A DNA stretch of 64,000 bases from Bifidobacterium crudilactis (GTDB lineage: Bacteria; Actinomycetota; Actinomycetes; Actinomycetales; Bifidobacteriaceae). The DNA lies in assembly GCF_000738005.1 (NCBI RefSeq), contig NZ_JHAL01000002.1, forward strand, positions 1,424,634 to 1,488,633, written 5' to 3'. Of the stretch, positions 1 through 64,000 are shown piece after piece (the first letter of the stretch is position 1; each line of letters starts with the position of its first letter). The position numbers were made by a program, and so were the translations under genes. The notes below the pieces were generated by a model, which worked only from the letters and a program-made list of their open reading frames with translations, was not told where the DNA came from and did not search any database.

Positions 1-4016
<4,016 letters not shown>

Positions 4017-4115
4017 TCTATGTCCTGTCTTTCGCTTGTTACTGCTTGTACGTTCTTGAGGGGCCGTGCGGGCGGGCGTTCATTCCTGCGCCCGCACAGC
4101 CGTAATGACCTGCGT

Positions 4116-7100
4116 TCAGCGGTATTCCGGTTCGGAATCGTTCGACGACATTGCGGCTCCCGCATCAGGCCTTGCACCGATGTTGAAACCGAGATCATTC
4201 GACGCGGAGGCCGGATCGTCATCCTCGTCCTTCATATCGATGGCCACGCCTTCGGCGTTCAGCACCTCGACGTTCAGGGACAGCGACTGCATTTCCTTGA
4301 GCAGCACCTTGAAGGATTCGGGGATGCCTGCAGGAGGCAGGTTGTCGCCCTTCACGATGGCTCCGTAGACGCGCACACGACCGTCGACGTCATCGGACTT
4401 CGTGGTCATCATCTCGTGCAGCGTGTAGGCGGCACCGTAAGCCTCGAGGGCCCAGACCTCCATCTCGCCGAAGCGCTGTCCGCCGAACTGCGCCTTGCCA
4501 CCGAGGGGCTGCTGGGTGATCATCGAGTACGGACCGGTGGAGCGTGCGTGGATCTTGTCGTCCACGAGGTGGTGGAGCTTGAGCATGTACATGTAGCCCA
4601 CGGAAATCGGCTTGGTGAACGGTTCACCGGTGCGACCGTCATACAGCACGGCCTTGCCGTGGTCTCCCACGAGATGCTCGCCGTCACGGTTCGGCAGCGT
4701 GGTCTTGAGCAGACCATGCAGAGCATCCTGACGGACACCGTCGAATACCGGCGAAGCGACCGGGGTATCGGGGTCGGCCTTCTCCGCGCCAGCAGGAATG
4801 TGCTTCTTCCATTCGGCTTCGAGATCGGGATCGATGTTGATGTCCCAGCCTGCGTGGGCGATCCACCCGAGATGCAGCTCGAGCACCTGTCCGAGGTTCA
4901 TTCGGCTAGGCACGCCCAAGGGGTTGAGCATGATGTCGATCGGGGTGCCGTCCGGAAGGAACGGCATGTCCTCTTCGGGCAGGATGCGCGAGATAACACC
5001 CTTGTTGCCGTGACGACCCGAGAGCTTGTCGCCCTGCGTGATCTTGCGATGCTGGGCGATGTAGACGCGAATCATCTGGTTCACGCCGTTGGGCAGCTCG
5101 TCGCCGTCCTCCTCGGCATCCTCGCGTGAAATCTCCTTGACAGCGATGACCGTACCGGTCTCGCCGTGAGGAACCCGCAGGGAGGTGTCGCGGACCTCGC
5201 GGCTCTTCTCGCCGAAGATGGCACGAAGCAGACGCTCCTCGGGGGTCAGCTCGGTCTCGCCCTTAGGCGTGACCTTGCCGACGAGGATGTCTCCGGCCTC
5301 GACCTCGGCACCGATGCGGATAACGCCGCGCTCGTCAAGGTTGGCCACCGCGTCCTCACCGACATTCGGCAGGTCGCGGGTGATCTCCTCGGAACCGAGC
5401 TTGGTCTCGCGGGCATCGATTTCGTATTCCTCGATGTGGATGGAGCTCAGGGTGTCGTCCTGGACCAGACGCTGGGAGATGATCACCGCGTCCTCGTAGT
5501 TGTAGCCGTTCCAAGGCATGAAGGCAACCAGAAGGTTCTTGCCGAGCGCCATCTCGCCGTTCTGGGTGGCGGGGCCGTCGGCCAGCACGGAACCGGCCTC
5601 GACACGTTCGCCGTCCTTGATGGTGGGCACCTGGTTGTAGCAGGTGGTCTGATTCGAACGCTGGAACTTGGAGAGCTTGTAGCTGGACTGGGTGCCATCG
5701 TCGTTGAGCACGCGAATGATGTCGCCGGACACGTAGGTGACCACACCTGGCTTGTCGGCAAGAATCACATCGCCTGAATCGACGGCCGCACGCCATTCCG
5801 AACCGGTGCCCACAAGCGGACGCTCGGACTTGATCAGCGGGACGGCCTGACGCTGCATGTTGGTACCCATCAGCGCTCGGTGGCCCTCGTCGTGCTCAAG
5901 GAAGGGAATGAGCGAAGCGCCAAGCGACACCATCTGACGTGGAGAGACGTCCATGTAGTCGACCTGGTCGACCGGCACATCCTCCGCCTCGCCCTCGCTG
6001 TCTCGCACAAGAGCCGTGGACTCGACCAGATGACCCTTGTCGTCGATGATCTGGTTGGCCTGGGCGATCACGTGATCGGCTTCCTGATCAGCGGTCATAT
6101 AGGTGATCTCGTCGGTCAGCTGACCGTTGTCGACCTTGCGGTACGGCGTTTCGATGAAGCCGAAGGGGTTGATGCGACCGAAAGTCGCCAACGATCCGAT
6201 AAGACCGATGTTCGGACCTTCAGGGGACTCGATCGGGCACATACGTCCGAAGTGGGAGGGGTGCACGTCTCGCACTTCCATCGACGCACGGTCACGGGAA
6301 AGACCGCCGGGGCCCAGTGCGGACAGACGACGCTTGTTGGTCACACCGGCGAGCGGGTTGTTCTGGTCCATGAACTGCGAAAGCTGGGAGGTTCCGAAGA
6401 ACTCCTTGATCGTCGCGTTGACAGGACGGATGTTGATCAGGGACTGAGGCGTGATGGCCTCGGCGTCCTGCGTCGTCATACGCTCGCGAACCACACGCTC
6501 CATGCGGGAAAGACCGGTACGCAGCTGATTCTGAATCAGCTCGCCCACCTGACGGATACGACGGTTGCCGAAGTGGTCGATATCGTCCACATCGACGCGC
6601 AGGTCCACGGCCTCGCCATTGCGCGAACCCGGGAAGGTCTTATCGCCTGCATGCAGGGTCACCAGATACTTGATGGTGGCGATGATGTCGTCACGATTCA
6701 GGCTGCGGTCGTCGAAGTCCGCTTCGAGACCAAGCTTGCGGTTGATCTTGTAGCGGCCCACGCGTGCGAGGTCGTAGCGCTTCGTGTTGAAGTAGAAGGA
6801 GTCGAGCAGGTTTCGCCCGGCTTCCGGGGTCGCCGTGTCCGAAGGGCGGATCTTGCGGTACAGATCGGTCAGTGCGGCATCCTGGTTGTCGATGGATTCC
6901 TTCTCCAGAGCGTCAAGCACCAGCGGATATCCCTGGAAGGACTCCTTGATCTCCGACTTGGTCATACCGATGGCCTCGAGGAAGACGATGGCCGACTGCT
7001 TGCGCTTGCGGTCGACGCGCACGCCGAGGACGTCACGCTTGTCGATTTCGAACTCGAGCCATGCGCCGCGGCTTGGAATGATCTTCGCGCCGAATACTTC

Positions 7101-7682
7101 CTTGTCGGTCGTGCGGTCGCGGTTGCGGTCGAAGTACACACCCGGGGAACGCACCAGCTGCGAGACGATGACGCGCTCGGTGCCTCCGATGATGAAGGTG
7201 CCGTGAGGCGTCTGCAGCGGGAAGTCGCCCATGAAGACGGTCTGAGACTTGATCTCGCCGGTGTCGCCGTTCTCGAATTCGGCGTTCACGTACAGCGGTG
7301 CCGAGTATGTGTAGTCCTTCTCCTTGCACTCAAGCACGGTGTGGCGCGGCTCTTCGAAGTACGGGTCGGAGAAGGCCAGACTCATGGTCTGGGCGAAGTT
7401 CTCGATCGGTGAGATCTCCTGGAATACCTCGTCGAGGCCTGAGGTGTGGGCTACGGTGTTCGTGCCGGCCTGCTTGTCTTCTTCGACGCGCTGCTTCCAG
7501 CGCTCGTTGCCGATCAGCCAGTCGAAGCTGTCGGTCTGGACGCCCAACAGATATGGGACGTCGATGGGTTCTTTGATGGAACCGAAGTTCACGCGGTTAG
7601 GTGCCTTGTGAAGCCTGATGTCTTCTTCATCAGCGCGTGCGTATGTTTGTGTGGTATTTCTTGCAGCTTTGTTGGCAGCCAA
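4116..7682 (-). CDS. rpoB: DNA-directed RNA polymerase subunit beta
   Basis: Beta subunit of RNA polymerase, 1188 residues, complete. The start codon is TTG, with an AAGGA Shine-Dalgarno about 9 nt upstream (7692-7696). The rifampicin pocket is recognisable ([16 protein letters not shown] then [12 protein letters not shown]). The residue aligned with E. coli His526 is Asn449 here (codon at 6336-6338). The flap and C-terminal clamp sequences ([29 protein letters not shown]) are standard. It is co-directional with rpoC. A promoter candidate lies about 140 bp upstream. Confidence 0.98.
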
Positions 7683-7822
7683 AGTAGACTTTCCTTATCG
7701 CTCGCTATGTTCGATGGATCGTTGCTTGCCTGGAAAACGCCTCATGGCCACCATATGCCGATTCGCGGGCATTTCCCCAATGATGCATGCCCGCTATATG
7801 ACACACTTCACGCAGAGTCACA

Positions 7823-7851
7823 AGAATAGCACACCATACCACACCTCACAA
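7823..7851 (-). promoter_or_regulatory. Candidate rpoBC promoter
   Basis: On the minus strand, TTGTGA (7846-7851) and TATTCT (7823-7828) are separated by exactly 17 bp, a good sigma70-type arrangement. The predicted transcript would have a leader of about 130 nt before the TTG start of rpoB. This is a motif match only. Confidence 0.45.
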
Positions 7852-7891
7852 GTGCGAAGTGTCGCATCTAGCTATTCATGGAACCCCACGG

Positions 7892-7962
7892 GATAACTGC
7901 ACTAAAAGGACAGCTTTTTGCCCAGAAAACTCCGAAAAAGCTGTCCTTTTAGTGCAGTTATC
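7892..7962. repeat. Hairpin family copy 1 (possible bidirectional terminator)
   Basis: A perfect 28-bp inverted repeat (7892-7919 with 7935-7962) and a 15-nt loop. The arm begins GATAACTGC and contains ACTAAAAGGACAGC. It lies 32 bp after the stop of the 7995-8606 gene and upstream of rpoB. Five related copies occur in the window, always just beyond a stop codon. The arm also carries a short A/T run next to the loop. Terminator activity is inferred from position and shape. Confidence 0.85.
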
Positions 7963-7994
7963 TATGTTGAGGCGCGGAAGCAGCGGAGCAGCGG

Positions 7995-8606
7995 CTATTG
8001 CACCACCACGGAAACGGGATCGGACTGGACTTTGTCGTCGCCCTTCAAGGACAGCTTCGCCACATAGGTGCCGCGCTCCACATTGGGCAAGGCAGAATCC
8101 TGCTGGCACTGCTCACCGGTCGAGTTGGCATTCCAGGTCAACGTCTGGATGTCCTTGTCGTTGCCGGTCATCAGCAGCATGCGGCTGTTCGCCGGGCAGG
8201 AATCCGAGTGCCAGACTGTTTCGTTGCCGGATGTGATGGTCAGCACACGAGAAGCGTCCGAACCGTCGATCAGGCAGCTCACCGAACCGTGGTGCTTGAT
8301 GGTCGCCGTGAACTTGACCGAACCGCCGAGCGACAACGTAGGCGAGCTTGCGCTGAGATCGAGATCGAGATCATTGGCGGTGCAGTTCTTCACGCCCGAA
8401 ACCTCTTTCGGACTGGGAGCCGCCTGCCGTGATATGGCATTGATGTCGTCCTTGTTGATTGCGTAGTTCACCGCGCCGACACCCTTGACCAGAAGCCACA
8501 CGATTCCCCAGCACAACACCACGGCCACAACCGCGAGCACAGCTGCGACAATCCTGCGACGTCGGTAGATGCGACGCTGTTTTGCACTGATCCTTCGCTT
8601 GGCCAT
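7995..8606 (-). CDS. Membrane-anchored extracellular protein of unknown function
   Basis: A 203-residue protein not recognised as a named family. It begins with a strongly basic cytoplasmic stretch (KRRISAKQRRIYRRRR), then one hydrophobic segment at about residues 18-40, and an extracellular domain of about 150 residues. That domain contains four cysteines (NC, SC, SC, QC), is rich in beta-type sequence and ends SDPVSVVVQ, suggesting an Ig-like or CARDB-like sandwich. It is followed by hairpin copy 1 and lies 50 bp downstream of mutY on the same strand, so the two may be co-transcribed. Confidence 0.75.
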   Translation of the reverse strand: MAKRRISAKQRRIYRRRRIVAAVLAVVAVVLCWGIVWLLVKGVGAVNYAINKDDINAISRQAAPSPKEVSGVKNCTANDLDLDLSASSPTLSLGGSVKFTATIKHHGSVSCLIDGSDASRVLTITSGNETVWHSDSCPANSRMLLMTGNDKDIQTLTWNANSTGEQCQQDSALPNVERGTYVAKLSLKGDDKVQSDPVSVVVQ

Positions 8607-8656
8607 AGTCCCGAGTCTACGACGAGAGCCGTGACAGACCCCTCTTCAACGCCCCA

Positions 8657-9595
8657 TCAGGGGAAGGAAATCGAGGAATCATGATGAATAACTATCAGCC
8701 CGTCATCATCCAAAGAAGCCAGGCAAGCATCCAACTGCCCGGTAACGGACCACAACGCGTCGAGTTCGTCCCTGCTCACCCGGGCATCTGCAGGACGACT
8801 GCGCAAGGCGTCGAGAATAATCCCTCTGACCTGTCGGTCCGTTCCCTTGAAGCGCTGACGCGGCCTTGTCGGACGATCACCCAGACCGGGCTTACCGGCC
8901 GCATTGAAAGCGCACAGTCCAGCCAACGGGCAGCTCTCGCACAGCGGCTTTCGAGCCGTACAGACCAGGGCGCCCAACTCCATCACGGATTGGTTCCACA
9001 GCACGGACTCACGCGCGTCATCGGGCAGCACCGTGTTGGCCAGACTGCGCTCCTCCACCGTTGACGCTCCGCCCTGGGACTCCACCCCGAGAAACACCCG
9101 TGACAGTACGCGACGGATATTGGTGTCCACCACCGCAATCCGTTCGCCGAAGGCGAAGCTCATCACCGCGCTCGCCGTGTAATCCCCCACTCCGGGCAAC
9201 CCGGTGAGGCGCTCGTACGTGGACGGCAACGCATCGTCATAGTCTTCGCCGACCACGCGGGCGCATGATTGCAGCCTGAGAGCGCGCCGCGGGTACCCCA
9301 GTTTTCCCCACGCCGTAATGACCTCGGCCGGGCTGGCTTCCGCCAACGCGCGGGCATCCGGCCACACCGCCATCCACGCCTGCCAATAGGGCACGACTCG
9401 GCTCATCTGGGTCTGCTGGCTCATGACCTCGGAAACCAGAACACCCCAAGGCGTGGTTCTGCCGAAACGCCACGGCAGATCTCGTGCATTCGCATCCCAC
9501 CAGGGGAAAAGGTCCTGCCGAACCAGCACGGCATCCGTCGCGGAACCGCCCGCCTCTTCACCACGTGTCTGTCGGTCGTCATACCTACCGGTCAT
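8657..9595 (-). CDS. mutY: A/G-specific adenine DNA glycosylase
   Basis: Base-excision repair glycosylase that removes adenine opposite 8-oxoguanine. The HhH-GPD core is visible: EVMSQQTQ, the helix-hairpin-helix LPGVGDYTASAV, and the catalytic Asp in VVDTNIRRV. A [4Fe-4S] cluster motif C-x6-C-x2-C-x5-C follows (CTARKPLCESCPLAGLC). At about 312 residues it is typical of short actinobacterial MutY and seems to have only a short C-terminal region. The ATG at 9595 is chosen because an upstream extension would run into divergent trmL; no clear Shine-Dalgarno sequence is seen, so the start is uncertain. Confidence 0.93.
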   Translation of the reverse strand: MTGRYDDRQTRGEEAGGSATDAVLVRQDLFPWWDANARDLPWRFGRTTPWGVLVSEVMSQQTQMSRVVPYWQAWMAVWPDARALAEASPAEVITAWGKLGYPRRALRLQSCARVVGEDYDDALPSTYERLTGLPGVGDYTASAVMSFAFGERIAVVDTNIRRVLSRVFLGVESQGGASTVEERSLANTVLPDDARESVLWNQSVMELGALVCTARKPLCESCPLAGLCAFNAAGKPGLGDRPTRPRQRFKGTDRQVRGIILDALRSRPADARVSRDELDALWSVTGQLDACLASLDDDGLIVIHHDSSISFP

Positions 9596-9715
9596 ATGCC
9601 CATCACGATTGACCAGCCTAGCCGATTCCCACAGCTTCACCGCTTCCAGGACGCTTCGAGCGATATATGAAAGTCGACGGACGCCAGAACATCGTGTGCT
9701 GTCGTTCTTCGCTTC

Positions 9716-9721
9716 TATTCT
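9716..9721 (+). promoter_or_regulatory. -10 hexamer abutting the trmL start
   Basis: TATTCT lies 7 nt before the GTG start of trmL, and no Shine-Dalgarno sequence is present. This fits a leaderless mRNA. No convincing -35 is visible. Confidence 0.35.
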
Positions 9722-9728
9722 TGCCCCT

Positions 9729-10433
9729 GTGAGCAATCAGGAACAGACAGCATCCAGCAGCGCAGAGCGGAACGACACCTCGGCGGCACCACGTACCGGC
9801 AACGAATCCCCAGCCGAGGGCGCGGTGGAAAGCATGTACGAGTACGGTTACCGCAAATCCACAGTCCGTACCGACGAACTCGTCACCGATGCCCATGGCA
9901 ATCCGATCAGCGTTGTGGATGCGATGCTCAAGGCCGAGGACGCCGCGAAATCCACGACAATCACCCCTCACCTGTGCTATTACTCGCCTCGCATTCCGGG
10001 CAATACGGGTTCTGCCATCCGCCTGTGCGCCGTGACCGGAACGATTCTGCACTTGGTGGAACCCCTGGGCTTCAATCTGCACGACACCAAACTCCGTCGC
10101 GCCGGTCTGGACTATCACGATATGGCACATGTGGTGCTGCACCCGAACTTCCAGAGCCTGGTCGACTCCATGCCGGGATCACGCATCATCGCCTTCACCG
10201 CGAACGCCACGAAACTCTATACCGAAGTGCAATACCGCCCCACGGATATTCTGCTGTTCGGCCCCGAACCGGGCGATATTCCCGATCCGATGGATATTAT
10301 GGGCGGCCCTCATGTGGCGGAGCAGGTGCGGCTGCCGATGCGTCCCTCCCTGCGAAGCCTGAACCTGACCAATTGCGCGTCAATCGCCATATACGAAGCC
10401 TGGCGTCAGCTCGATTTCAGCGGCGGCAACTAA
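9729..10433 (+). CDS. trmL: tRNA (cytidine/uridine-2'-O-)-methyltransferase, SPOUT/TrmL family
   Basis: SPOUT methyltransferase expected to 2'-O-methylate wobble base 34 of certain tRNAs. The TrmL core matches: PRIPGNTGSAIRLCAVTG, HLVEPLGF, LRRAGLDYHD, and the C-terminal knot segment LRSLNLTNCASIAIYEAWRQ. About 75 N-terminal residues precede the core; they are low complexity and begin at the GTG at 9729 (SNQEQTASSS). The gene is divergent from mutY. The start codon sits 7 nt after a TATTCT hexamer, so the mRNA may be leaderless. Confidence 0.9.
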   Translation: MSNQEQTASSSAERNDTSAAPRTGNESPAEGAVESMYEYGYRKSTVRTDELVTDAHGNPISVVDAMLKAEDAAKSTTITPHLCYYSPRIPGNTGSAIRLCAVTGTILHLVEPLGFNLHDTKLRRAGLDYHDMAHVVLHPNFQSLVDSMPGSRIIAFTANATKLYTEVQYRPTDILLFGPEPGDIPDPMDIMGGPHVAEQVRLPMRPSLRSLNLTNCASIAIYEAWRQLDFSGGN

Positions 10434-10507
10434 GCCCGCGAGCCGGGTGGCAGCATGCACGGCGCGGGCACCCGGACAAGGCGTGCGCAAGCGGAATGAG
10501 CTGGTGT

Positions 10508-11116
10508 CTAGCGCGCTGCGCGGCGCCCCCGCACCAGATTGTCCAGGAAATATCGGTGCGTTGACAGGTCGTCGTTCAATTCAGGGTGGAAGGACGTGAC
10601 CAGCATGGCGTCCTGGCGTGCGGCCACGATATGTCCGTCCACACGTGCCAGAACCTCGACGCCATCCCCCACGCTGTCGATATACGGTGCTCGGATGAAG
10701 GTCATCGGTATCTCCCCGACATCCGCCATCGCTCCCCTGGTCGCGAACGAACCTAGCTGACGTCCATATGCGTTGCGCTTCGCGACGATGTCCATGACCG
10801 CAAGATGACTTTCGCCATCCTCCACCTGCTTTGCCAGCAGCAGCAGGCCCGCACATGTCCCGAACACGGGCAGGCCGCCCACAAGCCGCTCCCGCAAAGC
10901 CTCCAGCATCCCCAGGTCGCGCAGCAGCTTGCCCTGCACGGTTGATTCTCCACCGGGAAGCACCAAACCGTCCATATCCTCATCAAGATCGCTGAGCTGA
11001 CGTATCTGCACGGTCGAAGCCCCGAGCTGCGACAGCATACGCTGGTGTTCGGCGAACGCCCCTTGCAGGGCGAGCACACCGATACGAGGTGCGAATGCCT
11101 GCGTTTCTGCGCTCAC
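10508..11116 (-). CDS. pdxT: Pyridoxal 5'-phosphate synthase glutaminase subunit
   Basis: Class I glutamine amidotransferase that feeds ammonia to PdxS in deoxyxylulose-independent PLP synthesis. It has 202 residues. Visible motifs are the oxyanion region LPGGEST, the nucleophile motif GTCAGLL, and the C-terminal TSFHPEL containing the catalytic His and Glu. The GTG start overlaps the pdxS stop codon (GTGA), which implies translational coupling and matches the 1:1 complex of the two proteins. Confidence 0.96.
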
Positions 11117-11988
11117 TTGCCACGCTCCGCCATCAGCACCGCGATTTCGTTCTCGTTGATGCCGACCATCGCCTCGCCCAGTCCTTCGGAGACCCTTGCC
11201 ACCAGATCCCAGTCCTGGTAGTTGGTCGTCGCCTGCACGATTGCAGAGGCCCTTTGCGCAGGATCGCCCGATTTGAAGATTCCCGAACCGACGAATACGC
11301 CTTCCGCACCCAGCTGCATCATCAGCGAGGCATCGGCTGGCGTGGCCACACCACCTGCAGCGAAATTGACCACCGGCAAACGGCCGTGGTCATGCACCGA
11401 ACGCAGCAGTTCGACCGGGACCTCAAGCTGCTTCGCCTTCTCGAAGAGTTCGTCGTCGCGCAGTCCGGCGACCTCGCGAATCTGCCTGTTCATCTCGCGC
11501 ATATGACGCACGGCCTGCACCACGTCGCCGGTTCCCGGTTCTCCTTTGGTCCGAATCATCGAGGCACCCTCCGCAATCCTGCGAAGCGCCTCTCCGAGAT
11601 TCTTCGCGCCGCAGACGAACGGCACGCTGAATTGGGTTTTGTCGATATGGTAGACGTCATCCGCCGGTGTGAGCACCTCGGACTCGTCGATGTAATCGAT
11701 GTCAAGGGCCTGCAGAACCTGCGCCTCAACGAAATGCCCGATGCGGACCTTCGCCATGACCGGAATCGACACGGCCTTCTGGATGCCGCGAATCATCTTC
11801 GGGTCACTCATGCGCGAGACTCCGCCCGCGGCACGAATATCGGCGGGGATGCGCTCCAACGCCATCACCGCGCAGGCTCCGGCATCCTGGGCTATCTCCG
11901 CCTGCTCCGGTGTGGTGACGTCCATGATGACGCCGCCTTTGAGCATTTGGGCAAGGTTTTTGTTCAGTTCATAGCGATTGTCGGTCAT
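11113..11988 (-). CDS. pdxS: Pyridoxal 5'-phosphate synthase lyase subunit
   Basis: Beta-barrel synthase that makes PLP from ribose 5-phosphate, glyceraldehyde 3-phosphate and ammonia. The family sequence is clear from [20 protein letters not shown] through [14 protein letters not shown] and [13 protein letters not shown]. The ATG at 11988 ([10 protein letters not shown]) matches the usual family N-terminus; a frame extension six codons upstream is unlikely. No Shine-Dalgarno is seen, but TATCCT lies 7 nt before the ATG, so a leaderless transcript is possible. It is the first gene of pdxS-pdxT. Confidence 0.97.
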
Positions 11989-11995
11989 GATGGCA

Positions 11996-12001
11996 AGGAT
12001 A
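11996..12001 (-). promoter_or_regulatory. -10 hexamer abutting the pdxS start
   Basis: TATCCT on the minus strand ends 7 nt before the pdxS ATG, and there is no Shine-Dalgarno sequence in between. It is a possible leaderless promoter; the -35 is not evident. Confidence 0.3.
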
Positions 12002-12050
12002 CACATCGTCCGTTTTCAGGTACGCAACACGGCCACATTCCACCGCAAAA

Positions 12051-12123
12051 AGATAACTGCAATACAAGGACAGTTTTTCACAGGAATATCCGTGTATGTA
12101 CTGTCCTTGTATTGCAGTTATCT
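12051..12123. repeat. Hairpin family copy 2
   Basis: A 24-bp perfect inverted repeat (12051-12074 with 12100-12123) and a 25-nt loop. The arm GATAACTGCAATACAAGGAC differs from copies 1 and 3 at several stem positions, and each change is matched in the opposite arm. It lies 17 bp after the stop of the UPF0210 gene. Confidence 0.85.
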
Positions 12124-12140
12124 CTCAGTATCGCTGTGTA

Positions 12141-13505
12141 TCAGTTTTTGAAGCTGTGAATCGGGGCCGGGATTCTTCCGCCACGGCTGACGAAGGCCTC
12201 GCAGCTCTTCTGATTGACCGGCATAATCGGAGCACGGCCCAGGAGTCCGCCGAATTCGGCCATATCGCCGACACCTTTGCCGATCACCGGAATCACGCGC
12301 ACTGCCGTGGTCTTCTGATTGATCATCCCGATGGCGGATTCATCGGCGATGATGCCTGAGATGGTGCTGGCGGTGGTGTCGCCCGGAATCGCGATCATGT
12401 CGAGACCGACGCTGCACACACAGGTCATCGCTTCCAATTTCTCGATGGTAAGGCAGCCCGATGCTGCGGCATCGATCATGTTCTTGTCCTCGGATACAGG
12501 GATGAAGGCGCCGGAGAGTCCGCCCACATAGCTGGATGCCATGATGCCGCCCTTCTTGACCTGATCGTTGAGCAGGGCCAGCGCGGCGGTCGTTCCGGGA
12601 GCACCGACCTGTTCCAAGCCCATCTCTTCGAGCACTTCGCCGACCGAATCCCCCACTGCCGGTGTCGGAGCCAGAGACAGGTCGATGATGCCGAAGGGCA
12701 CACCCAGGCGCTTGCTGGCTTCCTGGGCCACCAACTGCCCGACACGGGTGATTTTGAATGCGGTGCGTTTGATGGTCTCGCACAGCACACCGAAATCCTT
12801 GCCTCGAGCAGACTCCAAGGCCGTCCGCACCACACCGGGACCGGATACGCCGACGTTGATCACGGCGTCGCCCTCCGTGACGCCGTGGAAGCCACCTGCC
12901 ATGAAGGGGTTGTCGTCAGGAGCGTTGCAGAAAATCACCAGCTTCGAATTGCCCGAACTGTCGGTATCGGCGGTGGCCTGCGAGACCTCGAGAATCTTGC
13001 GTCCGACCAGAGCCACGGCATCCATATCGATGCCGGTTTTGGTCGAGCCGACGTTCACGCTGGCACACACGCGCTCGGTCTCCGAAAGAGCCTGCGGCAG
13101 CGATTCGATCAGCAGCCGTTCCGTAGGAGTCATGGACTTGCTCACCAGCGCGGAATACCCGCCGATGAAGTTCACGCCGACTTCCTTGGCGACCTTGTCG
13201 AGAGTGTGGGCGATCTGCACATAATCGTCCACGCTGCTGCATGCGCTCGCCGCGACCAGTGAGATGGGGGTTACCGTGATGCGCTTGTTGACGATGGGGA
13301 TGCCGTATTCACGCTCGATGGCCTCACCGGTGGAAACCAGATTCTTCGCATAGCTCGTGATTTTCTGATAGATATTGGTTCGCAACGTCGCCAGATCGTC
13401 GCTGGCGCAATCCAACAGGCTGATGCCCATCGTGATGGTGCGCACGTCGAGCTTCTCCTGCTCGATCATCTGATTGGTCTCGTGGACCTCCATGATATTC
13501 AGCAT
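12141..13505 (-). CDS. UPF0210/DUF711 family protein
   Basis: A 454-residue member of the conserved UPF0210 (PFL-like) family, whose biochemical role I cannot state. It is recognisable from the start [14 protein letters not shown] through [30 protein letters not shown] and the end [13 protein letters not shown]. The ATG at 13505 has an AAGGAAAGG Shine-Dalgarno upstream; an ATG four codons earlier is less likely. It lies 48 bp downstream of the small ACT-domain gene on the same strand. This pair recurs in Gram-positive genomes and suggests the ACT protein regulates or senses a ligand for it. Confidence 0.92.
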
Positions 13506-13553
13506 GGCTGTCTTCACCTTTCCTTGTGCTGTGGATGCATATCGGCCGATGAC

Positions 13554-13826
13554 TCAGACACGATGCATTCCGGTGAAGATCTCTTCTCGCTGGCAACGGA
13601 TGCGAACGCCGATCTCTTCTCCGAGACCGTCGAGATCCGCCACGATGTCCCCGAATTCCTTGTCGGAGGAGCTGTAGTCAACGATCATCATCATGTTGAA
13701 GAAACCATCGATGATGGTCTGTGATATATCGAGGACGTTGGTCTTGTGCTCGGACAGATAGGTGCATACGCGCGCGATGATGCCTACCGTGTCTTGTCCG
13801 ACGACGGTGATGATTGCCTTGTTCAT
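13554..13826 (-). CDS. ACT domain protein (UPF0237 type)
   Basis: A single ACT domain of 90 residues (MNKAIITVVGQDTVGIIARV...), the kind of module that binds small molecules such as amino acids. The start at 13826 is set by an AGGAG sequence about 7 nt upstream. It is probably the first gene of a two-gene operon with the UPF0210 protein and may act as its regulatory partner. The ligand is unknown. Confidence 0.9.
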   Translation of the reverse strand: MNKAIITVVGQDTVGIIARVCTYLSEHKTNVLDISQTIIDGFFNMMMIVDYSSSDKEFGDIVADLDGLGEEIGVRIRCQREEIFTGMHRV

Positions 13827-13911
13827 GGGGGTTCTCCTGGATACGCCTTGCTGAGATTTGGGAACTCCCCCAGTATATGTGCGAGGCCGCCAAAGCATCC
13901 GGGCAAAAGAA

Positions 13912-13957
13912 CGGGCCGTCGAATCCGCAACTCACCGTCAACGGATTCGACGGCCCG
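13912..13957. terminator. Terminator-like hairpin after galK
   Basis: A perfect 16-bp GC-rich stem (13912-13927 with 13942-13957) and a 14-nt loop, 12 bp past the galK stop codon. No long T run follows. Confidence 0.7.
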
Positions 13958-13969
13958 GCCTCACATCAT

Positions 13970-15220
13970 CTAGCGCACCTTGCGCGCCGAGTCAGAAGCG
14001 ACCGCTGCGAGTGCACGAGGTGCATGGAAACCCTGCCGAGCGAATTCGTCCGCAATCAGCTGGGCCAGCTTCTCGCTCTCGCCAGAATTCACCAGCGCGA
14101 TAATCGAACCGCCGAATCCGCCTCCGGTCATTCTCGCCCCATACGCCCCGTTCTTGCGGGCCACGTCGACAGCCACATCGAGTTCGGGCACGGTCACCTC
14201 ATAATCCGCCTTGAGCGAGTCATGGGATGCGTTGAACAAGCGTCCGGCCTCTTCGACCTGTCCGTTGGCGAATGCCCTGACGAAGCTGCGGACGCGTGCT
14301 ATCTCGGTGACCACATGACGCACACGCTTCTTCATCACCTCATCGGGCAAGGCATCCAGGGTCTCCTTCAGGGATTGGAAGGGGTCGTCGGATTTGGCGA
14401 TGCCGTCGGCTGTGACACGCAGATTGGCGACCTTGAGCACTTTGGCAGCCTCTTCGCAGCAGGCCCTGCGCTCGGCATACTGCCCGTCGTTCAACTGGTG
14501 GGGAGCCTGTGTATCCACGACCAGCAGTTCCAGCCCATGCGCACTGAGGTCAAAGGGCTGCTGCGAGGTGTTCTCCAGAGGCGTGAGTTCCGGACGGCAA
14601 TCCAGCAGCAAGGCGTGGCCGGCCGTGCAGCGCATCGAGGCGTTCTGGTCCAGTCCACCAGTACTCGCTCCTGCCATATCGTTTTCGGATTTCATGGCCG
14701 ACTCAATCAGGATCACGCGTCCTGCGTCCGAAGCGCCGTAACCGAGGGCGAACACGTCGTCCAATGCGAGCGCCGTCGAGCAGGTCATGGCCGCCGAAGA
14801 GCTCAGACCCGAGCCGAGCGGCACGCATGAGGCGAATGCGGCGTCGAAGCCTTGGACTTGCGAGAATCCCATGCTGCGCAGCGCCCAGGCCACACCCACC
14901 GGATATGCCGCCCACCCGTCCACTCCACGAGCTTCGAGGCCATTGAGGTCTACTTCCTGAAAGCTGGTGGGGTCCACATCCGAGACGACGCGCACTATGC
15001 CGTCCGTCCTGGGTTTGAGGGCTATGAAAGTCCGGTGCGGCAGGGCTATGGGCAGGCAGAGCCCCGCATTGTAGTCGGTATGCTCTCCGATGAGGTTGAC
15101 TCTGCCGGGAGCGTTCCACACCCCGCTCTCATCCTCGCCGAAGGTGTGGCGGAACAGCTCGGACGCTTTGTCCGATCCTTCGTCGTCTGTAAGGGCTTTG
15201 ATGAACTGCACTGTTGACAT
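13970..15220 (-). CDS. galK: Galactokinase
   Basis: GHMP kinase that phosphorylates galactose at C1 in the Leloir pathway; 416 residues. Visible signatures are the galactokinase motif GRVNLIGEHTDYN, the ATP-binding motif PLGSGLSSSAAM and the C-terminal GHMP motif MTGGGFGGSIIAL. An AGGAAGG Shine-Dalgarno precedes the ATG. It is the third gene of deoR-galT-galK, starting 19 bp after galT. Confidence 0.97.
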   Translation of the reverse strand: MSTVQFIKALTDDEGSDKASELFRHTFGEDESGVWNAPGRVNLIGEHTDYNAGLCLPIALPHRTFIALKPRTDGIVRVVSDVDPTSFQEVDLNGLEARGVDGWAAYPVGVAWALRSMGFSQVQGFDAAFASCVPLGSGLSSSAAMTCSTALALDDVFALGYGASDAGRVILIESAMKSENDMAGASTGGLDQNASMRCTAGHALLLDCRPELTPLENTSQQPFDLSAHGLELLVVDTQAPHQLNDGQYAERRACCEEAAKVLKVANLRVTADGIAKSDDPFQSLKETLDALPDEVMKKRVRHVVTEIARVRSFVRAFANGQVEEAGRLFNASHDSLKADYEVTVPELDVAVDVARKNGAYGARMTGGGFGGSIIALVNSGESEKLAQLIADEFARQGFHAPRALAAVASDSARKVR

Positions 15221-15239
15221 CTCTGCGTTCCTTCCTGCT

Positions 15240-16508
15240 CTATGCGTCTAAATCGACCGGACCGAGCTCGTGGAAGCGAGCAGCGATTTTCTCCGGTGTG
15301 GTGTCCGAAATCCAGGCACCCATGCCTGATTCCGAACCTGCCAGATATTTGATTTTGTTGGGCGACCTGCGGAAGGAGAAGAACTGCAGGTTCAACCGAT
15401 AGTTTTCTCGCCTGGAATCATGCAGCGGTGCCTGGTGCCATGCCGAAATGTAGGGCAGATCCATGCCTTTGCCGTCACCGGTGTCGAAGAAGGCGTTGCC
15501 GCGCTTCAGGAGCGTGGAGTACATCTGCGCCAGTCCCCAGCGTTCGTCGTCATCGAGCTGGTCGATGCTGAGCACACCGTCTCGGACGGGTGCCACGTGA
15601 ACCTCCAGTGGCCATCGGGCTGCGGCGGGGACGTAGGCCACCCAGTCATGATTGCGGAACACGATGCGTTCCTCGGCATCGAGTTCGGCCTTGAGGATGT
15701 CCTTGAGCAGATTCCCACCGGTGCGCTCATGGTATTCCTCGGTGTGCTGAAGCTCGGTCTCCATACGGGGGGCCACGAAAGGATAGCAGTAGATCTGTCC
15801 GTGAGGATGAGCGAGTGAGACGCCTATCTCCTGACCGTGGTTTTCGAAGGGGAAAATCTGCTCGATGCCGTCAAGCGCCGAAATCTCCGCCGTTCGGAAG
15901 GCCCATGCCTCGACCACCGTGCGGATGCGCTCGACGGGGAGGTCAGCGGGAAGGGCGTCTTCTTTCGGGTCGAAGCACACGACTTCGCAGCGACCGTTGG
16001 CTATCTGCTGTTCCCAGAGGGCGTTGCCGTCGACCTGCGTGGTGACTGCCGGAACGCCGGGAACCTGCATCATCGAAGGGAAACGGTTTTCGAATACGAC
16101 GACGTTGTAGTCGGTATCGGGAACCTCGCCATCCTGGTACGGGTCGCCGGGTTTGCGAGCGGCAAGGGGGTTCCCGCTTGCGGTCGCACCCGGCCCTGCG
16201 GTAATGGGACGGTTCATGCGGGCCGTCGCCATAGGTATCCACTCTCCGGTGAGAGGGTCCTTGCGCATCTGGGGCGCCTGCACGGGCACCTCGCGACCCT
16301 CGGCGTCCAGATGCGGCGCGAAACGGTCGGTCAGAGGACGCGGATCGTGGAGTTCGCGGGTGCGCTTGCCCGATACGAATTCAGGATCGTCATCAAGATA
16401 GAAGAAGTCACGTCCGTCGGCAAGAGTCGTCGGTGTGATGCGGATATGCTCTGATGCGTACTGCGCCGGTTGATACTGCGCGGACTGATAAGCAACGGCA
16501 TTGCTCAT
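15240..16508 (-). CDS. galT: Galactose-1-phosphate uridylyltransferase
   Basis: Converts galactose 1-phosphate and UDP-glucose to UDP-galactose and glucose 1-phosphate. The 422-residue protein carries the active-site histidine motif of class I GalT (SLAHPHGQIYCYPF), preceded by FENRFPSM. The chosen ATG (MSNAVAYQ) lies 2 nt after the deoR stop codon. Upstream in-frame codons overlap deoR and are not needed. It is tightly coupled to deoR and followed by galK. Confidence 0.96.
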   Translation of the reverse strand: MSNAVAYQSAQYQPAQYASEHIRITPTTLADGRDFFYLDDDPEFVSGKRTRELHDPRPLTDRFAPHLDAEGREVPVQAPQMRKDPLTGEWIPMATARMNRPITAGPGATASGNPLAARKPGDPYQDGEVPDTDYNVVVFENRFPSMMQVPGVPAVTTQVDGNALWEQQIANGRCEVVCFDPKEDALPADLPVERIRTVVEAWAFRTAEISALDGIEQIFPFENHGQEIGVSLAHPHGQIYCYPFVAPRMETELQHTEEYHERTGGNLLKDILKAELDAEERIVFRNHDWVAYVPAAARWPLEVHVAPVRDGVLSIDQLDDDERWGLAQMYSTLLKRGNAFFDTGDGKGMDLPYISAWHQAPLHDSRRENYRLNLQFFSFRRSPNKIKYLAGSESGMGAWISDTTPEKIAARFHELGPVDLDA

Positions 16509-16510
16509 TA

Positions 16511-17317
16511 TTACTGCTCGCTTCCTTCGCTGTTCTCGGCCTGATGGGCCAGGACGAGTTCTTTGACCAGTTTTCGGGTGGCCTCGATGGATTCTGCATC
16601 CAGCTCGTCGTCGGTGACGACGGCGCTGACCTGCTCGAAGTTGGCGAAGAGGGACAGCGATGTGCTGCTCCACTTCGTGTGATCGGTAAGGATGATGGTG
16701 TTGTCGGCAATGTCCATCATCGCCATGTCCGTGGCGGCTTCCAGGGAGTTCGGCATGAGGAATCCTCTGGGAATCGACACAGAATGCGTGCCCAGGAACA
16801 CCGTGTTGACTCGCAGCGATGCGACGACCTTGTCGGCTATGGGACCCACCAGTGAATTGGAACGGGTGATGACGCCGCCCGTGACGATGACCTCGACGTC
16901 CTTGCTTTCCAGAGCCTGCACGAGCTCAGCGACCGGAATCGAGTTGGTGAGGATCGTGATGCCCGCGGAACGTCGGCTTTCCAGCAGATGCTGGGCGAAC
17001 ACGTACGCCGTCGTGCCGCCGCCTATGGCAATCACGTCTCCGGGAGACACGTAGGTCAGGGCCTTTTTGGCGATGGCGTCCTTCAGACCGATGTCCATCT
17101 GCGACTTCACGGAGAACAGGGGTTCTGCAAGCAAGGTGCTTGTGGTCACCGCACCGCCGTGAACGCGTTTGAGCAACCCTTTGTCGGCCAGCTCCGCGAT
17201 GTCGCGTCGGATGGTCATTGCGGAAACGCCCAATTCCTTGGATAACGCGGTGATACGCACCGCTCCACGGGTGCGCAGCCTGCTGAGAATCAGATGCTGG
17301 CGTTGTGATGATATCAT
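16511..17317 (-). CDS. DeoR family transcriptional regulator of the gal operon
   Basis: Sugar-responsive repressor of 268 residues. The N-terminal winged HTH has the DeoR signature (SKELGVSAMTIRRDIAELADKGLLKRVHGG), and the C-terminal DeoRC sensor domain contains GGGTTAYVFAQ and the GTHSVSIPRG segment. The ATG at 17317 is preferred: a TTGTAA/GATAAT promoter ends 6 nt before it and no Shine-Dalgarno is present, whereas the ATG at 17335 would lie within that promoter. It heads deoR-galT-galK and probably controls it in response to a galactose metabolite. Confidence 0.88.
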   Translation of the reverse strand: MISSQRQHLILSRLRTRGAVRITALSKELGVSAMTIRRDIAELADKGLLKRVHGGAVTTSTLLAEPLFSVKSQMDIGLKDAIAKKALTYVSPGDVIAIGGGTTAYVFAQHLLESRRSAGITILTNSIPVAELVQALESKDVEVIVTGGVITRSNSLVGPIADKVVASLRVNTVFLGTHSVSIPRGFLMPNSLEAATDMAMMDIADNTIILTDHTKWSSTSLSLFANFEQVSAVVTDDELDAESIEATRKLVKELVLAHQAENSEGSEQ

Positions 17318-17323
17318 TCGAAC

Positions 17324-17353
17324 ATTATCGCACACATTCGCGCACGATTACAA
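17324..17353 (-). promoter_or_regulatory. Candidate deoR-gal promoter, leaderless
   Basis: TTGTAA (17348-17353) and GATAAT (17324-17329) on the minus strand, 18 bp apart. Transcription would begin at or next to the deoR ATG at 17317. Confidence 0.5.
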
Positions 17354-17365
17354 CTTCTGATGTAA

Positions 17366-17403
17366 CGTTTCTTGCGTTTCACTCAGTATTATGAGCGTTT
17401 CAC
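17366..17403 (-). promoter_or_regulatory. Candidate DeoR operator, GAAACG direct repeats
   Basis: On the minus strand GAAACG occurs three times (17366-17371, 17375-17380, 17396-17401). Two copies extend to GTGAAACGC, 21 bp (two helical turns) apart. The block lies just upstream of the -35, and its distal copy is inside the 3' end of the next gene. DeoR-family regulators often use repeated GAAAC/TTTC elements, so autoregulation is plausible. Confidence 0.35.
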
Positions 17404-18162
17404 CATTCTCTCAGCGCCCCAGACCGTCACACGCATCATCGCCTCAAGCACAATGCCCGAACCCATTTTGGAATTGCCGTGTGTCCGCTCTATGAACGCA
17501 ATCGGTATTTCCAGAATCCTCGCACCAACCTGATGCGCCCGTCTGGTCATGTCGACCTGGAACACGTAGCCGTTCGCCTCGATGCCATCCAGATCAATCT
17601 CTCTCAGCAAATCCGCACGATAGGCTCTGAAACCTGCCGTCACATCCTTTACGGGCAGTCCGAGCATGCGTCTTGCATACCAGGAACCGGACCTGGAAAT
17701 CACATCTCTCAGCAAGGGCCAATTCACCGTCTGCCCTCCTTTGACCCTGCGCGAACCTATCACCAGGTCAACGTGCGGATTGCGCTCCATCACATCAAGC
17801 ATCCGAGCCAGGTCCAATGGACGATGGGAGCCATCCATGTCCATTTCACAAATCACGTCGTAGCGACGGTCCAAGGCCCAATGGAAGCCTTCCAGATATG
17901 CCGGGCCCAGACCATTCTTGGCTTGGCGATGCAGCACATGCAGACGCGGCTCCCCCTGAGCCATGAAATCCGCCATCCTCCCGGTGCCGTCAGGGGAATT
18001 GTCATCGACGACAAGCACCTCGGCATCACGCGTGGATGAGAAAATACCCGAAAGCGTAGTCCTGAGATTGTCGATCTCGTTGTATGTGGGCATAACCACC
18101 AACACTTTGCTGTGTGACGGCGAAAGCTCATCGACATGCTGAACAGTCTTGTCCGACATCAT
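17389..18162 (-). CDS. Polyprenol monophosphomannose synthase-like glycosyltransferase (GT2)
   Basis: A GT2 enzyme of about 257 residues, resembling dolichol/polyprenol-phosphate mannose synthases that transfer mannose from GDP-mannose to a lipid phosphate. It shows VMPTYNE, VVDDNSPDGTG, the metal-binding DMDGSH motif, GSRRVKGG and the C-terminal HGNSKMGSGI. There is no membrane domain, as in actinobacterial Ppm1 catalytic units. A GGGGGT sequence precedes the ATG-ATG start. The window also has manC (60153) and a GT-C-like protein (58041), which could supply and use its substrate and product. Confidence 0.85.
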   Translation of the reverse strand: MMSDKTVQHVDELSPSHSKVLVVMPTYNEIDNLRTTLSGIFSSTRDAEVLVVDDNSPDGTGRMADFMAQGEPRLHVLHRQAKNGLGPAYLEGFHWALDRRYDVICEMDMDGSHRPLDLARMLDVMERNPHVDLVIGSRRVKGGQTVNWPLLRDVISRSGSWYARRMLGLPVKDVTAGFRAYRADLLREIDLDGIEANGYVFQVDMTRRAHQVGARILEIPIAFIERTHGNSKMGSGIVLEAMMRVTVWGAERMVKRS

Positions 18163-18572
18163 GCACCCCCTGCAGTATTCACTACAACAGTACTGTGCGC
18201 AACGCGAGTATCCACATGGAATGCTCGAAGCCGCCCGAGAAAACGCACATCGCGATGCTCTCCGGCACTCTCGATATGAAATCGGCAGCCGCATAGACAG
18301 GGACATGCCGATAAAGGTTCACCTCGAGCAATTTCTGCAGAGGGATAAGGGTATTGCACGAAACGACGGTGACACATGCCAATTCACGAGTACTCGATCG
18401 CATCCGCCTCGTAAGGAGAAAGCACCTTGTCGATAAGCTCCTGACTCTCCCCGTGCCTCTGCGCGTGCAGTGCTGGCGATCACCCATCTGCCGGTGTTCG
18501 GATGCCCGACTACAATACCGGGTGCTGGCGGCCGATTGACGGTTACCAGCACACGTAACCATGAGGAGGGTC
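18163..18572. other. Intergenic region between divergent genes
   Basis: About 410 bp between the GT2 gene and the deacylase gene. A TACAAT hexamer is seen on the plus strand near 18522. I find no convincing ORF, RNA gene or hairpin. Confidence 0.5.
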
Positions 18573-19088
18573 ATGTCAGTCACCATCGCCGACGTCGAGC
18601 ATCTGTTGGATTCGCTGAAGCTTGCGTACAGAGTCGAGCATCACGCGCCCATCACCTCCATTCAGGAAGCCATGGAGTCAGGTCTGCTGAGCGATTTGGG
18701 AATGACGACCGGAAGCATGGTGAAGAACCTGTTACTCACGGACACCACCGGCGAATGCTATCTGCTTGTCGCACCGGGCATGGGCAGGGTCGATCTCAAG
18801 GGCATGGCACGACATCTCGGATGCACCCGCCTGAGTTTCGCGTCACTGAAGACCTTCGGGGCGGTGTTCGGCACATCCAAAGGCCAGGTCACCATGTTCG
18901 ACCTGCTCGATGGCGACGAGCGCGTCAAGCGAGTGCATCTTGTAGTCGATTCCAGGGTGGCTCTCATACCAGGCGACACGGCGTTTCATGTAGATTCGAA
19001 CACTGTTTCGGTACTTGTCAGAGCACAGGACGTCCCGGTGATCGCCCTGACCATCCAACCCACGTACCTGACATACCCCGAAGTCTGA
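18573..19088 (+). CDS. YbaK/ProX-type aminoacyl-tRNA deacylase
   Basis: A 171-residue trans-editing domain protein of the YbaK/ProX fold, expected to hydrolyse mischarged tRNA such as Ala-tRNA(Pro) or Cys-tRNA(Pro). It shows the N-terminal YRVEHHAPITSIQEA typical of ProX/PrdX and the K-x-L core (MVKNLLL). The ATG at 18573 is set by a GAGGAGGG Shine-Dalgarno; an ATG four codons earlier lies within it. It is monocistronic by spacing, followed by pyrD 168 bp later. Which mischarged tRNA it acts on cannot be told. Confidence 0.85.
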   Translation: MSVTIADVEHLLDSLKLAYRVEHHAPITSIQEAMESGLLSDLGMTTGSMVKNLLLTDTTGECYLLVAPGMGRVDLKGMARHLGCTRLSFASLKTFGAVFGTSKGQVTMFDLLDGDERVKRVHLVVDSRVALIPGDTAFHVDSNTVSVLVRAQDVPVIALTIQPTYLTYPEV

Positions 19089-19256
19089 ATATGACAGAGA
19101 CGCCGCGCGACAGGCGCTGGCATCAGCTTCGCCGCCCTGCACCTCACATGGTCGATTTCGAGGAGCCTCCAACAAGAACGGGCGCACGCGCCCCTCGACG
19201 GCTTCGCCGCAAGACGACATCTGAGCACCAAAGCCGTCATGTGCGAGAATAGGTTC

Positions 19257-20402
19257 ATGCAGTACGTATCAGAATCAACTGCCAGAGACGCAGTGAATAA
19301 GGCAAGTACGGACTTGTTCTCCTTCGTGTACAAGCATGCCGTGAAACCCATCGTGTTCAACCAGCCACCGGACACCGCACACGACCAGATGATCTCATTC
19401 TGTCGCACCGCCGGTACCATTCCTCCGCTGATGTGGATGCTTCGACAGATGCTGGACTACACCGACCCGGCATTGGAGTGCGAGGTCATGGGACTGCACT
19501 TCGCCAACCCCTTCGGACTCTCCGCAGGATTGGACAAGAACTGCGATCTGTCAACCGTTCTGGATGCCGCGGGGTTCGGATTCGAGACCGTGGGGTCGAC
19601 CACTTCACGCCCCTGCGCAGGCAACGAGCGTCCCTGGTTCCACAGACTCCCCGAATACGACTCGATGATGGTTCACGTCGGACTTGCCAACGACGGCTCC
19701 CAGAAGGTCATTCCACGCGTCGAAAAGGCCTACACCAAAGCCAGAAGCATGGCCCTGTCGATTTCAATCGCCCGCACCAATGACGAGCTCTGCGGCGACA
19801 TCGACGAAGGCATAGAGGACTATCGCATATCGTTGGAACGCGCGGCCGGGCGATCCTCGATGGTGGAAATCAACATCTCCTGCCCCAACACCCATGTAGG
19901 CGAACCCTTCAACGAAAGCCCCGAGAACCTCGATAGGCTGTTCGCCTCATTGGACACCGTCGCGCACGAGCAGCCGCTGCTCGTCAAAATGCCCTTGAAC
20001 AAGAGCTGGGCCGAGTTCAAGGCTTTGCTCGACGTGCTGGCGGAGCACAACGTTCAGGGCGTATCCATCGCCAATCTGCAGAAGGACCGCACCGGACTTG
20101 CGGTGCCGATGCAATGGGAGGGCGGCCTGTCGGGCGGCCCCTGCTACCAGGGAAGCAATGCTCTGATAGCCCAGACCCGCCGTGAATTCGGCGAAAGGTT
20201 CGCCATTGCAGGAATAGGCGGCGTGTTCACTCCGGAGCAGGCATACGAAAAGATTCGCCTTGGGTCCAGTCTGGTCATGTTCCTCTCCTCGCTGATGTTC
20301 AGAGGCCCGCAGCAGATCAGCCTGTTCAAACGCGGATTGGTGGAGCTGCTGCATCGGGACGGTTTCGACAACGTAGCGCAGGCGGTCGGCAGCGGGCTGT
20401 GA
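19257..20402 (+). CDS. pyrD: Dihydroorotate dehydrogenase, class 2-like
   Basis: Flavoenzyme of pyrimidine synthesis, 381 residues. The class 2 layout is present: an N-terminal helical extension (KHAVKPIVFNQ...), then FANPFGLSAGLDKNCDL and VGSTTSRP. The catalytic-base position reads NISCPNT, with Cys209 where class 2 enzymes normally have Ser (see findings). The start at 19257 has only a weak GAATAGG upstream; a GAGAAT hexamer 6 nt before it could indicate a leaderless start. Confidence 0.88.
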   Translation: MQYVSESTARDAVNKASTDLFSFVYKHAVKPIVFNQPPDTAHDQMISFCRTAGTIPPLMWMLRQMLDYTDPALECEVMGLHFANPFGLSAGLDKNCDLSTVLDAAGFGFETVGSTTSRPCAGNERPWFHRLPEYDSMMVHVGLANDGSQKVIPRVEKAYTKARSMALSISIARTNDELCGDIDEGIEDYRISLERAAGRSSMVEINISCPNTHVGEPFNESPENLDRLFASLDTVAHEQPLLVKMPLNKSWAEFKALLDVLAEHNVQGVSIANLQKDRTGLAVPMQWEGGLSGGPCYQGSNALIAQTRREFGERFAIAGIGGVFTPEQAYEKIRLGSSLVMFLSSLMFRGPQQISLFKRGLVELLHRDGFDNVAQAVGSGL

Positions 20403-20562
20403 TGAACTGAGCCGTGGTACGCCAGAACCGTGGTACCCAAAGCCGTCCCGACCCGTGCACCGCGGTTCTGCACGGGTCGCACATCATGGAAGGTCCGGCA
20501 GCGTACAGGTCAGACACCACAGCAATCGCCATCGTCCGCAAGACAGACAGCTCACCGCGGGC

Positions 20563-21753
20563 TTACGCTCCTATCAGCGCTTCACGAAGTCCCGTGTCAT
20601 GGGCATACAGGAACAATCCTTTTCTCGCCCTGGTCAGCAGCGTCATCAAGGCATTGCGCAACAGACGTTGGCGCATGCTCTCGATATCCTGCGGGGAATA
20701 CCCCTGCTGCCTGAGGTGCGAGACTCCTACGAACGCCGCCTGATCCTGGTACAGGTCGGGCCTGACGTGCAGTTTGCCGTCCTCCCCCAGCACATTGGAA
20801 GGCCCGAGAATCACACCTGCCCAATCAAGATCCAGACCCTGAATCGTATACACGGAACCGACCTCGTCAAGCGTTTCCGGCCTGTCAGGCCATGACAAGG
20901 CCGCTTGGGGTTCATAGCGGTCCCATCGGATGCGCAGACCCGGCTCCTCGATGAAATAATCCTTGCCATCGAGACGGTAGGGATAGTCATAGGTGCTCAG
21001 CATCCGCGACGTACCGTGTTCAGCATGCTCGACCACGGCATCTCGCATGGCTCCCGCATCGGAGAACACCTTCATATCAAAATGCTCATCCCCGCAAGGA
21101 GGAGGCGTAACCCTGCCCTCCCCGTTCAGCAGGCGCCGTATCCAATCTCGGACGGCATCAGAGGCCCCCATGCGATGCTGGTTGCCGAGACTGAAATTGA
21201 CGATTTCGGCATCACCGAGAGCGCGTTTCAGGACGGTGTCATCCCACATGCTGCGCATCCTCAGGACCTGCGTCCCATCGTAGGCGAGCACCGTAATGCG
21301 GCTGAGTCGGACGATTTCCGCCAGCTGGTTGTCAGCCATGAAATGCGTATACGGGTTCGGCTGCGTCAGCAGCAGATGCGCCTCGTCCACCAGAGCCACA
21401 TCGGCACCGGCACCCTGCTTGTCAGCCGCATTGATATATGACGTCGGGCGCAATACCTGGGATTTTCGCAGAACGGTCATATCACCGGCGAAATCACGGT
21501 ATCGTCTCCACATCTCCGCATGATTGACCATCATGCGTATCGTGGAATCCGCAAGGGGGTCGCCGAGCGCTCTTCGCCTGCTCCGTTCGGACAACATCTG
21601 GAACAACGAAGCCAGAAGCGCACTTTTCCCGGTCCCGGCCACACCATGGACAAGCGCTACGACAGGGCGATGCGCTGGCACCGAAAGCGTTCGTTCACAA
21701 AGCTCCACAATGTCGTCGAACACAGCCTGCTGAGTTGAATCCAGAGAATGCAT
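20563..21753 (-). CDS. DUF2075 family helicase-like ATPase
   Basis: A 396-residue P-loop protein with superfamily 1 helicase motifs: Walker A GVAGTGKSAL (about residue 40), Walker B VDEAHLLL, QHRM, TIQGLDLDWAGVILG and the arginine motif LMTLLTRARKGLFLY. This is the DUF2075 (Schlafen group 3-like helicase) arrangement. It stands alone here, without the GIY-YIG, methylase or nuclease partners often found with this family. The true substrate is unknown. The start may be this ATG or a GTG two codons upstream. Confidence 0.82.
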   Translation of the reverse strand: MHSLDSTQQAVFDDIVELCERTLSVPAHRPVVALVHGVAGTGKSALLASLFQMLSERSRRRALGDPLADSTIRMMVNHAEMWRRYRDFAGDMTVLRKSQVLRPTSYINAADKQGAGADVALVDEAHLLLTQPNPYTHFMADNQLAEIVRLSRITVLAYDGTQVLRMRSMWDDTVLKRALGDAEIVNFSLGNQHRMGASDAVRDWIRRLLNGEGRVTPPPCGDEHFDMKVFSDAGAMRDAVVEHAEHGTSRMLSTYDYPYRLDGKDYFIEEPGLRIRWDRYEPQAALSWPDRPETLDEVGSVYTIQGLDLDWAGVILGPSNVLGEDGKLHVRPDLYQDQAAFVGVSHLRQQGYSPQDIESMRQRLLRNALMTLLTRARKGLFLYAHDTGLREALIGA

Positions 21754-21784
21754 ACACACTCAACGGGACTGTAATACGCAAGAG

Positions 21785-21843
21785 GGACGCTCCGCTGCGA
21801 GTCCGATTGAACCTCCCTGTTCAATCCCTCGCAGCGTGCGTCC
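21785..21843. terminator. Nested terminator-like hairpin after the Old Yellow Enzyme gene
   Basis: Nested inverted repeats: GGACGC/GCGTCC outside, CGCTGCGAG/CTCGCAGCG (21793-21801/21828-21836), and GATTGAAC/GTTCAATC inside. It begins 20 bp after the stop at 21863 and ends upstream of the DUF2075 gene. Confidence 0.7.
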
Positions 21844-21862
21844 TACGTCACGCCCGCAGGCG

Positions 21863-23260
21863 CTAGCGTTTGGTACCGTAGGCACCCCTCGCATACTGCT
21901 CCGGATAAGGAATTTCGGAAGGCTTCAACCCCAGTTTGTAGGACGCGCGCAACGGCCAGTACGGGTCACGCAAGGCCGCACGACCGATTTCAACGGCATC
22001 GGCCTGCCCCTTGCGCACGATGCGCGCCGCTTGTTTGGCTTTGGTAATCAGTCCAACCGCCGTTGTGGGTATCAGTGCCTTCTCACGAATCTCGTGCGCA
22101 AAAGGCACCTGATAGTTGGGTTGGGCGGGAATCGTCACGCCGGAGATAATTCCTCCGGTGGAGACATCAACCAAATCCACACCATGGTTTTTCATGACCT
22201 TGGCCGTTTCGATGGTCTGATCGAGATCCCAGCCGCCCGCAGCCCAATCGGTTGCAGAGATACGCACCAGAAGCGGCATATCGTCGGGAATCTCTCCACG
22301 CACCGCATCGACGATGTCGATGAGGAAACGCATGCGATTCTCCAGCGAGCCACCGTATTCGTCACTCCTCTGGTTGCTCAGAGGATCGAGGAACTGGGAG
22401 ATGAGATAGCCATGAGCCGCATGGAGCTCAATCGCCTGAAAGCCTGTGCGCACGGCCCTTCCGGCCGCATACCTGAACTGATCGACGATGGCATGAATCT
22501 CGTCCACACTCAGCTCGCGCGGCACATCATAATGTCCGTAGGCAATCGGACTGGGGGCGACCGTCTTCCAACCACCCTCGCTTTCGGGGACGGTGGCGTT
22601 GATATGACCGGTGGGCACGCACCCGGTGGAGGCCTTTCGACCGGCATGATTGAGCTGAACCGCAGCTACGGCACCCGCCTTCTTCACATCATCGACTATC
22701 CAGCGCCACGCATCGATCTGTCCGTCATCCCACAGGCCCACATCGCACGGTGAAATACGACCCTCGGGACTGACGGCAGTCGACTCCACGATAACCATCC
22801 CGAATCCACCCATCGCGCGGGATACGTAATGCTGATAGTGGAAGCGCGTCGGCCGCCCATCCCTGTCGAAGGCCGAATACATATCCATCGGGGGCATCCA
22901 TATCCGGTTGCGCGTGGTGACGCCACGCAAGTTGAGCGGCGACAACAGGCTTGGTGGCTCTACGGCATCGGCGGATGCCCTGCTCAGCGAATCACCGGTT
23001 TTGCCGGACTTGACCTTGCGGCTCTTGCGGTCCTTGTTGCGCCGCTTCTTGTCTTTCCCCTTCGCGGTCTTGCCATGTTCCTTGTCTGCATCGTCATCGT
23101 CATTCACTGAAGGGTCACTGGATTTGCCCAAAGCGGAAGCGGCATCCAAGGAATCCCACTCTTCCGCGCCGTCCTGGAGCTGTTCGGAAATCTCCGTCTC
23201 CTCCGACTTCGCATTTTCATCATTGACCTTCGCGAAAGCCTCATCGTCCTGTTGTGCCAT
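21863..23260 (-). CDS. Old Yellow Enzyme-type NAD(P)H:flavin oxidoreductase with charged N-terminal extension
   Basis: FMN oxidoreductase of the YqjM-like branch, 465 residues. The barrel begins near residue 104 and carries TRNRIWMPPMDMYS, QLNHAGRKAS, the substrate-binding HAAHGYL pair, SNQRSDEYGGSLENR and GRAALRDPYW. The reactive Cys of YqjM (MCMYS) is Asp126 here. About 100 extra N-terminal residues are acidic (1-60) then Lys/Arg-rich (64-88) and look disordered. They are really encoded: the only good Shine-Dalgarno, AGAGGAAGG, lies 7 nt upstream of the ATG at 23260. The physiological substrate is unknown. Confidence 0.9.
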   Translation of the reverse strand: MAQQDDEAFAKVNDENAKSEETEISEQLQDGAEEWDSLDAASALGKSSDPSVNDDDDADKEHGKTAKGKDKKRRNKDRKSRKVKSGKTGDSLSRASADAVEPPSLLSPLNLRGVTTRNRIWMPPMDMYSAFDRDGRPTRFHYQHYVSRAMGGFGMVIVESTAVSPEGRISPCDVGLWDDGQIDAWRWIVDDVKKAGAVAAVQLNHAGRKASTGCVPTGHINATVPESEGGWKTVAPSPIAYGHYDVPRELSVDEIHAIVDQFRYAAGRAVRTGFQAIELHAAHGYLISQFLDPLSNQRSDEYGGSLENRMRFLIDIVDAVRGEIPDDMPLLVRISATDWAAGGWDLDQTIETAKVMKNHGVDLVDVSTGGIISGVTIPAQPNYQVPFAHEIREKALIPTTAVGLITKAKQAARIVRKGQADAVEIGRAALRDPYWPLRASYKLGLKPSEIPYPEQYARGAYGTKR

Positions 23261-23442
23261 GTCAGACCTTCCTCTGTCCGGGCTGTGCTCGATGCACGCA
23301 CATGCACTGCCATTCTACATTCGAGAGCCCCTCTGTATTCAAAGGACAAAGCACGCCCACGGCGGAATCTCGGAGGACAAGCGGAGGTATTCGGCGCTGC
23401 ACACACCTTGGAAGGAACGCTCCAAGCTCAGAGGAAAATGCA

Positions 23443-23478
23443 ACAGCCCGCTCGCACTCCGGAAGCGCGGACGGGCTG
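23443..23478. terminator. Terminator-like hairpin after the PBP gene
   Basis: CAGCCCG and CGGGCTG arms with further CGC/GCG pairing inside, about 50 bp downstream of the PBP stop on the minus strand. Confidence 0.5.
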
Positions 23479-23526
23479 CATGACGAAGCACATCGACAAT
23501 TGCGTCGACCGCTCCCCTGCCGTGCC

Positions 23527-25689
23527 TTAGTTACCTGTTGTGGAGCTGGATGAGCTGCTTCCCGAACTGGTCATCGCAGCACCCATGTACTTCGCGTCGG
23601 GGTTGCCGTAGCTGTTGTCTGCCGGCGTATTGCTGTCCGCGAGGTAGCTGTTCATGAAGGTCTTCCATGCAGGAGTAGCGATATAAGCGCCGTACCATGT
23701 GCCGTGATAGACACCGTTGATGGTCTTGTTGTTGAAGGACACCTGTGACTCGGCGTTGCCGACCGCCACATACGCCGCCACAGAAGGTACGAAACCGCCC
23801 GTAAGCATATACGTATCCTCGTTCGTTCCGGTCTTCGCGAAGGTCTTGCGACCTCCGTCCAGTTGCGTATCCGCAGCCTCACCACCGCTTTGCACAACAC
23901 CCTGGTTCATCGCGTAGGCAACCGTCTGGGCGATACCCGGCTCGATGGCCTGGTGACAGTTTGCGGAAGGCACCTTCAACTGCTTGCCGTCCTTGTCCAC
24001 AACCTTCTTCAGGGCGATTGGCGTGCAGGCGACCCCGTTCGCCGCGATGGTCGCATACACATTCGCCATCGTCAACGGCGACGCCTGAACGGTTCCGATC
24101 ACCATAGGAGGGTTGTACGAGTTGGCGGAGAAGATATCCTCCTGCCCCTCGGGCGAATTATGGTAGCCCATGACCTTGGCGGTGTTGGCTATTTGCTTGA
24201 GGCCGATGATCTGTGCCATCGACGCCTGAGTCGTGTTATGAGAACGAATCAGACCCTGGAGCGGAGTCTCGGGCGATGTGGTGCCACCGCCGGAGTTCTG
24301 CACAGACCATGTGCCGGTTCCCGAATAGTCGGGGAAGGAGCTCAGACTGTAGGAAGTCGAGGTACGCAGCGACTGGTTGATGGACTTTCCTGCACCCATC
24401 CATGCCGCAAGGTTGATGGGCTTCCACGTCGAACCGACCTGGAATCCCCAACCGCCTCCGTCCGCCTCGTCCACGGCGTAGTTGATGGCGGTTTTGGTAC
24501 CTCCGCCGGAGTCCTGTGAAGCGTCATACGTCCTGTTGATGCCGAAGCCAAGAACCTCTCCGGTACCTGGCTTGATGGCGGCGATCGTCACCTCGAAGCC
24601 TGTCGGGTCCTCCACCGGAATCGTGGCTCTCGCCGCCTTCATGGCATCGCTGTTCGCATTTACATCCATCGTGGAGTATATTTCCAAACCACCTTGCTTC
24701 AGCAGCTTGTCACGGTCCTCCTGCGTCTTGCCGAATTCCGAGGAGTTCAGGATCTGCTTGGTCACGTAGTCGCAGAAATATGCCGCATCCCCTGCAGCCT
24801 GGCAGCCTGCCGCCACGCTCTGCACGTTCAGCGTCGAGGCGATTGGCGTCGCTTTGGCTTCGTCACGATCCTTGGCGTTGATATAACCCTGCTGGTACAT
24901 CAGGTCAAGCACGATGTTGCGCTGTTCCTGAGATTGCTCCGGGTTGGCCGTCGGATCGTAACCGGTCGGGTTCTTCGTAATCGCGGCGATGGTCGCGGAC
25001 TCTACGATATTCAGATCCTTGGCGCTCTTGTTGAAGAATCGTCTGGCCGCGGTTTCCACACCGTAGATGCCGTTGCCGAACTGCGCTATGTTCAGATAGC
25101 CCTGCAGGATTTCGGCCTTCGTGTATTTCTTTTCCATCTGCACGGCGATGAGCATCTCTCGCATCTTGCGTGCCACGGTCTCTTCCTGAGCGTGGTAGAC
25201 CGCAATCGGATCATTGTCCTCCTCGGCCTCGCTCATCAGCACATTCTTCACATACTGCTGCGTCAGGGACGAACCACCCTGGGTATCGCCCTTCTTGACG
25301 TATGTCTGCACGAAAGCCCTGAACACACCCTGGATATCGACGCCGGCATGTTCGAAGAAGCGCCTGTCCTCACGGGCGACGACGGCCTTCTGCATATAGT
25401 CGGAGACCTCGTTGAGAGGAACCACGATGCGGTTCTGTGCGTAGAAGGTCGCAATAACCGTTTTACCGTCCGAAGCGTAGATGCGCGACTGCTGCGGCAG
25501 ATCCGTCACATCGAAATCAATGCCCTGCGCCTGAAGCGACGGCATCAGGGACTTGGCTGCCCCATTCAGCCCGAACACTGCAGGTAGCAGGAAGCCGGAA
25601 GCGACGACGCCGCCCGCCGTACAGAAAATCAAGAAGGCGAGGATAAGGGTGAAAAAGCGTCTAACGGTCATAGGCTGGTTCTTCGGCAT
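23527..25689 (-). CDS. Class A penicillin-binding protein (transglycosylase/transpeptidase)
   Basis: Bifunctional peptidoglycan synthase of about 720 residues. It has a short cytoplasmic tail, one transmembrane segment (about residues 10-30), a GT51 domain (EDRRFFEHAGVDIQG, GGSSLTQQYVKN) and a transpeptidase domain with SxxK in GSTWKP, SxN in SHN and KTGT. It ends in a Ser/Thr-rich tail. The ATG at 25689 is chosen because a TAGAAT hexamer ends 7 nt upstream; the ATG three codons earlier (25698) overlaps that hexamer. Confidence 0.93.
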   Translation of the reverse strand: MPKNQPMTVRRFFTLILAFLIFCTAGGVVASGFLLPAVFGLNGAAKSLMPSLQAQGIDFDVTDLPQQSRIYASDGKTVIATFYAQNRIVVPLNEVSDYMQKAVVAREDRRFFEHAGVDIQGVFRAFVQTYVKKGDTQGGSSLTQQYVKNVLMSEAEEDNDPIAVYHAQEETVARKMREMLIAVQMEKKYTKAEILQGYLNIAQFGNGIYGVETAARRFFNKSAKDLNIVESATIAAITKNPTGYDPTANPEQSQEQRNIVLDLMYQQGYINAKDRDEAKATPIASTLNVQSVAAGCQAAGDAAYFCDYVTKQILNSSEFGKTQEDRDKLLKQGGLEIYSTMDVNANSDAMKAARATIPVEDPTGFEVTIAAIKPGTGEVLGFGINRTYDASQDSGGGTKTAINYAVDEADGGGWGFQVGSTWKPINLAAWMGAGKSINQSLRTSTSYSLSSFPDYSGTGTWSVQNSGGGTTSPETPLQGLIRSHNTTQASMAQIIGLKQIANTAKVMGYHNSPEGQEDIFSANSYNPPMVIGTVQASPLTMANVYATIAANGVACTPIALKKVVDKDGKQLKVPSANCHQAIEPGIAQTVAYAMNQGVVQSGGEAADTQLDGGRKTFAKTGTNEDTYMLTGGFVPSVAAYVAVGNAESQVSFNNKTINGVYHGTWYGAYIATPAWKTFMNSYLADSNTPADNSYGNPDAKYMGAAMTSSGSSSSSSTTGN

Positions 25690-25696
25690 GCTGTTC

Positions 25697-25702
25697 ATTC
25701 TA
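25697..25702 (-). promoter_or_regulatory. -10 hexamer abutting the PBP start
   Basis: TAGAAT on the minus strand, 7 nt before the ATG at 25689 and without a Shine-Dalgarno sequence. This suggests a leaderless transcript; the -35 is weak. Confidence 0.35.
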
Positions 25703-25757
25703 AAACCGGCTACCTACTAAGTATCCGAGAATGCTCTTTCTGCGAGCAATTTGCACA

Positions 25758-26477
25758 CTACCTGCGCGAACGACGAATCAGCATCCCGGGCTGGAAGATG
25801 ATGATGGATCGCCCCTTGCGCGAAATCCAGCCTCTGTTCGAGAAATCCATCAAGGCCTTGTTCACGGTTTCACGCGAGGAACCCACCAGCTGAGCCAGCT
25901 CCTCCTGAGTCAGGTCGTGAGGCACCATCAGTCCCGCCTCGATGGGTTCCCCGAAACGCATGGCGAGACTCAGCAGGGTCTTCGCCAGACGGGCCGGGAC
26001 ATCCATAAAGACCAGGTCGGATATTCGCTCGTTGTTGCTGCGCATACGGTTCGCCAGAACCTGCAGCATATCCACAGCGACGCGGGGATGATCGTTCAAC
26101 CAGGTGAACAGATCCTCATGCTCAAGAACAGCGACTTTGGTGTGGTTGGTCATGGCCACCGCAGTCGCCGTCCTGGGACCGCCGTTCGGGTCGAAAACCG
26201 GTATCTCCCCGAGCACCTCGCCGCGACCGTGAATGCTCAGCAGCTGAACACGCCTGTCGGAAGCCTGCCGAATCAGTTTGACCCTGCCTTCTTCCAGCAG
26301 ATACATGCGATGATCGGTATCGCCTTCGCGAAAAATGCTCTCGCCCTTGCCTATGGATGAGTATTTGAGGTGCGGCAGCAACAAATCGGCTTCCTGTTCG
26401 GAAACCTGGTTGAACAGGGCGGTTTGGAGTAAAGCGTTGCCGGGTTCTGGAATCTCATTGGGCTTGCGAATGATCAC
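25758..26477 (-). CDS. Crp/Fnr family transcriptional regulator
   Basis: A 239-residue CRP-like regulator. An N-terminal cyclic nucleotide-binding domain contains GEVLGEIPVFD and the phosphate-binding GGPRTATA, and the C-terminal HTH reads LTQEELAQLVGSSRETVNKAL. The Arg-Thr pair suggests it can still bind a cyclic nucleotide, as in actinobacterial GlxR. The GTG at 26477 follows a strong GGAGGAAGG; longer upstream frames overlap the neighbouring gene. A perfect CRP-type site lies elsewhere in the window at 41976-41991. Confidence 0.9.
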   Translation of the reverse strand: MIIRKPNEIPEPGNALLQTALFNQVSEQEADLLLPHLKYSSIGKGESIFREGDTDHRMYLLEEGRVKLIRQASDRRVQLLSIHGRGEVLGEIPVFDPNGGPRTATAVAMTNHTKVAVLEHEDLFTWLNDHPRVAVDMLQVLANRMRSNNERISDLVFMDVPARLAKTLLSLAMRFGEPIEAGLMVPHDLTQEELAQLVGSSRETVNKALMDFSNRGWISRKGRSIIIFQPGMLIRRSRR

Positions 26478-26541
26478 TCCACCTTCCTCCGCTCCTTCAG
26501 TCGTCCTCGACCACATGGTTCTGCTCGATTGTAACTCGCTT

Positions 26542-27735
26542 TCAGGCGATGCCGCGTGTCCAAGACTCCCTGGAGAAACGGGCGTCGTCAAGAACGGCGG
26601 CCTCCCGTGCGATACCGTCACTCACCGAAGCCTTGACAGCCCTCGGAATCGCCCGCAACAGATAGCTGATGAACGAGTCGATGATCTCCTCGCGTCCCAA
26701 CCCTGATTGCGAGCGCAGAGGGTCCACGCGCCGGACCGCCGACTGCACGGCCTTGTACCGCATCTTCTCGCGGGAGACCTTGAGTATTCGAGACATTTTG
26801 ACCGCATCGATGTCATAGGACATGGTCACATGATGCAGCACGGCTCCCGGACCACCGTCCTTGGGAAGGTAGCGGCGCTGAGCAGCCCCGCCGATTTTCC
26901 CTGCGGAGGATGAGATGTCGTTGATCGGCTCGTACCGTGCATCCACTCCTATCTCCCTCAGTGCGGCGAGAATCCAATCGTCGCAGCAGCGATATGACTG
27001 TTCTATGCTCATGCCTTCCACAAGGGACAGCGGTGCATACAGCGAGTATGTAATCGTATTGGCAGGTTCGACGAACATCGCCCCGCCACCGGTGACACGG
27101 CGAACAACGCCGACGCCTGCACGGCGGGCCTCTTCCAGGTCGACCTGATGGCTCAATGACTGGAACCGTCCGATGACCACCGTGGAGGCGGCCCATTCCC
27201 ACATGCGAATCATCGGCCCACAGTCACCTCTGGCGACCGCCTGAGCAATCGCATGGTCGGTGGCCATCTGCCGTGAGGGCTGCAGGGGCTTGTCGTGAAC
27301 CACGGCAAGGGGCATCGCCTGCCATCTTCCGCGGAATTCCTCAAGCAACTCTGCAGGCACGGCCACCTGCCGGAACGGGACCTGTGCCGTCTTGGCGGAA
27401 TGCTCCTCAGACGCTTCCTCGTATGTTGCCGCGTCTACGGAATCGCCGTCCGCTGACGCCGTTTTCAGTGCCCGCTGGACCGCGAGAACAATCGTCTCCG
27501 GCGTGGCCCCTATGACCGGGGAGTCGCTCTGCTCGTCGAGTATCCCGCGAACACGTGCTGTCGCGGCATCCGCGTCGAATGGCAGCGCATCCCGTCCGAG
27601 CGACGTTTCGATGCTGTCGATGACACGGGGCGCGTCAAGACTGCCCTCTGCGAAGAAATCACCATCTAGCGTGCAGCTTGATATGCGGTCGCCGCACACG
27701 ACGACATTCGCGGCGATCAGCTTGCCGCCTCGCAT
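26542..27735 (-). CDS. Lipoate-protein ligase A family protein with N-terminal accessory-type domain
   Basis: Probable lipoate or octanoate ligase of about 397 residues. The catalytic LplA-type domain (about residues 120-397) contains GRFQSLSHQVDLEEA, RRVTGGGAMFV and the Lys motif SAGKIGGAAQRR. The first ~80 residues (GGKLIAANVVVCGDRISSCTLDGDFF) resemble the small accessory domain that is C-terminal in canonical LplA, so the order seems inverted. The start at 27735 has GGAGAG upstream; starts at 27777 or 27789 are possible. It precedes the Crp gene by 64 bp. Confidence 0.8.
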   Translation of the reverse strand: MRGGKLIAANVVVCGDRISSCTLDGDFFAEGSLDAPRVIDSIETSLGRDALPFDADAATARVRGILDEQSDSPVIGATPETIVLAVQRALKTASADGDSVDAATYEEASEEHSAKTAQVPFRQVAVPAELLEEFRGRWQAMPLAVVHDKPLQPSRQMATDHAIAQAVARGDCGPMIRMWEWAASTVVIGRFQSLSHQVDLEEARRAGVGVVRRVTGGGAMFVEPANTITYSLYAPLSLVEGMSIEQSYRCCDDWILAALREIGVDARYEPINDISSSAGKIGGAAQRRYLPKDGGPGAVLHHVTMSYDIDAVKMSRILKVSREKMRYKAVQSAVRRVDPLRSQSGLGREEIIDSFISYLLRAIPRAVKASVSDGIAREAAVLDDARFSRESWTRGIA

Positions 27736-27889
27736 CTTGCACTCTCCGCGACCCTGCTGCTTCCTAGCCTGACCCATACTTCCCGACACCTCTCTCCACG
27801 ACGCTCCCCATATCGTACGACAGTCTGAGTCTCAACAGTGCGCACTCGACAGTGTGCGCTTCGGTCGTCGGGTAATCAGAGTGGGATAA

Positions 27890-28936
27890 TCAGATTCTGG
27901 CGAGGATATCCGCACTGACCTCTGCAGTGGTGCGCTTGGCGTCACCCGACTGCTCGATGTCGGCTTCAACGGCGCGTTCGATGCGTGCAGCCGGTTCTTC
28001 CAAGCCCAGATGCCTCAACAGCATGCCCGCCGACAGAATGGCTGCGGTGGGGTTGGCGATGCCCTTCCCCGCGATATCGGGCGCCGATCCATGGATGGGT
28101 TCGAACATGGAGGGATACTCATTCGACGCATTGATGTTGCCCGAGGCCGAATATCCGACTCCGCCCACGACCGCACCCGCCTCATCGGTAAGGATGTCCC
28201 CGAAGAGGTTATCGGTGAGGATGACGTCGAAACGGCCCGGATCGGTGACGATGAAGATGGTGGCCGCATCGATGTGCTGGTAGTCGTGGGTGACCTCGGG
28301 GTATTCTTCGGCCACCTTGTCCACCAGACGCTGCCACATATCACCCGCGTTGGTCAGCACATTCTTCTTATGGACCAGAGTCACATGCTTGCGGCGTTTC
28401 ATGGCGAGGTCGAAAGCATAACGAATGACCCGCTCAGCGCCGAAGGCCGTATTCAACGACACCTCGGTGGCCACCTCCTGCGGGGTCCCGCGACGTATCG
28501 CACCACCTGCACCGACATACAGACCCTCGGTACCTTCACGCACCACGACGAAGTCGATGGTTCCGGGGTTGGCCAGCGGCGAAGTCACGCCCTTGAAAAG
28601 CTTGGACGGCCTGAGATTCACATACTGGTCCAACGCGAAGCGCAGTTTGAGCAGCAGACCTCGTTCGAGCACGCCTGGCGTCACCCGCGGGTCTCCGACG
28701 GCACCCAGAAGAATCGCGTCCGTATGCTTGATGCGCTCCAAATCGTCTTCGGGCAAAATGGCGCCATCCCTCAGATAGCGTTCCGCTCCAAGGTCGAAGG
28801 GCTCATAGCCGAACTTGGCGAAGCCTTCCGATGCTTTGTCAAGCGCGGCCTGCGCGTGGGGAACGATTTCCTTGCCGATGCCGTCTCCTGGGATGACGGC
28901 GATGCGATATTCCTGCTCTGTGCTGTTCTCACTCAT
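27890..28936 (-). CDS. leuB: 3-isopropylmalate dehydrogenase
   Basis: Oxidative decarboxylase of leucine synthesis, 348 residues. It shows the nucleotide/substrate motifs [25 protein letters not shown], the catalytic [11 protein letters not shown], the metal-binding [16 protein letters not shown] and [18 protein letters not shown]. The ATG lies 9 nt after a CATATT -10 with no Shine-Dalgarno, so a leaderless or nearly leaderless mRNA is likely. Confidence 0.96.
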
Positions 28937-28945
28937 AAACCCGAG

Positions 28946-28974
28946 AATATGCAGCCCCCGCTTTCACGATGCAA
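28946..28974 (-). promoter_or_regulatory. Candidate leuB promoter, nearly leaderless
   Basis: TTGCAT (28969-28974) and CATATT (28946-28951) on the minus strand with 17-bp spacing. The predicted start site is within about 3 nt of the ATG at 28936. Confidence 0.45.
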
Positions 28975-29064
28975 GCGATTCCGTCAATTGGACAGATTCA
29001 TGGTCACAGCTCAGGTCGAAGCTAGTCGGATGAGATGGGCTCTTCCGTTTGCCGTGTAAGGGCA

Positions 29065-29147
29065 GAATGAGATAACTGCACTAAAAGGACAGCTTTTCTG
29101 AGAAATTATTACCACATTGCTGTCCTTTTAGTGCAGTTATCTCATTC
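29065..29147. repeat. Hairpin family copy 3
   Basis: A perfect 29-bp inverted repeat (29065-29093 with 29119-29147) and a 25-nt loop, the longest stem of the family. The arm shares GATAACTGCACTAAAAGGAC with copy 1, but the loop is unrelated. It lies 54 bp after the oligopeptidase B stop and about 130 bp upstream of leuB. Confidence 0.85.
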
Positions 29148-29201
29148 GCGGGACCGATGACGGAGCAGTTCCGAGAGCAAAGCCATGCAGGACAGGTTCA
29201 A

Positions 29202-31778
29202 TCAGTCCTTGAAGCCCATCACCGCAAGGCACCAGGCGTTTTCCAGAGCGAGCTCCTTCCACTGCTTGTACCGTCCGCTCGCACCGCCGTGACCTGCCTC
29301 CACCTCGATTTTCACGATGGCATCCGCGTCAACCTGCGGCTCCTGCAGACGGGCCACCCACTTGAGCGGCTCGACGTAGAGCACTCGCGTATCGTTCATC
29401 GAGGTCGTGGCAAGAATCTTCGGGAACTGTGTGGTGCCGAAGCGTTCCTGGCGTTCCGCGGCATCCTGAACGTTCTCGTACGGCGAGTAGGACTTCATAT
29501 AGTCATAGACCTGCCGGTCGTGCAGAGGGTCTCCCCACTCGTCCCATTCGGTGACCGTCAGTGGCAAATCAGGGTCCAGAATCGATGTGAGCGCATCGAC
29601 GAAGGGAACATCCGCTTCGATGCCCGCATACAGATGCGGAGCCATGTTGGCTATCGCTCCCATCAGCAGCCCGCCCGCCGAGCCTCCGTTGGCGACGGTG
29701 CGCCTGGCATCCGCGATGCCATGCTCCTGCAAGGCAGCGGTGACATCCACGAAATCCTCGAAGGTATGCTTCTTGTTCAACCTGCGGCCCTGCTCATACC
29801 AGGCTCTCCCCATTTCACCGCCGCCGCGCACATGGGCGACCGCATAGATGACTCCACGGTCGAGCAAGCTCAACCTTGCGGGAGAGAAAAAGGGGTCCGA
29901 GCTGCATTCGTAGGCTCCATACGCCGTGATGAACATCGCTGACGCCGTGTCGCCCTGATTCCCCAGGTCGAGTAGCGCGGAGCCGGCGGGGAAGTCAGCG
30001 CAGCCCCCTACACCCTCGCTTGCGGATACGAAGGTGGTGTCGGTCAATCCGCGTTCGTCACTCGCATCCAGACTGGGCACCAAGCCCTGCCTCCACACCA
30101 AGGAGACCGGCACACGCTGACCGTCCCTCACCCGAACCCATACCCTGCGTTCCGCATATCGCCGGGCATTGAAATCACCCGGCACCTCGGCCTGTTTCAG
30201 CAGCACGTCCTCACCGGTGACGGGGTCGTATTCGCGCAATTGCGCAGGATTGGTATAGCTGCTCAGGCTGTAGCGCATCCGGGGCGTCAGATATGACGGA
30301 TTGCCACCGGCTCCGATGGAGAACATGGCCTGCGAAGCATTGCCGCCGAAAGCCGCGTCACCGGAAGTCCTGCCACTTGATGAAGGTGCAGTCATCTCGG
30401 CGAATTCCCACGCTTCGCCAGCCAGGAAGTTCTTCGCGGCATCTTCCTTCGTCATCACCGCCAGATGGGGCAGACTATCCGCGCGATAGGCGAGCGTCAC
30501 GAAATGCCGGTGCATCGACAAACCCTCGATGCCCAGACCGCGGGCGCCCTGCAATATCTCCGGGTTGCCGTCACGTCGACATGGTGCGTCTATGGGCAGA
30601 CCGGCGTCAACGGCATCGGAAGCCTCGCACCCCGCAGAACTCCCCGCGACCACGCACACACCCTCGGTGAGACTGTACGGAGCCTTATGAGACCTCATGT
30701 CGATGACGTTCACCTGGAAATTCGGATTCAGGACGTTGTGATAGGTCAAAGCGAGGGGAATATCCTCACCATTCGCTCCGGCACCCTCAAAACGCGCAAA
30801 ACTCACATCATATTCGACGCCCTCGCGCCGGGACACGAACACCTCGAAAGCTCCGGTCGGATTGTTTACAGGCAGGGTAAGCACCTCGGTGGTGGTTTTC
30901 GAACCTGTGGTGATGACGATGCGGCATTCGTCGAAGCTCATGCCGACACCGACCCAGAAACGCTCGTCGTGCTCGGTCCAGACCTCCACATCATGCGAAC
31001 TGTCAGTGCCGACGCGATGCCTCCACACGCTGTACGGCCTCCATGAATCGTCGACCTTGACATAGAACACCCATCCGCCGTCGGGCGTGATCATCGCCCC
31101 GGCGGAGACCTGCTCGATGACCTCAGGCAGGTCTGCAGCACCGCCTTGCCCGGCCGACAAGGTCTCATCCGTCGCCTGCATATCTCTGATACGGAAGTCA
31201 TAGCGTTCGTTACCGGTGGTGTCGGTACCATACAGCAGCCATCTGCCATCCGTGCTCATGTCCATTCCGCCGATACGGAAGAAATCATGGCCCTCGGATT
31301 CCCTGTTGGCATCGAATACGATTTCTTCGCCGGGCAGAGGGGTATTGTCGGCGCTGTCAACCTTCGGAGGATTCCAGTCCTGCTCGTCGACGACGGGCAG
31401 ACGGCACTGCACCGCGTATTGCTGTCCCTCCATGATTCGTGTGTAATGCCAGAATCCGTGGAGTCTTACAGGGACGGACATATCGGTTTCCTTGATATGG
31501 GATTTCAGCTCTTCGAAGAGCACATCCCTGAAAGCGTGCAACTCACTCGTGCGGCTCTCGAAATACGCGTTCTGACCGGACACATAGCGTTGCGTACGCT
31601 CTGAGGCCTTGTCCCGCATCCATTCGTAAGGGTCGGTGAATACCTCTCCCCCGGCCTCTCTGCGCTTGGGAATCCGTTCCGCCCTGGGGACGGATTGAGC
31701 GGCCGTAAAGGCCGTTGCCTCCTCATGGTCACCGCTGGATGTCTTGCTCGTGTCTTGCGAGTCGCTACGTTCTGTCAT
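29202..31778 (-). CDS. ptrB: Oligopeptidase B-like serine peptidase (S9A)
   Basis: Cytoplasmic prolyl-oligopeptidase family enzyme of 858 residues, expected to cleave short peptides after basic residues. An N-terminal propeller domain is followed by the alpha/beta hydrolase domain with nucleophile motif NGGSAGGLLMG, catalytic Asp in TSMNDTRV and His in EAGHGGASGR. The ATG at 31778 is chosen because a perfect TATAAT ends 7 nt upstream; longer reading frames are not credible. At 858 residues it is longer than the usual ~690, mostly through inserts in the propeller region. Confidence 0.9.
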   Translation of the reverse strand: MTERSDSQDTSKTSSGDHEEATAFTAAQSVPRAERIPKRREAGGEVFTDPYEWMRDKASERTQRYVSGQNAYFESRTSELHAFRDVLFEELKSHIKETDMSVPVRLHGFWHYTRIMEGQQYAVQCRLPVVDEQDWNPPKVDSADNTPLPGEEIVFDANRESEGHDFFRIGGMDMSTDGRWLLYGTDTTGNERYDFRIRDMQATDETLSAGQGGAADLPEVIEQVSAGAMITPDGGWVFYVKVDDSWRPYSVWRHRVGTDSSHDVEVWTEHDERFWVGVGMSFDECRIVITTGSKTTTEVLTLPVNNPTGAFEVFVSRREGVEYDVSFARFEGAGANGEDIPLALTYHNVLNPNFQVNVIDMRSHKAPYSLTEGVCVVAGSSAGCEASDAVDAGLPIDAPCRRDGNPEILQGARGLGIEGLSMHRHFVTLAYRADSLPHLAVMTKEDAAKNFLAGEAWEFAEMTAPSSSGRTSGDAAFGGNASQAMFSIGAGGNPSYLTPRMRYSLSSYTNPAQLREYDPVTGEDVLLKQAEVPGDFNARRYAERRVWVRVRDGQRVPVSLVWRQGLVPSLDASDERGLTDTTFVSASEGVGGCADFPAGSALLDLGNQGDTASAMFITAYGAYECSSDPFFSPARLSLLDRGVIYAVAHVRGGGEMGRAWYEQGRRLNKKHTFEDFVDVTAALQEHGIADARRTVANGGSAGGLLMGAIANMAPHLYAGIEADVPFVDALTSILDPDLPLTVTEWDEWGDPLHDRQVYDYMKSYSPYENVQDAAERQERFGTTQFPKILATTSMNDTRVLYVEPLKWVARLQEPQVDADAIVKIEVEAGHGGASGRYKQWKELALENAWCLAVMGFKD

Positions 31779-31785
31779 GCATGAG

Positions 31786-31791
31786 ATTATA
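31786..31791 (-). promoter_or_regulatory. -10 box abutting the ptrB start
   Basis: A perfect TATAAT on the minus strand, 7 nt before the ATG and with no Shine-Dalgarno. This is strong evidence for a leaderless transcript, although the -35 is not clear. Confidence 0.5.
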
Positions 31792-32029
31792 TGGTCATTC
31801 CTCAACATGATGGCATGAATCGCGGTCCTGACGCGGCTGTGCAGTGCCGTCATCCATACCGAATTCAATGGCGGCCGGTATCGGCGGAATTTCCGCGATA
31901 CGGCAGCTAAGCACATCCTCTTGTGCCTGTAAGCCGTCCGAAATCCCTGCGCACGTCTCCGCATAACTCCATGTACAAGTCCCCCGCACAATCGGCAACG
32001 GCTCCGCAAAGCATGCTGCCGATAGGGTT

Positions 32030-33220
32030 TCAGCGACGGAAGCGTCTGACGCGTTGCTGTGCGAGGAAAGGCAGCATCGTATTCATCAGATTGGAGCCTG
32101 TGGTTCCGTAGAACACCGGCACATCAGTCACCGGCATCGGCTGGGTCGCCGTGATGCCAGCCATCGCACCAATCGACTCACGTGGGCTGAGCTGGCGTAT
32201 ACCGATTGCCAGAATACGACCGGGATATCTGCGAGCGACCGTCGCATACGTGGTGGGGTCCTTCTGACCGTCGTCTCCAATCAGCAGGAACTTCATCTTG
32301 GGGAAGTCCGCCATCAGCTGGTCCACGAACTCGAGTTTGTGCTGCACTCCTGTGGGGATGAAGGTCTTGGGACGAGGATCGAGGTCGCGAAGCAGCAGAG
32401 GTCCTTCAGGGAAGCCGTGGTACTTGATGAAATGCCGTATGGAGCTCTCGACGTTCCAGGGCGAGGTCGACAGGTAGAAGAACGGTGCCTGAGGGTACAG
32501 ATCGCGAATCTTGTTGTACAGCACGCTCATACCCGGAACCGAAATGCGTTTCTTCGGGTTCAGCAGCAGCATGTTGTAGGCCGCACGCCACAATGACGGC
32601 ACCTGGGTCACCATGATGGTGTCATCGATGTCCGAAATCACGCCCAAGGGTGTGGATGCCGGATAGGTGTAGAGCGGAGCGGTGACGGGAGCACGTCGGC
32701 TGACCTGATAGGCCACTTCGTGACGACCGGGTTTCAACCTGTGCTCAGCCACCAGATCGAGGTATCCGCTGGAATCCGACAAGGCGAACTCATCGCTTTG
32801 CGAACGCTGACGATCAGGCTGGTCGTAGACTTCCGAACTGCCTATCTGCACGGTGTGCAGCCGCGTCCCATCGACGCGAATCTTGACCTGAGTGCCCGGC
32901 GCCGGAACCTTGAAAGCGCTGCGGATGCCTCTGACCGCAAGCCCCGAACGCCCGCGTTCCGGTGAAAGAGTGGTACGGCATATCAGACGCGAATAATCGG
33001 GAGTGCCGTAACCCACATAGGGTTCGACGATTGGATACCACCGAAGGTGATGGGTTATCAACGTGGAGACGAAAATCCAGAAGTTGAAAGCACCGGTCAC
33101 GCCCCTTCTCGCCGAACGAATCAGCAAGGGCTTGCTTTCGATACGCTCATGCGGTTGAGCGGTGTCGAAGGTTGTGGCTGCCCTGCGGGCGCGTATGGCG
33201 GGCCTATCGGGTTGCTCCAT
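32030..33220 (-). CDS. App1/DUF2183 family phosphatase
   Basis: A 396-residue member of the App1 (DUF2183) family, known from yeast phosphatidate phosphatase. The HAD-type catalytic motif is visible as ISDIDDTIMVT, followed by YLSTSPWN, KTFIPTGVQHK and LIGDDGQKDP. The N-terminal ~150 residues carry a second, beta-rich region. The ATG at 33220 has a nearby AGGA. It begins 20 bp after the gcvH stop, suggesting an operon. The lipid or nucleotide substrate is not known. Confidence 0.85.
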   Translation of the reverse strand: MEQPDRPAIRARRAATTFDTAQPHERIESKPLLIRSARRGVTGAFNFWIFVSTLITHHLRWYPIVEPYVGYGTPDYSRLICRTTLSPERGRSGLAVRGIRSAFKVPAPGTQVKIRVDGTRLHTVQIGSSEVYDQPDRQRSQSDEFALSDSSGYLDLVAEHRLKPGRHEVAYQVSRRAPVTAPLYTYPASTPLGVISDIDDTIMVTQVPSLWRAAYNMLLLNPKKRISVPGMSVLYNKIRDLYPQAPFFYLSTSPWNVESSIRHFIKYHGFPEGPLLLRDLDPRPKTFIPTGVQHKLEFVDQLMADFPKMKFLLIGDDGQKDPTTYATVARRYPGRILAIGIRQLSPRESIGAMAGITATQPMPVTDVPVFYGTTGSNLMNTMLPFLAQQRVRRFRR

Positions 33221-33240
33221 GAATGTCCTGCTCTCGTCAA

Positions 33241-33645
33241 TCAGTGGATAGCCTTCGCATATTCCTCTGCATCGAGCAGTTCCGGCTCGTCGTCGTCCAA
33301 TTCGACCTTCAGAATCCAACCCTCGCCGTACGGGTCGTTGTTGATGATGCTCGGGTCCTCAGCCGCATCGTGGTTCACATAGCTGATGGTTCCGGACACG
33401 GGCGACACCAGGGGTTCCACCGCCTTGGACGATTCCAGTTCGACGACTTCATCGCCTGCCTCGACCTTCCCGCCGGTCTCGGGCAGATCCACGAAGACGA
33501 GATCTCCCAGCTCAGACGCCGCATACTCCGTGATGCCTATCACCGCAGGAGACGACGACGTGTCGATCCAGACATGATCCTGAGAATACTGAAGATGCTC
33601 GGGCACATCCAGGCTGGGGCCCTGCTTGCTGTCTTTATCACTCAT
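33241..33645 (-). CDS. gcvH: Glycine cleavage system H protein-like lipoyl carrier
   Basis: Lipoyl-domain protein of 134 residues. The family core is clear: YSQDHVWID, GITEYAASELGDLVFVDLPE, and the lipoyl-lysine site in VELESSKAVEPLVSPVSG. No P, T or L protein genes are present in this window, so either they lie elsewhere or GcvH serves another role. The start at 33645 is chosen over a GTG two codons upstream. It lies between the L,D-transpeptidase and the App1-like gene. Confidence 0.93.
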   Translation of the reverse strand: MSDKDSKQGPSLDVPEHLQYSQDHVWIDTSSSPAVIGITEYAASELGDLVFVDLPETGGKVEAGDEVVELESSKAVEPLVSPVSGTISYVNHDAAEDPSIINNDPYGEGWILKVELDDDEPELLDAEEYAKAIH

Positions 33646-33685
33646 GCCCACCAGAATACCGGCACAAGGCTACAGATGAAAGCTG

Positions 33686-35365
33686 TCAGCGCACAGCGGC
33701 AGTAGGCTGAGCTCCTATGACCTTGACCATGGTGCCGACCGGAGCGTTCTCGTAAATCCACTGCGCATCCGATGGAGTCATGTTGATGCAGCCGTGGGAA
33801 CCGTAGTTGACCGGATCGCCTTTGGCTATGCCGGTGACGTTCCACGGGGCCGCATGGAAACCTTCTCCGCCGTTGTAGTAGCTAATCCACTTCACGCCTT
33901 TGCTGAGGTAGTCGGCTCCTCGCATATCCTGCGTCTCGTATTTGATGTTGACGAAGAACGTGCCCGGGTCCGACTCACGGTCGCCGTTCTTGCCGGTGAC
34001 CACATTGAAGGTATTAACCACGGTGGTGCCCCGGTACACGGTGACGTTCTGTTTGGAGCGGTCCACCTGAATCCACAGGTCGCCGTTGGGAATATCGTAT
34101 TGCGCGACCTTCGAGGTCGTGGTGTATTTCGTCACATCGGATTGGGCCTTGATCGTCGCTGCCTGGCCGGCGTCGAGATTCTTGGCCACTTCCTGCGCTG
34201 TGGCGTCGGTGTCCTTGACGGAGATGCCATTGACGCCCTTCGTGGTCACGGTCAGTACCGTGCCCTGCGTGTTCTTGACGTTCTCCTCGTTGACCGAGTC
34301 CTGATTGAGGGCGGAAGGCAGCTGCTCCTTCAGATATGCCTTCATCGCATCCTGGTTGTACGTGACGGATATCGTGCCTTTGCTCAGATCGCTGGAGAAG
34401 CTCGTCCACTGAGCGATTTCCTTCGACGGTATGGTGAAGGTCTTGCCTTCGCCGTTGTCGATGACTATGGCGTTGGCCAGCCGTCCGTTGGCGGCGTCCG
34501 CTGCCTCCTTGGCGACCTGCTCCGAAATGGGCGACTTGACCTCGCTGTACGTCACCTTGGCTTCGTATGTATCGCCTGGGTTGCTGACCAGCTTGTTCAC
34601 CGCCGTCTTGACGTTGGCGATGTCCGGTGTCCGACCATCCGAACCGGCTTTGGCCACGAAGGAATTGCTCGCCGTGTCATATTCAACCGTGGCGGCATGC
34701 GCCTGATGCTCGTCGTCGACGAGTTTGCCGGTCAGAAAATCGGTCATCTTCGCGTCATCCGTGTGGACCGTCAACGGGACTGAGGCCGAGCTGAAGGGAT
34801 TGACCTGAGCGAGAGCTTCGGACGATTTCGCGTTGAGCAGATTCGCAACGGTGGTCTTCTCGTCCAGCGTCACACCGAGGTCGCTGAGTTTGGCGTTCAG
34901 AGTCTTGCCGCTGTCGTCCTTGACGGTCACTGTTGACGTTGCAAAAGCGTTCTTGACTGTTGCAGTCAATGCGGCTTCGTCCTGCCCTGTCACATTCTGT
35001 CCACCGAGTGAGACCCCGGGCGCCGCCTTGCCGCTGTAATACGAACGCGCTGCGAAAAATCCGCCGACCACTGCGGCAACAAGAAGAAGCAGTGCGATCG
35101 CCGCGATGACGAGGCCCTTATGACCGTGTCGTGGAGCTTGTGTCAGCGCCTGCATGCCGGAGCCATCGACGCGAGCATCCCCGCCACCCTGAGCAGGGGG
35201 CTGCGGCACATCCAATGGGAGGAAACGGACGGTCGCTTCACCCGCATCGGAGGTTTTGGATGCATCCGTATACGGAGCCGCCGAGGTACGATGCTGTTCC
35301 CCGCCTGATTCCCCGTTCGGGAACAGCAACGACGTCTCATCATCCGTATTCTTGCCTTCGGACAT
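33686..35365 (-). CDS. Membrane-anchored L,D-transpeptidase (YkuD)
   Basis: Peptidoglycan cross-linking enzyme of 559 residues. It has a cytoplasmic N-terminus of about 80 residues, one transmembrane segment (near 85-108, GLVIAAIALLLLVAAVVGG), two putative peptidoglycan-binding-type repeats (about 120-400) and a C-terminal YkuD domain with conserved His (GFHAAPW) and catalytic Cys motif YGSHGCINM. The ATG at 35365 follows GAGGAAAGG. Confidence 0.92.
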   Translation of the reverse strand: MSEGKNTDDETSLLFPNGESGGEQHRTSAAPYTDASKTSDAGEATVRFLPLDVPQPPAQGGGDARVDGSGMQALTQAPRHGHKGLVIAAIALLLLVAAVVGGFFAARSYYSGKAAPGVSLGGQNVTGQDEAALTATVKNAFATSTVTVKDDSGKTLNAKLSDLGVTLDEKTTVANLLNAKSSEALAQVNPFSSASVPLTVHTDDAKMTDFLTGKLVDDEHQAHAATVEYDTASNSFVAKAGSDGRTPDIANVKTAVNKLVSNPGDTYEAKVTYSEVKSPISEQVAKEAADAANGRLANAIVIDNGEGKTFTIPSKEIAQWTSFSSDLSKGTISVTYNQDAMKAYLKEQLPSALNQDSVNEENVKNTQGTVLTVTTKGVNGISVKDTDATAQEVAKNLDAGQAATIKAQSDVTKYTTTSKVAQYDIPNGDLWIQVDRSKQNVTVYRGTTVVNTFNVVTGKNGDRESDPGTFFVNIKYETQDMRGADYLSKGVKWISYYNGGEGFHAAPWNVTGIAKGDPVNYGSHGCINMTPSDAQWIYENAPVGTMVKVIGAQPTAAVR

Positions 35366-35507
35366 AAGCAACCTTTCCTCACTTGACCGTCCACACTATA
35401 CGCGAAGAATGTGCCTTCATGCCGTACAATTCGCGCTTGAGCAATACATTCGACCACTGTTTTCACAGTTGCTCCACGTATATGCCAATCGCGGTCTTCC
35501 TTTGGGA

Positions 35508-36614
35508 TTACAGGGAATACCCCAACCATTCCTCTATCATGTACCGGGCGATGGTGGCCCTGCCGGGAGCGAGGATTTCGCCGGCTGTGAGCTTGCTCAT
35601 ATAGTCGTCTTTCGTCACCCACATGGCGTCAAGCGTCTCATGACCATCCACCTGGATATGCGTATCGAGTGCCCGGCCTTTGAAGGCGACCATCAGGGAT
35701 GACGGGAAGGGCCAGGGCTGGGAGCCGAGATACTTCAATTCACCCACCGGAATGCCGGTTTCCTCGGCCGATTCGCGTCGTGCCGCATGTTCCAGATTTT
35801 CTCCGGCCTCAACGAATCCCGCCGACACCGAATAGAAATTCTCTGACCATGCGGCGTTCCTCTGTATCAGCAGACGGTTCGACGCGTCGACAATCGCCGT
35901 TATCGCGGCAGGTTCAATCCTGGGGAACAGCAGCCGTTTGCCGTCTTCCGGATTGTTGCAACGCTGACCCCAACCCGACAACGCCGGGCTTGTGGCGGCA
36001 CCGCATCTTGGGCAGAAGCGCTGCGAGATATGCCACATGCTCAGCGTGGCCGCACTGGTCGCCAAACCAGCCTCCAATGCGGAACAGTGAGGTGCGAATC
36101 CTCTGAGTCCAACCCAATCGAGCTGCCGTTCGGCCCTCTCCAAGGCATCCGCGGATGCAGGTGCGGCGGTTTCGTCGTCCGGACCGAACGCATCGTCAGC
36201 ACCCACATGGGCGGCGTCCGGGAGGGATGAATCCTCATGCGCGCGGGTGATGTCCAATGCGACATAGTCGTGAGCCTGCCCGTTCGGCACGGGGTCGCTA
36301 CCGAGAAAGTACGCGTGGATACCAGGATTGTCGCGCAGCGCCTTGCTGAGATATTCGCCCGGGAAATAGGCGAGCCTCATGTGGACGGACTCGTAATCCA
36401 CCAGTTCTCCCTGACCGCGCGGAACCGCGAGCATACCCTCCTTGACCAGGAACACCCGGGTGGATGCCTTTGCCAGCAGTGTTTCGATGAGATGCTCTTC
36501 GGAACGTCTGTCGACCTGGTAATCGACTCTGGACTGGGACAAGGGCAGGAATGGCAGCGCCTGCGTCAGTGCCAAAGGAGAGAACGCGGTGAGTGGGGAT
36601 TGTGCGTCGTTCAC
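35508..36614 (-). CDS. nudC: NAD(+) diphosphatase, NUDIX family
   Basis: NudC-type hydrolase of 368 residues acting on NAD(H), and in other bacteria on NAD-capped RNA. The NUDIX box GFVEAGENLEHAARRESAEETG is followed by the family signature SQPWPFPSSLM. A zinc-ribbon region has CPRCG, but only one Cys in the second half (QRCNNPEDG), so the metal site may be altered. The GTG start overlaps the stop of the upstream hydrolase (GTGA), indicating coupling. Confidence 0.93.
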   Translation of the reverse strand: MNDAQSPLTAFSPLALTQALPFLPLSQSRVDYQVDRRSEEHLIETLLAKASTRVFLVKEGMLAVPRGQGELVDYESVHMRLAYFPGEYLSKALRDNPGIHAYFLGSDPVPNGQAHDYVALDITRAHEDSSLPDAAHVGADDAFGPDDETAAPASADALERAERQLDWVGLRGFAPHCSALEAGLATSAATLSMWHISQRFCPRCGAATSPALSGWGQRCNNPEDGKRLLFPRIEPAAITAIVDASNRLLIQRNAAWSENFYSVSAGFVEAGENLEHAARRESAEETGIPVGELKYLGSQPWPFPSSLMVAFKGRALDTHIQVDGHETLDAMWVTKDDYMSKLTAGEILAPGRATIARYMIEEWLGYSL

Positions 36615-37462
36615 TGTGCCGACCTGACTTTCCGTACCAGCGCCAGCAACGCCTGCGAGACCTCCTGCGGATGCTCCACCGCACTGAAATGGCCTGAGTC
36701 TGCGATTTTCACGAACTCCACATCGGCATTCACCATGGCTGCCGCCAACGGCCGCATCACCTCGGGCGGACTGGATGGGTCGAGGTCTCCGCTGAGCACC
36801 AGTGCAGGAGTACTGATTAGCCCAAGCTGGTCACTCTGGTCTTCCCTGCCCGCCGCCATGCGTTCCCTCCAGGCGATGCCTTCCGGTGTCTGTTCCCCTA
36901 TCCAATTCTCGAAGTTCTTCACGAATCGCGGTGATTTCTTGATGGTGGAATCATTCGGCTGAGGATGTGCGAAATTCATCACGGCCTCCACATCGCCATC
37001 CCTTTCACACCGAGAGGCGACGTCGATACGGTGCCGTCTGGCCTTATCCGAATCGGCATCGGCCTTGGTGTCGCACAAAGCGATGCCTGCCACCGCGTCG
37101 GGGTGCAGACGTTGTACGGCCAGGGCCACGTATCCGCCCATCGACAGACCGACCCAGATAGCCCGGTCATGACCCTTGGCACGCAGCATATCGACGTATG
37201 CGTCCGCCAGACGATCGAGCGCCTGCGTGTAGGCTCCGTCTTCAGCCTGCTCACCGGTGCTCTGTGCGTCCGGAATGGGGCAGGCCCCGGCACCCGGCAT
37301 ATCCGGTGCATATATCGTGACCGGCTCCATGCCTTGCTCCGAAGCACCCTGCCCGACGAGCTCCGCCGTTTCCTCCCACATCCTGTGATCGATGGGGAAT
37401 GCGTGCAGCAGCACGAGGGGCGTTCCGGTTCCTTGCGCATACACGGTATTAATGATGTCCAT
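36611..37462 (-). CDS. Alpha/beta hydrolase
   Basis: A 283-residue alpha/beta hydrolase. It shows the oxyanion segment LLHAFPIDHRMW, nucleophile elbow GLSMGGYV, an acidic residue in LSGDLDPSSPP and a histidine in DSGHFSAVEHP, matching the catalytic triad order. The substrate cannot be told. The ATG at 37462 follows GAGG at good spacing; frames further upstream lack a ribosome binding site. It is translationally coupled with nudC. A set of repeated TATCCA(A/G)C(A/G)TTG motifs lies upstream. Confidence 0.85.
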   Translation of the reverse strand: MDIINTVYAQGTGTPLVLLHAFPIDHRMWEETAELVGQGASEQGMEPVTIYAPDMPGAGACPIPDAQSTGEQAEDGAYTQALDRLADAYVDMLRAKGHDRAIWVGLSMGGYVALAVQRLHPDAVAGIALCDTKADADSDKARRHRIDVASRCERDGDVEAVMNFAHPQPNDSTIKKSPRFVKNFENWIGEQTPEGIAWRERMAAGREDQSDQLGLISTPALVLSGDLDPSSPPEVMRPLAAAMVNADVEFVKIADSGHFSAVEHPQEVSQALLALVRKVRSAQ

Positions 37463-37482
37463 TACTTGCCTCATCCCTTGCT

Positions 37483-37596
37483 TATCCAGCATTGGGTTGT
37501 TCAACAGTGCCTATTCGAGATTGTTAACCCAAGATTGCTCATCCAACATTGATAATCCGCCAATGTTGTATCCAACGTTGGTGTATCCAGCATTGG
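37483..37596. repeat. Repeated TATCCARCRTTGG motif upstream of the hydrolase-nudC operon
   Basis: Four copies of a 13-bp near-palindromic motif at 37483-37495, 37540-37552, 37569-37581 and 37584-37596, in the form (T/C)ATCCA(A/G)C(A/G)TTG(G/A). Additional fragments are CCAATGTTG at 37560 and GTTGTTCAAC at 37496. They fill the 5' leader and promoter zone and may bind a regulator, but the identity is unknown. Confidence 0.65.
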
Positions 37597-37665
37597 CTTA
37601 TGCAGCATGCTGCGTGTGACGTCCATATGACTTACCCGCGTGGCCGTGCGGCAGCCGTTCTGAGA

Positions 37666-38292
37666 TCACGACAGACCAGCCCATGAAAGCGCACGCTGCA
37701 GCAGTTTGCCGTGCCCGTCGGGCATCTGCTTGATGAATTCCTCAAGTATCGGGCTGTTCGGACTCACCCATTCGACGTCCAGGGTCTCGTCTTCCGGTTT
37801 GCAGTCCCCGGCCACGGGAATCACATAGCACAGCGATATGGCATGCTGTCGTGCATCGTGGAATTCCGAGACGCCGGGGGTGGGGAAGAACTCCGCCACG
37901 GTGAAGGGCTGCAGACTCGAGGGAATCATGGGCAAAGCAAGCTCGCCAAGATCCTTCGCCACATTTCTGGCGATGGCCTCCCGCAAGGATTCATGGAACA
38001 GCACGCGTCCCGTAATCAAGGTCCGCTCGATTGCGCCGTCCTCGCACATTCTGAGCAAAGAGCCGACCTGGACGATACGCCCCAGTTCGTCGCTCCTGAC
38101 CGGCACGATCTCGACATAGGCTATCGGCAGTTGATGCCTTGCCCGGTCTATATCCGCAGGTCCGAGCCAACCCGGAGGGTTGCTGCCCGATCCGCGCACA
38201 AAATCCTCAGGGGTGATGTTGTCGAATTCTCCCCGACTGCGACCGGCATCGAAATCCCCATCGTCTGGCACTTCATCATTCAGCACTGGCAT
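37666..38292 (-). CDS. DUF4916 family protein (NUDIX-like fold)
   Basis: A 208-residue member of an actinobacterial NUDIX-related family. Recognisable segments are PPGWLGPADI, PIAYVEIVPVR, GSLLRMCEDG, TGRVLFHESLREAI, PFTVAEFFPTPG and HDARQHAISLCYVIPV. It lacks a canonical NUDIX box, so hydrolase activity is uncertain. An AGAAGG lies very close to the ATG. It is divergent from trxA. Confidence 0.85.
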   Translation of the reverse strand: MPVLNDEVPDDGDFDAGRSRGEFDNITPEDFVRGSGSNPPGWLGPADIDRARHQLPIAYVEIVPVRSDELGRIVQVGSLLRMCEDGAIERTLITGRVLFHESLREAIARNVAKDLGELALPMIPSSLQPFTVAEFFPTPGVSEFHDARQHAISLCYVIPVAGDCKPEDETLDVEWVSPNSPILEEFIKQMPDGHGKLLQRALSWAGLS

Positions 38293-38543
38293 ACCTTCTA
38301 TTATTGCCTACAACTGTGTATATGCAGGTAACGAATCCTGCATGAGATTTCTCACAGTGCTGTTGCTGCCACGGGCCGTACGCACAGGATGGGACGGCTG
38401 CACGTGTGCGCCGATAGCTGAGCCGCAGGGTAATCGGGCACGATTCTTGACTTATGGCTGTAGTGTTCATTGACAACACAGTAGTGATGCGGTGGGGCGT
38501 GCCACGCTCCGCCACCTCGCAGACTTCGGTTGAAGGAGCTCAG

Positions 38544-38885
38544 ATGGCCACTCAGGAATTAACCTCGCAGACGTTCAACAGCACGGTTGCCGACAACGAA
38601 CTCGTATTCGTCGACTTCTGGGCGACATGGTGCGGCCCGTGCAAGGCTTTCGGACCGATTTACGACAAGGCATCCGAGAAGAACGCCGACATCGTCTTCG
38701 GGAAGGTCGATATCGACCAGAACCAGGAGCTCGCCGCAGCCGCGGATATCCAGGCTGTGCCCACCTTGATGGTCACCAAGAACGGGCAGGTCATCTTCAA
38801 ACAGGCGGGAGCCCTTCGAGCCTCCGATCTCGATAATCTCATCGAACAGGCCAAGCAGGCCGACGTACCTCCGGCACAGCACTGA
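38544..38885 (+). CDS. trxA: Thioredoxin
   Basis: A 113-residue thioredoxin with the active site WATWCGPCK and the cis-proline segment VPTLMV. The ATG at 38544 follows GAAGGAG, so the 30 upstream in-frame residues are probably not translated. It is presumably a cytosolic disulfide reductase. A TTGACA hexamer sits at 38470-38475 upstream, but no clean partner -10 is evident. A long inverted repeat follows the gene. Confidence 0.95.
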   Translation: MATQELTSQTFNSTVADNELVFVDFWATWCGPCKAFGPIYDKASEKNADIVFGKVDIDQNQELAAAADIQAVPTLMVTKNGQVIFKQAGALRASDLDNLIEQAKQADVPPAQH

Positions 38886-38906
38886 GGTGCAGGCAAGGCG
38901 AAACGC

Positions 38907-38962
38907 ATAACGCATATGCACGGGAAATGAAGCCAACTAGCTTTCCTGGGCATATGCGTTAT
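38907..38962. repeat. Inverted repeat between trxA and the Rpf-like gene
   Basis: ATAACGCATATGC (38907-38919) is exactly complementary to 38950-38962, and pairing continues inward with two mismatches (GGGAAA/TTTCC). It lies 21 bp after trxA and may be its terminator. The right edge contains TATCAT (38960-38965), a possible -10 of the next gene. Confidence 0.65.
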
Positions 38963-38965
38963 CAT

Positions 38966-39084
38966 GGAGGGGTTGTGAATTACCGGCGGCGGGTATGCGG
39001 TACCCGAGAGGAACTGGACAGTACTGCGCTAGGCAAAGAGGCGCATCCGAACCGCTGAGGATCTGTAGGTCTACATAGAGGAGC
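38966..39084 (+). ncRNA. Candidate structured 5' leader of the Rpf-like gene
   Basis: About 120 nt, GC-rich, with local hairpins such as CGGGTA-TGCGG-TACCCG, just before the AGAGGAG Shine-Dalgarno. In other actinobacteria, genes for Rpf and related wall hydrolases often carry c-di-AMP (ydaO) riboswitches here. I do not see that motif in its conserved order, so the class is unresolved. Confidence 0.3.
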
Positions 39085-40140
39085 ATGATGGCTAGTCACC
39101 GCAAAGAACACGTTTCACTGTTCGCGGCTCTGACGAAGCGTCAATGGACGAGACTTGTGGCGGGAAGCCTTTCAGTGGTGATGCTGATATGCGTGGGTCT
39201 GTTCTCACGAGATTTCTACGGCGAAACCCAGAAGGCAAGCGCGGGTCAGGTCACCGAATATTCTGCCACGCAGACGCAGGGGCTCACGGTTTCGCGTGAC
39301 ACCGTGCGCAAGGCCCTCGACCAGGGTCAGGGTGACGGCACTTCAAACACCTCATATATCAAGGTTCAGGTCAACGGCAAATCCAAAATCGTTCTCGGAG
39401 ACAACTTCACCACCGTCAAATCGGTGCTGGAAGCAGGAGATATCACTCTTAACCCGGATGACACGGTGACTCCTGCCCTCGATACTCCCGTGAACGAGTC
39501 GACGGTCATCACCATATCGAGCTCTGATTCCAAAATCGAGACCTCAGAGTCCGAGATAGCGTTCAACACCATCGAGGAACAGACCGACAGCCTCCCGAGC
39601 GGAACCAAGAAGGTCCAGAGCGAAGGTCAGGCAGGGGTAATGGTGACCACAAGCCTCGTCACCGTCGCAGGAGGCAAGAACACCTCCAGCAATGTCTTCG
39701 CCTCATATGTGAAAACCGCTCCTGTGAACAAGGTCGTGCTGGTAGGCACCGGCAAGGTCGCGACTTCGACTTCTGGTTCCTCCTCATCATCATCCTCGGC
39801 TCCGGCCTCTACGACCACGGCGTCGACTTCGACCGCTCCTGTGGGCGACTCGCAAAGCATCGCCCACCAGATGGTGCTTTCGAGAGGTTGGAGCGAGAGC
39901 GACTTCACCTGTCTTGTACAGCTGTGGAACCGCGAATCCGGTTGGCGCACGAACGCGGCCAACCCATCCGGCGCATACGGTATTCCGCAGGCCCTCCCCG
40001 GCAGCAAGATGGCTTCGGCCGGCGCTGACTGGGCGACAAACCCCGCTACCCAAATCAGTTGGGGACTCGGGTACATCGCAGGTCGCTACAGCACTCCGTG
40101 CGGTGCATGGGCACATTCCCAAAGCTCAGGCTGGTACTAA
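39085..40140 (+). CDS. Rpf-like secreted cell wall hydrolase (DUF348, G5, transglycosylase)
   Basis: A 351-residue exported protein. It has an N-terminal hydrophobic signal or anchor (about 23-43), one DUF348 domain (VQVNGKSKIVLGDNFTTVKSVLEAG), a G5 domain (SEIAFNTIEEQTDSLPSG...), a Ser/Thr-rich linker (about 232-255) and a C-terminal lytic transglycosylase-like domain with catalytic-type Glu in LWNRESGW followed by GAYGIPQALPGSKMA. This matches resuscitation-promoting-factor-type wall enzymes. The start at 39085 or the next ATG follows AGAGGAG. Confidence 0.9.
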   Translation: MMASHRKEHVSLFAALTKRQWTRLVAGSLSVVMLICVGLFSRDFYGETQKASAGQVTEYSATQTQGLTVSRDTVRKALDQGQGDGTSNTSYIKVQVNGKSKIVLGDNFTTVKSVLEAGDITLNPDDTVTPALDTPVNESTVITISSSDSKIETSESEIAFNTIEEQTDSLPSGTKKVQSEGQAGVMVTTSLVTVAGGKNTSSNVFASYVKTAPVNKVVLVGTGKVATSTSGSSSSSSSAPASTTTASTSTAPVGDSQSIAHQMVLSRGWSESDFTCLVQLWNRESGWRTNAANPSGAYGIPQALPGSKMASAGADWATNPATQISWGLGYIAGRYSTPCGAWAHSQSSGWY

Positions 40141-40152
40141 ATACCACTCGAA

Positions 40153-40211
40153 CCCGGTAATACAATGGTGCGCCTTCGCTACCAAGCGGGGCGCACCATT
40201 GTATTACCGGG
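40153..40211 (+). terminator. Rpf-like gene terminator
   Basis: A perfect 22-bp stem (40153-40174 with 40190-40211) with further CGCT/AGCG pairing in the loop, 13 bp after the stop. Very stable. Confidence 0.75.
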
Positions 40212-40261
40212 CAAGTGTAGATACCCGGCTCTTCTCGTTGTGGCGTGTAAGGCCGGAATAC

Positions 40262-40332
40262 GATAATTGCACTACAAGGACGGCAATATCGTAATGATTT
40301 CTCCGAACAGCTGTCCTTGTAGTGCAGTTATC
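40262..40332. repeat. Hairpin family copy 4
   Basis: A 23-bp stem (40262-40284 with 40310-40332). The two arm differences (GATAATTGC, GGACGGC) become G-U wobble pairs, so the fold is kept. It lies between convergent genes, downstream of both. Confidence 0.8.
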
Positions 40333-40409
40333 TGCGCTGGTGATGCAGTCATCATTTGGGCGACAAACCTCCCTTTGAAGGGGACGTGTACCTAGCCGCA
40401 ACATAATAA

Positions 40410-40442
40410 TCCCGTCACCACAGCAGACCTGCAGTGACGGGA
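40410..40442 (-). terminator. Permease terminator
   Basis: TCCCGTCAC (40410-40418) pairs with GTGACGGGA (40434-40442), starting 27 bp beyond the permease stop on the minus strand. With the two hairpins before it, the 328-bp gap holds three hairpins and no gene. Confidence 0.65.
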
Positions 40443-40468
40443 CGAGTGTAACCCGGCCTATGCTCCTG

Positions 40469-41869
40469 TCAGAGCACGGCTTGGAGAACGAAGTCGAGAA
40501 CGAACAATGCGGATACACCCCAGATGATCGGATGCACGTCCTTGGCTTTGCGCTTGAAGGTCATGGTCAGGCAGTAGGTGATGAAACCTGCGGCGATGCC
40601 ATAGGAGATGGAGTACGAGAAGGCCATGAACACAGCAGCGAAGAACGCTGGAATGGCGGCAGTGATGTCCTCCCAGGAGATTTCCCTGAAGGAGCTGAGC
40701 ATCATGCAGCCCACGAGCACCAGCACTGGAGCGGTTGCCGCCGAAGGAATGGCGGAGACCACAGGTGCCAGCACGGCGCTGATGGCGAAGCAGATGGACA
40801 CCACAACGGAGGTCAGACCGGTACGACCACCAGCGGCGATGCCTGCGGCGGACTCCACATACGTGGTGGTGTTCGACGTGCCGAGCAGCGAACCGATTGA
40901 CGTCGCAGTGGCATCGGCGAACAGCGCCTTGTCCATCTTGGAGCTGAAGCCCTTGCCTGATTCGAGTTCCTTCTCATCCTGCTCGGAGAAGATGCCCGAA
41001 CGACGCCCGGTGCCCACGAAGGTACCGATGGTGTCGAAGGTATCAGAAAGCGAGAAGGCGAAAATCGTGACCAGCACCAATGGCAGCTTGGCCGGATCGG
41101 AGAACAGCGCGGGGAATCCCTGATCGCTGAATATCGCCAGAACGGTCTGAGGCAACTGGCTGAACGACTCGCCAAGACCTGTTGTATGAGCCATTGAAGT
41201 AACGCCCAGCGGGATGCCGATGAGGGTGGTGATCGCTATGGCGATCACGAAACCGCCCTTGTTGAGGAAGGACAGCTTGCCGTTGAACTTGAACACGAGG
41301 AAGAAGATGGAAATCAGCAAGCCGATGAGGAACAGAACGATAGCGGGCTTGTTGAAGGTTGCCAGACCCGGATTCGCACCGGCAGCGGCCGTCTTGTCAG
41401 GGCTGAACTGGATGATGCCGACGTTGAGCAGACCCACGTAGGCGATGAAGATACCGATGCCGCCGCCGATGGCGTGCTGCAGCATGGGAGGAATCGAGCG
41501 GATAATCATCTTCCGCAGCTTGGTGGCCGTGATGACCACATTGATGAGACCGCAGATGAACACCATGCACAAGGTCTCTTGCCAGCTGAAGCCGAGACCC
41601 TTCACCACGGTGAAGGTGAAGAAGGCGTTCAGCCCCATGCCAGGAGCCAGAGCGTATGGCACGTTGGCGAACAGACCCATGATGAGCGTGCCGATGATGG
41701 CGGCGATGATGGTTGCCAGGAACACAGCGCCCCAAGGCATTCCGGTGCTCGAAAGCACTCCCGGGTTCACCACGATGATGTAAGCCATCGCGAAGAACGT
41801 CGTAATACCAGCCACAACCTCGGTAGAGACAGTTGTGCCGTTCTCCTTTAATTTGAAGAACTTCTCCAT
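40469..41869 (-). CDS. NCS2/AzgA-type purine permease
   Basis: Membrane transporter of 466 residues with about 12-14 hydrophobic segments. It belongs to the AzgA-like branch that carries adenine, guanine or hypoxanthine: GITTFFAMAYIIVVNP, ALAPGMGLNAFF, SLSDTFDTIGTFVG and GTSNTTTYVESAAGIAAGGRTG. The ATG at 41869 follows AAAGAAGAG. A perfect CRP-type site lies 107 bp upstream. The exact purine is not determinable. Confidence 0.9.
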   Translation of the reverse strand: MEKFFKLKENGTTVSTEVVAGITTFFAMAYIIVVNPGVLSSTGMPWGAVFLATIIAAIIGTLIMGLFANVPYALAPGMGLNAFFTFTVVKGLGFSWQETLCMVFICGLINVVITATKLRKMIIRSIPPMLQHAIGGGIGIFIAYVGLLNVGIIQFSPDKTAAAGANPGLATFNKPAIVLFLIGLLISIFFLVFKFNGKLSFLNKGGFVIAIAITTLIGIPLGVTSMAHTTGLGESFSQLPQTVLAIFSDQGFPALFSDPAKLPLVLVTIFAFSLSDTFDTIGTFVGTGRRSGIFSEQDEKELESGKGFSSKMDKALFADATATSIGSLLGTSNTTTYVESAAGIAAGGRTGLTSVVVSICFAISAVLAPVVSAIPSAATAPVLVLVGCMMLSSFREISWEDITAAIPAFFAAVFMAFSYSISYGIAAGFITYCLTMTFKRKAKDVHPIIWGVSALFVLDFVLQAVL

Positions 41870-41975
41870 ACTCTTCTTTCCCCTTACAAAATTTGACACA
41901 GATTAGATATGGATTGAACAAGGGAGAGCATAGCACCCGTATAGGTCTTGTGTATGTTTCGTGTTCTGCACAGGA

Positions 41976-41991
41976 TGTGAATCAGGTCACA
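41976..41991 (-). promoter_or_regulatory. Perfect CRP/GlxR-type site upstream of the purine permease
   Basis: TGTGA-N6-TCACA, an exact two-fold symmetric match to the CRP/GlxR consensus, 107 bp upstream of the permease ATG. I saw no other full match in the window. The Crp-family gene at 25758 is the natural candidate regulator. Confidence 0.55.
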
Positions 41992-42153
41992 GGTCTGGTG
42001 TCACTCGATTGTGTAGGGATTTTCGGGGAAACATCGGTTGCGGCACCAGGTATTTGGCGACATTGCAACAGCTAATAATCGTGGCAACACGGCAATCCCT
42101 ACACAAACGTCATTGTTTGGCATAAGGGCCGGATTTGACTGCCGTAAACGGCA

Positions 42154-42196
42154 ATCGGGGCGTGGCACACACAACAGATGTGAGCCACGCCCCGAT
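42154..42196 (-). terminator. pst operon terminator
   Basis: A 13-bp GC-rich stem (42154-42166 with 42184-42196), about 30 bp past the pstB stop. No long T run. Confidence 0.7.
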
Positions 42197-42226
42197 GCCA
42201 ATTGCAGCCTGCCGCTTGCCGAGGGA

Positions 42227-43006
42227 TCATCCGAAACGGCCGGAGATGTACCTTTCGGTGTCTTCCTCATCAGGATTCGAGAAAATCTTGTTCGTGTCGT
42301 TCATCTCGACCAGATGGCCGGGCTCCCCCACCGCACGCAGATTGAAGAAGGCCGTGTAGTCGGACACACGTGCGGCCTGTTGCATGTTGTGGGTCACGAT
42401 GACAATCGTGTATTCCTTCTTCAGCTCGTTGATCAGGTCCTCGACGGCAAGCGTCGAGATTGGGTCGAGTGCCGAGCACGGCTCGTCCATCAGCAGAACC
42501 TGAGGATGGACGGCGACTGCTCTGGCTATGCAGAGTCGTTGCTGCTGTCCACCGGAAAGGCCGATACCGGGCTTATCCAGACGGTCCTTGACCTCGGCCC
42601 AGAGGTTTGCGCCTCTCAGCGCCCACTCGACCAGATCGTCAGCATCCGATTGCTTGATCTTCTTGTTGTTCAGACGCACACCTGCGAGAACGTTCTCTCG
42701 GATGGACATCGTGGGGAATGGATTGGCCCTTTGAAACACCATGCCGACATCCCTGCGCACGGATACCGGGTCCACATCCGAAGCGTAGAGATTCTGCCCT
42801 TCAAGCAGCACCTCTCCCTTGACGTATGCGCCGGGGATGATCTCGTGCATACGGTCCAGGGTCCTGAGCACGGTGGATTTTCCGCAACCGGACGGACCGA
42901 TGAACGCAGTCACCTTGTTTGGTTCAACCGCCATGTTGACGTCCTCCACAGCGAGGAAGTCGCCGTAGTACACGTTCAAGTGGTTGACATCAATGCGTTG
43001 TCCCAT
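42227..43006 (-). CDS. pstB: Phosphate ABC transporter ATP-binding protein
   Basis: Cytoplasmic ATPase of the high-affinity phosphate importer, 259 residues. It shows Walker [10 protein letters not shown], signature motif [14 protein letters not shown], Walker [13 protein letters not shown], and the C-terminal PstB block [25 protein letters not shown] precedes the ATG. It is the last gene of pstS-C-A-B; no phoU follows. Confidence 0.97.
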
Positions 43007-43043
43007 GTGATTATTTCCTTTCCAAGCCTTGCGCCTTGGTCCT

Positions 43044-44058
43044 TCAGTCTTGTGTCTTAACCGCGAATACCTTCGCCACCAGTCGTCCGATGAGGTTCAA
43101 CACCAGCACGATAAGAATCAGCATCAGCGCCGCTGCCCAGGCTCGTTCCATGCGAATACCCGGAAGGCACGGGGGGTTGGCCTTCAGCGCGGCGGCGGAA
43201 CACGTGGCCAGACCCTGCGAGTATTCGTTGTATACGTATACAGGCAAGGTGGTCATACGCCCGCTGAAGAGATTGAGGTTCGTCGAAGGTATGAATCCCG
43301 AGGCGATGAGCAGAGGTGCCGTTTCGCCGATGACCCTGGCTATCGAGAGGATGACGCCGGAAACGATGCCGGGCAAAGCCGTGCGGAGCACGATTTTGGT
43401 AATGGTCCTCTGCTTGGTGACACCGAGCGCGTAAGCAGCCTCTCGCAAATCTCCAGGAACAATCTTGAGCATTTCCTCGGAGGTTTTCACGACGGTTGGA
43501 ATCATCAGCAACGACAGCCGCCACCGAACCCACGAAGCCGTTCACCGTTCCGGGTCCGCCAAGCAGCGCGAAGAGCGAGAACGCGAACAGGCCTGCGACT
43601 ATTGAGGGGATGCCGCTCATCACATCGACGAGCAGGGCAATGGATTTGGCGAGTTTGCCGTTGTTGGAGTATTCGACCAGGTAGACCGCGCACATCAGAC
43701 CAATCGGAATGGAAATCACCATCGCGCCCAGGGTGATCAGCAGCGTGCCGATGATCGCATGCAGAATGCCGCCATAGCCGCCGCTCGGCGTGGGATTGCC
43801 GCCGACCACTCCTGACATGTTGTACGTCAGGAAATTCAGATTCAGTCTTGCCACACCTGAGGAAATCGTGGTCCAGAGCAGAGAGATCAGCGGAATCAAC
43901 GCTACGAAGAAGGCCAGAACGATAAGCACGCGCATCGCCACGTCTTTACGTTTTCTGGCGGCGAGCGACGATCTGGTCGGTTTGAACTTATCGAAATCAA
44001 TCGAAGGCATATTGTCGTCGACTGGCGCAGCAGTATTTGAAGAGATGGTATCTGACAT
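43044..44058 (-). pseudogene. pstA: Phosphate ABC transporter permease, disrupted by a +1 frameshift
   Basis: Inner-membrane permease of the phosphate importer. The first frame (44058-43519) encodes the N-terminal half up to GFVGSVA. The reading then shifts, and the second frame (from 43517 to the stop at 43044) encodes the rest, beginning LSLLMIPTVVKTSEEM. Joined, the two give a full-length PstA of about 337 residues. One extra G near 43518, in a GGCGGC tract, explains the shift. Both halves keep normal PstA sequence, so the change is recent or a sequencing/assembly error. The start overlaps the pstC stop by one base. Confidence 0.88.
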
Positions 44059-45011
44059 CAGGCTGACGCTTTCTCGGTGATTCTACGGGCTAGGAAATTG
44101 ACCAGGAAGGTGATGAGGAAGAGCACCAGACCTGTGGCAATCAATGTTGAGACACCCAATTCATTGGCTTCGGGGAACTGAGCCGCGATATTCGCTGCAA
44201 TCGTCTGGTTCTTGGAAGCTTGAAGAATGTTGAAGGAGTAGCCGAGTCCCGGGGAGAGAATCATCAACACGGCCATCGTCTCGCCCAAGGCCCGTCCCAG
44301 GCCGAGCATCGAAGCGGATACGATGCCGGATCGCCCAAAGGGGATTACCGCGAGACGAATCATCTCCCATTTGGTGGCACCCATCGCGAGGGCCGCCTCC
44401 TGCTGCAGCCTGGGTGCCTGGACGAAAATATCCCTGGACACCGATGTGATGATCGGCAGAATCATCACTGCAAGCACCACAGCCACCGTTGCCACCGTTC
44501 TCGAAGGATTGGCGACCGGCCCTTTGAACAGCGGTATCCAACCCAGATACTTGGCGACCCACGTCCAGAACCCCGTGATATGGGGTACCAGCACCAGACC
44601 ACCCCACAGGCCGTAGACTACGGAGGGGATGGCGGCGAGCAGGTCCACCACATAGCTCAGCGCCGTCGAAAGCTTCTTGGGTGCGTAGTGAGAAATGAAC
44701 AGCGCTATACCCACCGAAACCGGAAATGCGAGCAGCAATGCCAGTGCCGAAACCAATACCGTTCCGAATACCAGTGGACCCACATACTGCAGGAAGTTCG
44801 TGGCCTGCCCACCGGTGAAGGACGCTATGGTCTCTTTATTCTCCTGCTGATCGCCGGTAATCATCGGCAACGCACGCATCAGCAGGAATAATGTCACGGC
44901 CCCTAGAGCCACGAGGATAAGAATACCCGCCCCAACGGCTATGCCTTTGAATACCTTGTCCGTCGTCTTGCCTGAACTGCTGTGTTCGGCAACTGCTGTT
45001 TGCGAACTCAC
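44058..45011 (-). CDS. pstC: Phosphate ABC transporter permease
   Basis: Permease partner of PstA, 317 residues, with about six transmembrane helices. Family features are the large periplasmic loop after TM1 (MITGDQQENKETIA), GTVLVSALALLLAFPVSVGIALF, and the EAA-like loop AALAMGATKWEMIRLAVIPFGRSG. The GTG start follows GAAGGAG. pstA begins at the last base of its stop. Confidence 0.95.
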   Translation of the reverse strand: MSSQTAVAEHSSSGKTTDKVFKGIAVGAGILILVALGAVTLFLLMRALPMITGDQQENKETIASFTGGQATNFLQYVGPLVFGTVLVSALALLLAFPVSVGIALFISHYAPKKLSTALSYVVDLLAAIPSVVYGLWGGLVLVPHITGFWTWVAKYLGWIPLFKGPVANPSRTVATVAVVLAVMILPIITSVSRDIFVQAPRLQQEAALAMGATKWEMIRLAVIPFGRSGIVSASMLGLGRALGETMAVLMILSPGLGYSFNILQASKNQTIAANIAAQFPEANELGVSTLIATGLVLFLITFLVNFLARRITEKASA

Positions 45012-45201
45012 ACGTTCTCCTTCACTCGGGTCATGCCGAACGCAATCGTCTCATGCCGTCTACTCTAATAGGCAAACGGATGAATTTCCGTGAATGCGCC
45101 CTGATTCGGCAAATACCCGCGCCACGGACGATGTGTTGCTTGTCGTCTGCGACGCGGGCTCTGTCTGACATCCTTGTTGCCTCAGATGGTGTTCTTTACG
45201 C

Positions 45202-46332
45202 TCACTTGGTGGAGATGGCGTTGATGGACTTCATGACCTCAGCGCGCAGCGAGGCGGACATAGGAGCGCTTCCCGCGGTCTGTGCTGCGGTCTTCTGGCC
45301 TTCTTCGCTCACCACGTAGGTCAGCCACTGCTTGGCGAACTCGGCGTTCTTGGTGTCCTTGTATGCAGGGCAGGCGATGTCGTAGGAGACGAGCACCACC
45401 GGGTAGGCTCCTGCTTCCGTGGTGTTGTGGTCGAGCTTGATGACCACGCGGTTCTTCTCGGTTGCAGTGCTGTCCTTAGGCGAAGCGTCGACGACCTTAG
45501 CCGCTGCATCCGCCGAGTAGGCGACGTACTTCTCGCCGACCTTGACTGCAACGCTTCCGAGCGAGCCGACCTGCGAGGCGTCGGCGTAGCCGATGGTGCC
45601 TTCTGCCTGGGTGACGGTCGAGATGACGCCCGAAGTTCCCTTGGCGCCCTGACCGACCTGGTTGGGCCAGGTCTCTTCCACATCGTAGTTCCATGCGCTT
45701 CCGGCGGTGTCCTTGACATAGCTCAGGAAGTTCTTCGTGGTACCGGACTTGTCCGAACGGTGCACGACGGTGATCGCGAGATCGGGAAGGTCCAGCTTGG
45801 GGTTCTGAGTCTTGATCGCGTCGTCGTCCCACTTGGTGATCTTGCCGTCGAAGATCTTGGCGATGGTTTCGCCATCAAGGTTGACGTGCTTGCTTTCACC
45901 GTTCAGTCCTGCGGACTTGAGGTTGTAGACGATTGCAATCGGGGAGATGTACACGGGAACATCGAAAGCGGTTCCGGAGGCGCAGACCGACTTGGACTGT
46001 GCGACCTGATCCGCGGTAAGTGAAGCGTCTGATCCCGCCCAAGCGGTTGAACCGGTCAGGAAGGTGCTCACACCGGCTCCTGAACCTGAAGGATCATACG
46101 AGATTTTTGCATTCGGCTGCTTGGCTTCGAAGCCCGCCTGCCATGCTTCGACGGCACTCTGCTGTGACGAAGCGCCTGCTCCAGCGAATTCGCCCGAGAT
46201 CTGCACCGCGGCACTGCTTGAGCTGGTGTCTTCTGCGGTTGAGCTGGTATTGTCGCCGCATGCTGCGAGCGAAGCCATCATTACCAGGCCGGAAACCGCA
46301 GCAACGGAACGGATCAACACATTCTTGCGCAT
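45202..46332 (-). CDS. pstS: Phosphate-binding lipoprotein
   Basis: Extracellular phosphate receptor of the Pst importer, 376 residues. The signal peptide ends in a lipobox (ASLAAC, lipid Cys near residue 25), followed by a Ser/Thr-rich linker. The binding fold shows GAGASSQQSAVEAW, DPSGSGAGVS, VVHRSDKSGTTKNF and IGYADASQ. AGAGGAAAG precedes the ATG. It is the first gene of the pst operon; a Pho box lies 160-177 bp upstream. Confidence 0.97.
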   Translation of the reverse strand: MRKNVLIRSVAAVSGLVMMASLAACGDNTSSTAEDTSSSSAAVQISGEFAGAGASSQQSAVEAWQAGFEAKQPNAKISYDPSGSGAGVSTFLTGSTAWAGSDASLTADQVAQSKSVCASGTAFDVPVYISPIAIVYNLKSAGLNGESKHVNLDGETIAKIFDGKITKWDDDAIKTQNPKLDLPDLAITVVHRSDKSGTTKNFLSYVKDTAGSAWNYDVEETWPNQVGQGAKGTSGVISTVTQAEGTIGYADASQVGSLGSVAVKVGEKYVAYSADAAAKVVDASPKDSTATEKNRVVIKLDHNTTEAGAYPVVLVSYDIACPAYKDTKNAEFAKQWLTYVVSEEGQKTAAQTAGSAPMSASLRAEVMKSINAISTK

Positions 46333-46708
46333 AAGTTCTTTCCTCTATCATCCATAGGCGGCAATCCGCCTGTGTGTCTTTCTCTTTGGTGTTCGCGCAG
46401 CCCCTAGGCGGCGCATGTCATCAACACGGCACACTGTTATTCATGACAGCTTCTACTCTATGGTCAACCGAGAGCCGAAACAGCCCCCTAGGATGAACGG
46501 AAGATGAACAGGGATTGATTTCTTCTCCCTCTCCAACGCCCCTCAGTGCGGAGGCTACGGCAGCGAACCCGGCATGGGCTTGCCGAGAGCTCACCAAGAG
46601 ATCCCGCTTTGAGATTGTCGAAACAGGAAAGCTCCGGGAAGCGATATGCGAAGCCCCCGATGCGACTGCCGGCATTGCGCCGGAAAGCACATCGGGGACC
46701 TGGAGCAC
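46333..46708. other. Intergenic region upstream of pstS
   Basis: 376 bp containing the Pho box and a TTGACC hexamer (46462-46467, minus strand). No credible ORF is seen. Confidence 0.6.
46492..46509 (-). promoter_or_regulatory. Pho box upstream of pstS
   Basis: On the minus strand GTTCATC occurs twice (46503-46509, 46492-46498) at 11-bp period, the form recognised by PhoP/RegX3-type regulators. A TTGACC hexamer lies 24 bp downstream, a plausible -35. A weaker third unit may be present at 46513-46519. Confidence 0.7.
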
Positions 46709-47422
46709 CTATCGAATCTGAACGGGATCGTCTATTTTGTAGCCGAGGCCGCGCACGGTGGTGAGATATCGCGGATGGGAGGTGTCCTCTTCGATCTTCG
46801 AACGCACACGTTTGACGTGAACATCGAGGGTTTTGGTGTCCCCCACATAATCCGATCCCCATATGCGGTCTATCAGCTGATGTCTTGTCAGCACCCTGCC
46901 CTTGTTCTGCATCAGGTATTCAAGCAATTCGAATTCCTTGAGAGGGAAGAACACGCTTTCACCGTCTATCGTGACCGCGTGCTCTCCGACGAGCATCGAT
47001 ATCTTCCCACATACCAGTGGAGTGTCGTCCGAGGCATTGCCGCCGTCTTCGGATTCCGTGACCTTGTTGCGTCTGAGCACCGCTCTGATGCGAGCGAGCA
47101 GTTCCCGGAAGGAATAGGGTTTGGTCACGTAATCATCCGCTCCCAGCTCCAAACCGACGACTTTGTCGATTTCGGTGCCCTTCGCGGTCAACATGATGAT
47201 CGGCACGCGGGACTGTTCACGAATACGCCTGCACAAGGCCGTCCCGTCGATACCGGGAAGCATCAGGTCCAGCAGCACCAAGTCCACACCGCCACGCGTG
47301 AAGACATCGAGACCTTCCTCCCCCGTCGCAGCAGCGGAAACCTCATACCCCTCGCGATTGAGCTGATACACCAAGGGTTCCCTATATGATTCTTCATCTT
47401 CGACAATAAGAATGCGAGTCAT
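46709..47422 (-). CDS. OmpR-family response regulator (PhoP/RegX3-like)
   Basis: A 237-residue regulator with a receiver domain (phospho-acceptor Asp in VLLDLMLPGIDG, Lys in YVTKPYSF) and a C-terminal winged helix (LTRHQLIDRIWGSDYVGDTKTLDVHVKRVRSKIE). It is encoded between the sensor kinase and pstS on the same strand, so it is most likely the phosphate-starvation regulator that binds the Pho box. AAGGAATG precedes the ATG. Confidence 0.93.
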   Translation of the reverse strand: MTRILIVEDEESYREPLVYQLNREGYEVSAAATGEEGLDVFTRGGVDLVLLDLMLPGIDGTALCRRIREQSRVPIIMLTAKGTEIDKVVGLELGADDYVTKPYSFRELLARIRAVLRRNKVTESEDGGNASDDTPLVCGKISMLVGEHAVTIDGESVFFPLKEFELLEYLMQNKGRVLTRHQLIDRIWGSDYVGDTKTLDVHVKRVRSKIEEDTSHPRYLTTVRGLGYKIDDPVQIR

Positions 47423-47533
47423 GCAGATTCATTCCTTCTGTTTGTACTGCCTGTCTGGACCACCGGTTCAGGACCCCCAACGCACCGGTGACATTCGCCT
47501 ATGCAATTCTTTACCATACCCAACACCCAAGCA

Positions 47534-48823
47534 TCAATGAGCAAGCGGCAACGTGATCGTGAACGTGGACCCTTCCCCTTCGCGCGACCACACCGAAATG
47601 GTGCCCCCGCACTCCTCCACGCAATGCTTCACGATACTCAGTCCGAGACCGGTGCCCCCGGTGGCCCGCGATCTTGCAGGGTCAACTCGATAGAAGCGCT
47701 CGAAAATCCTGCCAAGAGCCTCCTGGGGGATGCCGATGCCCTGGTCCACCACGCGGAGAATCACCGATTCATCGACTACCGACACTCCGATGACCACCCT
47801 GGTGTGCTCGGATGAATATCTGACGGCGTTCTCGATGAGGTTCTTCACCGCGGTCTTCAGCGCATCACGATTCACGGAAACAAGAACCTGCTCGGGAGTC
47901 AGACCGGACGGCCACGGGTCTCCCAAGTCTATTTGCCTGCCATCGATGGACAGATACAGCTCGATGTGCTTCGCCTCGGCCTGCACCTGATTCTCCCCTG
48001 CCGCCTCTCTGACGAGGTCCGGCACGTTGACCTTCTCGATGTCATCCGGGTGTCGTTCCTCGTCCTGCGCCTTCTGCAGGTCTATCAATCTGCCGACAAG
48101 CTCCGTCAAGCGTTCGGATTCCTTGGATATCCTCGAGCTGAAATACCGGACAGCCTGAGGATCGTCAGCCGCATCGTGAACGGTCTCGGCGAGCAACGAT
48201 ATCGCCCCTGCAGGTGTTTTCAGTTCATGCGAGACATTGGTGACGAAATCCCTGCGCATCTCCTCGAAACTTCGCTGCTCGCTCACATCTCGGATAAGAA
48301 CCGCATACAGATTCCGGGCGATCATGCCCGAGCGCACACGTAAAAACAGCTTCCCGCTCGGCAGCGCGGTCCCCGCCTTCAGCCCGCGACCCGATGCCTG
48401 CCCGTAGGCATCGCTCTGCGCGAGTCCGACGCCTGCGGCCTTGGGCACAGGGACCTCCAGCTCGCGTTCCCTCACCAGCCCGTCGGAAACCGACCGTGAC
48501 AGAATGTCGCTGATTTCAGGCGAGTTCAACGACTCCCCCGAGACAAGGCCCAGAGCCTTTGCTCCAGGGCTGCAATAGCGTATCTGCGCCCGGCCGTTGA
48601 CGATCATCACCGCGTCGGGCATCACCTCTATCAGCCCCTGTTCGACCTCGGTGACGGACACCGAATCGTCGAATATCGAATGCTGGGTGCGTCGCATTTC
48701 CTCGAATCTGCGGTGTTCTCCGCGACGCCCTGCAAGAAAGCAGACTCTGCCCAGAGTCGCCGCCAGCACAAGAAGGACTACGCACAGCAGCACCAGCTGC
48801 AGCCAGGTCATATCAACGGTCAT
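47534..48823 (-). CDS. Sensor histidine kinase (SenX3/PhoR-like)
   Basis: A 429-residue kinase with one N-terminal transmembrane segment (about residues 5-28), a PAS-like region (VMPDAVMIVNGRAQIRYCSPGA), HisKA with the phospho-His (NVSHELKTPAGAI), and ATPase boxes NLIENAVRYSS, VDQGIGIP, FERFYRVD and GGTGLGLSIVKH. This matches the SenX3 type that senses phosphate through PstSCAB. The ATG at 48823 follows GGAGAAGAG; upstream frames lack this. Confidence 0.93.
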   Translation of the reverse strand: MTVDMTWLQLVLLCVVLLVLAATLGRVCFLAGRRGEHRRFEEMRRTQHSIFDDSVSVTEVEQGLIEVMPDAVMIVNGRAQIRYCSPGAKALGLVSGESLNSPEISDILSRSVSDGLVRERELEVPVPKAAGVGLAQSDAYGQASGRGLKAGTALPSGKLFLRVRSGMIARNLYAVLIRDVSEQRSFEEMRRDFVTNVSHELKTPAGAISLLAETVHDAADDPQAVRYFSSRISKESERLTELVGRLIDLQKAQDEERHPDDIEKVNVPDLVREAAGENQVQAEAKHIELYLSIDGRQIDLGDPWPSGLTPEQVLVSVNRDALKTAVKNLIENAVRYSSEHTRVVIGVSVVDESVILRVVDQGIGIPQEALGRIFERFYRVDPARSRATGGTGLGLSIVKHCVEECGGTISVWSREGEGSTFTITLPLAH

Positions 48824-49114
48824 GGCGTCTCTTCTCCATATCGAACCGGAATCCGGTAACGGCTTTGGCGACGGCGGAACCACGGCAATCCGCCCACAAA
48901 CGCCAGCCGTCATCCCCTCGACATCATCCGGATGTGGGCTGTTGGGATCAGATGCCTGGAACCATTCACCGGTCGTGCACAACCATCATACAAATCCCCC
49001 ACACATCGGCGGTGCATCCCGTGCCATGCCGGCTTCGCGGCATCACCAGATAATTAGCGCTGTTCCTGTGCACATGACTTCGGTATCATCTATGAGCAAA
49101 GAGGTGGGCGTAGA

Positions 49115-50740
49115 ATGTTTCGGTTGTCCGGTACGGGCTTTCATGGGCAACGGTGGATATCAGAAAGACGGGTGGGCAGCGTTTTGGTTGCACGGACAAC
49201 GGCATTACGTCGCGATGAGGCAATGGTCAACGGAAAACTTTCACATGCCGCCTTGCTGTCCATAGCGATTCTCACCACGATTACCTTCGTGGGCAACTTC
49301 ACCCAGTTGCAGCTGACCAGCGCACTGCCGACGATCATCTCGGATTTCCACATATCGGTCACCACCGGGCAATGGCTGACCTCGGTGTTTCAGCTGGTGA
49401 TGGGCGTCATGGTCCCGCTCACCGCATACTTCACCAAACGCTTCTCGACCAGGCAGATTGTGATCACCTCGATGGTGGTGTTCACTCTGGGGTCCGTCAT
49501 CAGCTGGTTGTCCGATTCCTTCGTGCTCGTGCTCGCCGGGCGCACGCTCGAAGCGGTCGGCACAGGCGTGATGTGGCCGGTGCTGCAAATTACCGTATTC
49601 TCCATCTACCCTCTTGCCAAACGCGGAATGGCAATGGGTACGGTCGGAATCGCCATGAGCGTGGCCCCGGCCATAGGACCGACGCTGGGTGGTTGGCAGA
49701 CCGATTTCTCCGGTTGGCGTTCCATCTTCCTGCTGCTCGCCGTTCTGGGCGTGCTCTGCCTGCTGGCCTCGATTTTCGGCCTGCGCAATTTCAGCGAAAC
49801 CGATGCCAACACCAACACCGATTTCTTCTCCGTCGCACTCTCCATCTTCGGTTTCGGCGGACTGATGTTCGGTTTCACGAATATCGAGAGCTACTCCATA
49901 TTGAGCCCCGTAACCTGGCTGCCGATGGTCATTGGTCTGATAGGCATCATCTGGTTCGTCTTCCGCCAGTTTCACAAGAGCAATCCGCTGCTGAATCTCG
50001 ATGTGCTGAAAAACACCCGCTTCACCATCGGTACGATATGCGCGGCCCTCTCCTTCTTTGCCTTCAGCTCGATTATGGTCATCATGCCCTTGTACATCCA
50101 GACGGATCGCGGCTTCTCGGCGACGATGAGCGGCCTGATCATGCTCCCTGGTGCCTTCGGTATGGCCATCGCACAGTTCTTTGGCGGCAGGGCTCTGGAC
50201 CGTTTCGGTGCACGGCCCGTCGCCATCACGGGAAGCTGGCTCCTGCTGCTGGGAACTATCGGCATGAGTCTGGTGAGCATGGACACCTGGATATGGTGGA
50301 TTTCGATATGCCAATTCCTGCGTCAGGTCGGCATGGGCTTCGTGCTGATGCCCATCACGACATGGTCGCTCAACTGTCTTGAGCCTAAGGACCTGTCCGC
50401 AGGTTCGGCGGTGACCAACACGGTACGTCAGATAGCCGGGGCCGTCGGTGCGCCCGTTCTGGTGATACTCCTCGAAGTGTTCACCACCATGCGACGCGAC
50501 AGTCTGGGTCAGGCTGAAGACGCGCAGGTCATGGCAAGCGTGTTCGGCGTGCAGTGGGCCCTGCGTGTTTCCGCCGTAATCTGTCTGATCATGGCCTTGC
50601 TCATATACTTCGGGGTGAAGGGCGACGGTGCAGGCAGCGGCAGGGATATGACACGACGGGCATTGCGTCGCATGCATATCGTGCATGCACCCTCCATGCA
50701 CATTCCCTCGGTGCATATGCCCTCCATGCATCTGCACTGA
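49115..50740 (+). CDS. MFS transporter (DHA2-type drug exporter) with His/Met-rich tail
   Basis: Multi-spanning exporter, 541 residues. It has the loop motif of DHA-type transporters (TAYFTKRFSTRQIVI), motif C-like GIAMSVAPAIGPTLGGWQTD and about 14 hydrophobic segments. The C-terminus is odd: a cytoplasmic tail repeating PS(M/V)H(I/M/L) with six His. The ATG at 49115 has an AGAGGTG sequence at good spacing; an internal ATG at 49223 would drop 36 basic residues and has only a poorly spaced GAGG. The substrate is unknown. Confidence 0.85.
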   Translation: MFRLSGTGFHGQRWISERRVGSVLVARTTALRRDEAMVNGKLSHAALLSIAILTTITFVGNFTQLQLTSALPTIISDFHISVTTGQWLTSVFQLVMGVMVPLTAYFTKRFSTRQIVITSMVVFTLGSVISWLSDSFVLVLAGRTLEAVGTGVMWPVLQITVFSIYPLAKRGMAMGTVGIAMSVAPAIGPTLGGWQTDFSGWRSIFLLLAVLGVLCLLASIFGLRNFSETDANTNTDFFSVALSIFGFGGLMFGFTNIESYSILSPVTWLPMVIGLIGIIWFVFRQFHKSNPLLNLDVLKNTRFTIGTICAALSFFAFSSIMVIMPLYIQTDRGFSATMSGLIMLPGAFGMAIAQFFGGRALDRFGARPVAITGSWLLLLGTIGMSLVSMDTWIWWISICQFLRQVGMGFVLMPITTWSLNCLEPKDLSAGSAVTNTVRQIAGAVGAPVLVILLEVFTTMRRDSLGQAEDAQVMASVFGVQWALRVSAVICLIMALLIYFGVKGDGAGSGRDMTRRALRRMHIVHAPSMHIPSVHMPSMHLH

Positions 50741-50765
50741 AGCCAGAATCACATCATCTGGGTCG

Positions 50766-50835
50766 GATAACAGCATCACAGGGACAGCATTTCCGAGAAT
50801 TCTTGCCACGTTGCTGTCCTGGTGATGCAGTTATC
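50766..50835. repeat. Hairpin family copy 5
   Basis: A 24-bp stem (50766-50789 with 50812-50835) with two mismatches and one G-U pair, and a 22-nt loop. The variable stem block is ATCACAGG against CTGGTGAT. It lies between convergent genes, 25 bp after the MFS stop and 49 bp after the HNH nuclease stop. Confidence 0.8.
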
Positions 50836-50884
50836 TGACTCTGGCCAGACATCATCGTCCAATGCAGGGCGCAACGGTCCTTCG

Positions 50885-51634
50885 CTACTGCTTCGGCACG
50901 GCCTGACCAGGGCAGGAGTGCAGCACGGCTATCATGGCTTTCTTCTCCACTGTCGTCACGCTCAAGGAGTACTTGGCCTTCACTCCTATCTGCCTTGACA
51001 CATAGGCGCAGCGATAACCATGCTGTTCGGGCAGCCAATACGCGGCCGATGAGCTCCCCTTCTCCGAGTTCGCATCTCCGTCCACGGCCAGAAGGTTGTA
51101 AGGGTCATTGCCGAACTCGTAGCGTTTGGCGCTCGGCCAGGTATTCGCCCCGGCCCTCCAGGCGTTCTCCAATGCCACCACATGGTCGATCTGCACGTCC
51201 CTGCTGGTCTGCACACCACGGAGGAAATAGATGGTCTTGCCGGTATACGGGTCGTTCAGCACACCTGATTGCACCTGACAGGGTTTGCTGCTCGAAAATC
51301 TAATCTCCTTGAGATCCCTGCCGAGAATATCCTCACGAATATCACAGCCATCGCCGTCCGTGTCGGTGCTCCGATATCCGAACAGTTTGCGGTCATATCC
51401 CGTGCTCCGATAGTCGTCGTTCTTCACGGTCAGCGTCTCCAGGGTCTGCGCCGCGTCGCCTGTCGCGGTGTACCCGCCGGTGACCGTCTTGACATCATCG
51501 TTGAGCGCCGGAAGCAGCACCCCGATGGTGATGCCCACGATGACCGCGACAACCACCAAGACCAGCACACGCTCCATCGGCGAGCTTGCGCGGAAGCGAA
51601 GCGACGTCTTCCTTGGACCTCTCCGTACTCCCAT
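50885..51634 (-). CDS. Membrane-anchored or secreted HNH nuclease (DUF1524/GmrSD C-terminal type)
   Basis: A 249-residue protein. A basic N-terminus and a transmembrane or signal segment (about 24-44) precede an extracellular nuclease domain with DGDGCDIREDIL, IDHVVALENAWRAGA and the HNH-like NDPYNLLAVDGDANSEKG. Family members of this type are mostly secreted nucleases that may scavenge DNA. A short ORF lies 13 bp upstream on the same strand. Hairpin copy 5 follows. Confidence 0.88.
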   Translation of the reverse strand: MGVRRGPRKTSLRFRASSPMERVLVLVVVAVIVGITIGVLLPALNDDVKTVTGGYTATGDAAQTLETLTVKNDDYRSTGYDRKLFGYRSTDTDGDGCDIREDILGRDLKEIRFSSSKPCQVQSGVLNDPYTGKTIYFLRGVQTSRDVQIDHVVALENAWRAGANTWPSAKRYEFGNDPYNLLAVDGDANSEKGSSSAAYWLPEQHGYRCAYVSRQIGVKAKYSLSVTTVEKKAMIAVLHSCPGQAVPKQ

Positions 51635-51647
51635 GTTCGTACCCGCC

Positions 51648-51764
51648 TCAGGCGTAGATGAAGGTCATCGGAACACGGCCCACTCGTGGATGCCGCGTCG
51701 GATGCAGCTCGACCCGGGGAATACTCGTCCCATCAGCCAGAACGGTCTTCGACACGGATGTCAT
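51648..51764 (-). CDS. Small ORF (38 aa) upstream of the HNH nuclease
   Basis: Begins at ATG (51762-51764) with a strong AGGAG about 7 nt upstream, and ends at TGA, 13 bp before the nuclease start. The protein begins MTSVSKTVLADGTSIPRV and ends PMTFIYA. It is basic, with HPTRHPRVGR in the middle and no membrane segment. Codon third positions are mostly G or C, as in neighbours. I recognise no family. It may be a leader peptide, a small partner protein, or a gene remnant. Confidence 0.45.
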   Translation of the reverse strand: MTSVSKTVLADGTSIPRVELHPTRHPRVGRVPMTFIYA

Positions 51765-51904
51765 CGCACTCTCCTCGCACTCGACTCAATCTCAAAGCAC
51801 CACTGTATCGCCATCACTGTAATCTCACACATCTTACGAATCCACACCACCCGTTTGCTCGGTATCACAGCCCCACGAAGGCTCGAATATGAACGCCGCC
51901 GTTC

Positions 51905-53017
51905 TCAGCGCCTTGGCGTCTGCCCCAATGAATTGCGCTGCACGAAGGTCGCCGGAATCAGATCCACGCCATGATGGCTGCGCGGTGCGGGAGGACGTAT
52001 GATCACCCCAAGCAAGGCCAGGGCCTCTTGCACTGCGGCTCTGCCGAGTTGGGTGAGATGCGGCCTCACGGTGCACAGAGGAGGATACAGACTGTCCGCC
52101 GCCGGAATATCATCGAAGCCCACCAGACTGACGTCCTTCGGAATACGAATGCTGTGCTCGTGCAAAGCCCTGGCGACACCAATCGCCTGGTTGTCGTTTC
52201 CGGTGACGATGACGGTCGGCAGATTCCCTCCCCGCTCGCCATACGCTTCCAGATAATGATTGATACGAGCGTAGGCCTCCATAGGACTCCAGGTCTGAGC
52301 CCTGATGGTTCTCGAATCAATGGAGTATTCGGCGCTGCAGCGTTCCCAGGCCAGCAATCGCGTGGCGGCATCACGCCACTGGGACGGGCCGGCGAGGTAC
52401 CACGCGCTTCGGTGCCCCATCCCGTGCACCGCGACGGCGACCTCATGGATGGCTGACCACTGGTCGATGCCGACCACCGCGGCATTCCTGGCGGAAAGCC
52501 TGCGCAATGCGCTTTTCCCCGCCGCACCGATACCGTGGGTGGCGGTCACCACGACTCTTGGCGGAGAGATATTGACGGCACAGGCATATTCAAGCAGCAG
52601 CTCGGTGGATGCCAGAATAATGCAGGCCTCCACATTCTGCGATATCAGACACTCGCAGGCCTCATCAAAATCGCGTCGGGTCGCACCTGCCTCATCGATG
52701 AAAGTGACGCTGAGGAAAAATCCTCTCGCTCTCGCCGTAGCCTCAATAGCAGACAGCATGGTGATCGAGGCGGGGTCACGACCATTGCCCGCGATGAGAC
52801 CGATAGTGCGGGAACGATGCGAGGCAAGTGCACGGGCCGAGCTGCTCGGACGATATCCCAGCTTGCGAATGGCCTCCTGAACCTTCCTGCGTGTGGCTGC
52901 GGCCACATCGGGAGAGTGGTTGATCACCCTTGAAACAGTCTGATGCGACACACCGGCACGTTTGGCCACTTCGAATATCGACGGCTTCTTGCCGTTGCCA
53001 CCCGTCGTGCCGCTCAT
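51905..53017 (-). CDS. LacI family transcriptional regulator
   Basis: A 370-residue repressor with an N-terminal HTH (SIFEVAKRAGVSHQTVSRVINHSPDVAAATR), hinge (LGYRPSSSARALAS) and periplasmic-binding-protein-like sensor domain (GLIAGNG..., GFDDIPAADSLYPPLCTV). LacI genes in this group usually sit beside the sugar genes they control, but the neighbours here are rnhB and the nuclease. The sugar and target cannot be inferred. GGGGGAG precedes the ATG. Confidence 0.92.
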   Translation of the reverse strand: MSGTTGGNGKKPSIFEVAKRAGVSHQTVSRVINHSPDVAAATRRKVQEAIRKLGYRPSSSARALASHRSRTIGLIAGNGRDPASITMLSAIEATARARGFFLSVTFIDEAGATRRDFDEACECLISQNVEACIILASTELLLEYACAVNISPPRVVVTATHGIGAAGKSALRRLSARNAAVVGIDQWSAIHEVAVAVHGMGHRSAWYLAGPSQWRDAATRLLAWERCSAEYSIDSRTIRAQTWSPMEAYARINHYLEAYGERGGNLPTVIVTGNDNQAIGVARALHEHSIRIPKDVSLVGFDDIPAADSLYPPLCTVRPHLTQLGRAAVQEALALLGVIIRPPAPRSHHGVDLIPATFVQRNSLGQTPRR

Positions 53018-53224
53018 CGTCGCGCTCCCCCGTCATAGTCTGACAACCATCGAGCATACCCTCGCCCGTCAACCCCGGCGCACAACGCCTGCCGGCCTAC
53101 TCAAAAACATAGGTCCTGCCGCGAACCCGGGAGTGAGGGTAGATGACCGGAGCGCCGCCGGAAAGACGTCCCGAATCGGATCAGCCGCCCTCCGCGGCGC
53201 ACACGGTGCATCGCGGATAGCAGG

Positions 53225-53920
53225 TCAGCAGAGATGCCAGCTCACACGATGAAGGTCGCTCGGCCCTATGCGGGCTATCGTCTCACGGTGCGACGCCGAA
53301 CCATAGCCCTTGTTGTTCTCCCAACCATATGGCGCATATGACGGCTGCTTCGCCAATGACATCATCACACGGTCCCTGGTGACTTTGGCGATTACGGATG
53401 CGGACGCCACGCTTGCACACTGCTGGTCGGCTTTGACCATGGTGACGACATCGATGGGATACATCAGATCCGGGGCATCGAAGGAATCCACGACCGCGGA
53501 GACGTAGTCAAAGGAGCCGTCGAGTATGGCGCACATCGACAGTTGCCCGTCCGCCTCGTCATTTGCTCTCAATGTCGACTCCAGTTTGGCGACCCCTCTC
53601 AACGCGGCCATTCCCAGGGCATGCATGATGCCGAATTCGTCTATTTCAGCGTTGCTCGCCTCTCCGACAGCCCAGGCGTCGCTCCACGCTTCCAACGCTT
53701 CGACTATGGATTCGCGCTTCTTGGGGCTCAGCAACTTCGAGTCCGCCACACCCGGCGTCACTGCGAGCTTGTCCAACCTTGTGGAGCGAACGCCCACGGC
53801 TCCGACCATCACAGGGCCGGCCAAGGCCCCCCTGCCCACTTCGTCCAAACCCACGATCAGGTCATAGTGCTGCGCGGCAAGCGCCTGTTCCATCGTCAAC
53901 GTTGGTACTATGCGAGTCAC
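53225..53920 (-). CDS. rnhB: Ribonuclease HII
   Basis: Endonuclease that removes ribonucleotides from DNA; 231 residues. The catalytic acidic residues are visible in GLDEVGRGALAGP (DE) and the KADQQCASVASASVIAKVTRD segment. The start is GTG, with AAGGCGA upstream. It follows lepB by 15 bp, a likely operon. Confidence 0.95.
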   Translation of the reverse strand: MTRIVPTLTMEQALAAQHYDLIVGLDEVGRGALAGPVMVGAVGVRSTRLDKLAVTPGVADSKLLSPKKRESIVEALEAWSDAWAVGEASNAEIDEFGIMHALGMAALRGVAKLESTLRANDEADGQLSMCAILDGSFDYVSAVVDSFDAPDLMYPIDVVTMVKADQQCASVASASVIAKVTRDRVMMSLAKQPSYAPYGWENNKGYGSASHRETIARIGPSDLHRVSWHLC

Positions 53921-53935
53921 AATCTCAGTTCGCCT

Positions 53936-54820
53936 TCACTCAGTGTGCGTCTGTTCGTCAGGAACGGACGCGAATACCTCATGGTGGGCGCTCATGGTGG
54001 AAATGTTCTTGATCGGCCAATAGATCGCCAGTCCTACACCCACCACATCCTTCGTCGGAACCAGGCCGCTCTCTCCGTCGTCCTGGTGGTACCGCGAATC
54101 GGAGGAATTTCCTCGGTTGTCTCCCAGGACGAACACATGGCCCGCACTGACTTTCACTTTGAAGGAGATGATGCTCGGATCGCTGCCCGGACGAATATAC
54201 GAGCTCTCGTCAACAGCCACGCCGTTGATGGTGACCGGCGATCCGGGACCGTCGCATGCCACGGTGTCCCCAGGAAGACCGATGAGTCTTTTGATGAGAT
54301 ATTCGCTTTGACCGAGGGAGGTCTTCGTCTCGTTGTTCAGCCAATGCGCGGGGTCTTTGAATACGATGACATCCCCCCTCTGCAATTTGGCTATCCCCGG
54401 AATCAGCTGTGTGGTGACCACGCGGTCGCCCTCATGTATCGTGTCGAGCATCGAGCCCGAAGGAATCACGTAGAAGCCGAACAGGAAGGTTCTGACTACA
54501 AGAACGATGAGAATAGGTATGCCGCACCAGATCAACACTTCGCTCCAGCTCAGCATCGAATTCGGATTGCGCTTGCGCCCGGACCGACGGGAATCCTCCT
54601 CGGGTTTGGGCTGAGGATTCACACCATAATCGGCGACGCTGAAAATACGGGCATCGTTGTCGTTAACCGTCGCCGTCGAATCCGAGCCGTACCGTCCTGT
54701 GTTGTTCACCGGGGTGCCATATTCCCCCGCACCGTTCGCCCATGCACTGTTCTCATCAGTGTGGCTCTCCCCAGTGCTGTTCTCCCCAGTGCTGATCTCA
54801 CCAGTGCCATCAGAACGCAT
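53936..54820 (-). CDS. lepB: Signal peptidase I with repetitive N-terminal extension
   Basis: Membrane protease that removes signal peptides; 294 residues. The catalytic Ser lies in VIPSGSMLDTI and the Lys in KRLIGLPGDTV, followed by VFVLGDNRGNSSDSR. A transmembrane segment is near 95-115. About 90 residues before it are disordered and include pentad repeats (TGEIS, TGENS, TGESH). AAAGGAGAG precedes the ATG at 54820. rnhB follows. Confidence 0.95.
   Translation of the reverse strand: MRSDGTGEISTGENSTGESHTDENSAWANGAGEYGTPVNNTGRYGSDSTATVNDNDARIFSVADYGVNPQPKPEEDSRRSGRKRNPNSMLSWSEVLIWCGIPILIVLVVRTFLFGFYVIPSGSMLDTIHEGDRVVTTQLIPGIAKLQRGDVIVFKDPAHWLNNETKTSLGQSEYLIKRLIGLPGDTVACDGPGSPVTINGVAVDESSYIRPGSDPSIISFKVKVSAGHVFVLGDNRGNSSDSRYHQDDGESGLVPTKDVVGVGLAIYWPIKNISTMSAHHEVFASVPDEQTHTE
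54745..54804. repeat. 15-bp tandem repeat in the lepB N-terminal coding region
   Basis: Four imperfect 15-bp units (54745-54759, 54760-54774, 54775-54789, 54790-54804) of the type TGCTGTTCTCCCCAG. On the minus strand they encode the TGExS pentads of LepB. Confidence 0.7.
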
Positions 54821-54947
54821 GCTCTCTCCTTTGCCTTGCCCGGACTATGCACCGGCAATCTGACGATCCGTCCTTCGACGGTACACCAACTGCGATATTC
54901 CACACTCATTCGGTATGGCATTTCTACTAAGCCTTACGGCAATTGTT

Positions 54948-54989
54948 TTTCAGCCATTGCCTTTCATCAATTGCATTTCAGCCATTGAA
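54948..54989. repeat. Three 14-bp tandem repeats upstream of lepB
   Basis: Consecutive units TTTCAGCCATTGCC, TTTCATCAATTGCA and TTTCAGCCATTGAA, about 130 bp upstream of the lepB start. They could bind a regulator; the role is unknown. Confidence 0.6.
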
Positions 54990-55185
54990 GTGTTCAATAC
55001 CGCTATACCGCAGTCCAGACGGAAAGCGGCATCCAACGTTCCTACCAGGCCTGGCAACTCGTCGCTACTGTGTACGACTGTGCGCCGGGCCCAGAATCAA
55101 TCGTCGAACGATACCGGCATCTCGCGCGCCAAGGGTTACGGCACATAAGGGTAGCAGAAGACGAGCGGATGACGGAGCGGATACA

Positions 55186-55224
55186 GTATGACCCGGAGGC
55201 CTTGGAAAAGCTTCCGGGTCATAC
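55186..55224 (-). terminator. rplS terminator
   Basis: GTATGACCCGGA (55186-55197) pairs with TCCGGGTCATAC (55213-55224), 32 bp after the rplS stop. Confidence 0.65.
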
Positions 55225-55256
55225 TCAACGACGCAGTAGTCACACCATCATCTGCA

Positions 55257-55616
55257 TCAGGCCTTGTTGTCGCGACGCTCGGCGATACGTGCTGCCTTAC
55301 CGCGAAGATCACGCAAGTAGTACAGCTTGGCGCGGCGTACACGACCCTTGCGGACCAACTTGATGGAGTCGATCTGTGGGGAATGCAGCGGGAACCGACG
55401 CTCGATGCCGACGCCGAAGCTCACCTTGCGGACGACGAAGGTCTCGCGAAGACCTGCGCCCGAACGGGCGATGACCACGCCGGTGAAGGCCTGGATACGG
55501 GTGTTGTTGCCTTCCTTGATGTTCACGTTGACTTCAACGGTGTCACCAGGACGGAAATCGGGAATCGACTCCGCGGGCTTCAACTGCTTCGCTTCAAAAT
55601 TCTGAATAGCACTCAT
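55257..55616 (-). CDS. rplS: 50S ribosomal protein L19
   Basis: Ribosomal protein L19, 119 residues: [38 protein letters not shown] and [13 protein letters not shown]. The ATG at 55616 follows GGAGGAAC. It stands apart from other translation genes in this window. Confidence 0.97.
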
Positions 55617-56033
55617 GCTGTTCCTCCATAACCGCCGCATACCGGCATGTGTAAGCGGGCGAACCGTATGTGACGGCCACACCCAACATCTGTTCCCTCC
55701 GGTTTGCCATCGGGAGCCTACCGATCCGCCTGTATCGGGAACATCGAAGCCCCGGCAGGCTGGACACTGGGAATGAGCATCTATGCGGCGACGCACATTC
55801 CGGCACAGCAACGCACAAGTCTACTCCACAATCCCCAAAAAGAACACCATTATGCGGTATTCGTCGGCCAACCCCATTCCTTCCTTGAGAAATCTCGCCA
55901 TCGCAAGCATGAAGAAGCCCGGAGCAGAGTATCCGCATATGCGCAAACTGCTTCACAAGGACGGTATTGGGTCACAATCTCCCGCAAATACCGCCCTTGT
56001 GAAGCAGTTATCTCCTAATGCCCATGCACAGAT
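55617..56033. other. Intergenic region between rplS and pgi
   Basis: About 417 bp holding hairpin copy 6. A TAGACT hexamer (55818-55823, minus strand) is a weak rplS -10 candidate. No ORF with a ribosome binding site is evident. Confidence 0.5.
55946..56009. repeat. Hairpin family copy 6
   Basis: A 23-bp stem (55946-55968 with 55987-56009) with one mismatch. The arm is AACTGCTTCACAAGGAC, where the variable block TTCA pairs with TGAA opposite. It lies 24 bp after the pgi stop and is the most diverged copy outside the stem core. Confidence 0.75.
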
Positions 56034-57728
56034 CTACAGGCGATGAGCCCTGTAGAAGTTGATCAGTCCCTGGGTGGACTGATCCTGCTGAGCCAGAGCC
56101 GCGTCATCCTGAGAGATGGCCGGGGTGATCTGCTTGGCAAGCACCTTGCCCAGCTCCACCCCCCACTGATCGTATGAATCCAGGCCCCAGACGGTGCCTT
56201 CGACGAAGGTGATGTGCTCGTAGAGAGCAATCAGCTCACCGAGGGCGAATGGCGTCAAGGCCTCACCGAGAATCGACGTGGTGGGGCGGTTGCCGGTGAA
56301 TACACGGGCCGGAACGATAGCTTCGGCGGTGCCTTCCGCACGAACCTCGTCAGCGGTCTTGCCGAATGCCAAGGCCTTGGTCTGCGCGAAATAGTTGGCG
56401 AGGAAGAGCTCATGCACATCCTGATCGCCATCCTTGACGGGATTCGGGGTGTTCGCGAATGCGATGAAATCCGCCGGAATCAGGCGAGTGCCCTGATGGA
56501 TGAGCTGGTAGAAGGCATGCTGGCCGTTGGTTCCGGGCTCTCCCCAGAAAATCTCACCGGTCTGCGTCGTGACGGGAGTACCGTCCCAGCGAACGGACTT
56601 GCCGTTCGATTCCATCGTCAGCTGCTGCAGGTATGCCGCAAAACGATGCAGATACTGGTCGTACGGCAGCACTGCGTGGGAATGCGCACCGAAGAAGTTG
56701 ACATACCAGACGTTCATCAGACCCATCAGTGCAACGACGTTCTTCTCGAAAGGCGTGTTGGCGAAGTACTCGTCGATTTCATGGAATCCGTGCAGGAACT
56801 CTTCGAAACGTGCGGGTCCGAAAACGATGACCAGAGATGTGCCCACCGCGGACTCGACCGAATAGCGGCCGCCGACCCAGTTCCAGAAGCCGAAGGCGTT
56901 CTGGGGATCGATGCCGAAGGCCTCGACCTTGTCCAAAGCGGTGGAGACGGCGATGAAGTGCTTCTTGATTGCTTCCGCGCTCTTCTCGTCGGATTCGTCG
57001 ATCGCGTGCTGCGCGCGCAGCTCTTCGAGCAGCCATGCCTTGGCCTCGCGTGCGTTGGTCAGGGTCTCCAGAGTCGTGAAGGTCTTGGAAACGATGATGA
57101 ACAGTGTGGTCTCAGGGTCGAGTCCCTTGGTCTTCTCGGCCAGGTCGTTGGGGTCGATGTTGGAGATGTACCGTGCGCTGATTCCGGCATCCGCATACGG
57201 CTTCAATGCTTCATACGCCATAACCGGGCCCAAATCGGAACCACCGATACCGATGTTGACGACGGTCTCGATCTTCTTGCCGGTGACGCCGGTCCACTCG
57301 CCGGAGCGGACCTTGTCGGCGAACGCATAGATACGGTCCAGGGTCTCGCGGACATCCTTGACGACATCCTGACCGTCGACGATGTACTTGCCTTCATCCT
57401 CGACCGGACGACGCAGTGCGGTATGCAGCACGGCGCGATCCTCGGTGTTGTTGATGTGGACGCCGCTGTACATCTGCTTGATACGCTCATCAAGCTTCAC
57501 GTCCTTGGCAAGCTGAGCGAAGAGGTCAAGCGTCTCTGGCTTGATGAGGTTCTTCGACAGATCAAAATGCAGGTCTCCCGCCTCGAAGGTGAGTTTGTTC
57601 GTACGGTCTGCATCCTGCGCGAACCACGCACGCAGATCTATGCCTTCGCTCTGCAGATCATTGAAATGCTGCTGCAACGCACTCCACGCAGGGGTCTTCG
57701 TCGCATCAATAGGAGGGTTGATGGCCAT
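56034..57728 (-). CDS. pgi: Glucose-6-phosphate isomerase
   Basis: Interconverts glucose 6-phosphate and fructose 6-phosphate; 564 residues. Signatures are [29 protein letters not shown], the second GPI motif [16 protein letters not shown] and [13 protein letters not shown]. The ATG at 57728 follows AAAGGA. It supplies fructose 6-phosphate, the branch point of the bifid shunt if the host is a bifidobacterium. Confidence 0.97.
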
Positions 57729-58040
57729 TTGCGGTCCTTTCGTCACTACATGTGTAAAACGGTGCGAACCCCATAGTTGCGTCAGGACCCGCGTCGTCCA
57801 ATACCAAGTATCAAGTTACTCACAAAAGAGGACAGATGTACACAATTCCTGCCAGCCGCGAATCCAACAGCGAAACCAGACCTTCACGACCTGATGCGGC
57901 CTTCACTGGCGACGATAGATTGGATATCAGGTCTCGTCCAGTATCCACAGCACGCACATGAAATATGCAATATGCTTTTTCCTATGACCTGAACCGGAGA
58001 CTACATAACAGCACTGAAGCAGGGGACGAAAGAGAAGGTA
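57729..58040. other. Intergenic region between pgi and the GT-C-like gene
   Basis: About 312 bp between divergent genes, more AT-rich than most intergenic DNA in the window. No ORF or hairpin stands out. Confidence 0.5.
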
Positions 58041-59990
58041 ATGACACAGCCAGTAGCCACCACCCTCGGGACAGAGCACACGCAGAATAAACAGACCATC
58101 GAAATCGGTTCGCATTCCAGGGGATTTCACCTCTACAACACGCTCTTCGGCGCGGCCGGGCTTATTCTGGCATTGTGCATAGTCATCACGTGGTTTCCTC
58201 AAAACATCTGGCATTTGCCGATTGAGAGCAGTGATTCCGCCGCCCACTACTACTTCATACACAAACTCGGTTCAGAAGGCTGGAAAAGCGTAACGAGCCT
58301 GTGGCCCAATGGAGACTTCTATCCTCCTCTATTCCACATATTCGCTTATACGTTACAACAATTATGCGCAGTATTCGGCTTGTCCCTCTCTGTGTTCGCC
58401 TCATTCAATATTGTCTGGATACTCACTTCCGGATTCATATTTCCACTGGGTATGTTGATGTGGTGCAACTACTTCATGAGAAATCTGCGATCTGCCGCAC
58501 TACACCGTAATCCTCTGACATGGTTCTACCGGTTGCTGCTGCTGACGATTCCGGTTCTCTCCGTTTCCTCTGCGAGCCATCCTTTCGGAATGCTCACCAA
58601 TGGACCACTAATTGCTTTCGGGCTAGGAACTTCCCTGCTCCCACTAGGTCTGTACTTCACCTTAAGACTCTTCGATGCACTAAGCGCACGGACACCTTCG
58701 TTCATTAACACCGGTGCGCGTCTAATCGAGTTGCTTGCCGTCGGTTGCCTGCTACTGCTTTCTCATCCCCGCATCGCATTCAGCTTTGCTCTGCTGATAG
58801 CGACTTTTATGGTGTTCCGACTCCCTAGAAAAATTGCCATCATAGGCGTAGGCACCATTTTGGCTGGCGCATCCGCTTATATCGCGTTGGTGCTGTTGAC
58901 CGAAACCTCCAGTCGCCTCGGCGATCCGGCTTCTTGGTTTCACAGTCACCGCCCAAGCAAAACCCTCTGGCAGGCTATCTGGACCATTCTCTCCGATGCG
59001 ATGGATACACCAGCGAGTATTTGCTTCGCGTTATTATTCGTCGTGTGCGCGATCAGCGCACTTATGCTGTCAGCCTCAGGCAAAGATAAGGCAAACAACA
59101 TCGCATTGCTCATGAATGTGACTTTTCTCAGCATGGTTTACGTCGCCACAGTAGTCGCTACGGGAGCCTGGGCGAATCTGATTTCCGCGCCTTGGTACCG
59201 TGATGAGAACCGTATAATCGCAATGCTTCCGTTGGTCACGGTTCCTGTGATAGCTGCCGGATTCGACGCGATGACGGCTGCTATTGCAGCCCACGACCAC
59301 CAGGCGCCGGATGCGTATAAACACGAAGGGAATGTCGTCCCAGATCATCACCCAACTCGGAACCTGAACAGCCAAGACGTGCGTGTCAGACCCGTGCCAC
59401 ACAGCGTGGCTCTTGTCGTCGTGAGTGCTATCTTGCTTGTCACGGTTTGCGGTGGGGCTCAGATAAACGCAGCCTCGCGCAATTCGCTGAGTTCACGTAT
59501 CGATGAATCCGCCAATCTGAATAAAGCCGACCTGACAGAACAACTCACCAACGAAAAATACCAAGTTCTGCAGGATGTCGTCAGACAAACCGGCACTGAG
59601 TCGGCCATCGTATCGGATCCGATGAATGGCTCCATGTACGCCGGCACAATGTTCGGAGCAAATGTGCTATACCCGATTATGAACGCCAAAAGTACTCGAA
59701 ATGGGGCCATATTCACTGAGGCTCAGCAATCTTTTGCATCAGGAGATCCCGAAAAGCTCATACGAACCTTCTGCTCCATCACACCTCAGCACCATGCATA
59801 TTTCCTCACGCTTGGCCCTCAAGCGCAAAGCCTCCAGTCCTTCCCTTTCAGAGCGCAGTATGATGTTTTCCACGACCGACAGCTCATCAGTCACTATCTC
59901 GACACTGGTGCTCTACAATTGACAAAAAATTATGGAGATATCACTGGCGACAACCAGGATTCGATTCTCTATAAGGTCAATTGCTCCTGA
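58041..59990 (+). CDS. Polytopic membrane protein, possible GT-C glycosyltransferase (DUF6541-like)
   Basis: A 649-residue membrane protein with about 12-13 hydrophobic segments and a C-terminal extracellular domain of about 170 residues (after VALVVVSAILLVTVCGG). The first extracellular loop has acidic ESSDSAAHYYF, typical of GT-C enzymes that use polyprenol-phosphate sugars. GAGAAGG precedes the ATG. Its base composition looks more AT-rich than its neighbours, a possible sign of transfer. It lies next to manC, so a mannosyl donor is plausible but unproven. Confidence 0.7.
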   Translation: MTQPVATTLGTEHTQNKQTIEIGSHSRGFHLYNTLFGAAGLILALCIVITWFPQNIWHLPIESSDSAAHYYFIHKLGSEGWKSVTSLWPNGDFYPPLFHIFAYTLQQLCAVFGLSLSVFASFNIVWILTSGFIFPLGMLMWCNYFMRNLRSAALHRNPLTWFYRLLLLTIPVLSVSSASHPFGMLTNGPLIAFGLGTSLLPLGLYFTLRLFDALSARTPSFINTGARLIELLAVGCLLLLSHPRIAFSFALLIATFMVFRLPRKIAIIGVGTILAGASAYIALVLLTETSSRLGDPASWFHSHRPSKTLWQAIWTILSDAMDTPASICFALLFVVCAISALMLSASGKDKANNIALLMNVTFLSMVYVATVVATGAWANLISAPWYRDENRIIAMLPLVTVPVIAAGFDAMTAAIAAHDHQAPDAYKHEGNVVPDHHPTRNLNSQDVRVRPVPHSVALVVVSAILLVTVCGGAQINAASRNSLSSRIDESANLNKADLTEQLTNEKYQVLQDVVRQTGTESAIVSDPMNGSMYAGTMFGANVLYPIMNAKSTRNGAIFTEAQQSFASGDPEKLIRTFCSITPQHHAYFLTLGPQAQSLQSFPFRAQYDVFHDRQLISHYLDTGALQLTKNYGDITGDNQDSILYKVNCS

Positions 59991-60113
59991 CTGGTATGCA
60001 ACTGCGCTTCTTGTCAGCCGACATACGTTGTCATATTTTATCTGTCGATGTCACGAACGCACCGCCTAGACAACAACGCTTCAAGACGTGGGGTTTCCCT
60101 GAATCACGCCAAT

Positions 60114-60150
60114 AATCGCCTACTGGGCAGTACCTGACCAGTAGGCGATT
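60114..60150. terminator. Bidirectional terminator between the GT-C-like gene and manC
   Basis: A perfect 12-bp stem (60114-60125 with 60139-60150) between convergent genes. The manC stop is 2 bp beyond. Confidence 0.7.
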
Positions 60151-60152
60151 TG

Positions 60153-61295
60153 TCAGAGGACGGCGTCGCGTCCGAGGCCGGACAGTTTCGTGACCATGTT
60201 CTTCACTTCCTGGCTGCGCGCACGAGGTGCGACCAGAAGGGCATCGGGCGTGTCGATAACCACCATGTCGTCAACACCCAGCAAAGCGACCGTTCGGCCC
60301 GCTTGGGCGGCGACGATGTCTCCGGCGCTGTCAAGAAAGACCACATCGTCCTGATTGCCGAGGATTTTGATGTTCTGCCGGTTGTAACTGGGCAGCAACG
60401 CGGCCAAAGAGTTGAAATCGCCGATATCGTCCCACCCGAAACCTCCGGGGACCACGGCGACGCCACCGTCGGCGGACAACGGTTCGGCTATCGCGTAATC
60501 GAAGGCGATTTTCTCCAGACCGTACCAATGCTGCCTGAGTGCCTGCTTCCTGCATTCCTCGCCCTGGTCCCATGCATCGGCAATCGCGGAGATCGCCGAA
60601 AAGAGATCAGGCTGATATTGCTTGAGGCTGTCGAGCAACACATCGGCTCGCATCACGAACATGCCGGCATTCCAACGGTATTCGCCCGTCTGCAGATAGG
60701 CTTGGGCGGTGGATGAATCCGGTTTCTCCACGAAGGACCGCACTATGCGGGCGCTTGGTGCATCCGGAATCTCACCGGCTAGGGAATGCCCCTGGTGGAT
60801 ATAGCCGAAGGCCGTGGAAGGCCGGGATGCGGCGATACCTATTGTGGTGATGTATCCGTGTCTGGCCGCCGCTGCAGCCTGTCTGACGCATTCGGCAAAG
60901 GCGTCGTTGTCTCGGATGACATGATCGGCCGCAAATGATCCCACGACAATCCGCGATCCGTGTCTACGCGCAAGAACCGCGGTCGCCAATGCGATGGCCG
61001 CCGTGGAATCACGCGCCACCGGCTCTGCGAAAATACCATCTTCCCGCAATGAGGGAAGCTGTTCACGTACCGAATCGACATGCGCCTCACCGGTGCTGAC
61101 GACCACATGTTTCTCACTACAAACCCGCGCGAGACGCTCATAGGTGGACTGAATCAGAGTCTGCCCCGAACCCAGCAGATCGTACAGGAACTTGGGCCGG
61201 TTCCTGCGGCTCAAGGGCCAAAGTCTCGTGCCGACCCCTCCGGCCGGGATTATCGCGTAGAAATCATTGCTGCTCATGTTTCTATTCTCGCTCAT
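60153..61295 (-). CDS. manC: Mannose-1-phosphate guanylyltransferase
   Basis: Makes GDP-mannose from mannose 1-phosphate and GTP; about 380 residues. Nucleotidyltransferase motifs are IIPAGGVGTRLWPLSR, the C-terminal FVEKPD and NAGMFVMRAD, with a lefthanded helix region at the end. No isomerase (type II) domain is fused. The ATG at 61295 has GAGGCGAG upstream; an ATG six codons later is the alternative. It supplies GDP-mannose for the polyprenol-phosphate mannose synthase at 17389. Confidence 0.93.
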   Translation of the reverse strand: MSENRNMSSNDFYAIIPAGGVGTRLWPLSRRNRPKFLYDLLGSGQTLIQSTYERLARVCSEKHVVVSTGEAHVDSVREQLPSLREDGIFAEPVARDSTAAIALATAVLARRHGSRIVVGSFAADHVIRDNDAFAECVRQAAAAARHGYITTIGIAASRPSTAFGYIHQGHSLAGEIPDAPSARIVRSFVEKPDSSTAQAYLQTGEYRWNAGMFVMRADVLLDSLKQYQPDLFSAISAIADAWDQGEECRKQALRQHWYGLEKIAFDYAIAEPLSADGGVAVVPGGFGWDDIGDFNSLAALLPSYNRQNIKILGNQDDVVFLDSAGDIVAAQAGRTVALLGVDDMVVIDTPDALLVAPRARSQEVKNMVTKLSGLGRDAVL

Positions 61296-61392
61296 AACTC
61301 GCCTCATACTGTGAATATCGGCTGGGAAACATGCCATACCTGTCTCACAACCAGTCTGCCGGAGGTGTGGGACGAGTCGCTACACCCCCAGA

Positions 61393-61421
61393 TTCGACAA
61401 ATCCCCAGTTTCCGCTACAAT
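61393..61421 (+). promoter_or_regulatory. Candidate tRNA-Thr promoter
   Basis: TTCGAC (61393-61398) and TACAAT (61416-61421), 17 bp apart, 43 bp upstream of the mature tRNA 5' end. Confidence 0.5.
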
Positions 61422-61464
61422 CTAGAGATTGTGCTCGCTTTCATCAGAAGGTGAAGCATTGATT

Positions 61465-61537
61465 GCCACTTTAGCTCAGTTGGTAGAGCGTCTCACTCGT
61501 AATGAGAAGGTCGACAGTTCGATTCTGTCAAGTGGCT
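61465..61537 (+). tRNA. tRNA-Thr (anticodon CGU)
   Basis: A 73-nt cloverleaf. The acceptor arms GCCACTT/AAGTGGC pair, the D arm is GCTC...GAGC, the anticodon stem is TCTCA/TGAGA with loop CTCGTAA (anticodon CGT), and the T arm is GACAG-TTCGATT-CTGTC. The discriminator base is U. The CCA end is not encoded. Confidence 0.97.
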
Positions 61538-61565
61538 CCGATACCGGTCTCATCCATGCGACCGC

Positions 61566-61613
61566 GATAATGACGAGGGCCACGGTGAATTCCCCGTGGC
61601 CCTCGTCATTATC
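61566..61613. terminator. Bidirectional terminator for tRNA-Thr and nox
   Basis: A perfect 20-bp stem (61566-61585 with 61594-61613) and an 8-nt loop, 28 bp beyond both the tRNA-Thr 3' end and the nox stop. Its ends GATAAT/ATTATC recall the hairpin family, but the core differs. Confidence 0.75.
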
Positions 61614-61640
61614 TGACTATGGTTTGCGTGATGCCGTCAC

Positions 61641-63020
61641 CTAGTCTTTCACTGCAGCCAGCTCTCGCACCGCCTGCTGAGCCGCTACGTTCATGATGTT
61701 CCACGGACGGTCGAATCCCGGCTGGAAGAAGAAATCGGCGTATGCCAGCTGGTCGACGGTCACATGCTGCTGAATCGCCAGGGAAATCGCGTTGATGTTC
61801 GCGGTCGTATCCTGTGTCGACATAATCTGTGCACCCAGAATACGTCCATCCTCCGGCGCGAAGGTCAGCTTGAACAGCACTTCGGCATTCCCTGCCGCGT
61901 CGGGCACGAAAGGCGGACGATAGGTGTCCTTGACAAGAACCGACTTGGTTTCGATTCCATATGTGCCGGCGGTGCTGTCCTTGATGCCCGTGGAAGCGAA
62001 TTTGTAGTCGAAGACGGAAAGTGCCGACGATCCGGATACTGCAGGGAAGGCGATAAGCTCACCGAGCGCATTACGCGCCGCAATCCTTCCCTGACGACGC
62101 GAGTTCGTCGCTAGGGCGATGTGGGCATACCCGCCGGTGGGTGCGAATTTCACCAGCGTGGCATCACCGACCGCGTAGATGTCCGGAGCGCTTGTCGCCT
62201 GATAGTCATCGACTTCGATAAGCCCGTGCTCACCAAGCTTCACCACATCCTTCAACCATTCGGTATTGGCGCGCACGCCCGCTGATTCGATGACCAGATC
62301 GGCGTCAAAAGTGCCTTTATCGGTGACCACTTTGCTGATTGTGCCGTCTTGACCTTCGAAACGTTGCACCGAATGCCCTGTTGCCACGGTAAGACCGTGC
62401 TGTTCCAGGCTTGCGGTGAGGGGCTCGGTGAACTCGCTGTCAATGTACAGGGGCAATATGCGGTCCGCGAGGTCGATGACGGTCACATGCTTGCCTGCTT
62501 TGGCGAATACCTCAGCGGCCTCTATGCCGATATATCCCGCACCGATAACGACCACGTCGTTGATGTCCGGGTTGACGGTCGCAGCCTTCAGCTTGATGGC
62601 CCAATCACGCCCACGCATGGCGTAGATGTTCTTGAGGTCTCTGCCTTCGACGGGAATCTGAGCAGGAACCGCACCAGGGCTGAGGATCAGCTTGTCATAG
62701 GACTCATCGCGCTCCTCGCCCGTCTCATGGTTCACGACATGGACGCTATGGGCCTCGGCATCAATGGCCGTAATCTCCTGCTGCACAAAAACATGCACGC
62801 CTTTGGCGCTTTCTCCTTCAGGAGTGGCATAACGCACCGCATTGACGTCCTTGACGACACCCTCCAGATACAGCTGCATGCCGCAGGATAGGAAGGAGAG
62901 GAAACTTCCCTTCTCATACCATTGGATTTCGGTTTCTGGAGCATCCAGCAGAATCTGCTGAACCGCCTCATACCCTCCGTGTGACGAGCCTACGACGATG
63001 ACCTTGTGCACTTCACTCAT
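61641..63020 (-). CDS. nox: NADH oxidase (pyridine nucleotide-disulfide oxidoreductase)
   Basis: A 459-residue FAD enzyme, probably the NADH oxidase (water- or peroxide-forming) that removes O2. It has an N-terminal FAD motif ([13 protein letters not shown]), a redox-active single Cys in [12 protein letters not shown], an NADH domain ([17 protein letters not shown]) and a second FAD contact ([10 protein letters not shown]). AGGAC precedes the ATG. It lies 159 bp downstream of a Fur/PerR-type regulator on the same strand, which suggests oxidative-stress control. Confidence 0.92.
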
Positions 63021-63179
63021 ATTGTTGTCCTATTCGTTGTGTGGATATTATCTGTTTCGATGTTGCCCATAACAGTTCATTGTGTGGATGCTGACTGTGG
63101 ATGGTGACTGTGCAGGCTGCCGATGAATCACGACAGTCGATGCGGCACCTGCACCTTGCTCCGGAACTCCCACGAGACC

Positions 63180-63638
63180 TCAGGGGTGTGCGGATTCCCG
63201 CGCCACCTGTTCGGCACATGAGGAACACAGCCCGCGGAATACTATCTGCGCCTCCAGTATCCGCATGCCGTGAGTGTCCGACGGGGTCAGACACGGAGCC
63301 TCGCCTATCACGCAATCGACATCCTCGATGCGACCGCACACCACGCACTGCACATGGTGGTGGTTGTCTCCGACCCTCGTCTCCCAACGGATGCTGCTTG
63401 AATCCGGAAGGCTGACGCGTCGCACCACACCGGAGGCCTCAAGCTGCTGCAGCATCGCGTATGCGCCCTGCACTGTGAGAGCTGCGGAATCCTGATGCGC
63501 CACGTACTCCGCTATTTCCGCCGCGGTGCTGTGAGGATGCGCATCGAGCGTAGTCAGGACGGCGAGGCGCTGCGATGTCACGCGAATATGCGAGGAGCGC
63601 AGGCGTTCCTCCCAGCCAGGTACGGTATCAATACTCAT
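63180..63638 (-). CDS. Fur/PerR family transcriptional regulator
   Basis: A 152-residue metal-dependent repressor. The N-terminal winged helix is recognisable (RVTSQRLAVLTTLDAHPHSTAAEIAEYV), followed by the metal-site segment NHHHVQCVVCG and a C-terminal CSSC pair that binds structural zinc. The PerR-type placement of His residues and the linked NADH oxidase favour a peroxide or redox sensor over an iron regulator. A 20-bp palindrome lies 12 bp upstream of the start. Confidence 0.92.
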   Translation of the reverse strand: MSIDTVPGWEERLRSSHIRVTSQRLAVLTTLDAHPHSTAAEIAEYVAHQDSAALTVQGAYAMLQQLEASGVVRRVSLPDSSSIRWETRVGDNHHHVQCVVCGRIEDVDCVIGEAPCLTPSDTHGMRILEAQIVFRGLCSSCAEQVARESAHP

Positions 63639-63649
63639 ACTTATAAGAC

Positions 63650-63669
63650 TAATTCAAACATTTGAATTA
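63650..63669. promoter_or_regulatory. Palindromic operator upstream of the Fur/PerR-type gene
   Basis: TAATTCAAA-CA-TTTGAATTA, with 9+9 bp perfect symmetry around a 2-bp centre, 12 bp upstream of the start codon. It is AT-rich, as Fur/PerR boxes are, and is placed to block transcription. Likely autoregulatory. Confidence 0.5.
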
Positions 63670-63857
63670 ATCAAATCTATAGATAGACAAGTTTTTCACT
63701 ACCGTGCGATGCACGCTCTCGGAACGCCATCAGGTCACGCTCGGACTTGCTCTCGTCGATACAACACGAGCGAATGTGGTGCTATACCAAAACACCAAGT
63801 ACTATGGGCACACTGTGGATGCCCTGCCGCAATCGGCGAGCGTGCACGGCAAGCATC

Positions 63858-63939
63858 GCGCGAGTGGCGTAATTGGTAGCCGCGCAGGATTTAGGTTCCT
63901 GTTCCTTCGGGAGTGTGGGTTCAAGTCCCATCTCGCGCA
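63858..63939 (+). tRNA. tRNA-Leu (anticodon UAG)
   Basis: An 82-nt type II tRNA. The acceptor arms GCGCGAG/CTCGCGC pair, the anticodon stem is CAGGA/TCCTG with loop TTTAGGT (anticodon TAG), there is a long variable arm, and the T arm is GTGGG-TTCAAGT-CCCAT. The discriminator base is A and CCA is not encoded. Confidence 0.97.
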
Positions 63940-64000
63940 CACAACTCAGCCTTGATATTACAGCGGTTCTAAGTGTTCGAATGATTCGAACAGGCACAAA

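Follow-up and report, generated by a model that had tools for sequence, protein, structure and literature searches.

A lineage-specific family of dispersed hairpins behind stop codons in Bifidobacterium crudilactis, some of them joined to an ISL3-like end

What are the related long hairpins that recur just behind stop codons in a 64,000-nt stretch of the Bifidobacterium crudilactis genome (the window, meaning the whole stretch analysed)? A first-pass annotation of this DNA had described six of them and suggested a special terminator, an RNA stabiliser, a protein-binding site, or a REP/MITE-like repeat. All six are present and account for 6 of the window's 15 long hairpins (two Markov controls: 3 and 4). 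Their stems are long, as claimed, though they measure 23–30 bp rather than 23–29 bp, and the inner block that differs from copy to copy is indeed matched by changes in the opposite arm. The motif GATAACTGC, said to be common to all six, is intact in three left arms but altered in the other three (GATAATTGC at 40262, GATAACAGC at 50766, GATA absent at 55946). The loops had been called unrelated, which was wrong: when family copies gathered genome-wide are put in one orientation, the loops have a common consensus near AATnTGGTAATAATTTCTCCGAAAA.

Our own gene caller agreed with both earlier statements on placement: the nearest facing stop codons lie at 32, 18, 60, 121, 25, and 21 nt, and convergent genes flank the copies at 40262 and 50766. 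The first copy (7891..7963; hairpins are given without strand), at which no ISL3-like end was found, lies 32 nt past the stop of an ORF on the minus strand (7995–8606). The second (12051..12123) is located 18 nt past the stop of a DUF711 gene (12141–13517, minus strand) and before a SOR/SNZ gene (11113–12006, minus strand); its place is occupied by a family hairpin in the sister genome G024 and by an unrelated long hairpin in G023. The third (29065..29147; 73-nt core at 29070–29142) has a 29-bp stem with no mismatch and adjoins an ISL3-like end on the plus strand (29038..29061; score 15 against a null maximum of 12). Such an end, with one mismatch to the search pattern (40227..40252, plus strand), also adjoins the fourth copy (40261..40333), which sits between convergent genes about 50 nt past a separate, unique hairpin (40153–40211). 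These ends, at two of the six window copies, had been overlooked. The fifth hairpin (50760..50841; 72-nt core at 50765–50836) again separates convergent genes, and the sixth (55943..56013), diverged and with a decayed left end, lies 21 nt past the stop of a PGI gene (56034–57746, minus strand). The absence of a nearby transposase also agrees with a Pfam scan that covered 47 of the window's distinct ORFs and found none. At gathering score, Rfam 15 had no match at the hairpins and matched only two tRNAs in the window.

Confinement of the copies to the window, a possibility raised earlier, does not apply: TGCAGTTATCT occurs 66 + 68 times genome-wide and its reversed control not once. In the retrieved stretches of the 2.36-Mb genome we made 118 calls, at least one of them false (L124 258 looks false, and was left in for the stop-distance, end-score, duplication, and loop counts), and six more were found. 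The hairpin has the form AGATAACTGC...GCAGTTATCT, spans 71–73 nt, and is near-perfect with a stem of about 24 bp; TTTT is located within the arm. Since the search behind the 118 calls allowed only cores of 69–72 nt, its lengths are no evidence for a fixed size, and we rely on a search allowing 62–84 nt, in which 77 of 77 family hairpins measured 71–73 nt. There are no identical pairs among the 118 hairpins, and thus no sign of recent movement.

Pairing is maintained while sequence changes. Of 77 copies, 64 measure exactly 73 nt; in these, the outer arms are near-invariant, 96.5% of stem cells are paired, and two-sided stem changes number 29 compared with 5.6 in shuffles, 29 being reached in 0 of 500. 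The hairpins are, moreover, conserved at 22 places between B. crudilactis and G024, as judged from alignments of at least 250 nt ending no more than 150 nt from each hairpin; these gave 23 pairs at 22 B. crudilactis sites, L135 having two G024 partners. At these orthologous sites, both sides differ in 94 stem pairs and one side in 5, with 35 unpaired in at least one species. The inner arms are 88.5% alike within B. crudilactis, 66.9% between orthologs (22 used), and 68.4% within G024.

The hairpins lie behind stop codons across the genome. With genes called by our own codon-score script, stop-facing copies make up 107 of the 113 that are intergenic; 81 of these 107 lie 60 nt or less from the stop, and the median distance is 26 nt. 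Convergent gaps hold 49 of the 113 copies, compared with 4 of 37 gaps in the window (p 0.0003); the convergent share of all gaps of at least 20 nt in the same loci is 58/257, the elements' own gaps included. In tandem settings, 43 of 58 copies are closer to the upstream stop than to the next start. Copies lacking an ISL3-like end are closer to the stop (median 23 nt, n 84) than end-bearing ones (58 nt, n 23; p 0.003). Some family copies adjoin another hairpin, such as the one at 40153–40211 mentioned above, and at some orthologous places in relatives unrelated long hairpins replace the family hairpin. In this position, family hairpins probably act as ready-made mRNA ends. A stable hairpin soon past the stop resembles a canonical Rho-independent terminator. 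However, a U-rich tail is the mark of the standard intrinsic terminator, and a T-rich tract right after the stem is rare here (7 of 118 copies in B. crudilactis, 9 of 41 in G024).

A second component ties part of the family to mobile DNA. The ISL3-like end (GGCTCTTCGC..., also given as GGCTCTTCGCATTTTGGCGTGTAAGG) was located at 20 places, against 0 for its reversed control, and all 20, read by eye, sit 9–22 nt from a family hairpin; by score, 24 of the 118 copies are end-bearing units. It matches the ends of ISL3 elements in genus genomes at 18–19 of 26 positions, and no element with the same end was found. Target duplications in the flanks, suggested by the first-pass annotation as something to look for, were found in part: 8-bp duplications bound 2 of the 24 units (8/8 and 7/8; shuffled mean 0.04 for at least 7) and the other units are ambiguous, but exact direct repeats of 3–9 nt are not in excess around the 94 hairpin-only copies of B. 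crudilactis, and at a threshold of at least 5/8 the 24 units do not differ from shuffles (6 vs 4.1). At the site of the 8/8 duplication, the unit is absent in G023, G024, and G006. Both duplication-bounded copies carry 2–3 further bases past the hairpin. Loops of end-bearing copies score closer to the consensus than those of the others (median 18 vs 9, p 0.0002) and face both ways relative to the end (13 vs 7, 4 ambiguous), so the hairpin flips.

These units share with ISL3-family insertion sequences (PF01610; L071 in B. crudilactis) the end match and an 8-bp duplication, which could be read next to one copy of ISL3 (L258), but they have neither a transposase gene nor a matching right-hand end, the hairpin forming the other side. 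In the resident ISL3 element of B. crudilactis, the ends have diverged and there is no family hairpin. Full ISL3 copies were rejected as the direct source, exact GATAACTGC or GCAGTTATC being absent from the seven ISL3 loci checked, as was transposition of the hairpin alone, given the lack of direct-repeat excess at hairpin-only copies. The numerous short, dispersed, non-coding copies are MITE-like. A normal MITE, however, should carry a second, right-hand end; none was seen on the units, whose ISL3-like end is one-sided without matching terminal inverted repeats, the hairpin having inverted arms of its own. Separately, a small repeat of about 100 nt is conserved to the left of L039_8444, L059, and L062, and occurs in L029 without an ISL3-like end.

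Among 27 genus genomes, in a survey that scored up to 150 candidates per genome, only B. crudilactis and its sister G024 are rich in family hairpins. Presence in related genomes, which the earlier reading had made a point of, therefore holds for G024 (41 calls, one of which, L145 12105, looks false and was kept in the counts) but extends to only 1 of 26 other genomes, and for this reason we regard the family as lineage-specific and not as a widely conserved terminator class. The closely related G023 has no family hairpins; G005 and G006 gave stray weak matches, that in G006 (1.1e-7) not being listed under stricter filters. None of the 41 G024 copies has an ISL3-like end, nor did that genome give any match to an ISL3 transposase. 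By rpoB/rpoC DNA identity B. crudilactis is closer to G023 (90%) than to G024 (85%), which conflicts with the seven-protein tree and is counted against our main reading. Sampled stretches of G023, G006, and G016 contain at least 34 long hairpins, among which there is no sequence family; the number is a floor, as the hairpin finder overlooked the long one that G023 has at its pdxS site (0 in that contig). The idea that this overlooked hairpin represents another dispersed family was rejected: its pattern occurs three times, two of them its own arms. Carriage by plasmid or phage was likewise set aside after one 171-nt query without a match, and viral contigs gave one match to a short pattern, a single arm at a contig start. 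In a wider contig set, from which near-window records were possibly omitted, the exact arm pattern gave 13 single matches in unrelated taxa, with about 7 expected by chance.

We favour, at a probability of roughly 0.6, a lineage-specific MITE-like dispersed repeat in which an ISL3-like end and a hairpin moved together in trans and the hairpin was kept as a transcript end. The unit, one ISL3-like end of about 26 nt, a 9–22-nt spacer, and the 71–73-nt hairpin, would be a non-autonomous ISL3-type element, moved in trans by an ISL3-type transposase. Copies landing just past stop codons would be retained because the hairpin, able to fold in RNA of either strand, helps to end or protect the transcript. 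The ISL3-like end would then decay, while selection for pairing would preserve the hairpin, with arm-to-arm copying perhaps contributing. Two of the earlier suggestions, the MITE-like repeat and terminator-like placement, thus seem to hold jointly, whereas a REP in the strict sense is not supported (no PF01797 match).

The same copies might instead be a purely selfish MITE without host function, surviving behind stops because it does least harm there and kept paired by template switching at quasi-palindromes. Arm-to-arm copying is expected to give the observed bias towards two-sided changes (94 vs 5), the hairpin flips relative to its end, and the authors of the pneumococcal SPRITE study describe regions behind genes as most insertion-tolerant (PMC3049150). 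We nonetheless find this rather unlikely in view of the 22 orthologous places at which hairpins are retained, the shorter stop distance of end-less copies, and the unrelated long hairpins that relatives carry at several of these sites. A host RNA- or DNA-binding protein, such as an RNA 3'-end or nucleoid protein, could read GATAACTGC and the arms, with species-specific arms reflecting a changed protein. Near-invariant outer arms, almost fixed lengths, and inner arms that are alike in B. crudilactis and much less so between orthologs would all suit such a site, but inner arms only 68.4% alike within G024 fit poorly with one strict binder, and a duplex-DNA site alone needs no pairing across the variable block, which makes this quite improbable.

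A reading in which the hairpins never moved strikes us as very improbable. They would be terminators of host origin, kept alike by gene conversion, next to which an ISL3 element frequently inserted. Against this, all 20 ISL3-like ends sit on the hairpin at near-constant distance, both good duplications enclose end and hairpin together, and the long hairpins sampled in G023, G006, and G016 do not group into a sequence family. The reading does agree with the hairpin-only copies lacking target duplications, with the end-free copies of G024, and with the homogenised inner arms of B. crudilactis. REPs and REPINs are short dispersed palindromes outside genes, often at gene 3' ends, a description our family shares. 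Their mobilisation by a RAYT (Y1) transposase is scarcely credible here, however, because searching the genome for the Y1 transposase domain (PF01797) gave 0 matches, whereas the same search was positive in 5 of 14 control genomes.

The closest known system is the pneumococcal SPRITE, a dispersed repeat that forms a hairpin, is overrepresented in gaps between convergent genes and near gene 3' ends, and has been proposed to be a co-opted terminator (PMC3049150). Our family is likewise dispersed near gene 3' ends (107/113) and enriched in convergent gaps (49/113 vs 4/37). SPRITE has an 18-bp duplex, a long U-rich tract, and short AAAA/TTTT ends, with no target duplication establishable, whereas our hairpins have a stem of about 24 bp, mostly miss the U-rich tail (7/118), carry an ISL3-like end and two 8-bp duplications, and contain no SPRITE sequence. 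Paired DNA uptake signal sequences, which serve as terminators in Neisseria and Pasteurellaceae (PMC1852404), also build a terminator-like stem from a repeated motif and its complement; our motif differs in lying within a fixed 71–73-nt unit.

In a bolder version, which we consider distinctly unlikely, a set of 3'-end hairpins at more than 100 places had its arms rewritten in step while position, length, and sometimes loop stayed constant, either because a trans-acting reader changed or because arm-by-arm copying homogenised the set, and a mobile element would thus have rebuilt part of the transcript-ending system in one small clade. In this family, a mobile repeat that may take on the role of a gene-end signal can be studied in countable copies alongside a sister and a near outgroup, and transcript ends at the same gene can be compared across B. 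crudilactis, G024, and G023 with a family hairpin, a rewritten family hairpin, and an unrelated hairpin, respectively. Covariation in a palindrome is usually read as proof of selection; the coordinated rewriting of arms at orthologous places makes selection on pairing testable against template-switch repair.

The six hairpins that the first-pass annotation had picked out in the window (at 7892, 12051, 29065, 40262, 50766, and 55946) are all present, and copies are not confined to the window (G000:C2:1424634–1488633 in the 2.36-Mb assembly) but occur genome-wide. The sequence TGCAGTTATCT was found 66 + 68 times in the Bifidobacterium crudilactis genome versus 0 for a reversed control, and a covariance model trained on 64 copies returned at least 150 rows, both strands counted. 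In fetched stretches of this genome, we called 118 family hairpins—of which at least one (258 in stretch L124) appears false—and read 6 further ones separately. By eye, the L124 call was assigned to a second small repeat of ~100 nt (AAAGCGTGCAAAGCAGCACGCGAAG...GCACAGTTG), rich in short inverted repeats, which we also saw at about 1350–1500 in L029 and to the left of the hairpins at L039 8444, L059 2001, and L062 1941. A different repeat lies within the window at 54931–54986, upstream of a signal peptidase gene: three degenerate direct repeats with 14-nt spacing (GCCTTACGGCAATTG.../TTTTTCAGCCATT).

Family hairpins measure 73 nt in 64 copies, 72 in 10, and 71 in 3 (search permitting 62–84 nt), with a stem of ~24 bp, termini AGATAACTGC/GCAGTTATCT, and a loop of ~25 nt. 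In the arms, 96.5% of stem cells are paired, and two-sided changes numbered 29 versus 5.6 in shuffles. The loops, previously described as unrelated, proved to have a consensus. In L245, a second GGCTCTTC start directly follows a family hairpin, perhaps a nested or tandem insertion. A unique window hairpin at 61566–61613, directly 3′ of tRNA-Thr, has two 24-nt arms and no spacer (GATAATGACGAGG...CATTATC) and likewise starts with GATAA and finishes with TTATC.

Based on our own gene caller, the 118 calls fell into tandem (58), convergent (49), and divergent (6) settings, with three inside called ORFs and two at locus edges. A stop codon is faced by 107 of the 113 intergenic copies at a median distance of 26 nt, 81 of the 107 lying within 60 nt. 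Convergent settings were enriched relative to window gaps (4/37 convergent; p 0.0003); when every gap in those loci was counted, including the ones that hold the elements, 58/257 were convergent. Flanks of six hairpins (L003, L013, L026, L029, L047, and L049) are alignable over 540–705 nt (71–87%) and represent the ends of a multi-copy gene family, with a family hairpin directly after each.

Some hairpins are accompanied by a ~26-nt ISL3-like end. One flank of 24 of the 118 copies carries a sequence resembling GGCTCTTCGCATTTTGGCGTGTAAGG (score at least 13; maximum 12 among 3000 random places), which agrees at 18–19 of 26 positions with the ISL3 ends found in these genomes. A genome search for this end yielded 20 places (reversed control, 0), all of them 9–22 nt from a family hairpin (some diverged; read by eye), and we therefore regard end, spacer, and hairpin as a unit. 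Loops are closer to the consensus in copies with the end, which also lie farther from the stop codon (median 58 nt, n=23) than those without (23 nt, n=84; p 0.003). Relative to the end, the loop points one way in 13 units, the other way in seven, and is unclear in four, arguing that the hairpin is able to flip.

ISL3 elements generate 8-bp duplications, and one was read by eye in the flanks of an ISL3 copy (L258). Among the 24 units, we found one perfect 8-bp duplication and one of 7/8, both immediately outside end and hairpin. With left and right flanks shuffled, duplications of at least 7/8 averaged 0.04 (2 seen) and those of at least 6/8 averaged 0.79 (3 seen), with no excess at 5/8 or better (6 versus 4.1). 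At the site of the perfect duplication (L120), G023 (a near relative), G024 (the sister species), and G006 are without the unit, and the place in G024 holds one stretch resembling, by eye, a single target copy. No direct repeats were found around copies without the end, as expected for old copies or for hairpins that never transposed on their own. Since no second ISL3 end was seen at the units and G024 yielded no ISL3 transposase match, we infer the mover; recent activity is not seen, as the 118 calls include no identical pair. The resident ISL3 element of B. crudilactis shares 83% identity with one on a Bifidobacterium longum plasmid. This genome's ISL3 locus (L071; G000:C3:13444–17148) lies on a 29.9-kb contig with an ORF resembling ParA (short match to plasmid ParA genes), judging by which the contig may be a plasmid or an integrated element. 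Copies similar to this ISL3 occur in G005, G006, and G023.

Among 27 genomes of the genus, only B. crudilactis and G024 are rich in the family, G024 having 80 rows (both strands counted) at or below 1e-6 and 41 hairpin calls; weak rows came from G005 (one) and G006 (two). Under stricter filters, 4 of 189 genomes of the taxonomic family matched at 1e-4: these two, G131 (one), and G162 (one). Single weak relatives in G006 (L074, 97 nt) and G005 (L075, 74 nt), with ends like ATAACTGC, may be old members. As a seven-protein tree grouped B. crudilactis with G024 (support 98) and left G023 outside, the burst is most simply placed in the clade of the former two. Speaking against this origin, rpoB/rpoC DNA of B. 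crudilactis is 90% identical to G023 and 85% to G024; for proteins overall, the identities are 92.8% and 93.4%, respectively.

Both flanks bracketed 16 sites in G023, and the 12 we read contained no family hairpin; at least five (window 12051, L130, L059, and both L064 sites) hold an unrelated long hairpin. At the gene end at window 12051, G024 has a family hairpin, G023 an unrelated one, and G014 (L176) and G015 (L175) yet another long hairpin (ATACGTCAAGGCCCCGTCTTCC...), again unrelated. No sequence family emerged among 34 long hairpins from sampled stretches of G023, G006, and G016. In L063, G023 shares a separate terminator-like hairpin, to which the family hairpin has been added; at window 40262, the family hairpin likewise follows a separate hairpin.

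Between B. crudilactis and G024, we compared 23 hairpin pairs at 22 orthologous B. crudilactis sites. Here, 395 stem pairs were unchanged, 94 altered on both sides and five on one side with pairing kept, and 35 unpaired in at least one species. Inner-arm likeness was 88.5% within B. crudilactis and 68.4% within G024; across species, orthologs (66.9%) barely exceeded non-orthologs (65.1%). Loops at least 0.75 identical occurred in 3/22 orthologous versus 1/462 non-orthologous pairs, the overall excess being weak (permutation 0.083). With arms barely more alike in orthologs yet some loops alike, it seems that in some places the same old hairpin retained its loop while its arms adopted the version typical of their genome. 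Such rewriting could result from selection on pairing, from template-switch repair, or from a species-specific binder, and our data do not discriminate among the three.

Searches of open-licence PubMed Central with sequence strings of the element returned no paper, and among the matches listed there for Bifidobacterium repeats, palindromes, or MITEs, none reported such an element. The nearest described element is SPRITE (PMC3049150), also named in a prokaryotic MITE review (PMC10969869). The family acts in a comparable location, but its sequence, tail, and ends are not those of SPRITE, and it is therefore not filed as a SPRITE member. Matching ends on both sides, one defining feature of MITEs, were looked for in the family and not found; "MITE-like" refers to its apparent way of working.

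U-rich tails are scarce (7/118 B. crudilactis and 9/41 G024 copies), which counts against a canonical terminator. A 13-genome study carries the section heading "Presence of poly A/U trails is not necessary in genomes" (PMC8355165), and in a B. breve study, 54% of termination signals were classed as Rho-independent, other ends often lying at stem-loops without that pattern (PMC5746004). We infer that at many, though not all, of the sites it occupies, the family provides a transcript-end hairpin.
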